A stretch of 64,000 nt of DNA from a virus. The notes under the pieces were generated by a model that was not told the origin of the DNA, did not search any database, and saw nothing but the letters and a program-made list of their open reading frames with translations. Shown here piece after piece: positions 1 through 64,000 of this stretch. The position numbers were made by a program, and so were the translations under genes. The stretch's first letter is position 1; the number at the start of each line of letters is the position of its first letter. The DNA lies in the IMG/VR virus record IMGVR_UViG_3300025759_000090, positions 1 through 64,000 of that record; one strand, given 5' to 3'.

Positions 1-126
1 CATGAAAGTGGTTCTATATCATCCGATTATGGATTCTGTTGCCCCAAACATGGTGGTAGCAAAGACCAATGGGCGGAGAATGTATCACGGAAATGTATCA
101 CTTTCGTAAGGGGTGATTGTCAATGA
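1..126 (+). CDS. C-terminal end of a small Cys-rich protein (partial)
   Basis: Frame 1 is open from the window edge to a TGA at 124-126 and encodes about 41 residues with a FCCPKHGG motif and two later cysteines, the look of a small zinc-binding protein. The start lies outside the window. Its stop overlaps an ATG (ATGA) of a possible 20-residue peptide at 124-186 that carries YCESCDF, again a Cys pair. Function unknown. Confidence 0.45.
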   Translation, partial: HESGSISSDYGFCCPKHGGSKDQWAENVSRKCITFVRGDCQ

Positions 127-222
127 ATAAACATAATTTTTCAGATGTTGTATATTGTGAATCTTGTGATTTTGTGGAGTATTAATTCAGGTGTTGGAGT
201 CAACAGGGAGTAGTGAGAAAAA

Positions 223-1155
223 ATGTCGAAGTTTAGAGCGAAAAAATTGGCCTACAAGAAAAAGAAAAAGTTAGAAAATAAATACAATCTAACTGAAAGA
301 CAAGAACGTATATTTTTGGAAAAAGCAGTTCAGACATTTATTGATTACAAACAGACTCCTGATGGTGGAACATTTTTGGATGGAGATAGTTGTGTTTCTC
401 ATTCTCAATTGTTCCATTTATTCCTGAAAAAATTAGGATTCAATTCTAGTAAAGTAATCTGTGTTGATATTGCTAGTTGGAATAGAGATTATGTTGCATG
501 GTATAATGCTGGAAATGGATATGAAACGACATCTGATGGATATGTTTGTGAGGGTTTTCCAAACGCTTACATTGGGTTATGTGGTCATATGGAAGGTTGG
601 GATTTTCAAAGTGATTTAGAAGGATATGCAGGTCATGTAATAGTTCAGACAAAACATCATTTCATTGACTTAACTTTTGGTCAATTTTCTCGACCCGATA
701 ATGACATCATTGTTCCACCAATTATGATAATGCCGAGAACAATTTTTAGAACAAGAAAAGAACAAGAAAAAGCAAATATGATTCCACCATTTATGATTCA
801 GATGAATGATTCCCACATTAAAGCGAAAAGTTGGAAGGAAACAGAAACAAATAAAAGACTTTTAGAAAAGGAACAACATTCTTGGTCAGGTTTTAAGAAC
901 AATTCTCGGATTGCATTATTACCATTATACACGATATCAAACTATTCAGGAAATATCATGTTTACTACACGGCCTGACCAAAATATTTCAGAAAATTATC
1001 CTCGATGGAACAAGAAATCTTTCACAGTAACAAATGACAGAATATCAGAAGTTTTGTTGTCAATACATAATGGGAAAAAAATGGATATAAAAGATAGGAT
1101 TAAGGTCTATGAAGAAACAGGTCATATTACAATTGATGTGAGCGAAGATGAGTGA
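223..1155 (+). CDS. Transglutaminase-like / papain-fold cysteine protein (putative)
   Basis: A 310-residue protein with a very basic N-terminus (about residues 5-20). Cys57 (in GDSCVSHSQLF) opens a helix, followed by a strand around 78-84, then His138 (YAGHVIV) and Asp149 (HHFIDLTFGQ). This Cys-His-Asp order and spacing are those of transglutaminase-like cysteine peptidases and related acyltransferases; I assign the fold from this pattern only. The C-terminal 130 residues show no recognised motif. It heads a cluster of small genes and overlaps the next gene by 8 bases. A palindrome copy sits just upstream at 192-205. The role could be host-protein modification or peptide cleavage. Confidence 0.5.
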   Translation: MSKFRAKKLAYKKKKKLENKYNLTERQERIFLEKAVQTFIDYKQTPDGGTFLDGDSCVSHSQLFHLFLKKLGFNSSKVICVDIASWNRDYVAWYNAGNGYETTSDGYVCEGFPNAYIGLCGHMEGWDFQSDLEGYAGHVIVQTKHHFIDLTFGQFSRPDNDIIVPPIMIMPRTIFRTRKEQEKANMIPPFMIQMNDSHIKAKSWKETETNKRLLEKEQHSWSGFKNNSRIALLPLYTISNYSGNIMFTTRPDQNISENYPRWNKKSFTVTNDRISEVLLSIHNGKKMDIKDRIKVYEETGHITIDVSEDE

Positions 1156-1393
1156 GAAAAAAGATAAGAAAATCAAAAATCTTCATATCAGAATCAAAGA
1201 TTTAGAAAGACTACTTAGAAAGTCTAGGAAATCCGAGAGATTTTGGCGTAAGAAATGCGAGTTGCTTGGTCAAGAGACTATTGACTTGAGTTTAGCCCTC
1301 AGATTCGCTGCAAATGACAAAATACAGCAAATTAGTCAGATGGGTAGAAGTCAGAAAGGTGCTTGGGAAGTAGAAGGTGAAGAAAATGAGTGA
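1148..1393 (+). CDS. Small basic coiled-coil protein, function unknown
   Basis: An 81-residue Lys/Arg-rich protein, helical and probably coiled-coil over residues 10-60 (IKDLERLLRKSRKSERFWRK). The ATG lies inside the end of the previous gene and its stop lies inside the start of the next, so the three are probably translationally coupled. No family recognised. Confidence 0.55.
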   Translation: MSEKKDKKIKNLHIRIKDLERLLRKSRKSERFWRKKCELLGQETIDLSLALRFAANDKIQQISQMGRSQKGAWEVEGEENE

Positions 1394-1622
1394 TATTGAA
1401 GAGAATCAACTAGAAAGTTTCAGACGTCGAATGTTAGAACCGCCATTCGTATGTCCTGTTTGTGAAAAAAAACCTGCTTGTATTACAACAACTTTGACAT
1501 CAACAACTTACGATGTTTCTAGTGGATGGATAGATGTTGCAGACCAAATTGATTGGAGAAGTTGTATGGATTGTTTTCGGGAAATGAAATCCGACAAAAA
1601 CTCCGTGTTGAACTCAACATGA
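1386..1622 (+). CDS. Small zinc-ribbon protein carrying an inserted tail-gene segment
   Basis: A 78-residue protein (ATG at 1386; an in-frame GTG at 1377 is possible). CPVC near residue 23 and CMDC near residue 60 form a two-knuckle zinc ribbon. The loop between the knuckles (nucleotides 1491-1548) is identical in DNA to two adjacent pieces of the PKD domain of the tail gene at 28747-28803, but in the opposite order, and is read in the same frame. The knuckles are plausible native sequence; the loop looks acquired. The stop overlaps a TGT TGA ACT CAA CA palindrome copy at 1606-1619. Confidence 0.6.
   Translation: MSDIEENQLESFRRRMLEPPFVCPVCEKKPACITTTLTSTTYDVSSGWIDVADQIDWRSCMDCFREMKSDKNSVLNST
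1491..1548 (+). repeat. Permuted copy of a PKD-domain segment (donor at 28747-28803)
   Basis: Block A (1491-1520, 30 bases) equals 28774-28803 and block B (1521-1548, 28 bases) equals 28747-28774. The order is A-B here and B-A in the tail gene, where the two blocks share one base. No mismatches are seen. Confidence 0.85.
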
Positions 1623-1730
1623 AAAACGCCATTTTTTGAAATATTGCTCAGTTTATATAGTCTTGAGTTCATATGGTTAATCGGCTCGGAAACAGGCGGA
1701 ATAAAAAACCCCAATACAATCCGAATATTC

Positions 1731-2006
1731 ATGGTCGAAGTATCTTATTTGCTGGTCGAAGCAGAAGAGGGTCGAGAACTACATCTCGCAACAGATAATT
1801 TAGGGAATCGAAAAGTCGTTATGAGAATGCAGAATACAGGAATGGAAATTACTTATTTCAAAGACTTGTTTTCTTCATTGGGATTCGATGTTTATTTTCA
1901 GAATGTCAGATTGTTGAATCCAACAGATGATGTCAAGAAATGGAATGTGGATTACAATGCAGTTTCAGATTATAATGCTAGAAGAATTACATTAATGAAT
2001 CCTTAA
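1731..2006 (+). CDS. Hypothetical protein
   Basis: A 91-residue protein starting at ATG 1731 (ATGGTCGAAG, the same start context as the gene at 34589); an in-frame upstream extension to 1644 reads like non-coding sequence and is not favoured. Mixed alpha/beta composition, no Cys motif, no recognised family. A palindrome copy (1912-1925) lies inside it. Confidence 0.5.
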   Translation: MVEVSYLLVEAEEGRELHLATDNLGNRKVVMRMQNTGMEITYFKDLFSSLGFDVYFQNVRLLNPTDDVKKWNVDYNAVSDYNARRITLMNP

Positions 2007-2016
2007 TATAGGTGGG
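2003..2016 (+). promoter_or_regulatory. Class I promoter element without a start codon at the usual distance
   Basis: TTAATATA followed directly by GGTGGG. No ATG, GTG or TTG lies 22-23 bases downstream; the next clear gene starts at 2163, so a long leader is implied. Positions 2061-2072 and 2107-2118 in that leader form an imperfect 12-bp inverted repeat of G- and C-runs. Confidence 0.5.
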
Positions 2017-2162
2017 AGAATCAGTCATAGATTACTCAACGCAATAATACCACGTATTATGGGGGTAGGGGGCGTTGGGTAGGTTTGTGTTATTTCCTTT
2101 TTTCATCCCCCTACTCCCACCAATCATCTTAGACATTAACCAGCGTTTTCTCTTTCATATTT

Positions 2163-2534
2163 ATGAGCGAACAGCATGGTTCAGATTTGGTTCTTCAAGT
2201 GTTTGCATTCTTCACAGTAATTCTATTAACATCAGTTTCTATGATGCCCCCTTTACCAGCAAGAATAGTTCCGTTTTGGGAAGAAGATTCCTGTATGTGG
2301 TTTGATGGTGAAATCGTTTCTAAGCGAATCGAGAATGAAGGATTAATAACAGCCGATTATATTTTGGGGGTTGATGGAACTTTGGACAATTTTACAGACA
2401 TACAAATGGAAGTGCATTCTGATGTTTTCGTCTATGAGATTTTACCAATTGGTGCATACTACAATGGAACTGTTTGTGATACCGTTCCTTTACGTCAGGC
2501 TGTAATAGATGGAGTCATTATATTCATCTCTTGA
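2163..2534 (+). CDS. Small membrane-anchored or secreted protein
   Basis: A 123-residue protein. Residues 8-30 are hydrophobic (LVLQVFAFFTVILLTSVS), a signal anchor or signal peptide, followed by a soluble region with two cysteines (near 44 and 109) that could form a disulphide. It is followed by a class I promoter and two further tiny genes, the second of which has a similar hydrophobic start. Possibly an envelope-acting accessory or lysis-related protein; no family recognised. Confidence 0.5.
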   Translation: MSEQHGSDLVLQVFAFFTVILLTSVSMMPPLPARIVPFWEEDSCMWFDGEIVSKRIENEGLITADYILGVDGTLDNFTDIQMEVHSDVFVYEILPIGAYYNGTVCDTVPLRQAVIDGVIIFIS

Positions 2535-2544
2535 TATAGGTGGG
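2531..2544 (+). promoter_or_regulatory. Class I promoter element
   Basis: TTGATATA then GGTGGG; ATG at 2561 is 22 bases after the first G, consistent with a leaderless transcript. Confidence 0.7.
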
Positions 2545-2560
2545 ATTAACAGGTGTTGTT

Positions 2561-2704
2561 ATGGAAAAAGAATGGATATTCCCAGCGTCAATGAATCCAC
2601 ATGAGTTTGGTCGGAAAATGCAAATCATAGTTTTCGCAAATCCGAATGTCGAATTTGTATTCAAACGAATTGGCGGAAATGTCGTAGTGAAAGTTTTGGA
2701 ATGA
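2561..2704 (+). CDS. 47-residue hypothetical protein
   Basis: Starts at the ATG placed by the class I element and ends at TGA 2702-2704. Reads MEKEWIFPASMNPHEFGRKM and then an alternating beta-strand pattern rich in Val. The stop overlaps the next start (ATGA). Unknown function; the promoter and coupling support it as real. Confidence 0.6.
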   Translation: MEKEWIFPASMNPHEFGRKMQIIVFANPNVEFVFKRIGGNVVVKVLE

Positions 2705-2817
2705 GGATGCTGTTGATGTCAACATTCATTCTGATGTCAACAATCCCACCCTTCCAACTTTTTGACGATGTTTGGTCAGAAGCATATTCATTGTCAGAAA
2801 TGTATTCATTAATATAG
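2701..2817 (+). CDS. 38-residue hydrophobic peptide
   Basis: Overlaps the previous gene by ATGA. Residues 1-18 (MRMLLMSTFILMSTIPPF) are hydrophobic and resemble the membrane segment of the protein at 2163-2534; the rest is acidic and polar. A palindrome copy at 2711-2724 lies in the coding part, in a different reading frame from most other copies. Its stop codon falls in the next promoter. Could be a membrane or secreted peptide. Confidence 0.45.
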   Translation: MRMLLMSTFILMSTIPPFQLFDDVWSEAYSLSEMYSLI

Positions 2818-2822
2818 GTGGG
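2809..2822 (+). promoter_or_regulatory. Class I promoter element with a leader
   Basis: TTAATATA-type box then GGTGGG, 41 bases before ATG 2858; the leader holds a GGAGATG ribosome site, so this transcript is probably not leaderless. Confidence 0.6.
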
Positions 2823-2857
2823 ATTTTCTAACGTAAATTACACAGGAGATGTGAACA

Positions 2858-3328
2858 ATGACTGAATATACGAAAGCCGAAATAAAAACGATGACGAAAG
2901 CAAGCATCATAAATGCATTTGATAAATACGGATGTACCTTTGACGAAAAGACTGCGGGGGCAGTAAAATACACAGCAATATCTTTGAACGGTAGTTACCA
3001 AAGAATTGCTGCTATTTATGGTTCGCAAGGTGGTGGTGCATCAATATGGATTAAGGAAGCAGCATGGGAACAAATTAGACCACAGGTTACAGAAGGAAAC
3101 ATCCGAGTAGATGATGTTGATTTAACCAAGCGTGGATTCCAATGGGCTATCCATTTTGACAATCCAAATGACCCACACATTCAGATGGTTGTAGATGCTG
3201 TTGTTGAAGTTGGAGAAATCAGATGGACTAGAGCCAAGAAAAGAAAAGCAGATGACGCTCGCAGGGCAGAACAAAGAATACTTCGTGAAGCAGAAATGGC
3301 TGAGAGAAAAAGAAATCCATTTGCGTGA
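2858..3328 (+). CDS. Hypothetical protein, 156 residues
   Basis: Preceded by a class I promoter and a GGAGATG ribosome site. The first 110 residues look like a compact alpha/beta domain (one Cys near 26, a Gly-rich turn SQGGGAS); residues 120-152 are a highly charged helix (KKRKADDARRAEQRIL). No family recognised. It is followed within 10 bases by the next gene. Confidence 0.6.
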   Translation: MTEYTKAEIKTMTKASIINAFDKYGCTFDEKTAGAVKYTAISLNGSYQRIAAIYGSQGGGASIWIKEAAWEQIRPQVTEGNIRVDDVDLTKRGFQWAIHFDNPNDPHIQMVVDAVVEVGEIRWTRAKKRKADDARRAEQRILREAEMAERKRNPFA

Positions 3329-3337
3329 GTGATTGGG

Positions 3338-3520
3338 ATGGAAATCCTAGAAATTTTAACAGAAAGTGGAAGGTCTTTTATTGACCAATCTAAGATTATC
3401 GCTATTACTATAATCGAAGGTAAATCTGCTGAAATTCATATGACATCAGGAACAATTTTCACAACTAAGGAAATGGATGTTGTTCATAGAATAGATTTCC
3501 TAAAAAACCTAATCAGTTAA
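3338..3520 (+). CDS. Small hypothetical protein
   Basis: 60 residues from ATG 3338; a GTG at 3329 would add three. Beta-rich (IIAITIIEGKSAEIHMTSGT), ending in a short helix. No family recognised; it lies 9 bases after the previous gene and 10 before the next, so it is probably cotranscribed. Confidence 0.5.
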   Translation: MEILEILTESGRSFIDQSKIIAITIIEGKSAEIHMTSGTIFTTKEMDVVHRIDFLKNLIS

Positions 3521-3530
3521 GAGATAAATT

Positions 3531-3620
3531 ATGAGCGAAGAACTTGACCCAATCGGATTAGCGATTGTGATTGTCTCTCAGATGTTTTGTCTGTTGGCAA
3601 TTTTGTTCATTCTTTCTTGA
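3531..3620 (+). CDS. 29-residue single-span membrane peptide
   Basis: ATG AGC GAA start like many genes here. Residues 9-29 form one hydrophobic span (GLAIVIVSQMFCLLAILFIL). Too short to classify; possibly an accessory membrane or lysis peptide. Confidence 0.45.
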   Translation: MSEELDPIGLAIVIVSQMFCLLAILFILS

Positions 3621-3715
3621 TTGCTGCAAGTATTGCATCTCGGAATATTAGGCTGCAACTCAATTCCGAATGCACTTGATACAGTATTATCGAGTTTTAT
3701 TGAGAAAACGAAGTA

Positions 3716-3781
3716 TTCATAACCGATAGCCAACGTGAGCGAAGCGAAAAAAGCGACCCGTAGGTCAAGGAAAATGATAAC
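3716..3781 (+). promoter_or_regulatory. Leader with TTCATAACCGATAGCC element
   Basis: TTCATAACCGAT is followed by a GCGAAGCGAAAA block and then ATG 3782. The leader of the gene at 46944 has the same two blocks in the same order (from 46866). Probably a third promoter or leader type. Confidence 0.4.
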
Positions 3782-5929
3782 ATGATAACAGAAAACACAC
3801 TAAATGACCCAAAAAGTAGGATTAAGCCAGCAGAATTTGATTATGACTTAACTCCGATTCAAAGATATAATCGAATAAGAATGAAATTACAATCAGAAGG
3901 ACTTGTATTGAAACAAGAGAGATTTTCCGGTGAAGAACAACATCTTGCTTTGATTCAATGTGAGGACATAAGCCACATACCAATTGCATACAGCCCTCAT
4001 GGTGGTCAAGTTCGTGCTTCGGTTGATGGTCGCAAACCTCTTTACAATATACCCGTTGATTGGTGGGGCAAAAAAATTATTTTGAAATATTATGCAGGTG
4101 AAGATATGGTTGAATTAGTCATGAGTGGAGATAGACAATCATACAAAGTTCTCAAGCCGAGAAGTTGGAATGTTTCAGCCAAAGCCGAAGTTGGAATCTA
4201 TGGAGAAGAAAACATGGGTAATGGATATGAAACAAGAAATCTGATTTGTGGATTTGCAGATGGTTCTTCTCCTGAAACTATTCATATTCCATTGGATTAT
4301 AGAAGTCGTGCTGGTTACATCGGGCAAAGATATGACTGTCTAAGAAAGTCTATACTTGTTCAAAGAAAAACTGATTCAAATGGAGAATATTACTATGTTT
4401 GTGAGGATGGTATTTTGTTCCATTCTATTGCTGATACAAAAGTAGTTTCAGGTGGTCAATATGATGAACATCCATGCAGACAATCTAGCCTGAATAACAT
4501 TTTACCAAAGCCAGCAACTTTCAACATAACAACAATATCTAGCACTAAGCCTTCTGTTACAAAAGTCAAGCGTGGAAGTGCCAAAGCACCATATCTAAAA
4601 CAACTATCTGCAAATTGGGATAAATCCCTAAAGGGTGCTGTTCTAGTGTCTTGTCAATGCTGTAAAGGTAAAGGTAGAACTAGGGCTAGTATTTACAACA
4701 AAGCAAGTGTTTGTGAATGGTGCAATGGAACAGGTCTAAGTTTCATCTCAGAAAAACAATTTTCAACATTGCCTGATTCTAAAAAGAATTCAGTTGTTGA
4801 AACCGATGTTGAAACTCGTCATTCTCATCCTGAGATTGCAGCACTTCAAGATGCTTTAGATATGGGTACAGTTCCAAACAGAAGTATTAGTTTCGCTGAA
4901 TCTTTAGTTAGTCAATTCTTAGCGAACGGAAAACTATCTTCTTCTCAGATGTATTATGTCAAGGAACTAAATACGCCTCAAGCAAGTCGTGGTGGAAATC
5001 CAAAAATTGATGCTCTAAAGAAAGTCCATGAAAGTCTTACAGGTCGAGACAAAAACTTCGCAATTGATTTGATTGGTTCATGGAATAAATATGGCCGTCT
5101 TTCTGACAAGCAAATGTATTGGGTTGGGGAATTAACCAAGAAAGGAATTGCGACTTCTCCTGACGTTACTAAAGTGCAAGATGGATGGGATGCAGTTGTT
5201 GAACTATTCAATCAGTTTGAAGGTTCAGAAAACGGCAAACCTTTGAAACACCCAATCATCACTTTAGTTGTTGAGTCCAACACCAAAGAAGCACCAGCAC
5301 CATGCGTTCCAAAATACGGAACAAAAGGTGTTGAAACTTTCAATTCATTTCAAAGAGAATTAGTAATTCGCCCACTAAACTTCTTTGACAAAAGAACAGG
5401 AACATCCGAATCAGCAGAATTACAGTTTACAGAAGCAGAAAGAGCATCTTCTCAGGATAGCCGTAGATTCATCCAAAATGGTGCAACCCTAGCAAGAGGT
5501 AATGTAAACCGTTTCAACGGCACTATGACACCTTCTATGGGGCTTCCTGACGATACTTGGATAGTTCTTCAATCCCTTCGTGCAGACCCAATCGCAACTA
5601 TCCGTAGATTAGGTCGAAAAAGTGGTTACTGTTGTTTCTGCAACAAGCACCTTTCAACAGATGTTTCAATGACTCATGGATATGGTGCAACCTGTGCTAA
5701 GAATGCAGGTCTGCCTTATGGTAAAAAATCAGCAGCATTGATTGAGAAAGAAATAGAGAATGAAGTAAGCCGAGTTGTTATGCAATTAGAAGGCGGTTCA
5801 TGGGCTGTTGTATGCCTAGAAACTAACTCAGTCATTATGACTTTCGACAACAAAGACCAAGCAGAAAATTGGTTGGATGAAGATACCAAAGTTGCCTTCC
5901 AAAACAAAGCAGGGGAATTAGTAGAATGA
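3782..5929 (+). CDS. Large multi-zinc-finger protein with DUF6011-like C-terminus
   Basis: A 715-residue protein of unknown role. Two CxxCxGxG/CxxCxGTG knuckles around residues 296-322 (CQCCKGKG and CEWCNGTG) form a DnaJ-type zinc module. Two helical repeats near 378-396 and 428-446 (GKLSSSQMYYVKEL and GRLSDKQMYWVGEL) match a short motif common in virus zinc proteins. Near 620-650, CCFCNKHLS followed by HGYGATCAKNAGL matches the DUF6011-type zinc motif (CxxC then GxGxxC). The repertoire suggests nucleic-acid binding. It ends in an ATGA overlap with the next zinc protein. Confidence 0.6.
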   Translation: MITENTLNDPKSRIKPAEFDYDLTPIQRYNRIRMKLQSEGLVLKQERFSGEEQHLALIQCEDISHIPIAYSPHGGQVRASVDGRKPLYNIPVDWWGKKIILKYYAGEDMVELVMSGDRQSYKVLKPRSWNVSAKAEVGIYGEENMGNGYETRNLICGFADGSSPETIHIPLDYRSRAGYIGQRYDCLRKSILVQRKTDSNGEYYYVCEDGILFHSIADTKVVSGGQYDEHPCRQSSLNNILPKPATFNITTISSTKPSVTKVKRGSAKAPYLKQLSANWDKSLKGAVLVSCQCCKGKGRTRASIYNKASVCEWCNGTGLSFISEKQFSTLPDSKKNSVVETDVETRHSHPEIAALQDALDMGTVPNRSISFAESLVSQFLANGKLSSSQMYYVKELNTPQASRGGNPKIDALKKVHESLTGRDKNFAIDLIGSWNKYGRLSDKQMYWVGELTKKGIATSPDVTKVQDGWDAVVELFNQFEGSENGKPLKHPIITLVVESNTKEAPAPCVPKYGTKGVETFNSFQRELVIRPLNFFDKRTGTSESAELQFTEAERASSQDSRRFIQNGATLARGNVNRFNGTMTPSMGLPDDTWIVLQSLRADPIATIRRLGRKSGYCCFCNKHLSTDVSMTHGYGATCAKNAGLPYGKKSAALIEKEIENEVSRVVMQLEGGSWAVVCLETNSVIMTFDNKDQAENWLDEDTKVAFQNKAGELVE

Positions 5930-6144
5930 AAGTAACAAACTCACAAAGCGTATGCGTGGATTGTGGTCTATCCTCTATCTCCATTGGGGATGACCAGCCA
6001 CGCTGCCAATGTGAGTTCTGTATGCTATGCTCTAGGCCAATAAAATGGAATGGAGAAAAGTGGATTCATGTGGAATCCAAAACAGCAGTTTGGGTTTGGT
6101 CAAATCCAACTGCAATAGTGAATTGTGTAGATGCTCAGGCTTGA
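5926..6144 (+). CDS. Small Cys-rich zinc-binding protein
   Basis: A 72-residue protein translationally coupled (ATGA) to the preceding zinc protein. Cys pairs CVDC (near 10), CQCEFCMLC (near 28-36) and one late Cys suggest one or two zinc sites. Unknown function. Confidence 0.55.
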   Translation: MKVTNSQSVCVDCGLSSISIGDDQPRCQCEFCMLCSRPIKWNGEKWIHVESKTAVWVWSNPTAIVNCVDAQA

Positions 6145-6242
6145 ATCCGTCATCTACATTTTACAATTCACAAAAATATTTTCTCTGACATCTCAGATAT
6201 ACCTGTTGACATCAACAGTAATTAACCGTAATTTCTCCTTCG

Positions 6243-6533
6243 ATGATTATGGGAAACCGAGCGTTCAGTTTAGCAACAGGAAACAACTTAGTTTTTGCAT
6301 CAACAACTAACCTACTTTCCATAGCAGGTAATACAACAGGTGGAACAGTAACATTAGCACTTTACAATGGTAAAGTTGTAGGTGATATTGCAGCCGCAAA
6401 TCTTGTTCATACTTTCACTTTGGCTGCTGGTGCAGTTACATATGGTTTTGAGGGTATTTTATTCCCTGCTGGAATTGTTGCAGTTTTGACTTTGAATGGT
6501 GGAACTGCTGATATTCTTTTGGAACACGATTGA
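6243..6533 (+). CDS. Small beta-rich protein, possible virion decoration protein
   Basis: 96 residues (94 if ATG 6249 is used). Composition is Gly/Ala/Thr/Val-rich with alternating strands and no Cys, as in small capsid-decoration or spike-like beta proteins; this is inference from composition only. It stands alone, with palindrome copies on both sides (6204-6217 and 6559-6572), and points toward the terminase gene on the other strand. Confidence 0.5.
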   Translation: MIMGNRAFSLATGNNLVFASTTNLLSIAGNTTGGTVTLALYNGKVVGDIAAANLVHTFTLAAGAVTYGFEGILFPAGIVAVLTLNGGTADILLEHD

Positions 6534-6810
6534 GATTCAATTTGCATAGTTCATATACTGTTGAGTTCAACATGGTCGAAAAAGCACTCAACATCTTTTT
6601 TTCAGATTTTTACAAATCTAAATATTCTGTATTTCTGACTATTTTTTTCTAAATTTGATTTATTCTGCAACCTGCTAGGGGTCAAAACCCTTATTTTCCG
6701 ATATTTGCCTATTTAGAGCCAATCTGACGGCCTCTTTTGTGTTTTAGGACTCTACCTACCAGCGACCCCAAAAAACGGTCAGAAACGCTTCTATTGATAT
6801 TTGTAAGATT
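6534..6810. other. Intergenic region between converging genes
   Basis: 277 bases, T-rich, with a palindrome copy (6559-6572) whose last bases contain ATG 6571-6573 of a possible 26-residue peptide, and a TCTGACTATT element at 6634-6643. No strong hairpin terminator was seen; oligo-T stretches on both strands could end transcription. Confidence 0.4.
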
Positions 6811-8328
6811 TTAGTCTCCAAACACGCCAATTTGGGGCATTCCACTATCTTCATCGAATCCAATTGCTAGTCTTGCATACAATAAAGCATGAAATGCGTG
6901 GTCATCTCCATCTCTACCAAATTTAGTTTTATTTTGAGCATGAGTTGGTCGCATATTTTGTTCATCTTGTTCTGCTGATGAATTCAAAGAAGTCCATTCG
7001 TGTAAAACCCATTCCAAATCTGTTGTTTTGTATGGTAGAGAAATTTCTTTATTTTTGATTGCTTCAATTGTTGATTCGATGTAAGTTGTTCTATCTACAA
7101 CAGCCATGTAAATTAGGTTTCTATTGTTGTCTCTTTTCTTGTATTGAAATGGAGTCAATGGCCGACTAGAATAATAACACGATTTTACCATATCTCCGTA
7201 CTCTCTTTGGAGTTCTTTTACCTGTCTTGCCCCATACCCTATATCGCATACAACTTGTACGCAATTATAGCGTTCTATGAGATTCTTAATTTCTTCAACT
7301 TCATCGTTTTGATAGTCAGCCCTTGAATCTAATTTTAGAGCATTTACAATTTCACCATTTTTTCTCATAATCACAACTGTTGTTTGATTTCCCCAATCAA
7401 CACCCATCACAGTTTCTTCCGGTGCATCTACAAATCTCAAAATCTTCCTGTTGGTGTCAACAGCCTTCAATGCTTCATCAAAAGTCAACGGTTTTGTCGA
7501 ACCAGCGAAAAATTCTCCAAGAACTTCATTCGCATATCTTCTTGGAGTGTAAGTTGCTTTTTTCATTTTGATATCTTCATCAGTAATTTCAGGATGCATC
7601 TTTTGACTGATATGATATCCGATAATTCCTTCTTCTGAATTTCCATGAATCCATTCTTCTCCGTTCCATTCTCCTTTGGTAGTTTTCTCCCATAATTTCC
7701 AAAAGTCTGAACCCTGTTCTCTAGCAGTTCCACTAACAAGAACCCACTTGTATTCTGATAGTGCTAACATCTCAACCAACATAGGTAAAACATCTGCACC
7801 CGAATCCTGATATTCGTCAATACATACCATGTCTGCTTCGATACCCAATAGACCATGTGCATCACCCCAATTTGAGTAAGCATATAGGTGATTCAAAGAC
7901 CTTGCACCAACATCAAAAGTTTGGTGGCTAACTGACTGTTTGATTCTTGGTTTCATCAGGCATCCACCATTGATAGATGACATCAAAGCACCATTGAATC
8001 TTTCATCAACAAATCTACTAACTTGTGGTTGTCTTGGTGCTGTGTAAACTGCATTGAAATATGGTATGTTCAGAAGGCCATACATTAGTAGATTACAGAT
8101 GGTTTCAGTTTTCTCAACTTTTCTACTACATTTGAGAACAACCATTTTTGTTTTTGAAGATTTATTGCTTGGTTGAAAATGCCGATAGACATCTATCAAA
8201 TATGGTCTTTCGTGAAGGCTAAATGGCTGACCATTTATTGTTCTAAAATACTGACTCCATCTATCAGGATAAATTGCGATTTCTCTTGCTTGTGTTGCTG
8301 TTAATTTAGCAGTAATACTATCGCTCAC
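6811..8328 (-). CDS. terL: Terminase large subunit (TerL)
   Basis: 505 residues, the DNA-packaging motor. The ATPase has an unusual Walker A (KCSRKVEKTE, residues 66-75), Walker B MVCIDE (167-172) and a coupling motif VSGTA (198-202). The RNase H-fold nuclease shows its acidic residues in GVDWGN (Asp311), VVCDIGYG (Asp362) and DGDDHAFHA (about 473-480). Start ATG AGC GAT. It is one of only four minus-strand genes in the window, separated from portal and capsid genes, so it is expressed from its own promoter. No small terminase was recognised. Confidence 0.93.
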   Translation of the reverse strand: MSDSITAKLTATQAREIAIYPDRWSQYFRTINGQPFSLHERPYLIDVYRHFQPSNKSSKTKMVVLKCSRKVEKTETICNLLMYGLLNIPYFNAVYTAPRQPQVSRFVDERFNGALMSSINGGCLMKPRIKQSVSHQTFDVGARSLNHLYAYSNWGDAHGLLGIEADMVCIDEYQDSGADVLPMLVEMLALSEYKWVLVSGTAREQGSDFWKLWEKTTKGEWNGEEWIHGNSEEGIIGYHISQKMHPEITDEDIKMKKATYTPRRYANEVLGEFFAGSTKPLTFDEALKAVDTNRKILRFVDAPEETVMGVDWGNQTTVVIMRKNGEIVNALKLDSRADYQNDEVEEIKNLIERYNCVQVVCDIGYGARQVKELQREYGDMVKSCYYSSRPLTPFQYKKRDNNRNLIYMAVVDRTTYIESTIEAIKNKEISLPYKTTDLEWVLHEWTSLNSSAEQDEQNMRPTHAQNKTKFGRDGDDHAFHALLYARLAIGFDEDSGMPQIGVFGD

Positions 8329-8376
8329 GAATACTGCTGATATTTTGAGGGTCTATATGGTTTCGATTTTCAAAAT

Positions 8377-8407
8377 AAAAAAAGGGGATTGCCCGAAGGC
8401 AACCCCC
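8377..8407 (-). terminator. Hairpin terminator with UUCG tetraloop
   Basis: On the minus strand: GGGGGTTGCC, TTCG loop, GGCAATCCCC, then seven T. It ends the small minus-strand unit 8426-8716, upstream of terL. Confidence 0.75.
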
Positions 8408-8425
8408 TGATTTAGTTAGGTATTT

Positions 8426-8548
8426 TTATTTCCTGTGTTGACTCCAATCATAAGGTGTTGGAGTGCAATTTTGTGTGCATATGCAAGCAGGTTCAGGCGA
8501 ATGCCCGATTGTGAATATTCCACCACAAAACCATTCTTCGTATTGCAT
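8426..8548 (-). CDS. 40-residue Cys-containing peptide (putative)
   Basis: Starts with ATG directly after the TGA of the upstream small frame and ends 19 bases before the UUCG terminator. Contains four Cys (FCGG, ACICTQNC). A competing frame (8493-8699, minus) overlaps both small frames and also reads plausibly, so the exact coding content of this short transcript is uncertain. Confidence 0.35.
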   Translation of the reverse strand: MQYEEWFCGGIFTIGHSPEPACICTQNCTPTPYDWSQHRK

Positions 8549-8716
8549 TCAAAGTACCCCCAAGATTGTCTGTATTACCCATTCTAAGAAACAAATGTGT
8601 CCGATTAACATTTGAAGATGAGAAGCAATGAATTCTCCATTCCTTAACATCTCCTTTCGGAGTGGTTTGTTCCATATCGCTCGTACTGCATTTCCCCACA
8701 TTCTAAGTGTTGACAT
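8549..8716 (-). CDS. 55-residue hydrophobic/basic peptide (putative)
   Basis: ATG 8716 lies 30 bases after the start of a class II promoter (TTGATATAGGGAAACC), the spacing expected for leaderless initiation. N-terminal half basic, C-terminal half hydrophobic (FLEWVIQTILGVL). The alternative overlapping frame starting at GTG 8699 cannot be excluded. Confidence 0.4.
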   Translation of the reverse strand: MSTLRMWGNAVRAIWNKPLRKEMLRNGEFIASHLQMLIGHICFLEWVIQTILGVL

Positions 8717-8729
8717 GAGCCTTCGGGTG

Positions 8730-8763
8730 TGGTTTCCCTATATCAATGATTTCATATCTGACT
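8730..8763 (-). promoter_or_regulatory. Class II promoter (AGTCAGATA plus TTGATATAGGGAA)
   Basis: On the minus strand AGTCAGATA starts at 8763 and TTGATATA at 8746, 17 bases later, then GGGAAACC. The start codon is at 8716. Confidence 0.6.
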
Positions 8764-8873
8764 ATAATTTTAGACTAATTTAGAAGTATTCTTCAAAATC
8801 TATCAAAACTTACTCTTTCTGACGATACTCTAAAGAGCCTCGATAAAACAGACTTTGAATTAAGGCGACTAGT

Positions 8874-9317
8874 ATGGCTAAAACTACTGCTTCAATTCAA
8901 CCCCCAACACGCCCCAAAAAGCCAATTACATTCAATGATATTTTACTCATAGTTCTAGGTGTTCCACTAATCTTAGCATGGTTGTTTTTCGCCTGTTATG
9001 TTATCTATTCAGGAATCCAAGATGATACGGGTTTAATCCAAGACAATCTTGATTTCTATGTTGCACTAATCGCAATTGTTGGTTCACCAGCATTGTTGTT
9101 TATGAATTCCGTTTTGGAATCATGGAAAAGTGAACAAGCAGCAGAACTTTCTGCTTTACCTTCCCGTCTTGAATCTGAAATGAAAAGTGCAGAAGCATTC
9201 CTTGCTCACGTCAAGGAAATGGAGAATGCTCATATCCAACATGAGATACAACAAGCAGCCCTAAGACAAAAGCACGAATTAGACATGGATGAGTTCAATA
9301 CAAAAAAGAAAAATTAA
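8874..9317 (+). CDS. Two-span membrane protein with coiled-coil tail
   Basis: 147 residues: hydrophobic spans at about 22-46 (ILLIVLGVPLILAWLFFACY) and 61-80, then a long charged helix (85-145). First of three small genes with membrane segments placed before the portal gene. The position and topology fit a holin-like or virion-membrane accessory protein; neither is proven. Confidence 0.5.
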   Translation: MAKTTASIQPPTRPKKPITFNDILLIVLGVPLILAWLFFACYVIYSGIQDDTGLIQDNLDFYVALIAIVGSPALLFMNSVLESWKSEQAAELSALPSRLESEMKSAEAFLAHVKEMENAHIQHEIQQAALRQKHELDMDEFNTKKKN

Positions 9318-9327
9318 GGTGAAGTAA

Positions 9328-9657
9328 ATGCAAATATATGGAGTAGATTTAGAATTATGGATTGCTGTTTTAGCAGCAGTTCTTGGACTGACAGTATGGG
9401 GATTGAAAAAGTATCAGAAAATTATGGCTGATGGTAAAGTAAGTCTTGACGAAGTAATTGAAACTTTAACAGAAAGTGAAAGTAAGATTGATGATGTTGT
9501 AGATGCAGTTGAAGATTTAACTGCTGCTATGGATGCTAAAAAGAAAGCAGAATTAGTAGAACTGTGCAAAGAAAAAGGACTCCCAACATCAGGAACAAAA
9601 GCAGATTTGATATCACGCCTTTCTGAGTCTGTTGAAGCCAACACCGAAGAAGAGTGA
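9328..9657 (+). CDS. Membrane-anchored protein with C-terminal SAP domain
   Basis: 109 residues: one membrane span (10-26, LWIAVLAAVLGLTVWGL), a helical linker, and a SAP-like motif at about 72-98 (KKAELVELCKEKGLPTSGTK). SAP motifs bind DNA or RNA. A membrane anchor joined to a nucleic-acid-binding motif suggests tethering of DNA at the membrane or in the virion. The same SAP type recurs in the gene at 17796. A palindrome copy (9630-9643) lies near the end. Confidence 0.55.
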   Translation: MQIYGVDLELWIAVLAAVLGLTVWGLKKYQKIMADGKVSLDEVIETLTESESKIDDVVDAVEDLTAAMDAKKKAELVELCKEKGLPTSGTKADLISRLSESVEANTEEE

Positions 9658-9663
9658 TTTTAA

Positions 9664-9906
9664 ATGTCAGAAGAACTCGATTTTATCAAAGAATCTTTGA
9701 TTCAAATTAGAGAAGATATGACAGTTTTGAAAGACAACCACCTTGCTCATGTCGAAAAAGATATGAATAAATTAAAAACTGATGTCGCTGTAATCAAAAC
9801 TAGATTATCTCCGATTGAAAAGTTTGTCGAAATGTGGACTCAAAAGATGGCTTTAATTTTCTTCGCTGCTGTCTCAGCAAGCGTTGGAATACCAATGGTT
9901 CTTTGA
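9664..9906 (+). CDS. XhlA-like coiled-coil/membrane protein
   Basis: 80 residues: heptad-rich helix (1-55) then a C-terminal hydrophobic span (ALIFFAAVSASVGIPMVL). This order matches the small haemolysin/holin-partner XhlA-type proteins of tailed viruses. Spacing of 6 bases to the previous gene indicates cotranscription. Confidence 0.5.
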   Translation: MSEELDFIKESLIQIREDMTVLKDNHLAHVEKDMNKLKTDVAVIKTRLSPIEKFVEMWTQKMALIFFAAVSASVGIPMVL

Positions 9907-9911
9907 GATAA

Positions 9912-9992
9912 ATGACTCTTGAAACCTGTTGCTGGTTGATACTTTTTTTCATGTTCTCAATAATTTCGTTAGATACCAATAAACTAGGTTAG
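9912..9992 (+). CDS. 26-residue hydrophobic peptide
   Basis: Starts 6 bases after the previous gene. Residues 5-20 are strongly hydrophobic (TCCWLILFFMFSIISL) and flanked by polar ends. Its position next to two holin-like genes suggests a small membrane-acting peptide; weak evidence. Confidence 0.35.
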   Translation: MTLETCCWLILFFMFSIISLDTNKLG

Positions 9993-10032
9993 AGCCGTCA
10001 TGGTGAAAAACCGGAACACAACCCATTAACTT

Positions 10033-12456
10033 ATGGCCGAGCGTCAGCGAAGTATCATTGACAGGCTTTTGAGAAGAAGGGCTGACCCTTCTGATACTCA
10101 AAAGATGTCAGATTTAATCAATGGTAATATGGGAAATGATGGAGTTTCTTGGGATGGAAAAACTCTTGCATCCCTGTCAAAAATAGGATTAGCAACAACT
10201 GCTGGCCGTCAATCTGCATCAGGTGCAGATACACAAGTTTCATACAATCTTCTCAGACAAATTTCTCTTAAATCGGAAGTCGTAAATGCAATCTTGAGAA
10301 GATGTGTTGATGATACTCTTGCGAATGGATATGAATTTGTTTTAGCAGATGGAAAAGATGAGGGAAGTCAAGAACAATTAGACAAGTTGCGAAAGTTCTT
10401 CAAAAACCCAAATCCTGACGATATGGGAGATGAATGGTTAGAGTCTCTTCTGTTCGATTTAATCCTCTTCGGGGATGCCTATTTAGAACTCGATGGAAGT
10501 GCCGACAAATCATCTGCAAATGGTGAAAATTGGTCATATGGTGGAGACTTGTTGGCTGTGTGGACTATTCCATCAGAAACCATGAAACTCGTTCCAGCAA
10601 ATCAAACTCCAAAGCCACCAAAAATGGCGTACATTCAAACGATTGACAAAGTGGTTAGAAAGTTCGATGCAAATAAGGTAATTCACATTGCTAAGTTTAA
10701 GCAAGGTAGAGGATATGGTTCAAGTCCATTAATTCCTTTAATGGAGATAATAGCAGGTCAATTAAATCTATCAAATTATTTGAATATGCTTTACACAGGA
10801 ACTTTACCAAAAACCATTCTAAATGTTGGAGATATTTCTAACAGCGAAATGAAATCTATGTTAGGTCTTATCGAGCAACAATTATCAGGTGGAAAATCAC
10901 CATTTGGACTTATCGCAATCAACGGTGGAACAGGATTCAATATGCACCGATTAATTGATTCAACAAGAGAAGGGGCACAGTTAGATTTGTTGTATTATTA
11001 CCGTGAAGAAATCTGTGCTGTTTTTGGTATTCCACCAATGAAACTTGGCTGGGTTCAGACAGGTAAATTAGCAAATCCTGAGCAACAACTTGATGCTTGG
11101 TATGATGTTATCGAATCTTATCATGCGAGGATATCTTCTATGATGAATAATCGAATACTTCCATTGCTTGGAATTACAGATTGGAAATTCAAGTTTGTAA
11201 CTATCAGACCTTCAAGAGAAACAGAAAGAGCCGAGACATTGAAAGCACAGGCATCTGCTGTGGCAACATTAAGACAAGAAGCAGCAATTACAATCAATGA
11301 AGCAAGAGAAATGTTAGGTTTCCCTGTAATCAAAAATGAACAAGCAGATGACCCATTTTTCATTAGTCCAAAACTTTCAATCAACACTCCAAAAAATGCT
11401 GATGCAGAATCCAATACAGATTCAGAATCAGATGTTGGTTTAGATGATTTATTTCCAAATCCAATGGAACAAGAAGATGAAGAAGAAATTGGTGATATGC
11501 CTAAGTTTTCTGAGCCTGAAACTGAAATAACATATTCAACAGAAGAACTTCAAAACATGAAAAAAAAAGTTGATGATGCAAGTCGAAATCAATATGATAG
11601 AATTATCAGAACAACTACAAGAGAAACAGAAAAAAAACTTCTGAAAAATCAGGAAGAATTTGCTGACAGATTAATTGACAAATATTCTGAGAGAATAAAT
11701 CCGACAGATGTTTTTGAATACAGTCTTGGAAACGTGTTGAACCCAACATCTGATTTTGACGGTGTTCTGACAAAAGCAGTTGGTGGAGATGACTTAGTTT
11801 GGATGGTTGATTTACTCGATAGAGAATTACAAGAATTACTTGACAAACAAACTATTTCAACATCAACTGCACTTACAGTTGGTTTTGATGAAACTCTTGC
11901 TACAATGGCATCTGCATCAGGTGTTGGAATATCTTTTGATTTTAGAGATGCAGAAGCAATGAGATATTGGAATGCAAGGTGGAGAGTTCCAGCATTGAGA
12001 AACACTCTTGGGGCATTCAGAAAAGAAATATTTACAGTCTTTGAATCAGCACTTGCAGATAGTAAAAATTGGCAATGGGTTCAAAGAGAAATGAGAAAAG
12101 TAATTGACCCATCAGGAAAAGCATTCCCAAGATATTATTACAACAGAATTGCTAGAACAGAAACAAGAAGAGTTGTTGAAAACTCACATCTTTCAGGATT
12201 GAAAAAATTAGGATTTTCACAAGTCCAAAGATTAGTAACTGTTGATTCTGTAACAGACCGAGATTTGTGTATTCCTTTTGAGAATGCTGTATATCCAATT
12301 GACAAATCAGGTGGGGTAATTCCAGCCCATCCAAATTGTCGCTGCACATTTACCCCATACGAAGCATCTGACGAAATTAATCCAATAGAACCTGTGGCTG
12401 ATTCACAGATTTTGAAACCTGATGTTGAGGGTGCTGAGATACTAGATTTGGAGTGA
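10033..12456 (+). CDS. Portal protein fused to MuF-like head morphogenesis domain
   Basis: 807 residues. About 1-460 is an HK97/SPP1-type portal, the dodecameric channel for DNA entry (e.g. LFGDAYLEL, FGIPPMKLGW, and KQGRGYGSSPL). An acidic, low-complexity link follows (about 460-560). The C-terminal part is a MuF/gp7-type minor head domain, with RTETRRVVE near 709 and AHPNCRCTF near 765. Portal-MuF fusions are known in tailed viruses. The gene leads the head module and ends 7 bases before the neck protein gene. Confidence 0.88.
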   Translation: MAERQRSIIDRLLRRRADPSDTQKMSDLINGNMGNDGVSWDGKTLASLSKIGLATTAGRQSASGADTQVSYNLLRQISLKSEVVNAILRRCVDDTLANGYEFVLADGKDEGSQEQLDKLRKFFKNPNPDDMGDEWLESLLFDLILFGDAYLELDGSADKSSANGENWSYGGDLLAVWTIPSETMKLVPANQTPKPPKMAYIQTIDKVVRKFDANKVIHIAKFKQGRGYGSSPLIPLMEIIAGQLNLSNYLNMLYTGTLPKTILNVGDISNSEMKSMLGLIEQQLSGGKSPFGLIAINGGTGFNMHRLIDSTREGAQLDLLYYYREEICAVFGIPPMKLGWVQTGKLANPEQQLDAWYDVIESYHARISSMMNNRILPLLGITDWKFKFVTIRPSRETERAETLKAQASAVATLRQEAAITINEAREMLGFPVIKNEQADDPFFISPKLSINTPKNADAESNTDSESDVGLDDLFPNPMEQEDEEEIGDMPKFSEPETEITYSTEELQNMKKKVDDASRNQYDRIIRTTTRETEKKLLKNQEEFADRLIDKYSERINPTDVFEYSLGNVLNPTSDFDGVLTKAVGGDDLVWMVDLLDRELQELLDKQTISTSTALTVGFDETLATMASASGVGISFDFRDAEAMRYWNARWRVPALRNTLGAFRKEIFTVFESALADSKNWQWVQREMRKVIDPSGKAFPRYYYNRIARTETRRVVENSHLSGLKKLGFSQVQRLVTVDSVTDRDLCIPFENAVYPIDKSGGVIPAHPNCRCTFTPYEASDEINPIEPVADSQILKPDVEGAEILDLE

Positions 12457-12463
12457 ATAAAAT

Positions 12464-12862
12464 ATGGCAAATCCTTTTTCTCGTTTCGCTTCTGAATTAA
12501 GAAAAGGGTCGAAAGGAGTTCCAACCAAAATAGTTCCTTCATACCTAGATTTATTGGCTTCAAGAATACTAACTCAAGCAAAGAAAAATGCCCCTGTACG
12601 CACAGGTGCATTGCGAGCGAGTGGAAGAATAGAATTAACAGCAAATCCTACACAAAGGATTGTTTCTTTTGGTGGTCAAGGAACTATGGTTGACTATGCA
12701 AGATATGTTGAATTTGGCCGATTTAGTTTTGCACCATATGACCCAATCCCATATCTCAGACCAGCGTTAATTTCAGTAATGAAAGATGCAAGAATAGATT
12801 TGAAAAAATCTTTAACAAAATCACTAGATGAATTTGAAACAAATTATGGGGTATTGAAATGA
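12464..12862 (+). CDS. HK97 gp10-like neck/tail-completion protein
   Basis: 132 residues with the family pattern APVRTGALRASGRI (about 44-57), YARYVEFGR (about 76-84) and PYLRPAL (near 96). HK97 gp10-like proteins join head and tail. Its place between portal and protease is earlier than usual for the family. The stop overlaps the next start (ATGA). Confidence 0.8.
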   Translation: MANPFSRFASELRKGSKGVPTKIVPSYLDLLASRILTQAKKNAPVRTGALRASGRIELTANPTQRIVSFGGQGTMVDYARYVEFGRFSFAPYDPIPYLRPALISVMKDARIDLKKSLTKSLDEFETNYGVLK

Positions 12863-15279
12863 CAGAACTCCAAACTAAGAAAACGCCAACAAGACAACAA
12901 CTAACTCCACCAGCAGGTGTCAAAGCGGCCTGTAAAACAGGAATAAAAATGGTAGAAGAAGGAATGGGTGGAAGTGGATTAGAACCAGCCACAGTTAGGG
13001 AAGCAAGAGCAATTGTTAGGGGTACACCAATCACAGTTGCCAAAGCCAAAAAAATGGTTCGATGGTGGGGAAGAAATGCAAGGTTTTTGACTTACGATAA
13101 AGATTCACCAGCATGGGTTGCTGCATTACTTTGGGGTGGCCGAGCAGGGTTATCTTGGTCAAGAAAATTAAAGAGAACTTTTGATGCAGAAGATAAGGCT
13201 GCACAGGGTTCAGTTTCGTCAGGAGATTTTGTTTCTTGGACTACAAGAAAAGGAAGATATGTTGGAAAAGTTGAGAGAGTTCAAACATCAGGAAGTATCT
13301 CAGTTGCTACAAGTGAAGGTGGCTCAGAAAAAGTAGAAGTTTCATCTGATAATCAAGTAGCAATAGTTCGTGTATATGTGGATAATGAAGATAGCACTTT
13401 TTCACGTTCAAACAGAACTGTTCCTGTAAAAGTTTCAATGTTAAGAGTTCGACAAGAACCGAAAATAAAAGCATCTGCTGCTGTCAAAAAAACTCTCAAA
13501 CAAAAAGCAGATGACCACAATAAAAAAGTTGGAAATGCAAAATCTAAAAGAACAAATGTAAGAACACTTTCAGCCGTTTTTGATAGGGGAGTGGGGGCAT
13601 ACCAAACTAACCCTCAAAGTGTTCGCCCAACAGTCAATTCAGCAGAACAATGGGCGTATGCTAGGGTAAATTCATTTCTCTATGTTTTGAGGAATGGTAG
13701 ATTCAGGGGTGGTAAGCACGATACAGACTTGCTTCCAAGTGGTCATCCTCAATCATCTAAGAAAGAAGCGAATCCCTCAAGAACCATAACTTCTACAAGC
13801 GAAGATATGACTCACGAAATCTCGATAGATGATGCTACAATAGTTGGAGATAATGACTTTGAATCTAAGGCTGGAAAATCTATGCCTGTTGAGATTCATT
13901 ACAGAATAATTACACCATTCAAAGTTGACAAAACAATTCAAGAAAAAGAATCAGATGATGTCAAGATTCGTGGTGCGGTTTATGTCGGTGGAGATGATAT
14001 GCTAGACAGGCATGGAGAACTTGTTGATTCTAAGGCAATAATGGATGCGTGGGAGAAGTATTCCAAGAATCCTGTCATTCTATACAATCACTCAAAAACA
14101 TACGGTGTAATAGGCCGTATGACCGATGTTTCTATGGAAGAACAAGACGGTGTAAAAATGCCTATGGGAACTGCAATCATTGATGGTGGAGAAAAAGATA
14201 TCACAAGAAAAATCAGAAAAGGAATGTTGAAGGCATTCTCAATCGGATTTATCGCTAAGGCAGCAGTAAAAGAATGTAAAGACGATGATAGTTGCTACAT
14301 GAAGTTCACCGAAATTGATTGGGTCGAAACTTCGGTTGTAGATGTTCCAGCAAGTCCTGACGCACTTTTCTCAGTTCAGAAATCTGTAATGTTAGGTGTT
14401 GAGGCCAACATGGAAGATTGCGACTGTGGAGATGATTGCTGTGATGAAAAAGATGCAGAATCAAAAATTAAGAAATTAGATTTTGATACTACTGAAAAAC
14501 ACATAGTAAGAATCGAAGAAGATGACCAATATATTACTGTCGTCTATGGTAAATCCGAAGAATGGGAAGGAATAGATGTTGATACAACAGATGCACCCGA
14601 AGAAGCGGGATATTATGATGAAGATGATGATAAAAAGATGATTTTCGATGTTTTAGCCAAATTAGATGCTATTGAGAGTCGTCTTGAATCAGACGAATCA
14701 GTTAATAGCCACTTGGAGTCAAGCAAGGGATTAATGAACTCCGAAGATATGGACATAATCACAGAAGATGCTGCTGCAACCGAAGAGGAATCAGTAGTTG
14801 TCGAGACTCCTGAATTAACAGAAGAAGTTGTTGAAACAACAGAAGAAATGATGGAAGAAAAATCCGTAGAAGAAGAGGTCGCAATGCCTTCTCCAAGAGA
14901 AGCATTAATTGATGTTGCATCTGCATTAAAGAGTATCATGGAGACTCTTGAGTCTATGCAAGAAAAATCACAAGAAGTTGTTGAAGAAGAAATTGACAAT
15001 TCAGAAGATGAAATTACAAATCTAAAGGCTGAAATTGCTGCACTTAAAGAAGAGAAAGCAGCAAGAGAAGCAGCAGAAAAACTTGAGGCAGAAGTAGCCA
15101 AGAGAGTAGAAGAAAGACTTGCAGAAGTTGGTGTTGAAGCAACTCCATCTCGCAAATCTATCCCAACTGTTTCAGAAAAGAAAACAGTAGCAAAAACATT
15201 CGACCCACAACCAAATGTGAGTAAGGGCATGAACGGATTAGCAGTATGGCTAGAATCCAATATTGCACATAGGAACTAA
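12859..15279 (+). CDS. Prohead maturation protease fused to N-terminal accessory and C-terminal scaffold domains
   Basis: 806 residues. Residues 1-105 carry a helical module often seen fused to virus proteases (PPAGVKAACK, WWGRNARF). Near 116-150 is a small Tudor-like domain (GDFVSWTTRKGRYVGKV). The U35-type prohead protease spans about 360-510, with catalytic candidates His409 (YNHSKT) and Ser459 (KAFSIGF) and VETSVVDVPASP as core strand. Residues 600-780 are acidic then coiled-coil, a scaffold that the protease would remove. Directly upstream of the capsid gene, as expected. Confidence 0.87.
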   Translation: MTELQTKKTPTRQQLTPPAGVKAACKTGIKMVEEGMGGSGLEPATVREARAIVRGTPITVAKAKKMVRWWGRNARFLTYDKDSPAWVAALLWGGRAGLSWSRKLKRTFDAEDKAAQGSVSSGDFVSWTTRKGRYVGKVERVQTSGSISVATSEGGSEKVEVSSDNQVAIVRVYVDNEDSTFSRSNRTVPVKVSMLRVRQEPKIKASAAVKKTLKQKADDHNKKVGNAKSKRTNVRTLSAVFDRGVGAYQTNPQSVRPTVNSAEQWAYARVNSFLYVLRNGRFRGGKHDTDLLPSGHPQSSKKEANPSRTITSTSEDMTHEISIDDATIVGDNDFESKAGKSMPVEIHYRIITPFKVDKTIQEKESDDVKIRGAVYVGGDDMLDRHGELVDSKAIMDAWEKYSKNPVILYNHSKTYGVIGRMTDVSMEEQDGVKMPMGTAIIDGGEKDITRKIRKGMLKAFSIGFIAKAAVKECKDDDSCYMKFTEIDWVETSVVDVPASPDALFSVQKSVMLGVEANMEDCDCGDDCCDEKDAESKIKKLDFDTTEKHIVRIEEDDQYITVVYGKSEEWEGIDVDTTDAPEEAGYYDEDDDKKMIFDVLAKLDAIESRLESDESVNSHLESSKGLMNSEDMDIITEDAAATEEESVVVETPELTEEVVETTEEMMEEKSVEEEVAMPSPREALIDVASALKSIMETLESMQEKSQEVVEEEIDNSEDEITNLKAEIAALKEEKAAREAAEKLEAEVAKRVEERLAEVGVEATPSRKSIPTVSEKKTVAKTFDPQPNVSKGMNGLAVWLESNIAHRN

Positions 15280-15323
15280 GGAAGAGGGTCAAACAGAGAA
15301 AAAATCAAACTGAGGAATATAAA

Positions 15324-16379
15324 ATGTCAGAAGAAATAGAGTTTAATGATGTAGTAGAAAGAGTGAAAGATGCACTTGCTGGCAATACAGCAGGGTCAGG
15401 GGCAACAATGTTGCCTACTGAAACAGCAGACGAAATTATTGCGATAGTGTATGAAAGAAATTTCATGCGTGGATTATTCCCAGCACTTCCAATGTCTCGC
15501 AGAACTGTAAACGTACCAAGCCTAACAGGTTCAGTTGCGTTCCACCAACAAACACTTGCAGATACAACATCAGGAACAGCACAAGCAGAATCATCTCAGA
15601 CAACTGCTGAATTGACTATGACTCTAAAAACCATGATTGCTAACGTGCCTGTTGGAAACTATCTAATCGCATACGGTGTTGAAGGTTTACTATCCGTTCT
15701 TCGTGATGATATCGCATCCCGTCTTGCATACAATGAGCAATCACTTTTACTAAACGGTGATACTGAAACAGGAAGTGCATATGCAGACAACATTAACGGT
15801 ATCTATAACGCATCAACCAACCCAACAGGTGTTGACGCTGATGACAACGATTACCTACTAATGTTCGATGGTCTAAGAAAGTCTGCTGGAAAATCAGTTC
15901 TAGTAAGCGGAACTTTCGCATTATCGCACATTCGTGAAGCAATTAACGAACTTGGTGTTTACGCTGAAAACCGTGATGACCTTGCTTTGATAGTTCCTAG
16001 GAATCTTGAGGTTCAACTGCTCGGCTTAGAGCAACTACAAACGCTCGATAAATATGGAAGCGGTGCTACAATCTTAACAGGAGAAATCGGTAAGATTTAC
16101 GGTATCTCAGTATTCGCAACATCTGCCCTTGCTACTAACTTAGGATGGGATGGAACTTTCGATGCTACTGCTGCTGTTGCTAACAAAACAACTGCACTTC
16201 TTGTTCACAAGAGAAGTCCTTTGATTGGAAACCCAACTGTTGCTGACAGAAGATTTAGCATAGACTTCCACGATGAGCCAACAAAAGACAGATTCGTTTT
16301 GATTCCACGACAAGACATTGCTTTCGGTGTTCGATACGCAGACGCATTAGTTAGATTTAACGGAATCAACATAGTCTGA
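15324..16379 (+). CDS. Major capsid protein (HK97 fold)
   Basis: 351 residues. The pattern of an N-terminal helix, VNVPSLTGSVAFHQQ, the NEQSLLLNGDTETG loop, and a C-terminal stretch IGNPTVADRRFSIDFHD to QDIAFGVRYADALV is typical of the HK97-fold family. It follows the protease-scaffold gene, has a GAGG ribosome site, and uses the most G/C-ending codons in the region (many AAC, TTC, CTA), a sign of high expression. Confidence 0.88.
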   Translation: MSEEIEFNDVVERVKDALAGNTAGSGATMLPTETADEIIAIVYERNFMRGLFPALPMSRRTVNVPSLTGSVAFHQQTLADTTSGTAQAESSQTTAELTMTLKTMIANVPVGNYLIAYGVEGLLSVLRDDIASRLAYNEQSLLLNGDTETGSAYADNINGIYNASTNPTGVDADDNDYLLMFDGLRKSAGKSVLVSGTFALSHIREAINELGVYAENRDDLALIVPRNLEVQLLGLEQLQTLDKYGSGATILTGEIGKIYGISVFATSALATNLGWDGTFDATAAVANKTTALLVHKRSPLIGNPTVADRRFSIDFHDEPTKDRFVLIPRQDIAFGVRYADALVRFNGINIV

Positions 16380-16399
16380 GACTGTTGAAACAAACCTTG

Positions 16400-16444
16400 C
16401 CTGATGGCTTAGTTTGGCGGCTACAAATAGCCGTCAGGCTAAGT
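16400..16444 (+). promoter_or_regulatory. Two mutually exclusive hairpins after the capsid gene
   Basis: GCCTGATGGC (16400-16409) can pair with GCCGTCAGGC (16431-16440); alternatively GGCGGCTA (16417-16424) pairs with TAGCCGTC, enclosed by CTTAG/CTAAG (16409-16413 and 16440-16444). The shared arm makes the structures exclusive. A role in transcript ending or processing after the capsid gene is likely; no T-run typical of the other terminators follows. Confidence 0.55.
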
Positions 16445-16549
16445 CCTTTAGCATCGGTGATAAACCATAACGGATTAGACCTAGAGTATGATTCTCTTGG
16501 GCTATACTTTTGGTCAATTAATAATAGAAGAAAATGAGGGGTATTACTA

Positions 16550-17227
16550 ATGTCAGTCGGCTGGACTATGGGGCAGTTGATTGTAGATGAAAGTGCTACT
16601 TCTGCGATTGATTATTGTACAGTAGCAGATGTTGAAGCATATACAGGAGTTGACTTCTCAGAAGGTATTGGTGCTACCGAAGCACAGATTGCTACAATGA
16701 TTTCAAATGCATCAAGATTAGTAGATGCTTATGCTGGTGTTCAGGTCGCTGGAACAGTCGGAGTTACAGAATATTTTGACGTGAATGAATATACAAAACA
16801 CATCGTCTTGGGTGTAAGACCTGTTGCTTCAATTACCAACATTTATTCAGTTGATGATAATGGAGTTGAAACGGCTTTAGTGCAGGGTAGAGTCAGAAAT
16901 ACGGATGAATATTGGCTACATGATAAAGAGGCTGGAATTGTAAGATTTATGGGGAAATTTACAGAAGATGGAATGGTTGCTTTGAAGGCCGAATATATTG
17001 CTGGAACAGCAACACCAACAATAGAAGCAAAGATGGCTACAATTATGATGGTATCACGAAATGCAGCACGTTCTGCATTGAATGATGAGAACTGCATGGA
17101 TAGAGTAAAAGAGATGTGGTCGAGACTTCTGAAATCGTCAGAATCAGATATGAAAGATATGTTAGAATTAGTCAAAAAACATTCTAAGATTGCAGTTGCT
17201 ACTTTTGGTTTGGAAGGTAACTATTGA
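16550..17227 (+). CDS. Head-tail connector (gp6-like adaptor)
   Basis: 225 residues with the connector pattern YCTVADVEAYTGVDFS near the N-terminus, helices dense in Ala/Met, and a beta insertion. Family HK97 gp6/SPP1 gp15-type adaptors bind below the portal. The position directly after the capsid gene supports this. Confidence 0.7.
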   Translation: MSVGWTMGQLIVDESATSAIDYCTVADVEAYTGVDFSEGIGATEAQIATMISNASRLVDAYAGVQVAGTVGVTEYFDVNEYTKHIVLGVRPVASITNIYSVDDNGVETALVQGRVRNTDEYWLHDKEAGIVRFMGKFTEDGMVALKAEYIAGTATPTIEAKMATIMMVSRNAARSALNDENCMDRVKEMWSRLLKSSESDMKDMLELVKKHSKIAVATFGLEGNY

Positions 17228-17237
17228 GGGAAATAAT

Positions 17238-17753
17238 ATGTCAATTTCAGACACAGGAATTCCAGCAATAGACCCACATACAATGTTGTCAAGTTTAATC
17301 ACTACAAACATGACTTCTCCTGATGGAGTTTGGACTCCAATTGTGAATAGTGGATGGCTTGAATTCAAACGTCAAAAAACATACCAAATCTCAATCGTTC
17401 CACTATATACAGATTCAGACGCATTCAATCTTACAGGTGGTGCTTCGTCAACACAACCAAGAATATCAACAGGATATTATACCATAGTTTTGTATGCACC
17501 AACAAGAGCAAAGTTATGGTCTTTATTTCAGAAATTAATGCTAGTTTTGAACGATGAAACTTTGACTTCTCCACAATCAGGAAGTGGAATGTCAGGAGTT
17601 GATGGAAGTGATTATCATTTTGTCCGAGTAGTTAGGTCAGAAGATGCTAAAACAATTGAGTTCAAAGATTCATTATGTGGTATAGATATTGACAAAACTG
17701 ATGTTACAGGATATAGAGCAGAAATCACGGTTTCATGCCGATGGAATGAATAA
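17238..17753 (+). CDS. Tail completion/terminator-like protein
   Basis: 171 residues from ATG 17238. An alpha/beta pattern with YQISIVPLYTD, TGYYTIVLYAPTRAKLWSL and a closing EITVSCRWNE strand resembles proteins that cap the tail tube and bind the connector. Assignment rests on gene order and fold pattern rather than a diagnostic motif. Confidence 0.5.
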   Translation: MSISDTGIPAIDPHTMLSSLITTNMTSPDGVWTPIVNSGWLEFKRQKTYQISIVPLYTDSDAFNLTGGASSTQPRISTGYYTIVLYAPTRAKLWSLFQKLMLVLNDETLTSPQSGSGMSGVDGSDYHFVRVVRSEDAKTIEFKDSLCGIDIDKTDVTGYRAEITVSCRWNE

Positions 17754-17795
17754 ATACCGATTCCTTGAATAACCGGAAATCAACGGTCAAGTAAT

Positions 17796-18149
17796 ATGGC
17801 TCTCATAGATTTGAAGAAAGCAGAACTAATCGCTCTTTGTGAAGAAAACGATTTAGATACAGAAGGAACAAAGGCAGAACTAGCAGAAAGACTAGGTGCA
17901 GTATTATCTTGGGATGATGTAGTTGAAGAAGTAGTTGAAGAAGTAGTTGAAGAAGTAGTTGAAGAAGTAGTTGAAGAAGATGAAGATATTGAAGTTTACA
18001 TCAACAATGTATTCAAAAAATATCTCAAAAGAGATGCAACTGTCAATGAGTTAAATCATTACAGAAAAGCATTGACATTCCATTGTAATTTAACAAAAGA
18101 AAACTTCGTTTTTGGAATCAAAAACTCAGACGAAGCACGTTCATTGTAA
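17796..18149 (+). CDS. SAP-domain protein with (VVEE)5 linker and DUF4214-like tail
   Basis: 117 residues: SAP-like motif at 4-35 (LKKAELIALCEENDLDTEGT), five VVEE repeats (about 42-61) encoded by perfect 12-base units, then a helical domain (66-117) with YLKRDATVNELNHYRKAL, similar to DUF4214-type modules. May link virion parts to nucleic acid. Unknown function. Confidence 0.55.
   Translation: MALIDLKKAELIALCEENDLDTEGTKAELAERLGAVLSWDDVVEEVVEEVVEEVVEEVVEEDEDIEVYINNVFKKYLKRDATVNELNHYRKALTFHCNLTKENFVFGIKNSDEARSL
17919..17978 (+). repeat. Five tandem copies of GTAGTTGAAGAA
   Basis: Perfect 12-base units in frame, encoding (VVEE)5. A second (VVEE)5 run with a different unit, GTTGTGGAAGAA, is at 39094-39153. 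Confidence 0.95.
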
Positions 18150-18345
18150 ATATGATAAATATTGGTTTTTTATCGAAAAAATATTTTGTTAATCATAACT
18201 ATCAATAACAGCAAACCGACAGGTTCGTTTCATTCCTTACAAAGACGCATCGAAAAGAGCAGCCTACAATCGTAGGTATCAGAAGAAAAGATATGCTAAA
18301 AGGAAGGCATCATACTTACACAATAAGAAGGTCAGAAGAGAACAA

Positions 18346-18612
18346 ATGAAGGAATGGTTCAAGTCATTAAAACACACGCTGAAATGTGCTGATTGTAATA
18401 TCTCAGGTTATCCTCATTCTTGGATTTTAGATTTCCATCATTTAGATTCTTCTGAGAAGTTTTCAATGGTTTCAAAAATGGTTCACGATGGATATGGAAA
18501 AGAAAAGATTCTAGCAGAAATTGAGAAGTGTGTTGTTTTGTGTTCAAATTGTCATCGGATTAGACATATCGAGGATGTTGAACTCAACACACGGCTCAAG
18601 TCAAAAAAGTGA
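18346..18612 (+). CDS. HNH endonuclease with unresolved start
   Basis: From the first in-frame ATG it has 88 residues: CADC (near 14), DFHHLD (HNH core, near 29), and LCSNCHR (near 65). The frame is open upstream to 18199 and there encodes a basic sequence typical of the N-terminus of this family (YNRRYQKKRYAKRKASY, from about 18265), but no ATG, GTG or TTG exists there. Either a non-canonical start is used or the true start was lost. May be a homing-type nuclease or a packaging cofactor. Ends near a palindrome copy (18576-18589). Confidence 0.7.
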   Translation: MKEWFKSLKHTLKCADCNISGYPHSWILDFHHLDSSEKFSMVSKMVHDGYGKEKILAEIEKCVVLCSNCHRIRHIEDVELNTRLKSKK

Positions 18613-18688
18613 TTTTGATATCAAAAAACATTGATATTTGGGATATATTGATAAGGGGAAAGCCTACGGTGGCTCATTTATGAGCCAC
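18599..18688 (+). promoter_or_regulatory. Class II promoter with three TTGATA boxes and start-codon inverted repeat
   Basis: TTGATA at 18615, 18631 and 18648 (spacing 16 and 17), followed by GGGGAA; the start ATG at 18680 is 32 bases after the third box and lies inside GTGGCTCATTTATGAGCCAC (18669-18688), a perfect inverted repeat. Confidence 0.7.
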
Positions 18689-19099
18689 ATGAGCCAACCA
18701 ACAAACCGACCAAACCTATCAGTCCACGCTTTACAAAGAGTTGATGAAAGATTAATTGGAGAAGAAGCACAAAAAGTAATTTCAGCAGTTAGAAAAGCAT
18801 CTGCAAAGTATGGAACAAAATCAGTAGGAATTATTGCACATGACTTAGGCTCACAAAGAGGCCAAGCATGGGGCAATACCAGCAACGGAGATTTAGTAGT
18901 TGTAATCGTAAGAAATGGTCAAGTGAAAACTGTTTACCTACGAAGGGCAACACAAACATTCGACCTTTCAGTTTCACGTACAGATGTATTAGTTGATATG
19001 ACAGGAAGAGTTCTCTCAGCACCATTGAGAAACAATCCATCAGCAGGTCGAAGAGGAAGCAGAAATGCACCAAGAGATATCTTTGCTAACAGGAGATGA
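18680..19099 (+). CDS. Hypothetical protein, DUF4258/RelE-like pattern
   Basis: 139 residues from the ATG inside the inverted repeat (an upstream TTG at 18638 would cross the promoter and is rejected). The core reads SVHALQRVDERLIGEEA, then a beta sheet DLVVVIVRNGQVKTVYLRR. The H-x3-R-x2-E-R start and two-strand end resemble DUF4258/BrnT-type RNase folds; no catalytic claim is made. The C-terminus is Arg/Ser-rich. Coupled by 5 bases to the next zinc protein. Confidence 0.5.
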   Translation: MSHMSQPTNRPNLSVHALQRVDERLIGEEAQKVISAVRKASAKYGTKSVGIIAHDLGSQRGQAWGNTSNGDLVVVIVRNGQVKTVYLRRATQTFDLSVSRTDVLVDMTGRVLSAPLRNNPSAGRRGSRNAPRDIFANRR

Positions 19100-19104
19100 A
19101 AAAA

Positions 19105-19917
19105 ATGACAAATGTAAAACCAAAAATGCAAGTAACAAAAAACGATGAATACCCACGCCATGACGGAAATAAACCCAAGACAATTTCTGCTGTAAGAAAA
19201 GTAAAATGCAGCAGATGTGGTGGGGGCGGTAGAATGCCTTTCAGAATTGACGGTGGTAGATGTTGGGGATGCTTCTCATCAGGAACAGTAAACAACTCAT
19301 ATCGAAAGTGGATTTTTCCTCAAACATGGAATGGAAAAGATTGCACCCAATGGCTTCTTGAGCGTCAAGCAAATCTTGACGAAAAAAGAGCGAAGAAACA
19401 AGCAGAAATTAAAGCAAAAACAATGACTAGAGTATTACACGCTAGAAAAATAAATGATGACAAATTAGTAGATTTAATTGGCTTAACTGTTGAGGAACTT
19501 TCTTCTGAATTATCTTGGAATAATTTTGTTACAGATGTATGTGCTAAAGCAAATAATTTCCAACTAACACAGGGTCAACTCAATGCTCTTGCTAAATCAT
19601 ACCGAAAGCATACAGATAGACAACAACAGAAGCAAGCAAAAATAGATTCTATGGTAGAAGTACCAACAGGTAGAAACGACATCACAGGAACTATTGTTAG
19701 TGTTAAAATTGCTGAAACAGAGTTTGGTACAACTGCAAAGATGTTGGTAGAAGTAGATGGATTCAAAATCTTCGGTTCTGTTCCGAAATCTATTTGGATA
19801 AATGAAGAAAGCCTAAGAGAATTAGTTGGCAAAACTGTTCAATTTTCAGCAACATTACAACCTAAAGAATTAGGATTTGGATTCTTTAGCAGACCTACCA
19901 AAGCAAAATTAATTTGA
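19105..19917 (+). CDS. Zinc-finger plus OB-like domain protein
   Basis: 270 residues; AGGAGATGA ribosome site at 19091-19099 selects ATG 19105. CSRCGGGG (near 31) and CWGCFSSG (near 50) form a DnaJ-type zinc knuckle. The last 90 residues form a beta-rich domain (ITGTIVSVKIAETEFGTT to GFGFFSRPTKAKLI), a combination seen in many tailed viruses without known function, probably nucleic-acid binding. Related in design to the protein at 3782. Confidence 0.6.
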   Translation: MTNVKPKMQVTKNDEYPRHDGNKPKTISAVRKVKCSRCGGGGRMPFRIDGGRCWGCFSSGTVNNSYRKWIFPQTWNGKDCTQWLLERQANLDEKRAKKQAEIKAKTMTRVLHARKINDDKLVDLIGLTVEELSSELSWNNFVTDVCAKANNFQLTQGQLNALAKSYRKHTDRQQQKQAKIDSMVEVPTGRNDITGTIVSVKIAETEFGTTAKMLVEVDGFKIFGSVPKSIWINEESLRELVGKTVQFSATLQPKELGFGFFSRPTKAKLI

Positions 19918-19922
19918 GTCCA

Positions 19923-19936
19923 TTCATAACGGTGGG
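19923..19936 (+). promoter_or_regulatory. Class I promoter element
   Basis: TTCATAAC then GGTGGG; ATG 19954 is 23 bases after the first G. Confidence 0.75.
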
Positions 19937-19953
19937 ATTTCCCATCATTTTCT

Positions 19954-21315
19954 ATGGCTAAAGCGAAGTCAAAGAAATTGAGAATCCTGTGGGGTTCTGA
20001 GCAACCAACTCGACCAACAGGATATGGAACTGTAACTAGAGAAATCTGCAAACGATTAGTTGAAAGAGGACATGAAGTTTTCATAATCGGATGGGATTAC
20101 AATGGTGAAGATTTCAAACACGAAGAAGGCTGGACTTTAGTTCATGCTGGGATTTCAGGATATGGTGCTGAGAGATTAAGTGGCGACCATAGCCCAACTG
20201 TTTTGGAATATCATTTGGCTAGATTACAACCCGATTTATATCTGACATTGAATGACCCATTTTATATTGGTTCATCTGTTGTCAGCACCAATAAAATGAA
20301 TGTTCCATATGTTGCATATATGCCGATTGATGGATATCCAATTTCATATGCTTGGAAGGATGTTTTGAAAATGCTTCATACTCCACTTTGGATGGCAAAA
20401 TTTGGAAAATCTGTATTTACTGACTTTGTGAATGAATATAGTAGTGCTGGAAATGCCGATAAGACGCTCAGGGATGCTATGTTAGACCGTTATAGGGGGA
20501 ATGAGGGGGATATACTGTTACATGGCGTAGAAACGTCTGTATTTGCCCCTATATCGGAAAAGAAAAAGGAAGAGACTAAGCAGATGTGGGGAATATCTCA
20601 TTGGGATTACATTTTTTGTTCAGTTGGAAGAAATACAAATCGAAAACAAATCCCAAGATTATTAGAAGCATTCAGAAAGTTTCTCGATGAAGTAGATGAC
20701 CCTGATTCTGTTGGACTTCTACTTCATTGTGGTGATGCATCAGATACGATGGGAATGGGGGGTTGGGATTTACCATTAACTTTGAATCAAATGGGATTAA
20801 CAAAAAATGTCAGATTTACAGACAAAGGCAACAATCCATTGATGGGATTATCAAGAGAAGAATTAGCACTCGTCTATGGTATCTCAGATGTTCATGTTTT
20901 AGCAACAGGTGGAGAAGGCTTTGGAGTTCCAAGTGCAGAAGCAATGTCATGTGGAATCCCAATCATACTTCCTGACAACAGCACAGGTTCAGAATTGACA
21001 GGCGGAATCTTACCGGAAGGAAAATCATATGTTGAAGCCAACAGGGGATGGTTGGTGAAATGCATCACTTCGATTTGCGGTGGAAAGTGGTCAGTCAATA
21101 TGGGATTGGTGGATGTTGATGCTTTGAAATCTGCAATGATTGAATCATATGAAAATGAAGATTTGAGAAAAGAACTTGGAAGAAATGCAAGAGACTTCGC
21201 AATCGAAAATCTTGATTGGGAAATTATAGTTGACCAAACAGAAAAAATACTATCCAAGGCCGCCAATACTAAACACCCACTTGGTAAACATTCAACAATG
21301 GGAATGAGGCGATAA
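19954..21315 (+). CDS. GT4-family glycosyltransferase
   Basis: 453 residues, GT-B fold. An N-terminal TGYGTVTREICKRL motif (about 23-36), CSVGRNTNRKQIPRLLEAF at the start of the second domain, and the donor-binding E-x7-E in EGFGVPSAEAMSCG (Glu about 321 and 329) identify a retaining GT4 enzyme. It would transfer a sugar from a nucleotide donor to an unknown acceptor; virion proteins, host surface or DNA are possible. It has its own promoter in the middle of the structural module. Confidence 0.85.
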   Translation: MAKAKSKKLRILWGSEQPTRPTGYGTVTREICKRLVERGHEVFIIGWDYNGEDFKHEEGWTLVHAGISGYGAERLSGDHSPTVLEYHLARLQPDLYLTLNDPFYIGSSVVSTNKMNVPYVAYMPIDGYPISYAWKDVLKMLHTPLWMAKFGKSVFTDFVNEYSSAGNADKTLRDAMLDRYRGNEGDILLHGVETSVFAPISEKKKEETKQMWGISHWDYIFCSVGRNTNRKQIPRLLEAFRKFLDEVDDPDSVGLLLHCGDASDTMGMGGWDLPLTLNQMGLTKNVRFTDKGNNPLMGLSREELALVYGISDVHVLATGGEGFGVPSAEAMSCGIPIILPDNSTGSELTGGILPEGKSYVEANRGWLVKCITSICGGKWSVNMGLVDVDALKSAMIESYENEDLRKELGRNARDFAIENLDWEIIVDQTEKILSKAANTKHPLGKHSTMGMRR

Positions 21316-21316
21316 A

Positions 21317-21652
21317 GTGAGTAAGAAAAACAAAGTAATTACCTGTGGTCATAAATGGAGATGTGTCTGCGAACATCACAATCTTAGATGTATAATTCCT
21401 GTTGATTTTCCACAGGGAGATTCACGTTTGAGATTCGTTTCTGAACTACAAAGAATGGGTGCTGAAAAACATACGAAAGATTCTGAACATAGATGTGAAT
21501 TATGTGAAAAAGAAAGACAAGATGGAAGAAGGGCTGGGTATTATCAGAAAGACCCAAAAGACGGAAAAGTGAAACCAAAGATTCTGATTGAAAGATTAGA
21601 AAAAGAACGTGAAGCAAAGCGGAAATACAAACAATCTAAGCGAGACAGTTAA
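21317..21652 (+). CDS. Small basic zinc-binding protein
   Basis: 111 residues, GTG start directly after the glycosyltransferase stop. Cys/His pattern CGHKWRCVCEHHNLRC (near 10-25) and CELC (near 60), then a Lys/Arg-rich helical tail. Unknown function. Confidence 0.5.
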   Translation: MSKKNKVITCGHKWRCVCEHHNLRCIIPVDFPQGDSRLRFVSELQRMGAEKHTKDSEHRCELCEKERQDGRRAGYYQKDPKDGKVKPKILIERLEKEREAKRKYKQSKRDS

Positions 21653-21678
21653 TAGCCCCATAAGAAGAGGTTTTGGAT

Positions 21679-22092
21679 ATGGCAGTTCACGCATTCACAG
21701 GTGTAACAGGCAAGATAACAGTTTCAGGAAGCGTAGTAGGGTTTGTTAGTGGTGATTTATCATTAGCAGTAGCGACAGGAAAATATGTTACTCTTGGTGG
21801 CAACACAGCAACAGCAAATACAAGAGGATTGAAATCAGTTTCAGGTACACTAAAATATGCTTGGGGAATAACTGACTCAACACTTTACACTTATTTCAAT
21901 ACTGATGCTGAATTCGATATAGAGTTTGAAGCAGCAAATGATGGTGCAAGCCCCCCTGTCGGACTACACACATATACTGCTTCAACTTGCGTATTTACAG
22001 ATATGTCAATCGAAGGATTAGAAGCAGGTTCAGAAGGTGCTTTAATGATTAATGCTTCTTTTGAGGGTTTGGATTGGTCGAGAGTTGCTTAA
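21679..22092 (+). CDS. Major tail tube protein-like
   Basis: 137 residues from ATG 21679. Beta-rich, Gly/Thr/Ala-rich sequence (AFTGVTGKITVSGSVVGFVS, SVSGTLKYAWG, MSIEGLEAGSEGALMINASF) with the profile of small siphovirus tube proteins. It lies directly before the tail chaperone pair and tape measure, the standard position for the tube gene. Confidence 0.65.
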   Translation: MAVHAFTGVTGKITVSGSVVGFVSGDLSLAVATGKYVTLGGNTATANTRGLKSVSGTLKYAWGITDSTLYTYFNTDAEFDIEFEAANDGASPPVGLHTYTASTCVFTDMSIEGLEAGSEGALMINASFEGLDWSRVA

Positions 22093-22110
22093 GCCTCAAA
22101 TACCACTTCA

Positions 22111-22124
22111 TTCATAACGGTGGG
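22111..22124 (+). promoter_or_regulatory. Class I promoter element with a leader
   Basis: TTCATAAC then GGTGGG, 41 bases before ATG 22160, with a GAGG ribosome site in between. Confidence 0.65.
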
Positions 22125-22159
22125 AAATCTGATTTTACAGATAATAAGAGGCGAAAAAT

Positions 22160-22492
22160 ATGTCATGGCTCGATTCCGCAATTGAACAAGCAAACAACCC
22201 GATTGATGTTGATGTTTCAGGTCTTGGATTATCAGAAGATATTATCCAAGCGAAACCACTATCAGCAGCAGAATTTCAGGTTCTCAAAGCAGAACCCGAA
22301 ATCGCAAGATTATCAGGAGAAGATAGAAACGAATTACTTGGTTTACGAACCGTTTATGAAATGTTATCCAAGTGCGATAAATCATTATCTTGGGGCAAGT
22401 TCAGACAACTTCCAATGCAGTTACTTGGAGAGTTGGCAACAAGAGTTACAGCAGCAGTTGGAACAGGCCAAGACGGTGCTTTGGGAAAATAA
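22160..22492 (+). CDS. Tail assembly chaperone, short form (gpG-like)
   Basis: 110 residues, acidic and helical, directly upstream of the tape measure gene. In tailed viruses this position holds the chaperone that coats the tape measure protein. The last sense codons GGA AAA, preceded by G and followed by TAA, form the slippery heptamer GGGAAAA at 22483-22489. Confidence 0.7.
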   Translation: MSWLDSAIEQANNPIDVDVSGLGLSEDIIQAKPLSAAEFQVLKAEPEIARLSGEDRNELLGLRTVYEMLSKCDKSLSWGKFRQLPMQLLGELATRVTAAVGTGQDGALGK

Positions 22493-22659
22493 TAGATTAC
22501 TCCAAATCAGACGAAGGACAATTTCTTTTTCAGATATTGACCGAAACAGGAATAACCCCTCAAGAATGGCGACAACTAGACCCAAGAGATTCTATGTTTC
22601 TTTGGTCGGCTTTTGCAGAAAAAGTAAGGCGGCAATATGAGAGGCAACAAGGTAGGTGA
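22160..22659 (+). CDS. Tail assembly chaperone, frameshifted long form (gpGT-like)
   Basis: A -1 shift on G GGA AAA (22483-22489) joins the first 110 codons to a 56-residue extension (IIDYSKSDEGQFLFQILTET and onward to 22659), giving 166 residues. The extension has no credible start of its own, and lambda uses GGGAAAG at the equivalent place. Not tested experimentally; inferred from position, slippery site and the long open -1 frame. Confidence 0.75.
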
Positions 22660-22663
22660 ATAG

Positions 22664-24886
22664 ATGGCTAAAGATGTAAAAATGTCAGTAGTCATTGAAG
22701 GTAATTCAAAACAATTACAGGCAGCAATGGCGGCTGCTGCTGCTTCATCTGATTCTGCCGGAAAAACAATTACATCCTCATTGAAAAAAATAGGCAAATC
22801 TATGGCTAAAGCAAGTGTAGCAGCAGTAACATTAGGTGCAGCAATTACAGGAGTTTTTGTCAAAAAATCAGTTAGCACATTTTTAGAGTTTGAAGTTGCT
22901 ATGGCAAGGATGGGTGCAACTCTCGGTGAAACAAGTGAAATCACAGGAGAACTCAATGAAAATATGGATGGTCTTGAATCTGTAATCAGGAACATAGCGG
23001 CTCAATCTTCTGCTACTGCTACACAGGTAGCACAGGCTGGTAACGTACTTGCTCTAGCGGGTCTTAGCCTAGAAGAATTGGGTACAGAAACAGAAGGTGC
23101 AATCAAGAGTTTAGTTCAGTTTTCAGTTGTTGCTGGAACTGATGTTGAAACTGCTGCTGGAATTGTAATTTCTGCTGTCAAAGGTATGGGTCTTGAGATT
23201 GCAGATATGGATAGAGTAATGGATGTTTTTGTTGCTACTATGACATCATCATTTACAGACTTACAATCTCTTGGAATGTCAATGAAATTTCTTGCCCCAA
23301 CAGCACAGGCGGCTGGACTTTCTATTGAAGAAATGGCAGCAGCAGTTGGTGCATTGGGAGATGCAGGTTTGCAGGGTACAATTGCTGGTACAGGATTGAG
23401 AATGTCAATTAACAAGTTGTTGAGTCCAACAGATGATGCAAGAAGAGTCATGGATAGACTCGGATTGAACTTCCTAACTTTGACCCCTGCTGGTCAATCA
23501 GCCGATGCAGCATTAAGAGCAGTTTCAGCAACAATTACTCAGACTAAAATTGATGTTGAAAGAACATCATTTGCACTTGATATTCTAAATGGAAAATTAG
23601 AAGATTTGTCAATTGAACAACAATCTAATTCTCTCGCAATAATGCAGATTAGAGCAAGGGCTGAACGTCAGGGAAGAGAACTAACTGAAACAGAAATAAA
23701 AAGAATTGAAAGATTAGAAATGGCTAACAAAAGTTTGGCTGTTGAACAAGCATCAGTTGCACTTGAACAAAGGATTGCTCAAAGAGAAAATAAGAAGTTT
23801 ACAGATAGTCTGAAAGAACAGGAAAAACAGTTCTCAGAAAACAAAGATATTGTTGAATCTCAAACTATGGGATTAACATCTTTGGTTGACGTAATTAATC
23901 AGTTAGAAGCAGCAGGTGCAACAACAGCAGAAGTGCTAGAAATATTCTCAGTTCGTGGTGGTACTGCTATCATGGCTTTACAGGGTCAACGTGAAGGATT
24001 TTTGAATCTGATTGACGTTACAAATAATGCAGATGGTGCAACTCAAAGATATCTACAAACCATGAAAACAACTTCTGATTTCCAACTGAAAGTTGTTGCT
24101 TCATCCTTTGAAGAAACAAGACTTGTAGTTGGTGAATTATTTGCTGAATTAATTGGTCTTGCAGATGCTAATGATGGCAAGATTTCTAACTCACTAATCC
24201 GAGTATCAGAAACACTACGAGAAAATACTGACCAATGGATTGCTTTGAGAGATGCAATTGAAAGAGATATTTTACCTTTGATTGCCGGATTACCTGATTT
24301 AGTAGATAGAATGATGGTTTCTTTTGATTTAGCAGTTCCTTTTATTAGAGCATTCGGGAATATAATGAGAGTTCTTGGATTCCTTTTGAAACCTGTATTC
24401 TTTATACTTGATGCAATTGCTACTGCTATTAAAGAGTTAGAAAGTAGTAAAATTGGTAAAGTAGTTAGTTCGACATTAACGGGTGCAATATCGGGTGCAG
24501 TTGGTGGTGCAATGGTTGGTGGTGGAATCTTTAGTGTTCCATCATCAGTAATTGGTGGTGTTGGTGGTGGATTGATTGCTGGTGGTGTAGAAGCAAATGA
24601 ACAATATTTCCATAGGGGCGGTGTTGCCACATCAGCAACAAGAGGGGTCTTTGGTGAAGCAGGTCGAGAAGCACTTGTTCCACTAGACCAATATGATATG
24701 TCAATAAGTAAGAAATCAGGAATGAATACGGGTTCTCAATCGAATAGTGGATTAACCCTCAATTTTGAGAGTATAACTATCAATGGCGGGGGAAGTATGA
24801 CAGCAGGTGATGTTCGGTCTATAATTAGTGCAGAAATGCCTAAAATCGTCAAGCAATCATATAGAGGGGCAAGGGGGGTATTCTAA
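22664..24886 (+). CDS. Tape measure protein (TP901-type)
   Basis: 740 residues. An Ala-rich N-terminal helix with hydrophobic stretch, TP901-core signature region (about 75-260, e.g. TATQVAQAGNVLALAGLS, FTDLQSLGMSMKFLAPTAQA), coiled-coils (300-390), hydrophobic segments near 560-590 and 600-640, and a closing RGGVATSATRGVFGEAGREA motif typical of these proteins. It sets tail length and may form a channel in the host membrane. TAATG overlap with the next gene. At 740 residues the predicted tail is of moderate length. Confidence 0.88.
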   Translation: MAKDVKMSVVIEGNSKQLQAAMAAAAASSDSAGKTITSSLKKIGKSMAKASVAAVTLGAAITGVFVKKSVSTFLEFEVAMARMGATLGETSEITGELNENMDGLESVIRNIAAQSSATATQVAQAGNVLALAGLSLEELGTETEGAIKSLVQFSVVAGTDVETAAGIVISAVKGMGLEIADMDRVMDVFVATMTSSFTDLQSLGMSMKFLAPTAQAAGLSIEEMAAAVGALGDAGLQGTIAGTGLRMSINKLLSPTDDARRVMDRLGLNFLTLTPAGQSADAALRAVSATITQTKIDVERTSFALDILNGKLEDLSIEQQSNSLAIMQIRARAERQGRELTETEIKRIERLEMANKSLAVEQASVALEQRIAQRENKKFTDSLKEQEKQFSENKDIVESQTMGLTSLVDVINQLEAAGATTAEVLEIFSVRGGTAIMALQGQREGFLNLIDVTNNADGATQRYLQTMKTTSDFQLKVVASSFEETRLVVGELFAELIGLADANDGKISNSLIRVSETLRENTDQWIALRDAIERDILPLIAGLPDLVDRMMVSFDLAVPFIRAFGNIMRVLGFLLKPVFFILDAIATAIKELESSKIGKVVSSTLTGAISGAVGGAMVGGGIFSVPSSVIGGVGGGLIAGGVEANEQYFHRGGVATSATRGVFGEAGREALVPLDQYDMSISKKSGMNTGSQSNSGLTLNFESITINGGGSMTAGDVRSIISAEMPKIVKQSYRGARGVF

Positions 24887-27800
24887 TGGCTTCAATCAAA
24901 CAAGATATTACAAAAACATTCTCAAGAATGGGTAACGGATTAGTAGAATTACAACGATGGTTTCCCGTCTATATCAAGAATGATGGAGTCGGTGGTATCT
25001 CAGTTGACCCTGTGCTTTATCGAACTAATTTTGGAAACAAAACACCCGAAGATGAAGGTGGTCTAAATGATGAGTCAAATACTGCTGGTGTAAGAGTCGA
25101 AGTCATTGATGATGATGGCTCTACAATGTCAGGAACTTACACCCTGACAATCTCAGGTTCAGGAACACATACACCACTTGCAGAAGTCAACTACAATGGA
25201 ACTTCTTACAACTTTATGCTGATAGCCCCAACATCTCCTTCTGCATCAACAGATGGCATTTACGGATATTCAAGTGGGCTAGTTATTGAGAATGCAGGTG
25301 CATCTCATTCTTCGGGATTATCTTCAAGCCCAACTATGGTGTTTATGACCGTTCAAGAGTTTGCTGAAATGTTAGACACTTACAGACATATTGGGGCAAC
25401 AAGTAAAGATGCAACAAAACCAGCATTCTTGCCACATGGTTTGACGGGAAGAACGGTAGCAAGTGCATCAGCAAATCCTTTGATGAATGCTGACCCAAGA
25501 TTGAGTTCTAGTGGTCTAAATAAAGCATCAGCATTGTATGGAAATCAACACAAAGTTAGAGCAACGGTTTTCATGCCTATGATGTTAGATAATAATCAAT
25601 TTGACAAAAGAATAGCAAATGCAGAAGTTGGTTTTTCATATCCAAGAAGGGATGGTGTTTCAGGGTTTACAGGTTACAAAGCAAACACAATAACAAGATA
25701 TAATTCTGACCCAAATACTGCTGGAATCAGATACAAAGAAGTTGGATATTCAGGCGACCACAAAACGGGTGCTATTGGTGCTTGGTCTATGCAACGACAA
25801 GCAACTGTTTCAGCAGATGGTATTAATCATACGATTCATGCAAACTCAGGCGGTGGTAATTATTATGAACAAGTTGGATATGCAAATGCAGATACTTCTC
25901 CTGATTCTGCTGCTGCTTTGAATCCAAAATATAGAATGAGAATGGCTCTTGCTTGTTTTCTAAAAGATGGAACTTACACACTAAATGATGGTGGCACTAT
26001 AATCCCATATATCTATGATGCAGATAGAACAATTGGTGGTGTTAATTCTCAAACACTTTACGCTGTTTGGGATGGGAAAAATGGTTATGGTAATTCTCAA
26101 CCCGTAGCAGATGATTGTGATGCTCAGATTTATCCAATGTTCGACTTTGTTCAAGGGATTGTTTCACCAGCATCACAGGGAAATAATTTCGATATTTCTT
26201 CTAATGAAATGGAACACGTTATGTTTCCATTAATTGAAGATGACCAACCACTAACAGGTGGTGGTGCTGTAACTGATAAATTAATTCAGCCAAGACAATA
26301 TTTGGTCAGACCAAATCCCAAAAGAGCAGAAATATTTGCTGTTCAAAAAACATCTGCTGGAATCCTCAGAATCTACATTACAGCAGCATCAGTAACAAGT
26401 AATTTTAGAGGCGGTCATGGAATGCCTATTTACATCTCAGGGTTAGGTGGAACATTAGGCACAGCGAATACTAGCAATGCAAGATGGAATGCAGAAGTAG
26501 ATACTGCGACAGGGGATGATTCGTCAACAAACAATGGAAATGACATTGACCATAATGGCTGGTGGATTATGGATAGGATTTCACAAGTTACAACAGGAAC
26601 AATAGATGGTGTTTCAGGAACTAAAACATATCAAATGATTGACGTTAGAATTGGTTTGGGTGTATTCGGTGGTTCAGGAAAATCCACATATGAAACAACG
26701 GGCTATGTCTGTCAAGGAAGATTACATGGTGCTGAACTTCCTAATGGTTCACAAACCACACCAGCAAATCTCTATGGCTTCGATGAATCTTGGCAGAAAA
26801 CAACACGCATTCCACAGACAGGAATGTGGCCGATTGGTATGTCTCAGCCCGACTCAAATTGCCCCAAAGGTGGTTCAACAGATTCAACATATCCAAGTAG
26901 GCCAACTCAATTTTCTCCCCAACAAAAAAATGCTGATGGAGTATATGTTTTAGGCTCAACTCAAACTCCAAGAAGTATATCAATTAGAGATGAAGGAGAT
27001 TCTATTTTTCTTGCTTCTCCAACTACTTCAAGTGTGGGTGGTGGAGTTCTAAGAATACCACCACCGATAGGATGGGATTTAGCATCAGTATATTATTCTT
27101 CGACAGCAACAACTCCGACTACCTACACAAAAGATTGGGATTGGACTGATACTGCTTCTACACTTGATGGTCTGCCTACATCTCGATGGGGGTTCAGGGG
27201 TGTCAATATACCCTTTTGGTCTTTCATAGATGGATTGACGGGAAGGCATGGTTGGGATGTAACAAAACCTGACGGTTGGGCTTATGGAAGAAATAGACCA
27301 TTCCCAGCACATGAGAGAGTTGGAACAAGAGCAGGTTATTCTCCTTCATTATACGCTGATGCTGGTCTAAATGGTTGGGGCGTTTCTGCTGGAACTAATA
27401 CACTAGCATCGGGTGCAGAATCAACAAAGATTGGACTATCAGAAATGGGTTGTTCTCCAATATGGTTAGACATGGAAATGAAGGCTTTTATTCCGATTCA
27501 AAAAGATAGGCTTCTTTTGATTGAGTTTGACAATGGAGTTACGTTTGGAAAAACAGGCCGACATTCGATGCTAACTCACGGTGGAACAAACAATTTCCTT
27601 CAAGGTCATGGCTTCTATTCAATATGGGATGGATTGGGTATTCAAACTCATCCGATAGCAACCAAAGTTAATCTGTTTGGTCAAGCAGATAGTAATTCAT
27701 CTTATGCTGTGAATAGGCCGACAATTTGGGCTTGGGGAACAGATACAGAATGGTTCACAAATAAGTGGATTAGTAGTGATGAAAATCTATTTCCAACTGA

Positions 27801-29574
27801 CCCATCAGCAAACCCAGCAATACGACCAAGTGGTGCTAAAGGAACAGCAATTGGTGGTAATAATGGTTGGGGAAGTTTAGGAAATCTTTACGGCTACGGA
27901 ACACCTAGAACCATGTCAGAAGGAATGCACACAATCAGGACAGTTTTTACTGAGGCTGGAATGACTTACATCCTTGATGGAACAACAGTTGGAACAGATA
28001 CTAATTCAGCAAATGCAGTATGGGGAATGACAATAAAAATTGGAGATTCTATGGGATTGATGAATCCTGTATTAACCCCTATTGCTGTTAATAATAATGC
28101 AGGTCAATTAGTAGCACCAACAAGACCCAATTTGAACGTCAGTCAAGCAGATTTACAAATTGACGAAATCATTCTTCGTCAGATTCCAACAAAACCAATG
28201 CTACCATTTACAGTTGATTCGATGAAACAACAAATCACAAACGTGGCAAGATACAATTCTTTAGATGTTGAAGTCAACAATGTAGATACGAGTAAAGGGA
28301 TGAATATCACAGCAACTTTGCTTGAGCCACCAACATCAACACAAAATGGAATTGAGATTGAGGCTTCGACTGTGATTTCAGGATATGATAATGTTGACCT
28401 CAACATCTTAGGTGGGTTCGGAACTTTGGATTTGTCAAACCTTCCAGCAACAGCATTGACTAATGGTTTCGTAATCAGATTCAATTTTTACATTCCTGAT
28501 AATACTCAAACTGAATATCATCCAATTGATTGGAATAAAATTCCGATTGTCAGAAATTGGTCAATCAATTATGATATCAAACCCGATGCAACTTTGACTT
28601 GCACAGGTAACACATTCAATGGAGATGTAACTCCACCAATCAATACAAAAATAGGAAATATTGTTTCTTTCAGAATTGGTGCTGCAACTACTGATTCAGA
28701 TAGAACAATATCATCTGTAAAAATAGATTTTGGAGATGGTTCTGAAAGTGGATGGATAGATGTTGCAGACCAAACTTTGACATCAACAACTTACGATGTT
28801 TCTCATGTATATACGGGTGCGGGAACAAAGTCAGCAGTAGCATATGTCAAAGACGATAAAGGAAACATTAGTGATGCTTCTACGGCTATTTCAGTAGTGA
28901 TTGCAGAAGGACTTCCTGTTGCAGTTCTTAGAGCAAGTCCAGCACTAATTTATGCAGGTCAAACAATAACACTTGATGCATCAAGTTCATACTTAGTTTC
29001 TACAACATCAGGAATCAATATTGCATCATATGTTTTCAATAGTGGTGTAAGCGGTGCAAGTGATGTATCTCAATCAGGTTCATCATTACAAGTTACTTAT
29101 TCTGCTGCTGGTGAATATGCAGCAACACTTCAAGTCAAAGATAATCAAAGCCCTGTAAATACTTCATCAACATCAACTGTTGTTGTCAAAGTTTTACCAG
29201 CAAATACAGCAATAGATTTGTTTGCTAATTTGAACACAAGACCAAGTGGTTTTACTGCAAAGAGAAGTGCAAATATAACTGCTGTTTCTGTTTTGGATTC
29301 TGAATATCCTGATGTTACAGATATGGGTACTAGAGATGAAAGATTTACTCTAACAGGTTCATTCTTGAAGGCAACAGCAACAACTGATATCTTGCAGATG
29401 GAGACATATATTTCTGACGGAACATTGTTGTTCATTGAATGGGAAACTACGAATTGGGCTGGTCAATCTTCGGTACAAAGATTCACAGGAAGAATGATTG
29501 ATTTCGATTATGAAAGAGAAGGTGGTAGGCATGGAGAAACACCATACACAGCAACCTTCCAAATAGCATCTTGA
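24886..29574 (+). CDS. Large tail protein with lectin-like and PKD domains
   Basis: 1562 residues. The first half is rich in Gly/Asn/Trp/Tyr and beta strands. Near 1015-1060 a concanavalin-like fold is suggested (GMHTIRTVFTEAGMTYILDG). PKD domains follow: one with DFGDGSESGWIDVADQ to YDVSHVYTGAG (about 1281-1312) and a second near 1345-1430 (LDASSSYLVS, TYSAAGEYAATLQVKD). The C-terminal 110 residues look like a distal-tail structural domain. Probably a host-contacting tail-tip or fibre protein. It contains the donor of the swapped repeat found at 1491-1548 and two palindrome copies 113 bases apart. Confidence 0.7.
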   Translation: MASIKQDITKTFSRMGNGLVELQRWFPVYIKNDGVGGISVDPVLYRTNFGNKTPEDEGGLNDESNTAGVRVEVIDDDGSTMSGTYTLTISGSGTHTPLAEVNYNGTSYNFMLIAPTSPSASTDGIYGYSSGLVIENAGASHSSGLSSSPTMVFMTVQEFAEMLDTYRHIGATSKDATKPAFLPHGLTGRTVASASANPLMNADPRLSSSGLNKASALYGNQHKVRATVFMPMMLDNNQFDKRIANAEVGFSYPRRDGVSGFTGYKANTITRYNSDPNTAGIRYKEVGYSGDHKTGAIGAWSMQRQATVSADGINHTIHANSGGGNYYEQVGYANADTSPDSAAALNPKYRMRMALACFLKDGTYTLNDGGTIIPYIYDADRTIGGVNSQTLYAVWDGKNGYGNSQPVADDCDAQIYPMFDFVQGIVSPASQGNNFDISSNEMEHVMFPLIEDDQPLTGGGAVTDKLIQPRQYLVRPNPKRAEIFAVQKTSAGILRIYITAASVTSNFRGGHGMPIYISGLGGTLGTANTSNARWNAEVDTATGDDSSTNNGNDIDHNGWWIMDRISQVTTGTIDGVSGTKTYQMIDVRIGLGVFGGSGKSTYETTGYVCQGRLHGAELPNGSQTTPANLYGFDESWQKTTRIPQTGMWPIGMSQPDSNCPKGGSTDSTYPSRPTQFSPQQKNADGVYVLGSTQTPRSISIRDEGDSIFLASPTTSSVGGGVLRIPPPIGWDLASVYYSSTATTPTTYTKDWDWTDTASTLDGLPTSRWGFRGVNIPFWSFIDGLTGRHGWDVTKPDGWAYGRNRPFPAHERVGTRAGYSPSLYADAGLNGWGVSAGTNTLASGAESTKIGLSEMGCSPIWLDMEMKAFIPIQKDRLLLIEFDNGVTFGKTGRHSMLTHGGTNNFLQGHGFYSIWDGLGIQTHPIATKVNLFGQADSNSSYAVNRPTIWAWGTDTEWFTNKWISSDENLFPTDPSANPAIRPSGAKGTAIGGNNGWGSLGNLYGYGTPRTMSEGMHTIRTVFTEAGMTYILDGTTVGTDTNSANAVWGMTIKIGDSMGLMNPVLTPIAVNNNAGQLVAPTRPNLNVSQADLQIDEIILRQIPTKPMLPFTVDSMKQQITNVARYNSLDVEVNNVDTSKGMNITATLLEPPTSTQNGIEIEASTVISGYDNVDLNILGGFGTLDLSNLPATALTNGFVIRFNFYIPDNTQTEYHPIDWNKIPIVRNWSINYDIKPDATLTCTGNTFNGDVTPPINTKIGNIVSFRIGAATTDSDRTISSVKIDFGDGSESGWIDVADQTLTSTTYDVSHVYTGAGTKSAVAYVKDDKGNISDASTAISVVIAEGLPVAVLRASPALIYAGQTITLDASSSYLVSTTSGINIASYVFNSGVSGASDVSQSGSSLQVTYSAAGEYAATLQVKDNQSPVNTSSTSTVVVKVLPANTAIDLFANLNTRPSGFTAKRSANITAVSVLDSEYPDVTDMGTRDERFTLTGSFLKATATTDILQMETYISDGTLLFIEWETTNWAGQSSVQRFTGRMIDFDYEREGGRHGETPYTATFQIAS
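28747..28803 (+). repeat. PKD-domain segment shared, in swapped order, with 1491-1548
   Basis: Block B 28747-28774 then block A 28774-28803. This copy sits in an intact PKD motif and is therefore likely the original. Confidence 0.85.
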
Positions 29575-29586
29575 TAAAACGGTTCA

Positions 29587-29600
29587 TTGATAACGGTGGG
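29587..29600 (+). promoter_or_regulatory. Class I promoter element
   Basis: TTGATAAC then GGTGGG; ATG 29618 is 23 bases after the first G. Confidence 0.7.
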
Positions 29601-29617
29601 AGAAAAAAGGTAGTATC

Positions 29618-29986
29618 ATGGGAATAGACCGGATAGACGATGATATGTATGACAAAATAAAATTAGATGTGATGAAATATCACATTCAATATACCTTACA
29701 AATTACTGCTGATAAACTTGCAGAAGCGGGGAAAACATTGGGTGATTTACCAATACCTTCTGTTGAAGATATAGGAAATGCAGCATTCGCAGAATTACTT
29801 AACGCATCGTCTCAACAAAACCAAACATTGAAAGAAATAACAGAAGAAGAAGGATATTCAACATCAGCCCCAAACGTAATTCTTCGATATGATGAAAGTG
29901 ATAAGAGAGATTTCAGTAAAATATTTCGTGAATCAATTATTGCTGCTGTAAGTAATGTCAAAACATTTTCAGATAAGTTTGCCTGA
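29618..29986 (+). CDS. Hypothetical helical protein
   Basis: 122 residues, mostly helical (MKYHIQYTLQITADKLAEAG; FRESIIAAVSNVKTFSDKFA), no Cys. Own class I promoter between two tail genes. No family recognised; a small tail-associated or regulatory protein is possible. Confidence 0.55.
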   Translation: MGIDRIDDDMYDKIKLDVMKYHIQYTLQITADKLAEAGKTLGDLPIPSVEDIGNAAFAELLNASSQQNQTLKEITEEEGYSTSAPNVILRYDESDKRDFSKIFRESIIAAVSNVKTFSDKFA

Positions 29987-30000
29987 TATTCTGTAAGAAT

Positions 30001-30034
30001 AGTCAGATAGAGAATATTGATAAAGGGAAACCCC
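30001..30034 (+). promoter_or_regulatory. Class II promoter (AGTCAGATA plus TTGATAAAGGGAA)
   Basis: AGTCAGATA at 30001 and TTGATA at 30017 (spacing 16), then GGGAAACCCC. The gene starts further down (30075) after a GGAGATGA ribosome site. Confidence 0.55.
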
Positions 30035-30074
30035 TTCGGACACATTGCGAAAACACGCAACGGAGATGAAAAAT

Positions 30075-30161
30075 ATGACAACAACAGGAATAAATGGATG
30101 CTATGAAGATGCAAATGGAAACTATTGGTACAATGGAGAACAAGTAACTTTTGAGTATTGA
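30075..30161 (+). CDS. 28-residue peptide
   Basis: Starts after CAACGGAGATGA. Sequence MTTTGINGCYEDANGNYWYN and a short tail; it reads like a beta-hairpin. Supported by a ribosome site and class II promoter; function unknown. Confidence 0.45.
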   Translation: MTTTGINGCYEDANGNYWYNGEQVTFEY

Positions 30162-30199
30162 ATAAATGAATGAAGGAAATAAAAAAGGAGATGAAAAAA

Positions 30200-30628
30200 A
30201 TGACATGGCTATGGAATGAAATGGATGACGAAAATACCCTAATGAATACTGATAATTATGATTCAATTGTCAGAAATCTTGGAGTTGGATATGTAGTTTT
30301 GAGAGATTCTTACAAAGATGGTTTTGTTGGTGTAAAATCCAATGACCGTGAATACTTTGTATGCAATGCTTTCAAAGGTGGTTGGGATAACCCAACATTC
30401 GATGGAGAAAACCCATCCGGTGATATCTACACTTCTATAATCAGCCCCTATGCTCTACGCTTGAATATTGATTTACTATTTGACAATGATTTCAAATCTG
30501 TACCTGTGTTGGCTGATGATAGAAACTTGAATGTTTCAATAATCGGAGTTGACACAAGCCGAGATGAAATTGTTGTTAAAGTTCAATTTTGGAACAGGGC
30601 TTACGGAACTGACGATATACTATACTGA
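30200..30628 (+). CDS. Hypothetical protein, 142 residues
   Basis: GGAGATGA ribosome site selects ATG 30200 rather than the upstream ATG 30170. Acidic, mixed alpha/beta, aromatic-rich (WNEMDDENT, YVVLRDSYKDGFVGV). Directly followed by a UUCG terminator. No family recognised. Confidence 0.55.
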   Translation: MTWLWNEMDDENTLMNTDNYDSIVRNLGVGYVVLRDSYKDGFVGVKSNDREYFVCNAFKGGWDNPTFDGENPSGDIYTSIISPYALRLNIDLLFDNDFKSVPVLADDRNLNVSIIGVDTSRDEIVVKVQFWNRAYGTDDILY

Positions 30629-30648
30629 AATAGATACCTAACAAAATC

Positions 30649-30680
30649 GGGGGTCGCCTTCGGGCGACTCCCTTTTTTTT
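30649..30680 (+). terminator. Hairpin terminator with UUCG tetraloop
   Basis: GGGGGTCGCC, TTCG loop, GGCGACTCCC (one G-T pair), then eight T. Ends the unit 30075-30628. Confidence 0.85.
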
Positions 30681-30734
30681 ATTTTGAAATTCGATAGATA
30701 TTCTATTGAACCACGTTTGCCCGATAGAGCCAAT

Positions 30735-31841
30735 ATGAGCGACTTCTTTGACTTGATAGTGGAACATTACAACCCAACGTCAGAAGCGTGGGAAAACGTA
30801 ACTATAACGGGTGTAATCAGTATCAAAGTCAAACACCGATTGAATGCCCCATCCGAATGTCAAATTGTTCTATCAAATGTAAAAGGAAAAAGAGCATTTA
30901 CAATTTCAAGAGGCGATAGAGTTACAGTCAAAGCAACACCGAATAAATGGATTTCAGGAAGCGTTACAAAACCGTTTGTATTTTGTGGAATTGTCTCAGA
31001 TATAGAAACTTCAAATTCTACATATTCAGTTCTTGTTTACGATACATTGGGTTTATTGTCAAATGAAATTATATTATCTAATCCATTATCAATATCAACA
31101 CGTTCAGATGGTGCTTCTGTTCTGAAAGAAATTGTTTCAGGGAGTTCATACAATCTACTAACAAGTCTTGAAAAAATGTTAGGTGAAACAAGAATAATAA
31201 TTCCAAGTAATTTGAATCTAAAAGGTAAGACAAGATTATCGGGAATGCAATCCGTTCTATCTTTGATTAATGCAACTCCAAATCTGTTCAGATTATCTTC
31301 AAGTCTCTCAGAAAGACGTGTTGAGTTCAACAGGCTACCTTCGCTTGATGATACAAATTACACGCCATATATCGCTGGAAGATTACCAAGAACTACTGCA
31401 CCTTTGGATATCATACCAACTTCAATAATTAGAGAAGAAGATGATTCTGATTTGATTAATGTTGTTTCAGTTCAAAATAGTGATTTAGATATTCTAGTAA
31501 CTGAACCAGCAATTTTGCCAGCATCACCGATACAAAGATTGTTTGAAGAAAGTATGATTTCTGACGAAGTTTCTGCAAGATTATTTGCACGTCAAATTTT
31601 GAATCAACAGGGAGTGGATAAATCAAGATGGATTGTAGAAGCAATCCCAAACAGATTGGATATTATTGCAGGTGATATTATTGAGTTCAAATCTGTTGAA
31701 GGTGGGCTTGCTGGAAAACATATGGTTTTCGATGTTACTTGGAACATGACTACGGATGGTTGTGATATGACTTTGACAGTTGGCCGACAAGCCCCTGATT
31801 TCATTACATCTATCAGATTTGCAGCAGGTCAAAGTATTTGA
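30735..31841 (+). CDS. Baseplate hub/minor tail-like protein (putative)
   Basis: 368 residues from ATG 30735 (ATGAGC). N-terminal beta domain with ISIKVKHRLNAPSECQIVLS and SRGDRVTVKA, then FCGIVSDIETSNSTYSVLVY, an order typical of hub proteins related to gp27/gpD/gp44 in which a small barrel sits in a larger ring. A C-terminal domain (IAGDIIEFKSVEGGLAGKH) repeats the barrel pattern. It closes the tail module. An upstream TTG at 30684 would lie on the terminator side and is not favoured. Confidence 0.5.
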   Translation: MSDFFDLIVEHYNPTSEAWENVTITGVISIKVKHRLNAPSECQIVLSNVKGKRAFTISRGDRVTVKATPNKWISGSVTKPFVFCGIVSDIETSNSTYSVLVYDTLGLLSNEIILSNPLSISTRSDGASVLKEIVSGSSYNLLTSLEKMLGETRIIIPSNLNLKGKTRLSGMQSVLSLINATPNLFRLSSSLSERRVEFNRLPSLDDTNYTPYIAGRLPRTTAPLDIIPTSIIREEDDSDLINVVSVQNSDLDILVTEPAILPASPIQRLFEESMISDEVSARLFARQILNQQGVDKSRWIVEAIPNRLDIIAGDIIEFKSVEGGLAGKHMVFDVTWNMTTDGCDMTLTVGRQAPDFITSIRFAAGQSI

Positions 31842-31951
31842 TTACAAATCTGACTATTACGAATATCAAAATAGTGGTGTTTTAAGCCCGTCTTTTTTTC
31901 GGGTGGTATGATTTGACCTGTTGACGAAAAGAAGCCCTTAGAATGCTTGCA

Positions 31952-31965
31952 TTCATATCGGTGGG
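31952..31965 (+). promoter_or_regulatory. Class I promoter element
   Basis: TTCATATC then GGTGGG; ATG 31982 is 22 bases after the first G. This decides the helicase start over the in-frame start at 31943, which lies upstream of the element. Confidence 0.75.
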
Positions 31966-31981
31966 GGTAAAATCAGTTGTC

Positions 31982-33721
31982 ATGGCCGTAGTCAAAATCA
32001 ACATCCCCTCAAAAAACAGACTTCCTGACCTTTGGGAAGATATTCAACCTGACTTTCCAATGCCTTCTCCAAGAACATATCAGGCCGAAGCATTATCTGT
32101 AATCAAATGGGCTTTGGATAATGATGATTTTGATAACATAATTGTTCAAGCACCAACAGGTATTGGGAAGTCAGCAATTGCTATGACTTTACAGAAGTGG
32201 TTTCAATCTGCATATCTACTCGCACCAAGTCTTGGTTTGACTGAACAATACAAGAGAGATTATGGTTCATCTTTGAAAGAAATAAAAGGGAGAAATAATT
32301 TTCCTTGTTGGGTTAGAGAAGGTACAGCAGAATCAGCACCTTGTTATGGTGCAAAGCGTTCATGTCCTCATACAAAAGAGGATGACCCATGTCCGTATTA
32401 TGAACAGAAATTTGAGGCTGCAAATTCAAGATTAGTTTTATCGAATCCAGCATATCTTTTCAGATTGATTCAAGGAGACAAAAACTTTGGTCAAAGAGAA
32501 TTTACAATTGTTGATGAAGCACATGATATGGAATCATTTCTTCTAGGATTATTTGAAACAAGAATTACTCTTGGAGATTGGGCGTTGGCTCATGGCTCAA
32601 CAACTAATTTTCCAATGCATTATCATGCGGCAGATTGGATTCCAGCGATTACAGAATTACACAAAGCGGCACAGGTTGGAATAGAAATATCTGAACAGAA
32701 TGAAGATGAGAAAGCAACAGAAAGATATCGAAAATTATTGGGTAAAACTACGACACTTCTTGAACTACTGAAAGAACCAAATCGAGTTGTTGTCGAAAAT
32801 GAATCTGACCGGAACGGAAGGTATCTGAAAATAAGACCTGTTCGTGTCAACAGGTTAGCATCAGAAATGCTAGAACGTGTCTCCAAAAAACGAATCTTTC
32901 TTTCAGCAACAATTCTCGATGTTGATACTTTTCTTTCAGGTCTTGGATTAGAAAATCAAAAGAATCTTTATGTCAATATTACCAAGTCTCCATTCCCCCC
33001 TGAGAACTTCAAAATACATTATGCCCCATGTGGTTCAATGTCATATTCAAAGAGAGACAAATCTGTTCTGAAACAGGTCAAAGCAATTGCTGCAATTATG
33101 GAAAAATATCCTGAGAGAAGAGGGGTTGTTTTACCACATAGTCATTTCATCAGAAATGCGATTGTGAATGGTTTGAAAGAACTCGGATATGGTGATAGAA
33201 TTGTTACACATGATTCTAATCCAAGAGCAAGAGATGTTGCCCTGAAACATTTCTTTTCTAGCGAAGATAAAAGTCTAGTTTTGATTAGCACATATGTTGG
33301 TCAAGGATTCGATTTCAAAGGCAAGTTAGCAGAATGGTTGGTCATCTGTAAAGTTCCATATTTACCAATCAAAGGAGATGCCGTAATAGAGCAGCGTTTA
33401 CAGGAAGATGAACACGCTTGGCGGAGTAAGTACGAAGGTACTCTTGATTGCCCTTATGAGCCGCCTACAAAGTATTCTAACGGTATGTGTGGGTCATTCA
33501 ATTGCCCTGCCCCATGCAAGGCTTGGTATCAACTCCAAACAGGTCTAAAATTAGTGCAAGGTGCTGGCCGAATAATCAGAAGTCCAACTGACAAAGGAGA
33601 CTTGTTTATCTTGGATGGTTCATGGGCTAGATTTGCTAGAATGAATGCTCGACTTTTACCACATTGGTTTCGGGGTTCAATCGGTGAAACACCGAATTGG
33701 TTGAAGCGACATATTCAGTAA
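31982..33721 (+). CDS. XPD/DinG-type superfamily 2 helicase with Fe-S cluster
   Basis: 579 residues. Walker A APTGIGKS (57-64), four Cys at 109, 121, 128 and 137 that fit the Fe-S cluster of XPD/DinG enzymes, DEAH box VDEAHD (178-183), and motif VI region QGAGRIIRS near the C-terminus. Predicted 5'-3' DNA helicase used in repair, replication or removal of bound RNA or protein. First gene of the replication module, with its own class I promoter. Confidence 0.88.
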   Translation: MAVVKINIPSKNRLPDLWEDIQPDFPMPSPRTYQAEALSVIKWALDNDDFDNIIVQAPTGIGKSAIAMTLQKWFQSAYLLAPSLGLTEQYKRDYGSSLKEIKGRNNFPCWVREGTAESAPCYGAKRSCPHTKEDDPCPYYEQKFEAANSRLVLSNPAYLFRLIQGDKNFGQREFTIVDEAHDMESFLLGLFETRITLGDWALAHGSTTNFPMHYHAADWIPAITELHKAAQVGIEISEQNEDEKATERYRKLLGKTTTLLELLKEPNRVVVENESDRNGRYLKIRPVRVNRLASEMLERVSKKRIFLSATILDVDTFLSGLGLENQKNLYVNITKSPFPPENFKIHYAPCGSMSYSKRDKSVLKQVKAIAAIMEKYPERRGVVLPHSHFIRNAIVNGLKELGYGDRIVTHDSNPRARDVALKHFFSSEDKSLVLISTYVGQGFDFKGKLAEWLVICKVPYLPIKGDAVIEQRLQEDEHAWRSKYEGTLDCPYEPPTKYSNGMCGSFNCPAPCKAWYQLQTGLKLVQGAGRIIRSPTDKGDLFILDGSWARFARMNARLLPHWFRGSIGETPNWLKRHIQ

Positions 33722-33746
33722 AACTTTGATGTTGGCCTCAACACGT

Positions 33747-34457
33747 TTATGCTCGGCAAACTCTTGCATCTCCAACTGCACAAACTATTTTCAAAGGCAG
33801 GTCATTCCATCCCCATTCAGCCGCTATTCTGAGAGAAGTTATTCTCCTAGAAGCGTTAGAACTGTTTCTTGATTCGTGGCCGCTAAGACCATATCCTGTG
33901 ATTGCTGTGTAAATGTCAGAAGCAATGTATGTTTGCTTTGCGAATGCTTCCCATTCCCAAACTCTTTCATTGTATGCGATTGCAGAATGTGTTCCTTTTT
34001 GGATTTGATTAGTTTCAGATAATTTGAATGAGTAAACCCAATCTGCTTTGTTGAAGTTCCACACACACTTCAATCTCCTAGAAGCATATTGAGCAACGTG
34101 AACTAACTCATGTGCTAGGGCTACAATTGATTTAACTGAGCCATCGAAATAAACGTGAACACTTACAGCCGTAGCAAAATCATTTGCATCTGTATCATCC
34201 AATTGAACAAATGCTTCTTTGCCTACACCCCATTCGTCATATGTAGTTTTACTTGCACATACAATTGATATTCTGAACTTGTTCAATGCGATTTTACTAA
34301 CACCTTCTGTTGTTAATGTTTGAAACACACTTTCTGCAACATTCTTTGTTGTGTAAGGTGCTGACATATTCTCAGGATTATAGAAAATGATAGGCATTTT
34401 ATATCCATCCACTAAAACGGATTCCCATGATGTTTGTGTCTCTTGCGTCTTGCTCAT
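33747..34457 (-). CDS. HExxH metallopeptidase-like protein
   Basis: 236 residues. HELVH at 116-120 with Glu170 (VWEWEAFAKQ) as a likely third zinc ligand 50 residues on, the order found in small gluzincin-like or SprT/M48-like peptidases; the exact family is not recognised. It runs opposite to its neighbours, converges with the helicase gene (25-base gap) and has a class II promoter with the start codon beside an inverted repeat. A role against a host protein or in virion processing is possible. Confidence 0.6.
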   Translation of the reverse strand: MSKTQETQTSWESVLVDGYKMPIIFYNPENMSAPYTTKNVAESVFQTLTTEGVSKIALNKFRISIVCASKTTYDEWGVGKEAFVQLDDTDANDFATAVSVHVYFDGSVKSIVALAHELVHVAQYASRRLKCVWNFNKADWVYSFKLSETNQIQKGTHSAIAYNERVWEWEAFAKQTYIASDIYTAITGYGLSGHESRNSSNASRRITSLRIAAEWGWNDLPLKIVCAVGDARVCRA

Positions 34458-34522
34458 GTAATGAGCAAGGGGGGCATTCCCCTTATCAATGTTTAGGCAA
34501 TATCAATGGTTTTTGATATCAA
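34450..34522 (-). promoter_or_regulatory. Class II promoter with three TTGATA boxes and start-codon inverted repeat
   Basis: On the minus strand TTGATA begins at 34522, 34506 and 34489 (spacing 16 and 17), followed by GGGGAATGCCCCCC. The ATG at 34457 lies 32 bases after the third box, in TTGCTCATTACATGAGCAA (34450-34468). Nearly identical to the unit at 44941-45013. Confidence 0.75.
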
Positions 34523-34558
34523 AATTGTATTTTCTATCCACGCCAGCCATGTGATTCT

Positions 34559-34572
34559 TTCATAATGGTGGG
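34559..34572 (+). promoter_or_regulatory. Class I promoter element
   Basis: TTCATAAT then GGTGGG; ATG 34589 is 22 bases after the first G. Confidence 0.75.
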
Positions 34573-34588
34573 CTAATCCTGATTGTTC

Positions 34589-35716
34589 ATGGTCGAAGAT
34601 GCGATAATTGTAAGGCAAGCCCGTAGATGGATTCGTAAACAGGCGAAGGGGGATATGCCTGATGAATTGTATTCTGCACTAGCAGAAGGTGCTGATGGCC
34701 TTGAAAAAAGACAAATCAAAAGTCTTGCTAAAGTCTCAAGAATTGTTGCTGATAATGGAACAATTCGACCATACAACGATTTCAAAAAAGATTGGAAATA
34801 TACCAAGTCAATCTATGGTCATAGAGAGTCATGTTCGTTATGTGGAAAAAGACCGATAGTTGAGAATTGTGTTTTACGAGATGAGGATGCAGATAGAGAA
34901 ATCATTGTTGGAAATGTATGTGCATATAGATATGTAGAAATCACAGTTGATAATCGAGTTTTAGATGGTGAAGAAAAAAAGGAATATCTCAAGAAAAATA
35001 TGAAAGAAGCCAAACATAAATTTAACCGAACTACTTTCACTCAAAAATATCCATCTGCAATGTCTGACTTGAAAAGATATGAACAGATGATGACGAACAA
35101 TAGATTTCTATCTCAACCAAGAAAAAAACTATGGAAATCTATTCATAGAAACATGGTCAAGAGATTAATGTCTCATGGTTATCCAAGTCCTAAATTAAGC
35201 AGACAATGGGAATCATTTATGATTGATGCAGAAGAAGAATATCAAGAGTATTGTCAACAAGAAAATGAACACCAAGATAAGATAAGAAAACTTGTAGAAG
35301 AACGACAAGAAAGAAGAAGAAAAATGGCTCAAGAAATTGCTAATAAAAGACAAGAATGGCATGAGCAAACTAGGAAGTTTCAGATGATGGTTAAGTCTCT
35401 CGATAATCTAAGTTCATGGGAACAAACAATGTCCGTTAGAGTTGCTCAAAGAATTAAAAATCAAGGAGTCAAAAGATTGGATTCGGGTTACAAGAGATTT
35501 TACCAAGAAATAGTAATTAGATATGCTTTAGAAACGGGGGATGAAAATCTCCCATCAACACCACTATCAGAAGAGATACAGGGGTGGGATAAAACAAGAT
35601 TAAATGGATGGGAAAATGATTTTGTAAAATCAATAATAATCAAGGCAATGTTGAATCGAGAAATGACATCGAAACAGATGGAAATTATTGAAAAAATTAG
35701 GAAGAGATTGGCATGA
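34589..35716 (+). CDS. Zinc-binding coiled-coil protein
   Basis: 375 residues. CSLCGKRPIVENC (near 80-92) with a later GNVC (near 108) forms a zinc site similar in layout to DUF6011-type motifs. Residues 200-275 are a long charged coiled-coil (EERQERRRKMAQEIANKRQE). The last 25 residues (LNREMTSKQMEIIEKIRKRL) match the repeat found in the zinc protein at 3782. Start set by the class I element. Coupled by ATGA to the next gene. Function unknown, nucleic-acid binding likely. Confidence 0.55.
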   Translation: MVEDAIIVRQARRWIRKQAKGDMPDELYSALAEGADGLEKRQIKSLAKVSRIVADNGTIRPYNDFKKDWKYTKSIYGHRESCSLCGKRPIVENCVLRDEDADREIIVGNVCAYRYVEITVDNRVLDGEEKKEYLKKNMKEAKHKFNRTTFTQKYPSAMSDLKRYEQMMTNNRFLSQPRKKLWKSIHRNMVKRLMSHGYPSPKLSRQWESFMIDAEEEYQEYCQQENEHQDKIRKLVEERQERRRKMAQEIANKRQEWHEQTRKFQMMVKSLDNLSSWEQTMSVRVAQRIKNQGVKRLDSGYKRFYQEIVIRYALETGDENLPSTPLSEEIQGWDKTRLNGWENDFVKSIIIKAMLNREMTSKQMEIIEKIRKRLA

Positions 35717-35997
35717 GATTTTTAGATGGTAAACCAATTCCTAAGCAGGTTCTAACGCCTGATAATAGGAACTTAGGTTCTCCCTCAAGAATAGCAGATG
35801 TGTATGGTGTAAGCATCATCGAAAAATGTCTAAATCCTGATTGTGAGAGAGAAGCAGAAATGGATGCATTACTACTATCTCCGTTGAATCAATTTCCCAA
35901 TATTGTAGTCATATGTGGAGACAAAGGTTGTGGAGTTTATTGGACTTTGATTGGTTCTCCACCAAAAGAAACAGTATGGCTTCATATCGAGGATTGA
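35713..35997 (+). CDS. Small Cys-containing protein
   Basis: 94 residues, ATGA-coupled to the previous gene. CLNPDCERE (near 39) and CGDKGCGVYW (near 68) suggest a zinc ribbon. Function unknown. Confidence 0.55.
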   Translation: MRFLDGKPIPKQVLTPDNRNLGSPSRIADVYGVSIIEKCLNPDCEREAEMDALLLSPLNQFPNIVVICGDKGCGVYWTLIGSPPKETVWLHIED

Positions 35998-36007
35998 AAA
36001 GGGTGGG
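35994..36007 (+). promoter_or_regulatory. Class I promoter element (weak TATA part)
   Basis: TTGAAAAG then GGTGGG; ATG 36025 is 23 bases after the first G, favouring that start over GTG 36016. Confidence 0.6.
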
Positions 36008-36024
36008 ATAAACAGGTGGATAAT

Positions 36025-38037
36025 ATGGAAGAAAATCAGATAGAAGTTTTACAGTCATCAGAAAGTGCAAGTAAGTTTACAGTTATGATTGGTGAACATG
36101 AAGTTGTTCTCACATTTTTGTCATCTAAGAAAGGGAGAATTGACTTCTCAACAGACATAGATGGGAAGCCAAAAGGAAAACTAAATCTTCTATCTCAACA
36201 CAGTATAAATCGGTTCGTTTCTGCTGCTGGTATTGCAGAAGGTCAGAAGCAACTTTTCAAAGATACATTATTGGAAGTTGGAGTTATCATTAGAGATGCT
36301 AAATATACACCAGCACCCGAAGTTGTGAAGATTCCTGAAATTGACAAATATCTTGGTCAAGATTCTACATTAGGAGTTGTTGATGCCAACACGATGGAAA
36401 AGTTTCTTGCTGACGAATTGTTGTTGGATAAAATCAACAAAATATTACACGAATCAAGAGACACGCCTTTCATTGGTGATGATACAAATTTATTGTTGAC
36501 TTTTCTAGTTATTATGTCATGTAAAACAGACAACCCATTGAACTTGGAAATGGTAGCAACTTCTGCTGCTGGAAAAACATACATGGTTTTGACTGCAAGA
36601 AATGGTGTTCCAAAATCAATGTGTATGGTTCTTGCAGGTGCAAGTAGAGAGGCTTTGAAATATGATTATGATGAGATTGATGATGAAGGAAATTTCATCA
36701 TTCACGTTGATAACAAATGCATCATAATTTTGGAGAAAGATGAGTCATATTCTTTTGTCAAAAAAATGAAACCTTTGATGTCAGGTGATGATGATGAATT
36801 GGTTTGGAAAACACCAATCAAGAATGACTTGACAGGAGAAATAGAAACAAGAGATTTCATCATTCGTGGTCAACCCTCATTCATTACTTTGACTACAAGA
36901 AATCCAACAGAACAAGAGCAGATAACAAGAACTCTTTTGATGACTCCTGATACTACTGCTGGCAAGGTTGCTGATGTTGTGAAAAACTCTCTTTTGGCTA
37001 AAGCAAATCCTGACTTATTTCGGGTTCACAAAGACCTTACTTTAATGCAAGCATCCATGCTTTCGCTAGGCAAATATAGAGTTAGAAATATCTTCGCCCC
37101 TCAGATGGCAGATTTCTTCCCATCAAGGTCGGCTCAACATCAAAGAGATATAGGAAAAGTCCTATCAATTATTGACTCGATTACATTACTACATCAGAAG
37201 CAAAGACCTATTTACACGAATTCAAATGGAGAAGAATTTTTACTTGCATCTATTGAAGATAATATCATAGGTTTGGTGTTAGCAGATTTGGTTCTTAGAG
37301 CAAGCCTTTCAGGTGTACCCGATGACTCTTGGGCTACCTTTACTCAGATGATTAAAATGGATGAGTCTAATAGGGCTTTAACGATTGATAATATACTACA
37401 ATGGTTACACATCCATGCCTTCTCTCTTTCAAAGAATGCTTTGGTAGAAAAACACCTTCCAACTCTTGAAGATTCAGGTCTAATAGAAGTTCTTAGAAGA
37501 GGCGGTGGAAGAGGCGGAAAAAAGAAAACTTACAAGATTGTTAAGACAAGAAAAGGACTCATGGATAATTATTCTTTGACTCCATTATTTGTAGAAGGAA
37601 TCCGAAACAGTTTGATGGATATCATCTCAGAATATCGAAGTATAATTAACAAATCAGAAGTTCCAAATTCTGTAAGAAAGTTAGACAAAGGAGAAGGTGT
37701 AATATTGAAAGATTTGGGTTGTCAAAACAAAAAAGAATCTAAGGTTTGGAGAAGTCTTTTCTTGCCGACATATTTTCGACCAATCAATAAAGACACGTTG
37801 ATGTCAACAATCATTGGAGATAGTGAACAGAAGGACATTTTGTTTTCAGGAAAATCTTGGTTAGATGATGAACTAGAATCAGATGCAACTCAAGATTTAG
37901 AGAAACATCGAGTCATAAAAGAAAAAGTTAGAGAAGCATCCAAAGTTCATGTTAATGCTGACGATAACGATGTATGGGATGCTCTCATGGAAAATCATTT
38001 TTCAGATGATGATTTAAATCCCACTAATCATTCATAA
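36025..38037 (+). CDS. P-loop ATPase, putative replicative helicase
   Basis: 670 residues. Walker A ATSAAGKT (about 177-184); Walker B-like IIILEKDES (about 235-243); an Arg-containing segment LTTRNPTEQEQ near 291. A C-terminal winged-helix-like part follows (VEKHLPTLEDSGLIEVLRRG). This layout resembles AAA+ helicases coupled to primases in mobile elements. No MCM was found, so this and the XPD-like enzyme are the candidates for the replicative helicase. It lies directly before the SSB-like gene. Confidence 0.6.
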   Translation: MEENQIEVLQSSESASKFTVMIGEHEVVLTFLSSKKGRIDFSTDIDGKPKGKLNLLSQHSINRFVSAAGIAEGQKQLFKDTLLEVGVIIRDAKYTPAPEVVKIPEIDKYLGQDSTLGVVDANTMEKFLADELLLDKINKILHESRDTPFIGDDTNLLLTFLVIMSCKTDNPLNLEMVATSAAGKTYMVLTARNGVPKSMCMVLAGASREALKYDYDEIDDEGNFIIHVDNKCIIILEKDESYSFVKKMKPLMSGDDDELVWKTPIKNDLTGEIETRDFIIRGQPSFITLTTRNPTEQEQITRTLLMTPDTTAGKVADVVKNSLLAKANPDLFRVHKDLTLMQASMLSLGKYRVRNIFAPQMADFFPSRSAQHQRDIGKVLSIIDSITLLHQKQRPIYTNSNGEEFLLASIEDNIIGLVLADLVLRASLSGVPDDSWATFTQMIKMDESNRALTIDNILQWLHIHAFSLSKNALVEKHLPTLEDSGLIEVLRRGGGRGGKKKTYKIVKTRKGLMDNYSLTPLFVEGIRNSLMDIISEYRSIINKSEVPNSVRKLDKGEGVILKDLGCQNKKESKVWRSLFLPTYFRPINKDTLMSTIIGDSEQKDILFSGKSWLDDELESDATQDLEKHRVIKEKVREASKVHVNADDNDVWDALMENHFSDDDLNPTNHS

Positions 38038-38044
38038 GGGTGGG
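38031..38044 (+). promoter_or_regulatory. Class I promoter element
   Basis: TTCATAAG then GGTGGG; ATG 38062 is 23 bases after the first G. Confidence 0.75.
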
Positions 38045-38061
38045 AGAAACGGATAGGTTTT

Positions 38062-39264
38062 ATGTCGCCTAAAAAGACCCCAAGTAAATTGCCAAAGTAT
38101 GCTGAAAAGAGATTACGCCCATTCATAGATAGTGGGATTTCAAAAGGAATCTTTACTGATGATTCCACAGTAATTCAACTGTTCGCAAACTTTGCTAAAG
38201 ACCCAACAAACAAACCGCAAATAGACGCTCTAGGTGGAATGAAAAGTGAGATAGCACAGTCATTCGTTACAGATGCAGTTCTGATAGATTTAACCAGCAT
38301 TCTAAGACAGAAAAGATACACAGCACACGTTGATGTTTTTGAAGTTGCACATAGGACAGTTGGAATCAATAAAGGCAATCCTCGACCTGCCTGTTTTATG
38401 ATAGGTCAAGCAGTTATCGAAGATACAGATGGAAGCGTTATGGATTCAGCACTTTTCAGAATGAGTTTATGGGATGCCGAAACTGCAATAGCAGACGATG
38501 TTGAAGCAGGTGGAACTTACTCTCTAAGTGTATCTTGTAGGAATCTTGATGCGGAAGTTCTTGACCTTAGAACTCTTTCAGGAATTACTTCTTTCAAATC
38601 AGAAAATTATGACCATTCTGATAGAAGTGAATTGCTAAAATCAATGTTCGATATTACACCAATTTCTGACTTAGATGATGACATTAGCAGAAGCCCAACT
38701 GATTATCGTTTAGTTGAAGCAACTGTATCATATGCAGGTGTTCAGAATAGTAGGGCTGGAAGTCAATTTGGCAAGATGCTTTTGAAGGATGATTCTACTA
38801 TGACTATGGAAGCAATTGAAAGTGGTGAAAACTTACTTTTGAATTGCATAACATCAACATCTATTGCTTCAAGATTTGGAAAATACAGTCGCATTTTAGC
38901 ACTCCTAACTACGAAAGATAATGGTGAATATGGACTATCTGCAAATGTAGAAACTGCAATTGGTATTATCACAGTTGCACCCCCTGTTCCTGAAACTTCT
39001 GTTGGTTCAGATGATGATGATGATGATGCTGCTGATTACTTCAATAATTCAGACATCAAAACAATCGGTGATGATGAAGATGATGAAGAAGAAGTTGTGG
39101 AAGAAGTTGTGGAAGAAGTTGTGGAAGAAGTTGTGGAAGAAGTTGTGGAAGAAACCGAATCTGAAACAGAAGAAGAAGCGACTGTTGAAGTCAACACGGA
39201 ATCTAATGAAAATCCAAGTCCAGCAGAATCCGATGACGATGACGATGATTGGGAAGATTGGTGA
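38062..39264 (+). CDS. SSB/RPA-like single-strand DNA-binding protein (putative)
   Basis: 400 residues. Residues 75-300 hold two beta-rich regions compatible with OB folds (ACFMIGQAVIEDTDGSVMD; YRLVEATVSYAGVQNSRAG). From about 315 the tail is acidic, includes (VVEE)5 encoded by perfect 12-base units, and ends DDDDDDWEDW, an acidic tip with aromatic residues like the protein-recruiting tails of SSBs. Start set by the class I element; GTGA overlap with the Sak4-like gene supports a recombination/replication role. Confidence 0.6.
   Translation: MSPKKTPSKLPKYAEKRLRPFIDSGISKGIFTDDSTVIQLFANFAKDPTNKPQIDALGGMKSEIAQSFVTDAVLIDLTSILRQKRYTAHVDVFEVAHRTVGINKGNPRPACFMIGQAVIEDTDGSVMDSALFRMSLWDAETAIADDVEAGGTYSLSVSCRNLDAEVLDLRTLSGITSFKSENYDHSDRSELLKSMFDITPISDLDDDISRSPTDYRLVEATVSYAGVQNSRAGSQFGKMLLKDDSTMTMEAIESGENLLLNCITSTSIASRFGKYSRILALLTTKDNGEYGLSANVETAIGIITVAPPVPETSVGSDDDDDDAADYFNNSDIKTIGDDEDDEEEVVEEVVEEVVEEVVEEVVEETESETEEEATVEVNTESNENPSPAESDDDDDDWEDW
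39094..39153 (+). repeat. Five tandem copies of GTTGTGGAAGAA
   Basis: Perfect 12-base units encoding (VVEE)5, the same peptide as at 17919-17978 but with different codons. Confidence 0.95.
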
Positions 39265-40157
39265 TTGAAGTGGCGAAAAAGAAAGTTGCGAAATATGCAG
39301 ATTTGATTGAGTCATGCGACACAGGTTCAGATATGGCAAATAGACCCCAACTAAGGCACATAAAACTGCAAGGATTTGCTGGTGGTGGTAAATCTCATTT
39401 CGCAATTTCTTTCTTCGCACATCAATCGAAAGGACTGAAACCCGAAGAGTGTTTATGTACGATTATTGATTGTGATTTAGAAGGTCAATCTGCTTTGGTG
39501 AAAAGAGAAGATATCTTGCCAAAAGAACTTCGACCAAGACTTCTGAGAAAGGTTTGTAGAACACCAACAGATGTCAATGAAATTTCACTTGCATTTATTG
39601 ATTTACACAGGCAACATCAGGAAAAATATCCTGATGGATGTCGAGTATTAATTTTTGAAAACGAATCTGCATTTTATGTTGGATGTAGAGATTTTTATTC
39701 TCAAGAAGTTCATGGTAAAAGTGAAGCAGATTTGATGCTAGAAAGACAAACCCAAGCGATAGCAGAAGGCAAGAAAACTTTACCTGCTTTCAAGGAAGGT
39801 CAAATGCACTCATACAAAGTCATTAACAGATTATTCTTTACACCATATGAAAGGCTTAAAATTGCAGCAGAAATGTTTCAGTTTCACTTCCTATCAACTG
39901 TGCTTCTTAGAGAATATACTGAGGGGTATGGAACAGCCAACGAAAAGAGAGTTGTTACAGCAGCAGGTAGAGCAGAAATGACTGACCCTATCTTCGATTG
40001 GATTATTGAGTTTCATCAACAACAAAGAGCCAAAGGAAAAGAAATCAAAACTAGACACATTTCCATTGTTAGAAAGAGTAGAGTTTGCACTCCATTCCAA
40101 CTGATGAATCCGAATCAAGAAAAGTTTTGGAAGGCTGTTGAAGATAACAGTCAATAA
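39261..40157 (+). CDS. Sak4/RecA-like ATPase
   Basis: 298 residues from GTG 39261 (GTGA overlap); GTG 39270 is an alternative. Walker A GFAGGGKS (about 38-45) follows a short N-terminal segment, and a Walker B-like CRVLIFENES lies near 128-137. This compact RecA-core layout is that of the Sak4/AAA_24 family of viral annealing or recombination ATPases. Flanked by the SSB-like and Cas4-like genes, a typical recombination cassette. Confidence 0.65.
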   Translation: MIEVAKKKVAKYADLIESCDTGSDMANRPQLRHIKLQGFAGGGKSHFAISFFAHQSKGLKPEECLCTIIDCDLEGQSALVKREDILPKELRPRLLRKVCRTPTDVNEISLAFIDLHRQHQEKYPDGCRVLIFENESAFYVGCRDFYSQEVHGKSEADLMLERQTQAIAEGKKTLPAFKEGQMHSYKVINRLFFTPYERLKIAAEMFQFHFLSTVLLREYTEGYGTANEKRVVTAAGRAEMTDPIFDWIIEFHQQQRAKGKEIKTRHISIVRKSRVCTPFQLMNPNQEKFWKAVEDNSQ

Positions 40158-40188
40158 TTATCAAATAGAGACAAACTGAGGCATTGAA

Positions 40189-41385
40189 ATGAAAGTTCCG
40201 TACTTATCCGCATCAAGACTAAAACTTGCTCAGGATTGTATGTTTTCTTATGGGAAAAAATACGACCCTGATACTGCTGATGATAGAACTATCAGATGGA
40301 AGAATGAACATCGAGATAATATGCAAGCAGCGAAGTTAGGAAATAACATTCACAATGCTTTGGAAGAATGGAGAAGGCCGAACCCCGAAACAGGAAAAGT
40401 AAGAAGGCCATTGTTGAAAAAATTGCTAGAATTGTATGACGAAGAATCTTCTAAGAATGAAGTAAATTTCGATATGTATGAAGATGGAAAAAATATGATT
40501 AAAAGATGGTTCGTAGAAAGGGGTGGAAATAAGGTAAAAGTTCTTGCAGTCGAACAAGCATTTGGCTCACACAAAGCACCATACAAACTATCCAATGGAA
40601 CACCCATTTTCGGTTTCATAGATTTGGTGTTAGAACACCCTGATGGAACAATAGAATTGCTCGATTACAAATCGCAAAGAAAACCAATCAAACAAGAAGA
40701 AGCAGATTCAAATGTTCAGGCTGGAATGTATCTTGCAGTAGCAAGTGAAATATGGCCTGATAGAGATATCATTTTTACTTTTGATTTGTTACGATATGGA
40801 ACTGTAACAACCATATGGTCAGATGAAAAAATAGACTCATTCAAATCATGGTTGAAAGGTAAGTATGAATGGATTCAATCTGTAACTGACCCTGTACCAA
40901 CAATAGGTGAAGGATGTAAGTGGTGTCCGTTTGTAGATATATGTCCGACAGCACAGGATTTGATAATGAATGGTTCATGGGATTTGGTAGTGCCTGATGA
41001 CCCAACTATTCTTGACCAAAATGAAATGCTTACAACTCTTGCATCAGTCAAAGCAGCACAGGCAATTTTGACTAAGAAAAGAAAGCAAATAGAAGATACA
41101 ATAAAACAAGAATGGTTTGACATGGTTTCAGGTGGAGAAGCAGTAGAAACTAAGGAGTGGAAGGTTACATATGATGATAGAAAAAGAACAGAATATATTC
41201 CATCAGAAGTTCAAAGAATAGTAGGTGCAACAGCCTATGGTCAAATCTCAACTTTATCTAAGACTGCTGTTGAACGAATATTGCCTATATTACCCGATAA
41301 TGTAGCCGAAGAAGTAAAGAGTTCCGCTATTACTAAACCCTACCGCACATTGAATGTAAGACGAAAGGCGAATGACGAACTCTAA
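40189..41385 (+). CDS. Cas4/RecB-like nuclease with Fe-S cysteines
   Basis: 398 residues, PD-(D/E)XK fold. YLSASRLKLAQDC (Cys17), active-site strands GFIDLVLEHPDG and IELLDYKSQ (about 141-161), and the C-terminal cluster CKWCPFVDIC (Cys 243, 246, 252) give the four cysteines of the Fe-S exonuclease family. Residues 280-398 form an added helical domain. Predicted DNA end processing with the Sak4-like and SSB-like proteins. Confidence 0.82.
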   Translation: MKVPYLSASRLKLAQDCMFSYGKKYDPDTADDRTIRWKNEHRDNMQAAKLGNNIHNALEEWRRPNPETGKVRRPLLKKLLELYDEESSKNEVNFDMYEDGKNMIKRWFVERGGNKVKVLAVEQAFGSHKAPYKLSNGTPIFGFIDLVLEHPDGTIELLDYKSQRKPIKQEEADSNVQAGMYLAVASEIWPDRDIIFTFDLLRYGTVTTIWSDEKIDSFKSWLKGKYEWIQSVTDPVPTIGEGCKWCPFVDICPTAQDLIMNGSWDLVVPDDPTILDQNEMLTTLASVKAAQAILTKKRKQIEDTIKQEWFDMVSGGEAVETKEWKVTYDDRKRTEYIPSEVQRIVGATAYGQISTLSKTAVERILPILPDNVAEEVKSSAITKPYRTLNVRRKANDEL

Positions 41386-41728
41386 CGATGAACAAAAAGA
41401 CCCAATTTCAAGGGAAGTTCCTTCGTCAAAATATGGTACTCGTAAGTTCGGTAGAATGGGTAAAACCGATGGCCGAAATGTCAAAAGATTATGGAAGGCT
41501 TTGATTGCTGCTGGTGCGATTTATCCTGATGGAAATCCGTTGACAACAGGAGAAATAGTTCAGTTGAAAAATCAACCATTTGAGATTCACAGATTGACAA
41601 ATCATCTAGCCAAAAAACCACATCTGTTTTTTTGTGCTGGTGAATCGAGAGTTGCAGGTCTTGATGGAAGAACAAAATATCCTCAGAAAACTTGGTTAGC
41701 ACATGAAGATGCTTACGATGAAAAATAA
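41372..41728 (+). CDS. Hypothetical basic protein
   Basis: 118 residues, overlapping the nuclease gene by 14 bases. Basic, with a helix-turn-helix-like stretch (NVKRLWKALIAAGAIYPDG, LTTGEIVQL). May bind DNA; family not recognised. Confidence 0.5.
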   Translation: MTNSNDEQKDPISREVPSSKYGTRKFGRMGKTDGRNVKRLWKALIAAGAIYPDGNPLTTGEIVQLKNQPFEIHRLTNHLAKKPHLFFCAGESRVAGLDGRTKYPQKTWLAHEDAYDEK

Positions 41729-41829
41729 ATTTCTCGATTTTTTCCTCAGTTTTTTTCAAACATTCCATGTTGAAGCCAACATCTGAATTGATTCAAGCCG
41801 AAAAACTATGAATTCACAAAATGACTTCA

Positions 41830-41843
41830 TTTATATCGGTGGG
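41830..41843 (+). promoter_or_regulatory. Class I promoter element
   Basis: TTTATATC then GGTGGG; ATG 41861 is 23 bases after the first G. A palindrome copy lies upstream at 41768-41781. Confidence 0.75.
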
Positions 41844-41860
41844 CTAACCAATGAAAAATT

Positions 41861-42658
41861 ATGATAACACCCAACAGTCATGTATCAAGAAATGCAACAA
41901 TAAGAGTATCAGCATCATCACTTTCAAAGACGTTGAAAAGAATAGTTATGGATAAGCCAGCCAGCCCTGTGAGGATGCTTCTAACAAACGATGGAATTAG
42001 TATATGGACTCACGACATATCTAACACTATGAATCTTCTATTAACCAATTCTAAGGTAGATGATTTGAAAGTAAAAGAGCCGTGTGTTTTACTCATTTCT
42101 CCCGATTCGTTTTCTGATTTATTATCTGCAAAATTTGGTAATGAAATAATACAAATTTCAACAGAAGCGAACAAGCCAATTGTCATCAAAAATAAAAACG
42201 GTTCTCGAACTGTATATCATGCAGCAGATGAAGATGACTGTGCAATAGTTCCTGATAGATGGTTGATGCCAAAAGACAAGAAAGGATGGGTCAAGATTCC
42301 TCAAAAAGACAATGAAGTTTGCACTACAAGAATAACGATTTCAAGAGATTCATTATCTCAAGGTTTGGTTGATATGAAAGTAGCCAAAGCACCTTACATT
42401 GTATTTACTTTTGACAACAAAAAATCAACCTGTGCATCAGGTCATTGGGGTGCTAAAAATAATCAATCTTATTCCGTTATAGATGCAGAAGTTGAAGGAG
42501 AAAAAGTCGAGATTAGTTTGTCAGAAATACTTGCTGGAATACTATCTCGATGTGATGGAAATACTTTCATTATTCACAAACACAAAGATATTCCATTTAT
42601 TGTTGTAGAATGTGGTGATACAACATTGATTGTTGCTGAGACAATGAGGGATGTGTGA
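41861..42658 (+). CDS. Sliding clamp (PCNA-like)
   Basis: 265 residues, two-domain beta-alpha-beta pattern of PCNA: ASSLSKTLKRIVMDKPAS and MLLTNDGISIWTHD in the first domain, ITISRDSLSQGLVDMKVAKAPYIVFTF and a closing FIVVECGDTTLIVAETM strand in the second. It would encircle DNA and tether PolB and other enzymes. The next gene follows at once. Confidence 0.8.
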   Translation: MITPNSHVSRNATIRVSASSLSKTLKRIVMDKPASPVRMLLTNDGISIWTHDISNTMNLLLTNSKVDDLKVKEPCVLLISPDSFSDLLSAKFGNEIIQISTEANKPIVIKNKNGSRTVYHAADEDDCAIVPDRWLMPKDKKGWVKIPQKDNEVCTTRITISRDSLSQGLVDMKVAKAPYIVFTFDNKKSTCASGHWGAKNNQSYSVIDAEVEGEKVEISLSEILAGILSRCDGNTFIIHKHKDIPFIVVECGDTTLIVAETMRDV

Positions 42659-42660
42659 GT

Positions 42661-42885
42661 ATGTTCGACCCAAACAAAAACCGATTCGATTTACAATTAG
42701 CAGAAGAGATGTTAGGTATGACAGAAGATGACAAAATATCCTTGAAACTAATTGTCTCAGTTGACCTACTTTTGGCTCATGCTGGAATCACCGATGAACA
42801 AGTTCAGATGGCTTACAAAGCAAGAGTTAAATCTCACATTCAAGATGCTTCGGATAATCTAAAAAATATACTGAATGAAGAGTGA
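42661..42885 (+). CDS. Small acidic helical protein
   Basis: 74 residues from ATG 42661, or 76 from GTG 42655, which overlaps the clamp stop. Helical (LQLAEEMLGMTEDDKISLKL). It lies between clamp and primase genes with overlapping ends, so a replisome accessory role is likely, but no family is recognised. Confidence 0.5.
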   Translation: MFDPNKNRFDLQLAEEMLGMTEDDKISLKLIVSVDLLLAHAGITDEQVQMAYKARVKSHIQDASDNLKNILNEE

Positions 42886-42890
42886 TTGAG

Positions 42891-44081
42891 ATGAGTTTAT
42901 TCGATGTTGACAACATTGATGAAATGGCTAATCATTTTGGATTCAAACATTATCCAAGAGCCATAGGAAATCCACGTCAAAACTTTGTCTTTGCTACGGA
43001 AGATATCTATCGGTCTTACTCAAAATGGAATGGAAATAAATCTTGTTTCATAAGCACAGGTGGATATGATAATTTACAATATGAAGTTGGAAATAAACAA
43101 TCTCCAAAAACAATTGTTTACGAACTAACTTTCTTCGACTTTGACCATTCAACAAAACCTGAAAATGCATTTGCTGATGCTCAAAGATTATCTGCGTTTT
43201 TGAGAGAAATGAATGTGGCTCATTGGGTTCAATATAGTGGTAGTAAAGGATATCATTTATTCATAGTCCATGAGGCTACTAGATTCAAATTTGACTTCAA
43301 GGATGGTAGTGGTGAAGCATTGAAGCAAATCGTGCATCAGACGCAAGACCATTTGCGTAAAACGATAGGTCTGAATACACTTGATGAGCAGACAACAGGC
43401 GACCCCAAAAGACTGTGCAGATTTCCTTTTTCTAAGCACATAGATAGACATGGAAATAGTAGTGGCCGACACGCAATGCCTGTTGATGTGGAACTTCTCG
43501 ATACACTATCACATGAGGACATTGAAAAGATGTCTTATCGGCCAAAATATGAGTTGCCTAAAATCAATGGAAGGAAATTAAAACTGATTGATTTTGTAAA
43601 GGAACTCGGAGTAAAATTACATTCTCCTGAATCATTACTTCGACCCGTTGTAAATGTTGACTTCAACATTGCTCAAACCGATGCGGAAGCATCTCGATTT
43701 CTTGCATCCTTAGATAGAAGATGTATGGGAGTTGTCAATGAATTAAAGAGAAGAAATCCACCACATAAGCCGAGAGTTTATTCTGCTTTGTTTGCTAAAA
43801 TATTAGGAATGGGTTTGCATGATTTTGAAAAGATATGGATGCAGTTAGGAACTGAAATTGGATATGTAGATTTACACAATACTGAACATCGGCTGTATCA
43901 AATGTCAACTATCTTCGATGACCCCAAATATTACATCTTCCCAAACTGCACTACGCTCAAAGCAAATGGATGCTGTGTAGGCGATATTTGCCCCCGATTC
44001 AAGGATATGGGGGGCATGGATTATCAACCCCGTCAGATTAAACGCAAATGGTCGAAACGGGATGATATCAAATCAACGTAA
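42891..44081 (+). CDS. Archaeo-eukaryotic primase (PriS-like) with Cys-rich C-terminus
   Basis: 396 residues from ATG 42891. Catalytic FFDFDH (81-86) and SGSKGYH (116-122), then GDPKRLCRFPFSKH carrying the conserved Arg/His. The C-terminus has CTTLKANGCCVGDIC, which recalls the Fe-S region of the large primase subunit, so this may be a fused single-chain primase. It makes primers for PolB. Overlaps the XPF-like gene by 20 bases. Confidence 0.85.
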   Translation: MSLFDVDNIDEMANHFGFKHYPRAIGNPRQNFVFATEDIYRSYSKWNGNKSCFISTGGYDNLQYEVGNKQSPKTIVYELTFFDFDHSTKPENAFADAQRLSAFLREMNVAHWVQYSGSKGYHLFIVHEATRFKFDFKDGSGEALKQIVHQTQDHLRKTIGLNTLDEQTTGDPKRLCRFPFSKHIDRHGNSSGRHAMPVDVELLDTLSHEDIEKMSYRPKYELPKINGRKLKLIDFVKELGVKLHSPESLLRPVVNVDFNIAQTDAEASRFLASLDRRCMGVVNELKRRNPPHKPRVYSALFAKILGMGLHDFEKIWMQLGTEIGYVDLHNTEHRLYQMSTIFDDPKYYIFPNCTTLKANGCCVGDICPRFKDMGGMDYQPRQIKRKWSKRDDIKST

Positions 44082-44925
44082 GACAAGATATGGAAGATTA
44101 CTTGATGACCGTTCTGAACTAATTGATTTTCTCGATTCTGCTTCACTTGGTCAACTGCTGGGATTCTCTCGATTCCTAACTGTGGAACTTGTTGAAGTCA
44201 ACACGCAATCATTGTCAATTTCTCCAAGTTCAGATGAGATTTTTCCACTTGTCAATCAGATGATTTTGAATGAGTTATTTTCTCGACATAGACGGGTTGA
44301 CCATAGAGAACATAAAGAAATGCTGACCTATCTTTCTGAACTTGGTTTTGAGATAGTTAGTCTTGATACAGGCAAGGGTGATGTATCAACAAGAAAGGTC
44401 AGCATAGAACGTAAGGAAGATGACTTCATTCCTTCCCTGTTTGATGGCCGTAGGCTCAAGCAGTTGGGTGCTATGAGAGAAGAGGCTGAATACTCCTATC
44501 TGATTGTTTCAAAGTCTTACGATGCGATTAGATTAGGTGCAAGAGATAGGGGTGTTAGTGAACAAACTCTAATCTCTTTCATAGCATCTCTATGTGCTGT
44601 TGGATATCCACCAATTTTTATTGACAACAGGCATGATGCTGCATTACTAACTCACAAGATAGTTCAGAAAATAGAAGATGATAATCCAAGACTGTATGTG
44701 CCTAGACCAAAATCTCCAACTGTAAATGAATATCGAGATTGTCTGATTGAAGGATTACCAAAAATCGGTTCAAAATTACGAAGAAGGATTACCAAAAAAT
44801 ATCCAACAATAATTTCACTTTGTCAAACAACACCGGAAGAACTCTCGACAATCGAAGGTGTTGGCCTCAACACAGCAAACAGAATACTCTCAGTTTTACG
44901 TGGAGAAAAAAATGATTCGGCTTAG
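44062..44925 (+). CDS. XPF/ERCC4-type nuclease with HhH domain
   Basis: 287 residues. After an N-terminal segment, the ERCC4 nuclease spans about 90-215, with VSIERKEDDF holding the ERKxxxD-like core (115-121) and GRRLKQLGAMREEA after it. Residues 230-280 form a double helix-hairpin-helix (LIEGLPKIGSKLRRRI, ELSTIEGVGLNTANRIL). Archaeal XPF acts on branched DNA with PCNA, whose gene is two genes upstream. Two palindrome copies (44190 and 44859) lie inside. Confidence 0.85.
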   Translation: MISNQRKTRYGRLLDDRSELIDFLDSASLGQLLGFSRFLTVELVEVNTQSLSISPSSDEIFPLVNQMILNELFSRHRRVDHREHKEMLTYLSELGFEIVSLDTGKGDVSTRKVSIERKEDDFIPSLFDGRRLKQLGAMREEAEYSYLIVSKSYDAIRLGARDRGVSEQTLISFIASLCAVGYPPIFIDNRHDAALLTHKIVQKIEDDNPRLYVPRPKSPTVNEYRDCLIEGLPKIGSKLRRRITKKYPTIISLCQTTPEELSTIEGVGLNTANRILSVLRGEKNDSA

Positions 44926-45013
44926 TCAGAAAATGAAGTTTTGATAGAAAAAACCATTGATTTACCCTATGTATTGATATAGGGAATGCCCCCCTTGCTC
45001 ATAACATGAGCAA
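44924..45013 (+). promoter_or_regulatory. Class II promoter with three TTGATA-like boxes and start-codon inverted repeat
   Basis: AGTCAGA at 44924, then boxes at 44941 (TTGATA), 44957 (TTGATT) and 44974 (TTGATA), spacing 17, 16 and 17, then GGGAATGCCCCCC. ATG 45006 is 32 bases after the last box and lies in TTGCTCATAACATGAGCAA (44995-45013). Confidence 0.75.
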
Positions 45014-45494
45014 CCAAGCAGACAACAAAAACGCACCGGAACTTGTGTTAATGATGGGATTACCAGCAGCAGGTAAATCATATGTAAGAGAAAATATGTT
45101 CTTGGGAACTCATTCTTTCATCGACTGTGATACAATCAAAGAATCAATGCCTGAATATGACCCACTAAATCCTCAAACTGTCCACGAAGAATCAAAAGTA
45201 TTGTGTCATCAAATGATGCTAGACTTATTTGAAAACCCAACCAATGCAGTATATGATTCCACAGGAACTAACTCTGAGAAAATGACAACATACATTCACA
45301 TGGCTCAGGCTGCTGGAATGACAACAAAATTAGTATTCGTAGATGTTTCAATCGAGACATCAATTTACAGAAATGCAAACAGGCCAAGAGTAGTGCCTGA
45401 ACACATCATCAGAACCAAAGCACAACAAATCTACGAATCATACGATATTGTATCATCATTAACAGATTCAATCGAGAGAGTTTTGAACGAGTAA
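45006..45494 (+). CDS. P-loop kinase (AAA_33/zeta-like)
   Basis: 162 residues. Walker A GLPAAGKS (18-25), then FIDCDTIKESM and VYDSTGTNSEK (lid and Walker B-like region). This fold covers polynucleotide kinases, nucleotide kinases and zeta-type toxins. Shares a near-identical promoter and start region with the metallopeptidase gene at 34457. Confidence 0.75.
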   Translation: MSNQADNKNAPELVLMMGLPAAGKSYVRENMFLGTHSFIDCDTIKESMPEYDPLNPQTVHEESKVLCHQMMLDLFENPTNAVYDSTGTNSEKMTTYIHMAQAAGMTTKLVFVDVSIETSIYRNANRPRVVPEHIIRTKAQQIYESYDIVSSLTDSIERVLNE

Positions 45495-45504
45495 AATCAA
45501 TTCT

Positions 45505-45518
45505 ATCATAAGGGTGGG
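45505..45518 (+). promoter_or_regulatory. Class I promoter element
   Basis: ATCATAAG then GGTGGG; ATG 45536 is 23 bases after the first G. Confidence 0.75.
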
Positions 45519-45535
45519 ATTAAACAGATTATCTC

Positions 45536-46561
45536 ATGTGGTCTGAAAAGTATCGCCCAAATAATCTCGATGATATTGTTGGTCAGGAACATATCGTGAA
45601 AAGACTCAGGTATGTAGTTGAGAAATTACATGAGAATGGTGATGATGCTGCATTCCCTCATATGATGTTTTCAGGCAAGGCTGGAACAGGAAAAACATCA
45701 GTTGCAGTAGCCCTGATGAAATCTATGTTTGGTGAAGATTGGAAGGCCAATTTTATCGAGTTAAATGCAAGTGATGAGAGAAGCATCAATGTCATCAGAA
45801 CTACGGTCAAAGACTTCGCTAGAAGAGGGACAATTGGAACATATCAAACTAAGGATGGAAAAGATTTGTTGATTCCATTCAATGTTGTATTTCTCGATGA
45901 GTGTGATAATCTCACTTCTGATGCTCAAGCAGCATTGAGAAGAATCATGGAAAAATATTCCAAGCAAACTAGATTCATTTTATCCTGTAATTATCCTCAC
46001 AAAGTTATAGCACCAATCAGGGATAGATGTGCTTTCTCAGGTTCAAGGTTCAAGCCTATCCCATCTGATGCTATTTGCAGGGCTTTAGAGGCCGTTGTAG
46101 AGCAAGAACGTCTCGATATAGCACCGAATGCACTAGAGGCCGTAGGAATGGCTGCAAATGGCTCTATGAGAAGTGCATTAAATTTGCTTTTTTCTGTTAC
46201 TCGCATTCCAATCCGAGTAGAAATTGAAGATGTCAATGAAATTACAAACGAAATATCTCAGAAATCGCTTCGACAAATGCTAGGATTGGCTGTTGAATCC
46301 AACAAATTAGGTGTTGAAGATTCAAAATATGTCAAGATTCACCAGCGATTAGATTCTATGGTCGAGAATTTGGGTGAAAAAGGTATGAGTGGAGTCGAAA
46401 TTTTAGATGCATTTTTGATGACTGTTGAAGAAGATTCCAATGTTCCAAACAAACTGAGAAAATCAATCTACAAAAGTATGGGCGAAGCAATATATTGGTG
46501 TTCAATTTCATCTGACGATTTACTAACCGTCAAGACATTTCTAAGGAGAATAACTGTATGA
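45536..46561 (+). CDS. Clamp loader small subunit (RFC-S)
   Basis: 341 residues with all RFC boxes: [18 protein letters not shown] (2-19), Walker A GKAGTGKT (47-54), LNASDERS (76-83), Walker B FLDECDNL (119-126) and RDRC (162-165, in place of the usual SRC) with the arginine finger. It loads the PCNA-like clamp. Overlaps the MazG-like gene by ATGA. Confidence 0.93.
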
Positions 46562-46785
46562 GTGAAATTGAAGAAAAAGTAATAGAAAAAATACGACAAA
46601 GAGCCGAGTTAGGTTTGAACAAATATAACACAACAATGGAACGTACAGATTTGACTTTGAAAGAATGGATAAATCATGCTATGGAAGAGGCTATGGATTT
46701 GTCAGTTTATCTTCAACGGATTCTGATGATGTTGGAATCTCAAGATGTTGAAACCAACACGGAGTTTTTGGAAGAATCCGAGTGA
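46558..46785 (+). CDS. MazG-like nucleotide pyrophosphatase-type protein
   Basis: 75 residues. [18 protein letters not shown] then [20 protein letters not shown] matches small all-alpha NTP pyrophosphatase-like proteins of tailed viruses, with the E-x2-E/D metal site in HAMEEAMD. May adjust nucleotide pools. ATGA-coupled to the clamp loader. Confidence 0.65.
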
Positions 46786-46847
46786 AAAAAAATTGCTTGG
46801 CTGAAATAGAAAATAGTAATATTTGCTGTTTATTTATATACTAAACA

Positions 46848-46943
46848 AGTCAGATATGCTATCCATTCATATACCGATGGCCTTCCCCTGCTGTGCATAG
46901 CACAGCGAGAAACGGCGAAGCGAAAACGAAAAGAGGAATAAAA
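46848..46943 (+). promoter_or_regulatory. Promoter and structured leader
   Basis: AGTCAGATA at 46848, TTCATATACCGATGGCC from 46866, a perfect hairpin CTGTGC-ATA-GCACAG at 46891-46905, GCGAAGCGAAAA, then GAGG before ATG 46944. Shares its TTCATA/ACCGAT and GCGAAGCG blocks with the leader at 3716. Confidence 0.5.
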
Positions 46944-47138
46944 ATGATAACAAGAAAAGTTAGAGAAACTAATACTGATGTGAGTTTATGGAAGAATGCG
47001 GATGGATGGGTATTACATTGTGATGAACATGGTTTATGTTGTGTTTGGCCGACTAAAAAAGAAGCATTGGAGTTTATGCCTTATCCGTCAAATTACTGTG
47101 AAGAATGTTGTGAAATTGTAATGAATGGAGATGAGTGA
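46944..47138 (+). CDS. Small Cys-rich protein
   Basis: 64 residues from ATG 46944 (GAGG site); a longer GTG start at 46893 lies in the hairpin and is rejected. HCDEHGLCCVW (near 25-35) and YCEECCE (near 54-60) suggest zinc binding. Unknown. Confidence 0.5.
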   Translation: MITRKVRETNTDVSLWKNADGWVLHCDEHGLCCVWPTKKEALEFMPYPSNYCEECCEIVMNGDE

Positions 47139-47139
47139 A

Positions 47140-47397
47140 ATGAGTAAAACAACTGAGTTTGGAGATGAAATAATGAGAAAAAGCAAAGGTGCTTATTGGT
47201 ATAATAACGATGAAAGAATAGTCCACGATTGTAAGTGGTTGATGACTAAAGAAGATGTTGTTTTTGAAGGAATCGAAGGAATATGGAAATGGTTAGAAAA
47301 TGAAGATGGGGTGCGTGTTTATACCAATACATCAACGGGTGAACAGATGTATGTTTCAGAATACAAAAAATACAAAAAATTATTCAGGATGGCGTGA
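47140..47397 (+). CDS. Hypothetical protein, 85 residues
   Basis: ATG 47140 follows GGAGATGAG. Aromatic- and Glu-rich (GAYWYNNDERIVHDCKWLM; IEGIWKWLENEDGV). No family recognised; part of a small operon between clamp loader and polymerase. Confidence 0.5.
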   Translation: MSKTTEFGDEIMRKSKGAYWYNNDERIVHDCKWLMTKEDVVFEGIEGIWKWLENEDGVRVYTNTSTGEQMYVSEYKKYKKLFRMA

Positions 47398-47402
47398 GTA
47401 AA

Positions 47403-47606
47403 ATGAAAGTAGTAAATCTAAAGCAAAGAGTGCCGATATGCCCGAACAAAGATGATGAGTTTAATCCAAATGCATTTACAGAAGAAGAGACTAAAGAAAT
47501 GTGTCGAACAGGTAATTTTGTATGTCCTTATTGTAAGTCATTTTCTCACAAAGCAATTAGTGGGAAAGTATGGAATGTTCATTGGGGTATATGGATTCAA
47601 TCATAA
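47403..47606 (+). CDS. Small zinc-binding protein
   Basis: 67 residues from ATG 47403; GTG 47394 overlaps the previous stop and is possible. CPNKDDEF, then CPYCKSFSHK, a likely zinc knuckle. Unknown. Confidence 0.5.
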   Translation: MKVVNLKQRVPICPNKDDEFNPNAFTEEETKEMCRTGNFVCPYCKSFSHKAISGKVWNVHWGIWIQS

Positions 47607-47613
47607 GGGTGGG
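47600..47613 (+). promoter_or_regulatory. Class I promoter element
   Basis: ATCATAAG then GGTGGG; ATG 47631 is 23 bases after the first G. Confidence 0.75.
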
Positions 47614-47630
47614 AAAACCCGATTGGGTTT

Positions 47631-50282
47631 ATGGAATCTTTTCTCATTGTATCAATTGAATATGACGAAACAAATAATCTTCTAACTCATCTCAGATTGA
47701 AGTCTTTAGATGGCTCAACAAAAAAGGTAACAGTCGAGGGTTGTGTTCCAAGATTTTGGTCAGAAAAAAATCCTGATGATATTCCAAATCTTCCTGATTT
47801 TGTTACGTCAACAAAACTCTCAGATAAGACTTCGATAACAGGCGTTCCATTATATGAGATTAGAGTTGAGAAGCCATCAGATATTAGAGAGATTAGAGAT
47901 TACTTTTATCCACATTATTCAGCAGATGTTTCTTGGAGTTCTTTGGTTCGGTGGATTTACGGATGGACTTCGGTTGTTGACATCAACACGGATGAATTAG
48001 CATCGGGAAGAAATCTCAGACCGATTCACATTCGACCAAGTGAAACTGACCCAACAAAATTTAATCTCGACATAGTTTGGTTTGATATTGAAACAGCAGA
48101 TTCACTTGATGTTGATAATGCCCCTGAAAGAGTTGTAAGTATTGCATTTGTTGATAGTGTAACGGGTATTCACGAAGTTGGAACTACTTCTCCAACTAGC
48201 CAACATCAAGTTAGGCGTTTTTTGGGGTCAGGGAAGGCGTTAGAAAGCGTTGTTGAGCATTCTAGTCCAATTCCACCACTTGACCCTGAGAAGGTCTTAG
48301 TTGAGTCCTTTTCTCATGTTGATGAAGATACCAACGAAGCGGCTTTACTTTGGTGGTTCAAAAGAAGATTAGATGAATTAGATAGAGACTTACTTGGTGG
48401 TCAACATATTATCGGTTATGATATTCCATATTTGAGAAATAGATGTCGAGTAATGAGAAAAGAAATGGATAGAAGATACAACGGTAAAGTTCCTGTTCAT
48501 CATCGTTATCCAAATCTGTATTATTCACTCAAAAAACAAACACTCTTTGATTCAAAAATTGCATATGCAGAACAGGTTCAAGGTGCTGCTGCTACAACAG
48601 GTTCAGGTTCACTTGCTTGGATGGCTGGCTCTGTTCTTGGATATGGTAAAGTTCCACGCACAAGAATAACAGATTTGATGGAAAAAGACCCAATGATGTT
48701 GGCTGTCTATAACATATGGGATAATGTATGTGTTGAGAGATGTATGAATGAACTAAATCTTGTTCCATTTTACCTAACAAAAACTGCATTCCATAATTCA
48801 GTTATGAAAAAATCAAATTCAAACATGATGTTGATTGAGGATATGATGGGGCATCTACTTTTTGACAAGAATATTATCATGCCTTCTGTTGAAGTTGTGA
48901 GACAAAGAAGAAGTGGTGGAATTGAGCAGGGTGGCTTCGTTATGGAAGCACCAATTGGAGTTTATCAGAATGCGTTTGAAGTTGACAATTCAATGGAATA
49001 TCCATCGGTGATTATTACTACAAATGGAAGTCCTGATACTCTTGTGAATCCAGCAGATTATCCCAATGGATTTCCATTCCCAATTACTACTACACCAGCA
49101 GGTCGGATTTATCGAAGAGATAGGGAAGGAATAATGCCATCTGTTCTTCGTAATCTTGCTGCATTAAGAAAGGAAACTCAGGCACTAATGAGAGAGGCAT
49201 ATGAGAATGGTAATGATGAACTTGGAGATATCCTAAATCGGAAGCAGCGTGTGCAGAAAGAATCAATGAATAGTTGGTACGGAGTTCTAGGCTCAGGAGA
49301 AACCGAGAAAACAAAACGAAGGCCATTCAGATTAGCATTGCCTGAATTGGGTTCAGATATTACAGAAGTTGCTAGAATACATAATCAATGGAATAGGGAT
49401 TTAATCGAAGCAACAAATCTTTGGTTTTCTGAATTGGGTATTGAACCCTTTACAGAAGATATTGGAGATGCAGAAGGAATCAAATTATCATTCCATGTTA
49501 TAGGTCAAGATACTGATTCTTGTAAGGTCGCAATAACTAATCACGATGAGGCTCAAAACACAGTTAGAGATTTCACAAAAGATGACGTGATTTCGATAGC
49601 AAATATGTTGTGTATAATGTTGAATAATTCATACGATAGATTTGTTCAAGAGACATTGGGTGTTGACAAGAATGAGTTCTTTTTTGTGAAGCCTGATGCA
49701 CATTATGAGAGATTCTTTTCTTGGGGTGTAAAGAAGAGATATGCGTATCGAGATTTCAATGGTAAACATGGATTCAGGGGGGTTGAAATCAGAAGGTCAT
49801 CTGCACCTAAGATTGTGAAAGATTCACAGTTGAAAGTTTTCGATTCTATACTACAAGGATGCAACAAATCTGAACTTAATAATTTGTTAAGAGAAATACA
49901 TTCTGATTTAATGAATGTCGAGAAAACACCGAGTATAGATTTTGGTCAACCAATGGGAATGAAAAAGACAGGAACACAGGCACATAAAGCAGGGCTATGG
50001 TCTAACAAAAATATTGGAACTAATTTTGACATTGGAGATAAGCCCGTTTTGTTCAATGCTTCTTCGACAAAAAATGGGAATCTTCCAGCAAACAAAATTG
50101 TCGCAATCGAATGGGGTGAAACTCCTGAGTCTTTTGGTGTTGAAGTCAACAGGGAAGAATCATTCGATAAGCACTTCACAAAATCAAAATCTTGGGAAGG
50201 AATTTTGGGTGCATTCAGAACTTCTTGGAAAACTGCAATCGTTGGCATGAATCAAGTTGGATTGGATGAGTGGTTCAAATGA
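47631..50282 (+). CDS. polB: Family B DNA polymerase
   Basis: 883 residues with a proofreading domain: Exo I VWFDIETAD (near 148-156), Exo II HIIGYDIPYLRNRC, Exo III YNIWDNVCVERC. Polymerase motif A reads VDNSMEYPSVI (near 451), where Met-Glu replaces the usual Leu in SLYPS; motif B is KESMNSWYGV (near 546); motif C is GQDTDS (near 625). Protein-primed insertions were not evident, and PCNA, RFC and primase genes nearby imply RNA/DNA-primed, clamp-dependent synthesis. ATGA overlap with the next gene. Confidence 0.93.
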   Translation: MESFLIVSIEYDETNNLLTHLRLKSLDGSTKKVTVEGCVPRFWSEKNPDDIPNLPDFVTSTKLSDKTSITGVPLYEIRVEKPSDIREIRDYFYPHYSADVSWSSLVRWIYGWTSVVDINTDELASGRNLRPIHIRPSETDPTKFNLDIVWFDIETADSLDVDNAPERVVSIAFVDSVTGIHEVGTTSPTSQHQVRRFLGSGKALESVVEHSSPIPPLDPEKVLVESFSHVDEDTNEAALLWWFKRRLDELDRDLLGGQHIIGYDIPYLRNRCRVMRKEMDRRYNGKVPVHHRYPNLYYSLKKQTLFDSKIAYAEQVQGAAATTGSGSLAWMAGSVLGYGKVPRTRITDLMEKDPMMLAVYNIWDNVCVERCMNELNLVPFYLTKTAFHNSVMKKSNSNMMLIEDMMGHLLFDKNIIMPSVEVVRQRRSGGIEQGGFVMEAPIGVYQNAFEVDNSMEYPSVIITTNGSPDTLVNPADYPNGFPFPITTTPAGRIYRRDREGIMPSVLRNLAALRKETQALMREAYENGNDELGDILNRKQRVQKESMNSWYGVLGSGETEKTKRRPFRLALPELGSDITEVARIHNQWNRDLIEATNLWFSELGIEPFTEDIGDAEGIKLSFHVIGQDTDSCKVAITNHDEAQNTVRDFTKDDVISIANMLCIMLNNSYDRFVQETLGVDKNEFFFVKPDAHYERFFSWGVKKRYAYRDFNGKHGFRGVEIRRSSAPKIVKDSQLKVFDSILQGCNKSELNNLLREIHSDLMNVEKTPSIDFGQPMGMKKTGTQAHKAGLWSNKNIGTNFDIGDKPVLFNASSTKNGNLPANKIVAIEWGETPESFGVEVNREESFDKHFTKSKSWEGILGAFRTSWKTAIVGMNQVGLDEWFK

Positions 50283-50740
50283 GTGTAGTGCAAAGTCGAA
50301 GGAGAAGAGTCTATGAAACTTTGAGAAATGAATGTGGGTTTACACATCATCAAACTATGTGGTTGATATCACTCAATCTAACTCATTTAGGTAAGTTCGA
50401 TGAGATACTAAGAAATGCTTCAAGAAAAGAAAAAAACTTGTGGTCAGAACACGCTCAAAGAATTGCTGTTTTATGCATGAGAGATGACCCGAAACAATCA
50501 GGAATTTCTGTTTTCAATTTCTGCTGGCCTGACAAAGACCAAGAACCATTATTTCCATATGTATGTGTGAAAGAAATAAATCGAATCTTGATACAGGCTA
50601 TGAATTACACAAACTCTCAGGCCAGCACATACCGATATTATGCTGGAAAAAAGATTCTTGATTACGAAAGAAAACAGGCTGAAATTGCTTGGGATGAAAG
50701 AATGATTATGACGTATTTGAAAATCAAGAAGTTGCTCTAA
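50279..50740 (+). CDS. Hypothetical helical protein coupled to PolB
   Basis: 153 residues from ATG 50279, overlapping the polymerase stop. Basic and helical (VVQSRRRRVYETLRNECGF; AMNYTNSQASTYRYYAGKK). Coupling suggests a polymerase-associated role; no family recognised. Confidence 0.55.
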   Translation: MSVVQSRRRRVYETLRNECGFTHHQTMWLISLNLTHLGKFDEILRNASRKEKNLWSEHAQRIAVLCMRDDPKQSGISVFNFCWPDKDQEPLFPYVCVKEINRILIQAMNYTNSQASTYRYYAGKKILDYERKQAEIAWDERMIMTYLKIKKLL

Positions 50741-50789
50741 TACCCAAAACCATTGAAGTCTGACTATTTTGTTAGACCACATGGAAGGG

Positions 50790-50858
50790 TATATTAGGGA
50801 ACACTAGTTCGGAAGAGTCGCCCTGAATAGGCATTATGAAAAAAATGGAGATGAAAAA
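50790..50858 (+). promoter_or_regulatory. Class II-like promoter and leader
   Basis: TATATTAGGGAAC at 50790-50802, preceded by TCTGACTATT at 50759, then a leader ending in GGAGATGA before ATG 50859. Confidence 0.4.
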
Positions 50859-52106
50859 ATGACAACACGAAATGAAAATATGACGGAGACACAACAAAGA
50901 ATGTACGATGTGGTTGATGACCACAACGGTAGGGTTGACCGTGAAACCTATTTGGCTGAAATAGCCAATAGTATCACGGCAAATGGTGGTACACCAAACC
51001 CAACTTCTCTCAAAGCACATTGTTTTACAGCAAAGAATCTTGCTGGTGCTGGACTACAAAAAATAGACATTAACGGCCAACAGTATGTTTGGACTGATGA
51101 ACAAGTCGAAGCGGCAATTAACGGAACTACATCAATACCTAGAGGGGGTAGAACAATGTCTCCAACTATCACTACAACTGTATCAGGAACGACATTTGCT
51201 GCACCAGCACCAAATGTATTCTGTGGAATTGAGAAGAGAGATGCGTCTGCTTATCCAGCAGATATTCAAGCACTAATACCAACCAAAGCAAAGGGCTACG
51301 TTGAGCAAGGTTTAGTTGGCTCAGAATTAGAGTTTATGGCTTTCTGTCATAAAATGAATTCACATTTGATGACTCAGGGTGGAACAGGCTGTGGAAAAAC
51401 TATGGCTATCTATGAGTTTGCACGTCTTATCGGACAACCAATTTGCAGAATAGTTGGTGGTGTTGGTATTGAATGGGATGACCTTCAAGGAACACTTCTA
51501 GTTAGAGAAACAGCAAGTGGTGCAACCGAGACACGTTTTATTGACGGCCAACTAACGAAAGCAATGCGTCATGGATGCATTCTTTACATTGATGAAATCA
51601 ACTTCATCAAGCCAGCAGTTCTAAGTCAATTAAACGATGTTTTAGATGCTGGTCATATGGTCATAAATCAGAATGAAACTGCATCAGGTGCAGAAGTTCT
51701 TCATGCTCATCCTGACTTTAGAATTATAGCATCTATGAATCCAAACTATGCTGGAACTTCACCACTAAACAATGCAACACGAAGAAGGTTTAGTCGCACA
51801 CTAAACTTCGACTATCTTGGCCGTGATTTAGAGATTGACGTTATCCAACAACAATCAGGTAATTTCAATGTAGATGCTGCAACAGAAATTGTTCAGTTTG
51901 CTCGCAATGTTAGAAAGGCAAATGAGTCAATGACATTCTCAGAACCAACTGACTTAGGAACAAGCACACTTGTAACTGTAATGGAGACATTATCTGTTTA
52001 CAATATGCAACAAACTCTTGATACAGTTGTTTATCCATTGTTTGACGTTGATGACATTGAAGAAGTTAAAATCCTAGCAAGAGCAAATATCGAGGATTTG
52101 GCTTAA
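50859..52106 (+). CDS. CobS/MoxR-type AAA+ ATPase
   Basis: 415 residues. N-terminal helical part (about 1-80) that could be a winged helix, a Thr/Pro linker, then the AAA+ core: Walker A GGTGCGKT (about 173-180), Walker B ILYIDEINF (about 243-251), sensor/arginine region MNPNYAGTSPLNNATRRRFSR. In bacteria CobS pairs with the VWA protein CobT in metal chelation; viral pairs like this one with the gene at 53532 are known but their target is not. Ends before a strong terminator. Confidence 0.85.
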   Translation: MTTRNENMTETQQRMYDVVDDHNGRVDRETYLAEIANSITANGGTPNPTSLKAHCFTAKNLAGAGLQKIDINGQQYVWTDEQVEAAINGTTSIPRGGRTMSPTITTTVSGTTFAAPAPNVFCGIEKRDASAYPADIQALIPTKAKGYVEQGLVGSELEFMAFCHKMNSHLMTQGGTGCGKTMAIYEFARLIGQPICRIVGGVGIEWDDLQGTLLVRETASGATETRFIDGQLTKAMRHGCILYIDEINFIKPAVLSQLNDVLDAGHMVINQNETASGAEVLHAHPDFRIIASMNPNYAGTSPLNNATRRRFSRTLNFDYLGRDLEIDVIQQQSGNFNVDAATEIVQFARNVRKANESMTFSEPTDLGTSTLVTVMETLSVYNMQQTLDTVVYPLFDVDDIEEVKILARANIEDLA

Positions 52107-52180
52107 GGAATAAATTGGAGATTACAAAATAAAAATTAAGGATGTGATATCAAGGAAAAAATAACAGACGAAAAAAACTT

Positions 52181-52212
52181 GGGGGGCAACTTCGGTTGTC
52201 TCCCTTTTTTTT
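52181..52212 (+). terminator. Hairpin terminator with UUCG tetraloop
   Basis: GGGGGGCAAC, TTCG loop, GTTGTCTCCC, then eight T, 75 bases after the CobS-like gene. Confidence 0.85.
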
Positions 52213-52417
52213 ATTTTCAATATCGGATTTTTTTCTCAAATTTTTTCTGATGTGATTTAGAATATTAGATGTTGACCTCAACATATGCCGATAGAGCGAT
52301 TCTAAGGCCACGTTTTGATATCGGTGGTAATCTGAGTCCTGTTAATCGAACAAATGGCTCAGATTGCTTCTATTGGTATCAGAATAGTCAGATTCGTAAA
52401 TGCTTCTGACTACGATA

Positions 52418-52431
52418 TTGATAAAGGTGGG
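52418..52431 (+). promoter_or_regulatory. Class I promoter element
   Basis: TTGATAAA then GGTGGG; ATG 52448 is 22 bases after the first G. Confidence 0.7.
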
Positions 52432-52447
52432 AATATCAGGCTTTGAT

Positions 52448-52639
52448 ATGAGCAATCAGAATGAGATAAATGCACAGCACGAAATCGAAGATATGAGATT
52501 ACAAATTCAGCAATTGAATGTCAGAATAGAAAAGTTGGAATCTATACTAACTGCAATATCCCAAGCAGCAGATATCAGAACTCCAAATATGACAAATGAA
52601 CATCTAAGAAATCAGACTACATTGATGGGCTGGAAATGA
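52448..52639 (+). CDS. Small coiled-coil protein
   Basis: 63 residues. Heptad pattern throughout 8-45 (IEDMRLQIQQLNVRIEKLES). Start fixed by the class I element; an in-frame ATG at 52400 lies upstream of it. ATGA-coupled to the AAA+ gene that follows. Could be an oligomerising partner. Confidence 0.55.
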   Translation: MSNQNEINAQHEIEDMRLQIQQLNVRIEKLESILTAISQAADIRTPNMTNEHLRNQTTLMGWK

Positions 52640-53475
52640 TTGGAATAAAATCAATCTATCAACCAATGAAATCTTTGTTAGATAATTGGTCAATGAAAAA
52701 CAAATCTAACATGAACACGATAATCATTCATGGAGAATCAGGAGTTGGAAAAACAACTCTATCAAAATCATATTCAACAAACTCAGGTTTTGAACCCCAA
52801 TTCATATCAGACTTGAATGGTAAATATCCTTTCTCAAAAGTAACAGCATTAAGTCTTTCAGGACTACCAAGAATAGCAATTGTTGATGATGCTGATTCTC
52901 TATCAAAAAAACATTGGAAAATAGTATCAGATTTTTCAAATCAAAAATTATCTCCAATGATAATCATCGTCATCAATCTGAAATCTGTTCCGTTCAATCT
53001 CAGGAAGATTAGTTTACTTGTTGAAGTCAACAGACCTTCTAAGGAAAATCTGTTCGATTTTTTGAAATCCAAATCAACGGATTTTGATGATGAACATCTG
53101 AAATATATTGCTGAGATATCTCCAACTTGGAGAAGTGCTGGACTCAATCTCCTGACATCTCCAAATGGATTTAGATGTGAAGAAGAAATTAGAACAAAAG
53201 ATTTGTTTGGTGTCGAAGAGAACCAAGCAATATTATCAGGAAAATATCATGGAAATAGAATGAATAATCATCCTTCAAGTTTGATTCAAATGGCTGAATA
53301 TAATCATGTAAATACAGATGATTTAATCACAGGAATAAAGATGCATTCTGAATCTTGGAATTATGCTGGATTATCTAGGGTTTTGAAGAACTATTTGTTG
53401 ACCCTAAGAACGGCTCACAGCAAGCCTGTTCCATTCAGGAAGAATGCTAGGTTTGGTAAAGGTGGTAAAGTCTGA
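52636..53475 (+). CDS. AAA+ clamp-loader-like ATPase (possible RFC large subunit)
   Basis: 279 residues. Walker A GESGVGKT (about 33-40), Walker B RIAIVDDADS (about 76-85; VDDADS), then VINLKSVPFNLRK (sensor 1 region) and a helical lid. This matches small RFC-L/DnaX-like ATPases and would complement the RFC small subunit, but it lacks a clear BRCT or SRC motif. The last residues are basic and Gly-rich. Confidence 0.6.
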   Translation: MIGIKSIYQPMKSLLDNWSMKNKSNMNTIIIHGESGVGKTTLSKSYSTNSGFEPQFISDLNGKYPFSKVTALSLSGLPRIAIVDDADSLSKKHWKIVSDFSNQKLSPMIIIVINLKSVPFNLRKISLLVEVNRPSKENLFDFLKSKSTDFDDEHLKYIAEISPTWRSAGLNLLTSPNGFRCEEEIRTKDLFGVEENQAILSGKYHGNRMNNHPSSLIQMAEYNHVNTDDLITGIKMHSESWNYAGLSRVLKNYLLTLRTAHSKPVPFRKNARFGKGGKV

Positions 53476-53502
53476 CTAAAACAATCCACCACATAGAACT
53501 GC

Positions 53503-53531
53503 TTATTAGTGGAAACTAACCCCGTAGGGAT
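53503..53531 (+). promoter_or_regulatory. Class II-like promoter
   Basis: TTATTAGTGGAAACTAACCCC leads to ATG 53532, 29 bases after its first base; similar to TTGATAWRGGGAAACC sites. Confidence 0.35.
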
Positions 53532-55706
53532 ATGCAAAGCACAGCCGAAGCCACAAGATTGTCAAGAAACAAAGTGAAAGAAGCCCGATTCCATAGAGTC
53601 TCGAAGGTCATGTCAGGAGAATTAACAGGGTTTGGTTCTAAGGTCGAGAGAGTAGTAATTGACCCACATGGCAAAGCCTGTACCAATGGAAAAATAATTT
53701 GGATTCCTGAGTCAATGCACGACAATCCAATTTACAATCAAATCATGCAAGAAGCAATCTTAGCACATGCGAATGCTCATCACAGATATACAGATTTCGT
53801 AGCATGGAATCGCAAGGTGGTCAAGCCGACTCAGAAATATGCTTGCGACCCACTACTACACAAGTTTGTAAATATGCTAGAAGATGCTAGAATCAATCAC
53901 CTATTCGGTCAGGATTGGAAGGGTAGTAAAAAGAGGATGCAATTTACTCACGAAGTTTTCATGCAAAGACACAAAGAAAACACAACTGATGATTCACCTT
54001 TGAAAGAGCAAGCAATGGTTGCTATGATGACCGAAGCAATTGTTCACGAACCACATTGGTTTACAACACCCGAAGTTGTTGACTTCATGGATGCTAATAG
54101 AGCATTACTAAACAATGCAATCAAGCAAAGACATACATCTGCTGTGATAGACCAAGCAAAGAGATTAATCAAAGCGTTTAGAGAAGCATTCCCTGACGAA
54201 GATGACCCATCCACAGGAATGTCATCAGATGACCTATCTCAACAACAAGTCGAGGAAGCATCAGAACAACAAGAGTCTCAAGGTCGCAATCCTGAACAAG
54301 TCAGTTCTAACAGATTCAAGGACATGAAAGAAGCAGAAAAAGCAGAACCAAAAGAAGAGAAGAAATCAGAAGATTCAGATTCAAATTCAGATTCAGATTC
54401 CACACTTGGAGATTCAGAATCAGAAGGTTCAGATTCAGATTCAGAAGGTGCTGGTAGTGATGGAGAAGATTCAGATGAAGAATCAGATTCAGAAGGTGCT
54501 GGTGGAGAAGGTGGAGAAGATTCAGATTCAGATGGAGATTCAGACTCAGAACCAATGACAGGAGATGCAGATTCAGAAGGTGCTGAAACTGATGGAGATG
54601 GAGATGGAGAAGATTCAGATGGAGATGTAGATGGAGATTCAGATTCAGATGATGGTGGTCGAGGCGGAGTTGGTGAAACAGGTACGTTTGAAGAGGCTTG
54701 GGCTGACTTACTTGACTCAGTTGATAGTGATGTAGCCGAGATAGAAGAAACGGCCTTAGATTTGGATAATGGGATAGAAACATCTGCAACAAAACAAATA
54801 GTGAAAGATGTTACAGAAATCAAAGGTAAAACCGTTGAAGAAGATTCTTACAGCATGGTTACAGAATGTGGTCATAAAATAGAAGTTGTCGCTACTGCTA
54901 AAGACTTTAGAAATAGAGAAAATAAAATCATGCGTCATGCAAGCACATACAACCGTGTAGCAACACAACAAAAGAGAGTAATCAAGAGGATTACTAACGA
55001 GATGAAAAGAAGATTGAAAGGTCAAGACCCATCATGGGAAACAGAACAAAAAAGTGGTCGTCTAAATCCACGAAGGGCATACAAATTAGGTAATGCTAAA
55101 GTCCACAAGATTGACAAAGTTTACAGAAAGAAAACCACACCTAAAGATGTTACAGGAAATGCTATCATTCTAATTGACGCATCAGGCTCAATGAGAAGTG
55201 GTAGTCGAGCATCAGATGCTTCTAATGCAGCAGTTGTTTTCTCAGAAGTTTTCCGCAACATCGGAATGAACTACGAAGTTGTTGACTTCAACACCCATTA
55301 TGGAACAACCATGAGAGTCAGAAAATCCTTCGCAAGTGCTGGAACTTCAACTCTTGACAAAGCGTGTATTGCTGCACCATTTACAGGTTCAGCAAATGCA
55401 GATGGATATGCTGTTCAATGGTGCTTAGATAGACTTGCTACAATGAATGGTAGTCGCCTTCTCATTGTTATCTCAGATGGTCAACCAGCAGGTGCTTCGC
55501 CATCAGGCTTGACTGACGAAGAACATTTGATTCAAGTAACAGAAAATGCAAACAAGAAAATCGGTCTGCTTGGTATTGGAATCGCTGGTCAAGATACATC
55601 TCAATTTTACCCTAACGCTATTACTATCACAGACGAGTCTCAGATAGCAAGAGAAGCCATGACGGTGCTTCGCCCTATGTTGAAGCGTATCGTGCCTAGA
55701 GCATAG
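53532..55706 (+). CDS. CobT-like von Willebrand A protein with Ser-Asp linker
   Basis: 724 residues. N-terminal domain with HANAHHRYTD (about 77-86) resembling a degenerate HExxH region of VWA/metalloprotease-like proteins and NMLEDARINHLFGQ (about 113). Residues 270-385 are a Ser/Asp/Glu repeat encoded by GATTCA units. The VWA domain has the MIDAS motif DASGSMRSG (about 548-556) and Thr/Asp positions later (VVDFNTHYG; VISDGQPAG). Pairs with the CobS-like ATPase; together they may remodel a host or virus complex. Confidence 0.82.
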   Translation: MQSTAEATRLSRNKVKEARFHRVSKVMSGELTGFGSKVERVVIDPHGKACTNGKIIWIPESMHDNPIYNQIMQEAILAHANAHHRYTDFVAWNRKVVKPTQKYACDPLLHKFVNMLEDARINHLFGQDWKGSKKRMQFTHEVFMQRHKENTTDDSPLKEQAMVAMMTEAIVHEPHWFTTPEVVDFMDANRALLNNAIKQRHTSAVIDQAKRLIKAFREAFPDEDDPSTGMSSDDLSQQQVEEASEQQESQGRNPEQVSSNRFKDMKEAEKAEPKEEKKSEDSDSNSDSDSTLGDSESEGSDSDSEGAGSDGEDSDEESDSEGAGGEGGEDSDSDGDSDSEPMTGDADSEGAETDGDGDGEDSDGDVDGDSDSDDGGRGGVGETGTFEEAWADLLDSVDSDVAEIEETALDLDNGIETSATKQIVKDVTEIKGKTVEEDSYSMVTECGHKIEVVATAKDFRNRENKIMRHASTYNRVATQQKRVIKRITNEMKRRLKGQDPSWETEQKSGRLNPRRAYKLGNAKVHKIDKVYRKKTTPKDVTGNAIILIDASGSMRSGSRASDASNAAVVFSEVFRNIGMNYEVVDFNTHYGTTMRVRKSFASAGTSTLDKACIAAPFTGSANADGYAVQWCLDRLATMNGSRLLIVISDGQPAGASPSGLTDEEHLIQVTENANKKIGLLGIGIAGQDTSQFYPNAITITDESQIAREAMTVLRPMLKRIVPRA
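54370..54660 (+). repeat. Low-complexity GATTCA / GGAGAT repeat region
   Basis: Many in-frame GATTCAGATTCA-type units coding Ser-Asp and Gly-Asp-Glu in the VWA protein. Long open frames on the other strand here are shadows of this repeat. Confidence 0.85.
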
Positions 55707-55742
55707 GTCTGAGGGTCAGGAAACGGTAAAGGAGATATTGAT

Positions 55743-56930
55743 ATGAGAAGGGCAATAGAAACAGATTACGATTACAAACATTGGGTTGGGGAAACTTTTC
55801 TTGATAAGCGGGAATTATTATTTTTTCAAGATAGTCGCAATAATGCAGAATTACATACAACTCATCCTAAAAAATATTGGGCTGATTCAAGTTTGAATCC
55901 AAAAGTGCAATTCAAAGATAGTTCTATGATAAGTGAAATATGGGCGGAACTTGGAAGATATATGTCAGAAAAAGAAATCAAAACCTGTGCTGATTGGTTG
56001 CATTATATTAGCGGCATTTCATCAGTATCACCATGTATTCAAGATGGTCGAGTAAATGCTCATTCTTACTCAATCACAACCCCTGTTGAAAAAATCAAAA
56101 TTGCTGTGCAAAGTGATAAGAATGATTTTGATGGTGAACAACCATATTTCAAAAGAAGTCTTTTGTCTTTCATGGTCTTGCATAATGATGGAAGAAATGT
56201 CATCCTTGCACCATTGTTAAATGGAACAACAAAGTTTCCATTTGAGAACAACGTTGAGGAAGTTAATTATCCTCATGCAGAAGATGTTTTTGTATCTAAA
56301 TTATGTTCCGCCAAATCAAAGAATCATGGATGGGTGAATGAATTATTTGTTGTGAATGTTGATTCAATTGAAGGTCAGCCTGAAAATAGTAAAGGTGGAA
56401 GTGTGTTTGATGACGAACTTAAGTTTGGAGATTTCATTCATTCTTCATGGCATAATATAACTCAGTCAGGAACAATAGAAATTGGTGAAGCAATTCTTGG
56501 AGACAATCTAGTTTATGATTTCATTCCGAAAACCGATTTGTATGTTGGTGGAAATCTGATTGAGAAGATGTTGACGCTAACAAATGATAATTACAATATG
56601 TTTGCTATGCTAGATTTGATGAATGAATTGACACATCAATGTGAGAGAGTTATTGATACACATACTGTTTCAACTACTACCAAAGTCAAAACTTCTAAGA
56701 CTACATTTATTCCAACATGGAAGGATAACAGACCAAGCGAAACAATAGATTTGACCGATGGTGAATATGTGATGTATTCTGACATTTTCAGGTGTCCTGT
56801 ATGCAATGTAAAGGTCAAGGTTATAGGTAAGGGTAGCAACCGGAAATCCCAAGCAGAATGCCCCCTGTGTAAAAAAGGGCAAATTGAGTTTCCACATTTA
56901 GTAAATAAAGAAGGAGTTGAAGAAGAATGA
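55743..56930 (+). CDS. Hypothetical protein with C-terminal zinc ribbon
   Basis: 395 residues after a GGAGAT ribosome site. No recognised domain in the first 330 residues; the end has CPVCNVKVKV and CPLCKKGQIEF (near 350-380), a zinc ribbon. Overlaps the next gene by ATGA, suggesting a shared task with a DNA-binding partner. Confidence 0.6.
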   Translation: MRRAIETDYDYKHWVGETFLDKRELLFFQDSRNNAELHTTHPKKYWADSSLNPKVQFKDSSMISEIWAELGRYMSEKEIKTCADWLHYISGISSVSPCIQDGRVNAHSYSITTPVEKIKIAVQSDKNDFDGEQPYFKRSLLSFMVLHNDGRNVILAPLLNGTTKFPFENNVEEVNYPHAEDVFVSKLCSAKSKNHGWVNELFVVNVDSIEGQPENSKGGSVFDDELKFGDFIHSSWHNITQSGTIEIGEAILGDNLVYDFIPKTDLYVGGNLIEKMLTLTNDNYNMFAMLDLMNELTHQCERVIDTHTVSTTTKVKTSKTTFIPTWKDNRPSETIDLTDGEYVMYSDIFRCPVCNVKVKVIGKGSNRKSQAECPLCKKGQIEFPHLVNKEGVEEE

Positions 56931-57499
56931 GTAAGAGAATTACAAAGAGTTTGAGGCAAGCAATAGTTAGAGCAATATACACAGGGAATGAACAACATTC
57001 TCAACCAATGAGGCCAAGCGAAATTGTTGGATATATCAAGAATGATTCTAAGTTGCCAATTTCGATGAGGGGAAAAACAACAAAGCAAGTTGCTTACATT
57101 TTGAGTCAGTTAGCAAGAGATTATGATGATGTCATAGTTACAGAAGTCTTAGGAAGAAACGGAACTAATCATCATGGTAATGAAAGATTCACAAAAGCAT
57201 TCTCAATCAAATCAGATTATACTTTGTCTGATGCTGAAAAAGCAATTGCTGTTCCACAAAAGAAAAGACAAAACAAACAACAGATTACAGTTATGCTTTC
57301 ACGAAACTCAATTGAGTATATTCAGGAATGGAAGAAACTTGGAATGTCAGCAGGTCAAGTTGTTGAGAATCTAATTACAGCAGATAGAGAAATCAATGGT
57401 TTACCTTCTAAGCAAACTAAGAATTCATTTGTTGAATTTACTAATCCTTTGCAGATAAATGACAAACTTGCTGTTTCTGATACAAATAGAAACGAATAG
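56927..57499 (+). CDS. Putative DNA-binding protein (winged helix plus RHH-like segment)
   Basis: 190 residues, basic. Residues 1-75 fit a winged-helix regulator (MRPSEIVGYIKND, TTKQVAYILSQLARDYDDVI). Residues 115-150 (ITVMLSRNSIEYIQEWKKLG) look like the strand-helix start of a ribbon-helix-helix unit. No other candidate regulator of this kind is seen in the window, so it is a candidate for binding the repeated palindrome or promoters; this is inference. Confidence 0.5.
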   Translation: MSKRITKSLRQAIVRAIYTGNEQHSQPMRPSEIVGYIKNDSKLPISMRGKTTKQVAYILSQLARDYDDVIVTEVLGRNGTNHHGNERFTKAFSIKSDYTLSDAEKAIAVPQKKRQNKQQITVMLSRNSIEYIQEWKKLGMSAGQVVENLITADREINGLPSKQTKNSFVEFTNPLQINDKLAVSDTNRNE

Positions 57500-57678
57500 A
57501 GGCCATGAAATTATTCAGGGGTACAGTTTAACCTAAAATACAAACAAGTGGCTAGGATTGGCTCTATTGATACAAATATGACTAATATCGTTCTGACTGT
57601 TATCTGACCATATTCAAATCAATTTATTCACAACATATTCTGACAATCCTCAATAGCCGGAACACATCAGGGTTCATT

Positions 57679-57966
57679 GTGAGACAAATCGTATGGTCTG
57701 TTGATATGATGGATGGTCATGTTCTGATAGGACATGATGAATCAGGATTTGAGTTAGTTCAAGTCAGAACAGGTTCTTCACATTGGAAGTTTTCATTCTC
57801 AGGTTATGATGGTCATGGAAGAGTTAGAGTTGGTCATGGATGTAATTACAATCCATTACTTTTGATTGAGGATATTTTTCAGAAAATTGAAAATGGAATT
57901 GAAACGCCTGTTGAACTCAACATGGATAATTTCGATAACTCCACATTTTCTGAGGAATGGAGTTGA
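57679..57966 (+). CDS. Small paralogous protein A
   Basis: 95 residues, GTG start. Similar along its length to the protein at 58046: IVWSVDMMDGHVLIGHD against ISWTTTIRDATYLVGFD, and RVRVGHGCNYNPLLLIED against RVKGNGCKDPLRFME. Beta-rich front and one conserved GC motif. Family unknown. Palindrome copy inside (57909-57922). Confidence 0.55.
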   Translation: MRQIVWSVDMMDGHVLIGHDESGFELVQVRTGSSHWKFSFSGYDGHGRVRVGHGCNYNPLLLIEDIFQKIENGIETPVELNMDNFDNSTFSEEWS

Positions 57967-58046
57967 ACGATTTGGATGGTGTTTGTTACGAAGGATTCAA
58001 CAGATTTTGGAATTGGGTTGCTAAGAAAATTGGGTTGTTGATTTGA
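57963..58046 (+). CDS. 27-residue peptide between the two paralogues
   Basis: TTG start overlapping the previous stop (TTGA) and stop overlapping the next ATG (TGATG). Aromatic-rich (LNDLDGVCYEGFNRFWNW). The double overlap supports translation; weak evidence otherwise. Confidence 0.35.
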   Translation: MNDLDGVCYEGFNRFWNWVAKKIGLLI

Positions 58047-58324
58047 TGATATCTTGGACTACAACAATTAGAGATGCAACATATCTTGTTGGCTTTGACA
58101 AAAATATGAAAGAGATAGGAAGTTTAGTTGAAATCGAAAACGAATGGATAATGCATCTTGATGAAAAAACAATCAGGGTAAAAGGCAATGGATGCAAAGA
58201 CCCATTGAGATTCATGGAATGTTTAGTTTCACCATTATCTAATGATTCAAAAAAAGAAAAACATCCGATAATTTTGGAGTTCATTCATCCTGATGGTGAA
58301 TGTTGGGAAGTTTGGAATAATTAG
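58046..58324 (+). CDS. Small paralogous protein B
   Basis: 92 residues from ATG 58046. Paralogue of the protein at 57679, with the shared I/V-W-T/S start, GFD/GHD turn and G-x-G-C motif. Located just before the tail fibre gene. Confidence 0.55.
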   Translation: MISWTTTIRDATYLVGFDKNMKEIGSLVEIENEWIMHLDEKTIRVKGNGCKDPLRFMECLVSPLSNDSKKEKHPIILEFIHPDGECWEVWNN

Positions 58325-58374
58325 ATACAGCCAATAACCCCTTTCATGGCTGGTGTATATATTGGTGGTGGCGT

Positions 58375-61300
58375 ATGCCTAGAACAAATAATGAAAATCT
58401 TATTTCCGGCACACAAGCAGAACGAATATCTGTAACACTAGATGCTGAACAATTAGTCAAAGATACAACTACACAAGCATTGTTCGTAGGTGATGGCTCT
58501 ACTGTTGGCGGAAGGGCTGTTGATGTCCGACCCGTTTCAGATATTACAGGCAACTATACTTTGGTCAGGGCTGACGAAGGAAAGATTCTCAGATTCAATT
58601 CTGCATCTGCAATTACAATCACAATTCCAACAAATGCGAATGTCGGATATCCTGTCAGTTTGACACGAATCCCATTCATAAATTTGGGTGCTGGTATTGT
58701 TACTTTGGTTGCAGATACCGGAGTAACTTTAAATTCTATCGAACCCAATATTAATTCTAAAGAAAGTGGAGAAATACACAAGACAGCAACTAACACTTGG
58801 TATCTATCAAAAGGTGGTGCAGGTGTAAGTCAATTAACAGAACTAACTGATGTCAATATTACTAATCTTCTCAATACTCAAACCTTACAATATAATACCA
58901 CATCAGGTAAGTGGGAAAACGTATCTTCAACTGATGCAAATACAACTTACGATTTAGCAGTTCCAGCATCAACAACAAATCTCAGATTGACAGGTTCAGA
59001 TGGCTCAACAGATAATATAACTTTGACAGGTGCAGGTGCAACTTCGATTGCTAGAACATCAGAAACAGAAATGACAATCACATCCACGAACACAACTTAT
59101 GGGGTGTTGATACCAACAGGTACTACAAGTCTGAGATTGTCAGGTTCAGATTCATCAACAGATGACATTTCAATTGTTGGTGGAACAAATACAACTGTTA
59201 CAAGAACATCAGATTCGATTCTAACTTTAGCCTCGGATGATACTACTTATTCTCTAGGAACTTCATCTGCTGGAAGTAATGCAACAATTGATTTGATAGC
59301 AGGTGGTTCAGGTAGTGGAACAGACTCGGTAACATTGGCTGCTGGAAGCAACATAACTATCTCAGAAACAGGAGATACAATCACCTTTGCTGGAACTGCT
59401 GGAACTGTTACAAGTGTATCGGGTTCAAGTCCTATTTCTGTATCATCAGGAACATCAACCCCAACCATATCAATTTCTCAAGCAGATGCAAGCACGAATG
59501 GATTCCTGAGCAGTTCAGATTGGTCAGTATTCCAAAGCCGTTTATCCAGCGTTGGAATAACAAGCGGTGGTGGTCTATCTGTATCAGGAAGTCCACTAAC
59601 AAGTAATGGTTCAATTACACTAACAAACACAGGAGTAACATCTAATGTTGCAGGTACAGGAATATCAGTCTCAGGTGGAACAGGTGCAGTTACAATTACT
59701 AACACCGATTTGGGTTCTTCTCAAAACATATTCAAGACCGTAGCAATTAGTGGTCAAGACAATATTGTAGCAGATAGTAATTCAGATACATTGACACTTG
59801 CAGAAGGTAGCAATATTACATTGACTACTAATGCTGGAACTGATACAATTACAATCGCTGGAACTGATACAACTTATTCTGCTGGAACAGGATTAAATTT
59901 AGCCGGAACTACTTTCTCAAATACAGATTTGGGTTCGGCTCAGAACATATTCAAAACAATAGCAGTAAGTGGTCAGTCGGATATAGTCGCAGATAGCAAT
60001 ACAGACACGCTTACATTCGCTGCTGGGAGTAATGTGTCTATTACTACTACTGCGGGTACAGACACGCTTACAATCGCTTCTACGGACACAAACTATTCTG
60101 CTGGTTCAGGACTAGATTTGAATGGAACTACTTTCAGCGTTGATGTCTCAGATTTCATGGCTAATGGAGTCAACAATAGAATCCTAACTGCATCGGGTGC
60201 AGATTCCATAAATGCTGAGTCAGGTTTGACTTTCGATGGCAGCACTTTGAATGTTGGTGGAAGTGTAATAATTTCTTCTGACCTTACTGTGAATGGAACT
60301 ACTACAACAATCAACACTCAGACTCTAAGTGTTGATGACCCAATGGTTGTTGTTGGAGATAACAATTCAGCGAATAGTGTTGACTTAGGAATCATAGGAA
60401 AATATGTTGACACCAACACATATTATTCAGGACTTCTACGAGATGCAAGTGCTGGCAAATTTAGATTATTCACAACAACTCAAGATTTGAGTTCGGCAAC
60501 AACTGTTGACCCAACAAACGGTGGATATGCAAATGCAGATTTGATTGCTGGTGCAATACAACAATCGGGTGCAACAAATGGAATAGTATATGCAGATTCA
60601 AATGGCAACTTACTTGGTGGTAGAACAATATCAGAAGGAGTCGGTATTGACATCACAAATGGTAGTGCAGTTTCAGGTAATCCAACTATCTCTCTTGACT
60701 TATCTGAATTGACAACTTCAACATCAAATGCTGACGGTGATTTCTTTGTTGTCGTAGATACAGGAAATGCTCAGAAGAAATTAACGAAGGCTAACATCAA
60801 TATTTCAGGATTCAATAATGATTCAGGATTCACAACAAATACAGGTACAGTTACATCAGTTGGGCTTGCAGGTGATAGTGGCTCAACAGCAATCACAACA
60901 TCAGGTACATTCACGATTGCAGGTGGAACAAATGTAACAACAAGTTTGTCAGGTTCAACTCTTACAATTGCTGCAACAGATACTAACACAACTTATTCTG
61001 CTGGTGATGGTCTTGACCTTTCAGGAACGACATTCAGCACCGACCTAAAATCTAATGGTGGTTTGGTAATTGAGTCAACAGAATTAGCAGTTGATTTAGG
61101 TGCATCTTCAATTACAGGAACACTAGCAATTTCAGATGGTGGAACAGGTGCAACATCTGCTGGTAATGCAAGAACAAATTTAGGTCTAGGTTCACTAGCA
61201 ACTTTGTCATCTGTTGCATTCTCAAATATAGCACCAGCAGCAGTTCAATTGAGTAGCGAATCTTTCACAGATGTTGATACCACATTGATGACTTCTGCTG

Positions 61301-64000
61301 CTATCCAAGATAAGATATTATCATACGGATATACAACCAATACAGGAACAACCACAGCAGACAATACTCAGACATTTACTAACAAGTCAGGGAACATTTC
61401 TCAATGGACTAATGACTCAGGTTATACAACAAATGTTGGAGATATCACAGGAATTACAGCAGGGGTTGGTTTGTCAGGCGGTGGAACAAGCGGTTCTGTA
61501 TCGTTAGCACTTGACCTTCACGAACTCTCAGCATTGGGTGCAGAGGCCTCGACATCAGATTATGTTTCGATTGTTGATTCAACAGATAATTCGACAAAGA
61601 AAGTATTAATTTCAAATCTGCCATTTGGTTCAGGTACAGGAGACATAACAGCAGTAGTTGCAGGTGCAGGTTTGTCAGGTGGTGCAACAAGTGGAAGTGC
61701 AACTCTCAGTATTCCGAATCAAGGTAGTGTATCTGCTGGGTCATATACGAACTCAAACATCACAGTTGACGCAAGAGGAATCATCACAGATATTAGCAAT
61801 GGTTCAAGTGGTTTAGCGGGTTCTATATCTAGCACACAAGTTGCATTTGGAACAGGAACAGATACATTAGGCGGAGATGCTAACTTTACATTTGATTCAA
61901 CAGATGATGTATTAAGTGTTGAAAAGATAAAGACTCAAGTTATCATACAAGTTGAAAATGATACTGCATCTTCAATTAGTACGGGTAGTGTTGTTTATGT
62001 TAGTGGAGACGGAACTCATCCTTCTGTAACTAAAGCAAGAGCCGATTCATCTTCAACAATGCCTTCTCTTGGAATAGTTACAAACAATATTGGTGCATCA
62101 TCTAGTGGTTATGTAGCAACTACCGGAGATTTAACAATTAGTAGCACATTGATAGACGAAACTCTTTCCGACCCATCTGATGTTGGTTCGATTTTGTATG
62201 TTAGTCCAACTACTGCCGGAAATATGACTATCACAAAACCAACAACTTCAACTCATTTAATTCAAAATGTTGGAAGAATTGTTGGTATCAACGGTTCAAA
62301 TGTTAAAATTGCCATAGCAAATATAGGAAGGACAAATGATGTTCCTAATACTATCAGTATTACAGGTAGCATAACAGGTTCGTCAATTATCAAATCCGGT
62401 GGAACATCATCTCAATTTTTGAAAGCCGATGGTAGTGTTGATTCTTCTGCTTACTCGACAACAGTAGGAACTGTAACATCTGTTTCAGTAGGAACAGGAT
62501 TAGATGTTTCAAATTCAACCACTACACCTTCAATCACTCTCGACCTATCTGAGTTTACAGACATGACTGATACTATGATTGGAACTGATGAGTTCATAGT
62601 ATTAGATGCAGGTTTGGAAAGGAGAAAAGCAGCAAATGAAATAGGGTTAAGCATCTTCAATAATGATAGTGGTTTTACTAGCAATGTCGGAGATATAACG
62701 GGAGTAACTGCTGGAACGGGTTTGTCAGGTGGGGGAACTTCGGGTGCAGTTACATTGAACATTGACTCAACAGTTGCTACACTTACAGGAACACAAACTT
62801 TGACCAACAAATCAGGGAACATTTCTCAATGGACTAATGATAGTGGCTACACTACTAATGTTGGAGACATCACAGGTGTTACTGCTGGAACTTTACTAGA
62901 TGGTGGTGGAACATCGGGAACGGTAACGCTGAGTGTTGATTTGTCAGAATTAACAACATCAACATCAGATGCAGATGGAGATTTCTTTGCAGTAATTGAC
63001 TCGGCAAACGCTCAGAAGAAATTGACAAAGAGCAACATCAATATTTCAGGTTTCAACAACGATGCTGGATTCACCAATAATGTTGGAGACATTACAGGTG
63101 TAACTGCCGGACAATCTTTGACAGGTGGTGGTTCAAGTGGTTCTGTAACTTTAGGTGTATCAGACAATAGCATTAGTGCTTTACAATTGAATGTCTCAGG
63201 TAACGGTAGTTCCGGTCAGGCACTAACATCCGATGGTGATGGGTCTTTCTCTTGGACTACTATGGAAGTTGGAGATATCACAAATGTAGTCGCTGGAACA
63301 GGATTAACAGGTGGTGGTTCTAGTGGTTCTGTAACTCTCAATGTGAGTGGATTGACTGTTTCTGAATTCGCCGCAAGTAGTATTCAATTAAGTTCCGAAT
63401 CGTTTACAGACAACGACACATCTATTATGACATCGGCAGCGATTCAAGATAAGATTTTATCTTACGGTTACACTACAAATACAGGAACTACTACTGCTAG
63501 TAATACTCAGACGTTTACCAATAAGTCAGGGAACATTTCTCAATGGACTAATGATTCAGGATATACAACTACAAGCGGTACTGTAACATCCGTTTCAGTA
63601 GGAACAGGACTTGACATTTCTAATCCAACTACCACACCTTCTATTACTCTCGACTTATCTGAAATTACTACTTCAACAAGTAATGCAGATGGAGATTTCT
63701 TTGTAGTTGTAGATTCAGCAAATGCTCAAAAGAAATTGACCAAAGGTAATATTGCTATTTCAGGATTTAATAATGATTCAGGATTTACTACTAACACAGG
63801 AACAGTAACATCAGTTTCAGGTGGAACGGGATTAACCGGAACAGTAACTACTTCGGGTTCAATAAGTTTAGCAAATACTGCTGTTACTGCGGGTTCTTAT
63901 ACTAACGCAGATATCACAGTTGATGCTCAAGGAAGGATAACTGCTGCTTCTAGTGGTAGTGGTGGTTCAGTTGGTGGTAGTGATACTCAATTATTGTATA
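58375..64000 (+). CDS. Giant repetitive tail fibre protein (partial, runs off the window)
   Basis: Open for at least 1875 codons from ATG 58375 to the window end. The N-terminus starts MPRTNNENLISGTQAERISV, then tens of Gly/Thr/Ser-rich modules such as GDITGVTAGTGLSGGG, NISQWTNDSGYTT and GFNNDSGFTTNTGTV. This style is typical of long beta-structured fibres of marine tailed viruses that bind the host. The DNA also repeats: 29 bases at 61387-61415, 62812-62840 and 63526-63554 are identical. A degenerate class I element (TTTCATGGCTGGTG, 58342-58355) lies 23 bases before the start. Confidence 0.8.
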   Translation, partial: MPRTNNENLISGTQAERISVTLDAEQLVKDTTTQALFVGDGSTVGGRAVDVRPVSDITGNYTLVRADEGKILRFNSASAITITIPTNANVGYPVSLTRIPFINLGAGIVTLVADTGVTLNSIEPNINSKESGEIHKTATNTWYLSKGGAGVSQLTELTDVNITNLLNTQTLQYNTTSGKWENVSSTDANTTYDLAVPASTTNLRLTGSDGSTDNITLTGAGATSIARTSETEMTITSTNTTYGVLIPTGTTSLRLSGSDSSTDDISIVGGTNTTVTRTSDSILTLASDDTTYSLGTSSAGSNATIDLIAGGSGSGTDSVTLAAGSNITISETGDTITFAGTAGTVTSVSGSSPISVSSGTSTPTISISQADASTNGFLSSSDWSVFQSRLSSVGITSGGGLSVSGSPLTSNGSITLTNTGVTSNVAGTGISVSGGTGAVTITNTDLGSSQNIFKTVAISGQDNIVADSNSDTLTLAEGSNITLTTNAGTDTITIAGTDTTYSAGTGLNLAGTTFSNTDLGSAQNIFKTIAVSGQSDIVADSNTDTLTFAAGSNVSITTTAGTDTLTIASTDTNYSAGSGLDLNGTTFSVDVSDFMANGVNNRILTASGADSINAESGLTFDGSTLNVGGSVIISSDLTVNGTTTTINTQTLSVDDPMVVVGDNNSANSVDLGIIGKYVDTNTYYSGLLRDASAGKFRLFTTTQDLSSATTVDPTNGGYANADLIAGAIQQSGATNGIVYADSNGNLLGGRTISEGVGIDITNGSAVSGNPTISLDLSELTTSTSNADGDFFVVVDTGNAQKKLTKANINISGFNNDSGFTTNTGTVTSVGLAGDSGSTAITTSGTFTIAGGTNVTTSLSGSTLTIAATDTNTTYSAGDGLDLSGTTFSTDLKSNGGLVIESTELAVDLGASSITGTLAISDGGTGATSAGNARTNLGLGSLATLSSVAFSNIAPAAVQLSSESFTDVDTTLMTSAAIQDKILSYGYTTNTGTTTADNTQTFTNKSGNISQWTNDSGYTTNVGDITGITAGVGLSGGGTSGSVSLALDLHELSALGAEASTSDYVSIVDSTDNSTKKVLISNLPFGSGTGDITAVVAGAGLSGGATSGSATLSIPNQGSVSAGSYTNSNITVDARGIITDISNGSSGLAGSISSTQVAFGTGTDTLGGDANFTFDSTDDVLSVEKIKTQVIIQVENDTASSISTGSVVYVSGDGTHPSVTKARADSSSTMPSLGIVTNNIGASSSGYVATTGDLTISSTLIDETLSDPSDVGSILYVSPTTAGNMTITKPTTSTHLIQNVGRIVGINGSNVKIAIANIGRTNDVPNTISITGSITGSSIIKSGGTSSQFLKADGSVDSSAYSTTVGTVTSVSVGTGLDVSNSTTTPSITLDLSEFTDMTDTMIGTDEFIVLDAGLERRKAANEIGLSIFNNDSGFTSNVGDITGVTAGTGLSGGGTSGAVTLNIDSTVATLTGTQTLTNKSGNISQWTNDSGYTTNVGDITGVTAGTLLDGGGTSGTVTLSVDLSELTTSTSDADGDFFAVIDSANAQKKLTKSNINISGFNNDAGFTNNVGDITGVTAGQSLTGGGSSGSVTLGVSDNSISALQLNVSGNGSSGQALTSDGDGSFSWTTMEVGDITNVVAGTGLTGGGSSGSVTLNVSGLTVSEFAASSIQLSSESFTDNDTSIMTSAAIQDKILSYGYTTNTGTTTASNTQTFTNKSGNISQWTNDSGYTTTSGTVTSVSVGTGLDISNPTTTPSITLDLSEITTSTSNADGDFFVVVDSANAQKKLTKGNIAISGFNNDSGFTTNTGTVTSVSGGTGLTGTVTTSGSISLANTAVTAGSYTNADITVDAQGRITAASSGSGGSVGGSDTQLLY
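61387..63554 (+). repeat. Three identical 29-base repeats in the fibre gene
   Basis: Copies at 61387-61415, 62812-62840 and 63526-63554 encode SGNISQWTND. They are spaced 1425 and 714 bases apart and could allow recombination between fibre modules. Confidence 0.9.

Follow-up and report, generated by a model that had tools for sequence, protein, structure and literature searches.

The palindrome TGTTGRNNYCAACA occurs in 34 exact copies in the window, the whole 64-kb stretch of viral DNA analyzed here. The copies span positions 192-60418 at a mean interval of approximately 1.8 kb, and a direct count reproduces the number given in a preliminary description of this DNA. The relaxed pattern TGTTGNNNNCAACA retrieves the identical 34 sites. 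R6 and Y9 are kept in all of them, with A at position 6 in 30; the combinations at positions 6/9 are A-C (13), A-T (17) and G-T (4). The window is incomplete; with the overlapping record G415 the genome forms a closed circle of approximately 76.6 kb. TGTTG-N4-CAACA occurs 42 times in this closed genome, and R6/Y9 are present in 41 of the copies.

Site 1 (TGTTGGAGTCAACA, 192-205) is located in an intergenic spacer ahead of ORF 223. Sites 4 (TGTTGATGTCAACA, 2711-2724), 6 (TGTTGACATCAACA, 6204-6217), 7 (TGTTGAGTTCAACA, 6559-6572), 21 (TGTTGAAGCCAACA, 41768-41781) and 29 (TGTTGACCTCAACA, 52270-52283) are also intergenic, and site 18 (TGTTGGCCTCAACA, 33730-33743) is flanked by convergent genes. Site 10 (TGTTGAACCCAACA, 11735-11748) is found in the portal gene. 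Several spellings recur along the genome: TGTTGAACTCAACA at sites 2 (1606-1619), 12 (18576-18589) and 32 (57909-57922); TGTTGAATCCAACA at sites 3 (1912-1925) and 25 (46291-46304); TGTTGAGTCCAACA at sites 5 (5269-5282) and 14 (23418-23431); TGTTGAAGCCAACA again at sites 9 (9630-9643) and 13 (21030-21043); TGTTGAAGTCAACA at sites 15 (28266-28279), 20 (39183-39196) and 30 (53019-53032); and TGTTGACTTCAACA at sites 22 (43655-43668) and 31 (55280-55293). Site 16 (28392-28405) repeats the letters of site 29, site 17 (31319-31332) those of site 7, and site 24 (44859-44872) those of site 18. Further exact matches are sites 11 (TGTTGAGGCCAACA, 14397-14410), 26 (TGTTGAAACCAACA, 46746-46759), 33 (TGTTGATACCAACA, 59105-59118) and 34 (TGTTGACACCAACA, 60405-60418). 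The remaining five are described below with their counterparts in related viruses.

Dinucleotide shuffles of the window contain a mean of 0.07 copies, and third-order Markov sequences are expected to contain approximately 0.3 of the relaxed core. The chance figure of about 0.02 given previously was therefore somewhat low, but its conclusion of a strong excess holds. The enrichment also stays when codons are preserved (mean 0.59, maximum 4 in 500 shuffles, versus 26 genic copies observed). Copies with one mismatch number 13 in the window versus approximately 9 expected. Because this is hardly any excess, the signal is nearly all-or-none in this genome.

By the gene set used, which omits ORF 1377-1622, 26 of the 34 sites are genic and eight are intergenic, in agreement with the earlier report of copies in spacers. 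Intergenic sites are enriched in the window (8/34, P 0.003), in the relative G004 (9/32, P 0.011) and strongly in G006 (14/27, with 13/27 genic); across records the sites are chiefly intragenic, G006 excepted. The intergenic enrichment in these three would also fit regulation. The copies had been described as falling in different reading frames. All three frames are indeed used, but 21 of the 26 genic sites share a single one (x-V-[DE]-x-N), with four in a second and one in the third. Sites with A at position 6 contain TGA in one of the reading frames. No general association with gene 3' ends was found in the records, and the window and G004 have marginally more sites than expected at distances of up to 100 bases from gene ends (P approximately 0.04). 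Spacing is more even than random in six of nine records (P at most 0.012) and on the closed 76.6-kb circle (P 0.011); among the nine, G006, G007 and G008 show no significant evenness.

The window belongs to a group of uncultured tailed viruses that carry some 30-60 palindrome copies per genome. In nearly all related records tested the build is a 4-N6-4 palindrome with a spacer of exactly six, at approximately 4-9 copies per 10 kb. The pattern TRTY-N6-RAYA has its maximum at spacer 6 in records of groups A-D and F. TA[AC]G-N6-C[TG]TA occurs 42, 39 and 31 times in G007, G008 and G009 versus 0-9 at other spacers, TGTT-N6-AACA 29 times in G006 versus 0-1, and TACT-N6-AGTA nine times in G419 versus none at 12 other spacers. 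The enrichment is thus present in related genomes, as the preliminary description had proposed to check, with each lineage in its own dialect: TGTTG, TGTCG, TATYG, TACTG, TA[CA]G or TGTTC. TATYG-dialect relatives are degenerate at position 4. Half-sites are mixed in B and D records, and exactness is therefore no family-wide rule.

The five-base arms can pair and they change together between lineages, as would be expected of an RNA hairpin, UGUUG-RNNY-CAACA, read in transcripts. On the coding strand of several TATYG records the wobble-compatible T-G at positions 4/11 also exceeds C-A by approximately 2:1. However, the A-C combination at 6/9 (13/34 in the window) and C-A at 4/11, present in 9 of 10 records counted, would break pairing, and that a virus uses one sequence for its sites suggests that the sequence itself is read. 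A hairpin is accordingly extremely improbable. Together with the two-fold symmetry, the unpaired combinations favor dimeric DNA recognition, in line with the earlier suggestion that the two-fold symmetry reflects a dimeric binder.

Individual sites are retained and respelled in place. All ten core bases are kept at 30 of 30 comparable sites in G004, which is 89.7% identical to the window; site 3, for example, is retained in this record (L013 = G004). Identity is 1.000 in the core, 0.867 in the central NN and 0.897 in the whole genome. Between TGTTG and TGTCG viruses the site has switched in place in 14 of 23 covered comparisons (four records). Ten positions are common to at least three groups, with letters that follow the local dialect. 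Site 8 (TGTTGGTGTCAACA, 7449-7462) at TerL codon 291 is common to groups A, B, C1, C2 and D, and site 27 (TGTTGACATCAACA, 47975-47988) at PolB codon 117 to these and group F; both positions are kept across deep splits while their letters change. Site 19 (TGTTGATGCCAACA, 36378-36391) at codon 123 of ORF 36016 is likewise common to A, B, C1, C2, D and F, site 28 (TGTTGAAGTCAACA, 50138-50151) at PolB codon 838 to A, D and F, and site 23 (TGTTGAAGTCAACA, 44190-44203) at codon 45 of ORF 44062, to within two codons, to A, B, C2 and D. Near codon 301 of the helicase gene, group B has TGTCCGTGTCGACA, group C1 has TATTC..CAATA, and the window has the one-mismatch variant TGTTCGTGTCAACA (32839-32852). 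The codon-preserving control, the 30/30 retention and the in-place switches bear out the earlier claim that selection acts on the DNA itself, and the array is maintained at this level. G007-G009 are nested within the TerL tree. Of the ten common positions they have just one, yet their site density is similar to that of the others, so it is the array and not single loci that is kept.

The behavior of G007-G009 would also suit a self-DNA mark for recombination, repair, replication start or packaging, held by drive or purifying selection in the manner of DNA uptake sequences (DUS). Copies would accumulate since marked DNA is preferred, and dialects would keep lineages apart. The window copies are near-exact with no clear excess of near misses, intragenic and evenly spaced, as such a mark might be. 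DUS themselves are not known to be palindromic. Neisseriaceae DUS are abundant, short, genome-wide signals in eight dialects that follow phylogeny, with two dialects mixed in one genome (PMC3630211). Unlike the viral array, however, DUS are a cellular competence signal with thousands of copies that serves natural transformation, and these viruses have no known route of uptake. From the 30/30 retention, single sites also seem more important than drive would require, and we consider a self-mark unlikely.

A site for a host DNA-binding protein had also been proposed. The TGTTG form reaches at most six copies in each of 389 genomes from the phylum of an archaeal MAG, and the TATYG form makes no array in 100 genomes of the MAG's class, although the true host, for which the Poseidoniales are a candidate, may differ in both cases. 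The TATYG maximum in the class is 17 in 5.2 Mb (reversed control 11), and some class genomes show a small excess (e.g. 9 vs 2 or 8 vs 0). These searches lend no support to a host-wide signal. They also weigh against a host protein of host-species-specific specificity whose sites the virus collects. Such a reader would agree with the failure to find one encoded in the viruses, but is quite unlikely.

The palindromes look like a genome-wide binding system whose code changes as the viruses diverge. Our preferred reading, to which we assign a probability of roughly 0.4, is a virus-specific array with drifting dialects, whose reader is a dimeric DNA-binding protein and organizes or marks the viral genome in a SegB- or MatP-like manner. 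The palindromes would be sites, approximately 1.8 kb apart, for a dimeric sequence-specific protein, which when bound may compact, bridge or segregate replicating genomes as do archaeal SegB or bacterial MatP on matS. The reader is probably virus-encoded because none of the searched genomes shows the motif as a host-wide signal, it presumably co-evolves with its sites, and its role would be structural, not transcriptional. Counting against this reading are a best candidate reader that does not follow the dialects and the failure to find a ParA-type partner, along with the non-significant evenness in three records, the intergenic enrichment, the marginal excess near gene ends and the mixed half-sites.

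That candidate, the winged-helix/ribbon-helix-helix (RHH) protein proposed earlier, is a 190-aa product of the plus strand (56927-57499). The winged helix is recovered in the predicted model, and each lineage whose records include this region has that part. The second part, a modeled helical pair read as RHH, has no Pfam RHH match, matched no solved SegB structure and is missing in G006, G012, G014/G015 and G422/G423. Among the lineages compared, none of the residue patterns follows the dialects cleanly, and the protein is a weak candidate. A second core protein (41372-41728, plus strand) appears wHTH-like by eye and has no Pfam match. It is disfavored as reader, since its helix-like EIHRLTNHLAKKPHLF does not differ among the viruses compared, which use the TGTTG, TGTCG, TACTG and TGTTC dialects. 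A search of the viral records for a reader protein identified none. Matches to integrase/tyrosine recombinase (PF00589), serine recombinase (PF00239), ParB (PF02195) and ParA-type (PF13614) families, the last representing a SegA-like partner, are found in 0 of 12 records, which may be fragments.

Viruses are expected to lose restriction sites rather than keep them. A site recognized by a DNA methyltransferase or a restriction system could be palindromic and near-exact with degenerate R/Y positions, as here. Yet the N6/N4-methyltransferase domain PF01555 is found in only 4 of the 12 records and is absent from G000, G415 and G004, and the modification site suggested at first is very improbable.

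The dialects could instead be immunity groups, with a viral repressor on the sites blocking transcription in a quiescent or superinfected state. Cluster A mycobacteriophages carry 20-30 such dispersed stoperators with a subcluster-specific consensus that drifts with a virus-encoded repressor, and the repressors prefer their own sites (PMC6550527). The dialects described here also separate close relatives (TerL 90-93% identical). However, stoperators are oriented with transcription and belong to temperate phages with a known repressor (PMC6550527), typically with an integrase or parABS and with elongation halted where the cognate repressor binds, whereas the present sites are palindromic, chiefly intragenic and not generally at gene ends, and the records lack recombinase, ParA and ParB matches. 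A pattern-based scan of a cellular genome collection, built on a TerL alignment, yielded no relatives. A repressor array is possible but rather unlikely.

The SegB- or MatP-like reading draws on cellular precedents. MatP is an RHH protein, and an RHH DNA-binding protein is also a feature of segAB. The sites of SegB on archaeal chromosomes are scattered 13-bp palindromes, approximately 83% intragenic, that are tied to chromosome organization and segregation and have variants in other genera (PMC12284271). The viral array shares the short dispersed palindrome, the tens of copies and the mostly intragenic placement (26/34 in the window; 13/27 in G006). It differs in density, with 42 copies in 76.6 kb of virus versus 46 per whole cellular chromosome, in the lack of a match to the ParA-type partner of segAB in the 12 records, and in a motif that drifts where that of SegB is well conserved between genera in the available account. 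The lack of ParB-family matches in these records likewise sets it apart from ParB-parS. In Escherichia coli one structuring protein, MatP, binds a 13-bp motif present 23 times in one region (PMC3330122). Unlike the viral sites, matS is confined to this 800-kb region at one per approximately 35 kb, and the available part of that source mentions no dialect switching (PMC3330122).

For the family as a whole, we suggest still more tentatively that these tailed viruses write a private palindromic watermark into coding sequence at intervals of approximately 2 kb. Its reader would be encoded by the virus and evolve fast. The code would switch at lineage splits (TATYG, TGTTG, TGTCG, TACTG, TA[CA]G, TGTTC) and force amino-acid changes in polymerase and terminase, and each lineage would recognize only its own genomes. 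Selection on a DNA-level signal is strong enough to keep approximately 40 palindromes in a single viral genome and apparently also influences which amino acids conserved enzymes carry. Should its function be to organize or mark viral DNA, the array would represent a viral system of the SegB/MatP type, of which there is no report among the matches listed in the open-access literature. The many lineages and their differing dialects should allow the reader to be found as the protein whose specificity changes with the dialect, and make it possible to test directly how one protein co-evolves with dozens of sites per genome.

The palindrome TGTTGRNNYCAACA is present in 34 exact copies in the window, a portion of an uncultured tailed virus whose record is 64,851 bases long. 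This confirms the count of the preliminary description, and shuffles that keep the dinucleotides yield a mean of 0.07 copies. The codon-preserving control that it had proposed, in which every protein and the codon usage of each gene are retained, yields 0.59 copies (maximum 4 in 500) versus 26 genic copies observed. An excess of one-mismatch copies is barely present (13 versus approximately 9 expected) and none is seen with two mismatches (60 versus approximately 80). The flanks of the sites carry no additional strong signal, and scanning the window for Rfam families and tRNAs gave no matches.

A related viral record, G415, overlaps both ends of the window (1-4694 and 51032-64000), with identities of 99.98% on one side and 99.1% ungapped on the other, and closes the genome into a circle of approximately 76.6 kb. 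In the closed genome the core TGTTG-N4-CAACA occurs 42 times with a mean gap of 1,823 bases, and 41 of the 42 have R6/Y9 (a purine at position 6 and a pyrimidine at position 9). The part of G415 that is absent from the window contributes eight of these copies, seven with R6/Y9. It also contains small genes, wHTH-like proteins among them. A gene matching pyrimidine dimer DNA glycosylase (PF03013) lies at 13932-14624 of L303, DNA fetched for this record.

G004 aligns with the window over 51,939 bases at 89.7% identity, and all 30 comparable sites in it have the ten core bases intact. Agreement at these sites is 0.867 for the two free middle bases and 0.907 for the flanks. In records with 76-77% identity to the window across the aligned parts the spelling is instead TGTCGRNNYCGACA, in many cases at codons that hold TGTTG in the window. 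Among 23 covered comparisons in four records (G002, G003, G025 and G417; some sites are counted in two records), exact TGTCG is found in 14, TGTTG is retained in 1, and the site is altered or lost in 8. Groups A, B and C1 have counterparts of the variant window site at 32839 (TGTTC) at the corresponding codon.

Related records were obtained via TerL and PolB and then via other genes, and their half-sites define a set of dialects. TGTTG is the spelling of group A (the window, G001, G004, G020, and later G415 and G416) and TGTCG that of group B (G002, G003, G005, G025, and later G417). Group C1 (G010, G011, G013, G023) has CTATTG, group C2 (G017, G022, G024) has TATYG, and group D (G012, G016, G018, G019, G021, and later G420) has TATYG or mostly TATCG. 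A weaker TATY is found in group F (G014, G015), TGTTC in group E (G006), TA[CA]G in group N (G007-G009), and TACTG in G419, which has no group letter. In the distant groups, with TATYG, TACTG, TA[CA]G or TGTTC, a six-base spacer separates the outer four bases. The related-genome count proposed in the preliminary description revealed enrichment in each record's own dialect: the 26 records examined first, the window among them, all have a spacer-six signal, which is faintest in G012, G014 and G015. Of nine later records, G415, G416, G417, G419 and G420 have the signal, it is weak in G418, and no clear motif was seen in G421. The ACCT-N6-AGGT sites of the remaining two, G422 and G423, read ACCTT..ATATAGGT; they are not assigned to a dialect and may be promoter-like. 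Most records have approximately 4 to 9 sites per 10 kb, and G006 has 3.3; some matches to the looser TATY and TA.G patterns are due to chance. The array characterises the family and comes in dialects. A single TATYG-dialect site, TATCGAACCCAATA, perhaps a relic or a chance occurrence, lies inside a TGTTG virus at G415:7706-7719 (approximately window 58737-58750).

Two other repeats found in these records are distinct from the array. GGWCC-N4-GGWCC (G007, G008, G009, G013, G023) belongs to a nine-base repeat that, from its copies in G007, was read as collagen-like coding sequence and that imitates a palindrome signal. In G007 GGWCC recurs each nine bases at 235-2251 and 78613-80674, and counts are similar in the other four. 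TATAA-N8-TTATA (G008, G009) is a separate palindrome; G008 has it 12 times between positions 1689 and 82479, with further conserved bases.

Positions of the sites are shared between groups. In groups A, B, C1, C2, D and F the palindrome lies at PolB codon 117 and at ORF 36016 codon 123, spelled in the dialect of the group; the same holds for TerL codon 291 in A, B, C1, C2 and D. Scored per group, ten positions recur in at least three groups, though individual records may lack some of them. By our codon reading, the encoded residues at shared positions track the dialect: V-[DE]-x-N, V-[DE]-x-D and I-[DE]-x-[ND]. In the TerL tree the TATYG groups fall on either side of the root, a midpoint root that is drawn only (support 81/79), and group N is nested inside. 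Because TATYG groups flank the root on both sides, TATYG may be the ancestral dialect. Of the 10 common positions group N has 1, codon 245 of ORF 52636 (positions that it shares with a single group are outside this count), yet its density is similar. Individual sites are thus long-lived, and the array outlasts the loss of most of them.

The gaps between sites are more even than random in the window, G004, G013, G017, G019 and G016 (P 0.012 or less), and evenness is not significant in G006, G007 and G008. Sites are mostly genic in the records examined, G006 being the exception with 14 of 27 intergenic. The window, G004 and G006 are enriched for sites in intergenic DNA, and the other six records are not. 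Genic sites favour the second half of genes approximately twice as often as the first in the window, G004, G013, G017 and G019, less so in G016, and no such bias is seen in G006, G007 and G008. Sites are not generally associated with gene 3' ends: within 100 bases, only the window and G004 give P 0.04. The 27 TGTTC-form sites of G006 have a mostly YRYR middle, unlike those of other dialects, and this lineage may use the array differently.

As far as tested, the array is neither an RNA signal, a host signal nor a methylation site. Unpaired combinations are common at palindrome positions 6/9 and 4/11, and at 4/11 T-G is commoner than C-A. A host-wide signal was looked for around the archaeal MAG L187 (titled Euryarchaeota archaeon). 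TGTTGRNNYCAACA is found in 177 of 389 genomes of its phylum, with at most 6 copies in each, which speaks against such a signal in these genomes. Of 100 genomes of its class, 78 contain TATYGRNNYCRATA (maximum 17 in 5.2 Mb, reversed control 11), with small excesses over the reversed control in a few of them. The suggestion of a modification site likewise found no support, as N6/N4 methyltransferase domains occur only sporadically, in 4 of 12 records. A methyltransferase-like match with an in-frame TGA at G019:28118-28675 is possibly a decayed gene. Archaeal features are few: an ERCC4-type domain, which among 14 controls was matched in the 4 archaeal ones, and PolB, which has its best coverage from haloarchaeal viruses (22-24%). 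The nearest TerL, in contrast, is that of a Rossellomorea phage (31%). No relative was found in the cellular genome collection by a pattern-based scan with TerL alignment.

A protein that reads the array would be expected to be common to the lineages and to change with the dialect, and core DNA-binding-like families were compared on this basis. The protein at 56927 had been put forward as one candidate for the dimeric binder. Its model (mean pLDDT 80.3, pTM 0.54) shows a winged helix and, after it, a part that we read as ribbon-helix-helix; Pfam gives no RHH match. Many wHTH domains are similar to the winged helix, with the top Z (8.8) for an archaeal Orc1 and for Cdt1, a likeness of predicted fold and not of function. 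The wHTH part is present in each lineage with a covering record, and the second part is absent from G006, G012, G014, G015, G422 and G423. A small number of its helix residues differ between TGTTG viruses (TTKQVAYILSQ) and one TGTCG virus (TPKQIAYIMNQ). Across the lineages no residue cleanly tracks the dialect, so the reader is left unnamed, and we consider it rather unlikely to be this protein. Upstream of it are a MoxR-type AAA ATPase (50859-52106) and a CobT/VWA-type protein (53532-55706).

The protein at 50270 is basic, fast-evolving and core, with a high-confidence all-helical model and no PDB or viral match at E 0.001; its candidacy is undecided. The wHTH-like core protein at 41372 is disfavoured, its helix-like stretch being identical in the compared TGTTG, TGTCG, TACTG and TGTTC viruses. 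Two further small wHTH families, at G415 16306 and 21339, are not universal (in A, B, C1, E and N records, absent from C2 and D). A 96-aa family (6243-6533), found only in records of T-x-T-x-G dialects, was rejected as acidic and, in our judgement, virion-protein-like in composition and appearance. A scan for residues constant across TATYG lineages and altered in TGTTG and TA[CA]G lineages placed the 76-aa family of 42655 at the top (5 of 25 conserved columns); it is acidic and unconvincing. The core HNH family at 18346 has no dialect-tracking column. Two SAP-domain (PF02037) proteins are encoded in the head-tail region (9328-9657 and 17796-18149).

Most likely, we infer, a dimeric viral protein would occupy the array during infection or replication and, so bound, would organise or mark the viral genome. 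We favour such a structural role over repression on the grounds that the sites are palindromes, lie mostly in genes, are often even in spacing and do not generally fall at gene ends, and that no integrase or resolvase was found in the records searched. The nearest parallels are matS (excerpts of PMC3330122) and the SegB sites of archaeal chromosomes, which are likewise palindromic (13 bp) and mostly genic (approximately 83% intragenic; excerpts of PMC12284271). The dialects parallel those of stoperators (excerpts of PMC6550527) and of DUS (excerpts of PMC3630211). Likeness is not membership, since ParA and ParB had no match in the records searched and the palindromic array lacks the orientation with transcription that stoperators have. 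No report of such arrays in viruses stood among the papers listed by searches of an open-access library (subscription papers being outside its scope), and no mention of a motif, palindrome or repressor was found in PMC10160649. We class the array with the dispersed palindromic binding sites already known, binding here being putative; what is unusual is that it is virus-wide, near-exact in the window genome and dialect-switching.
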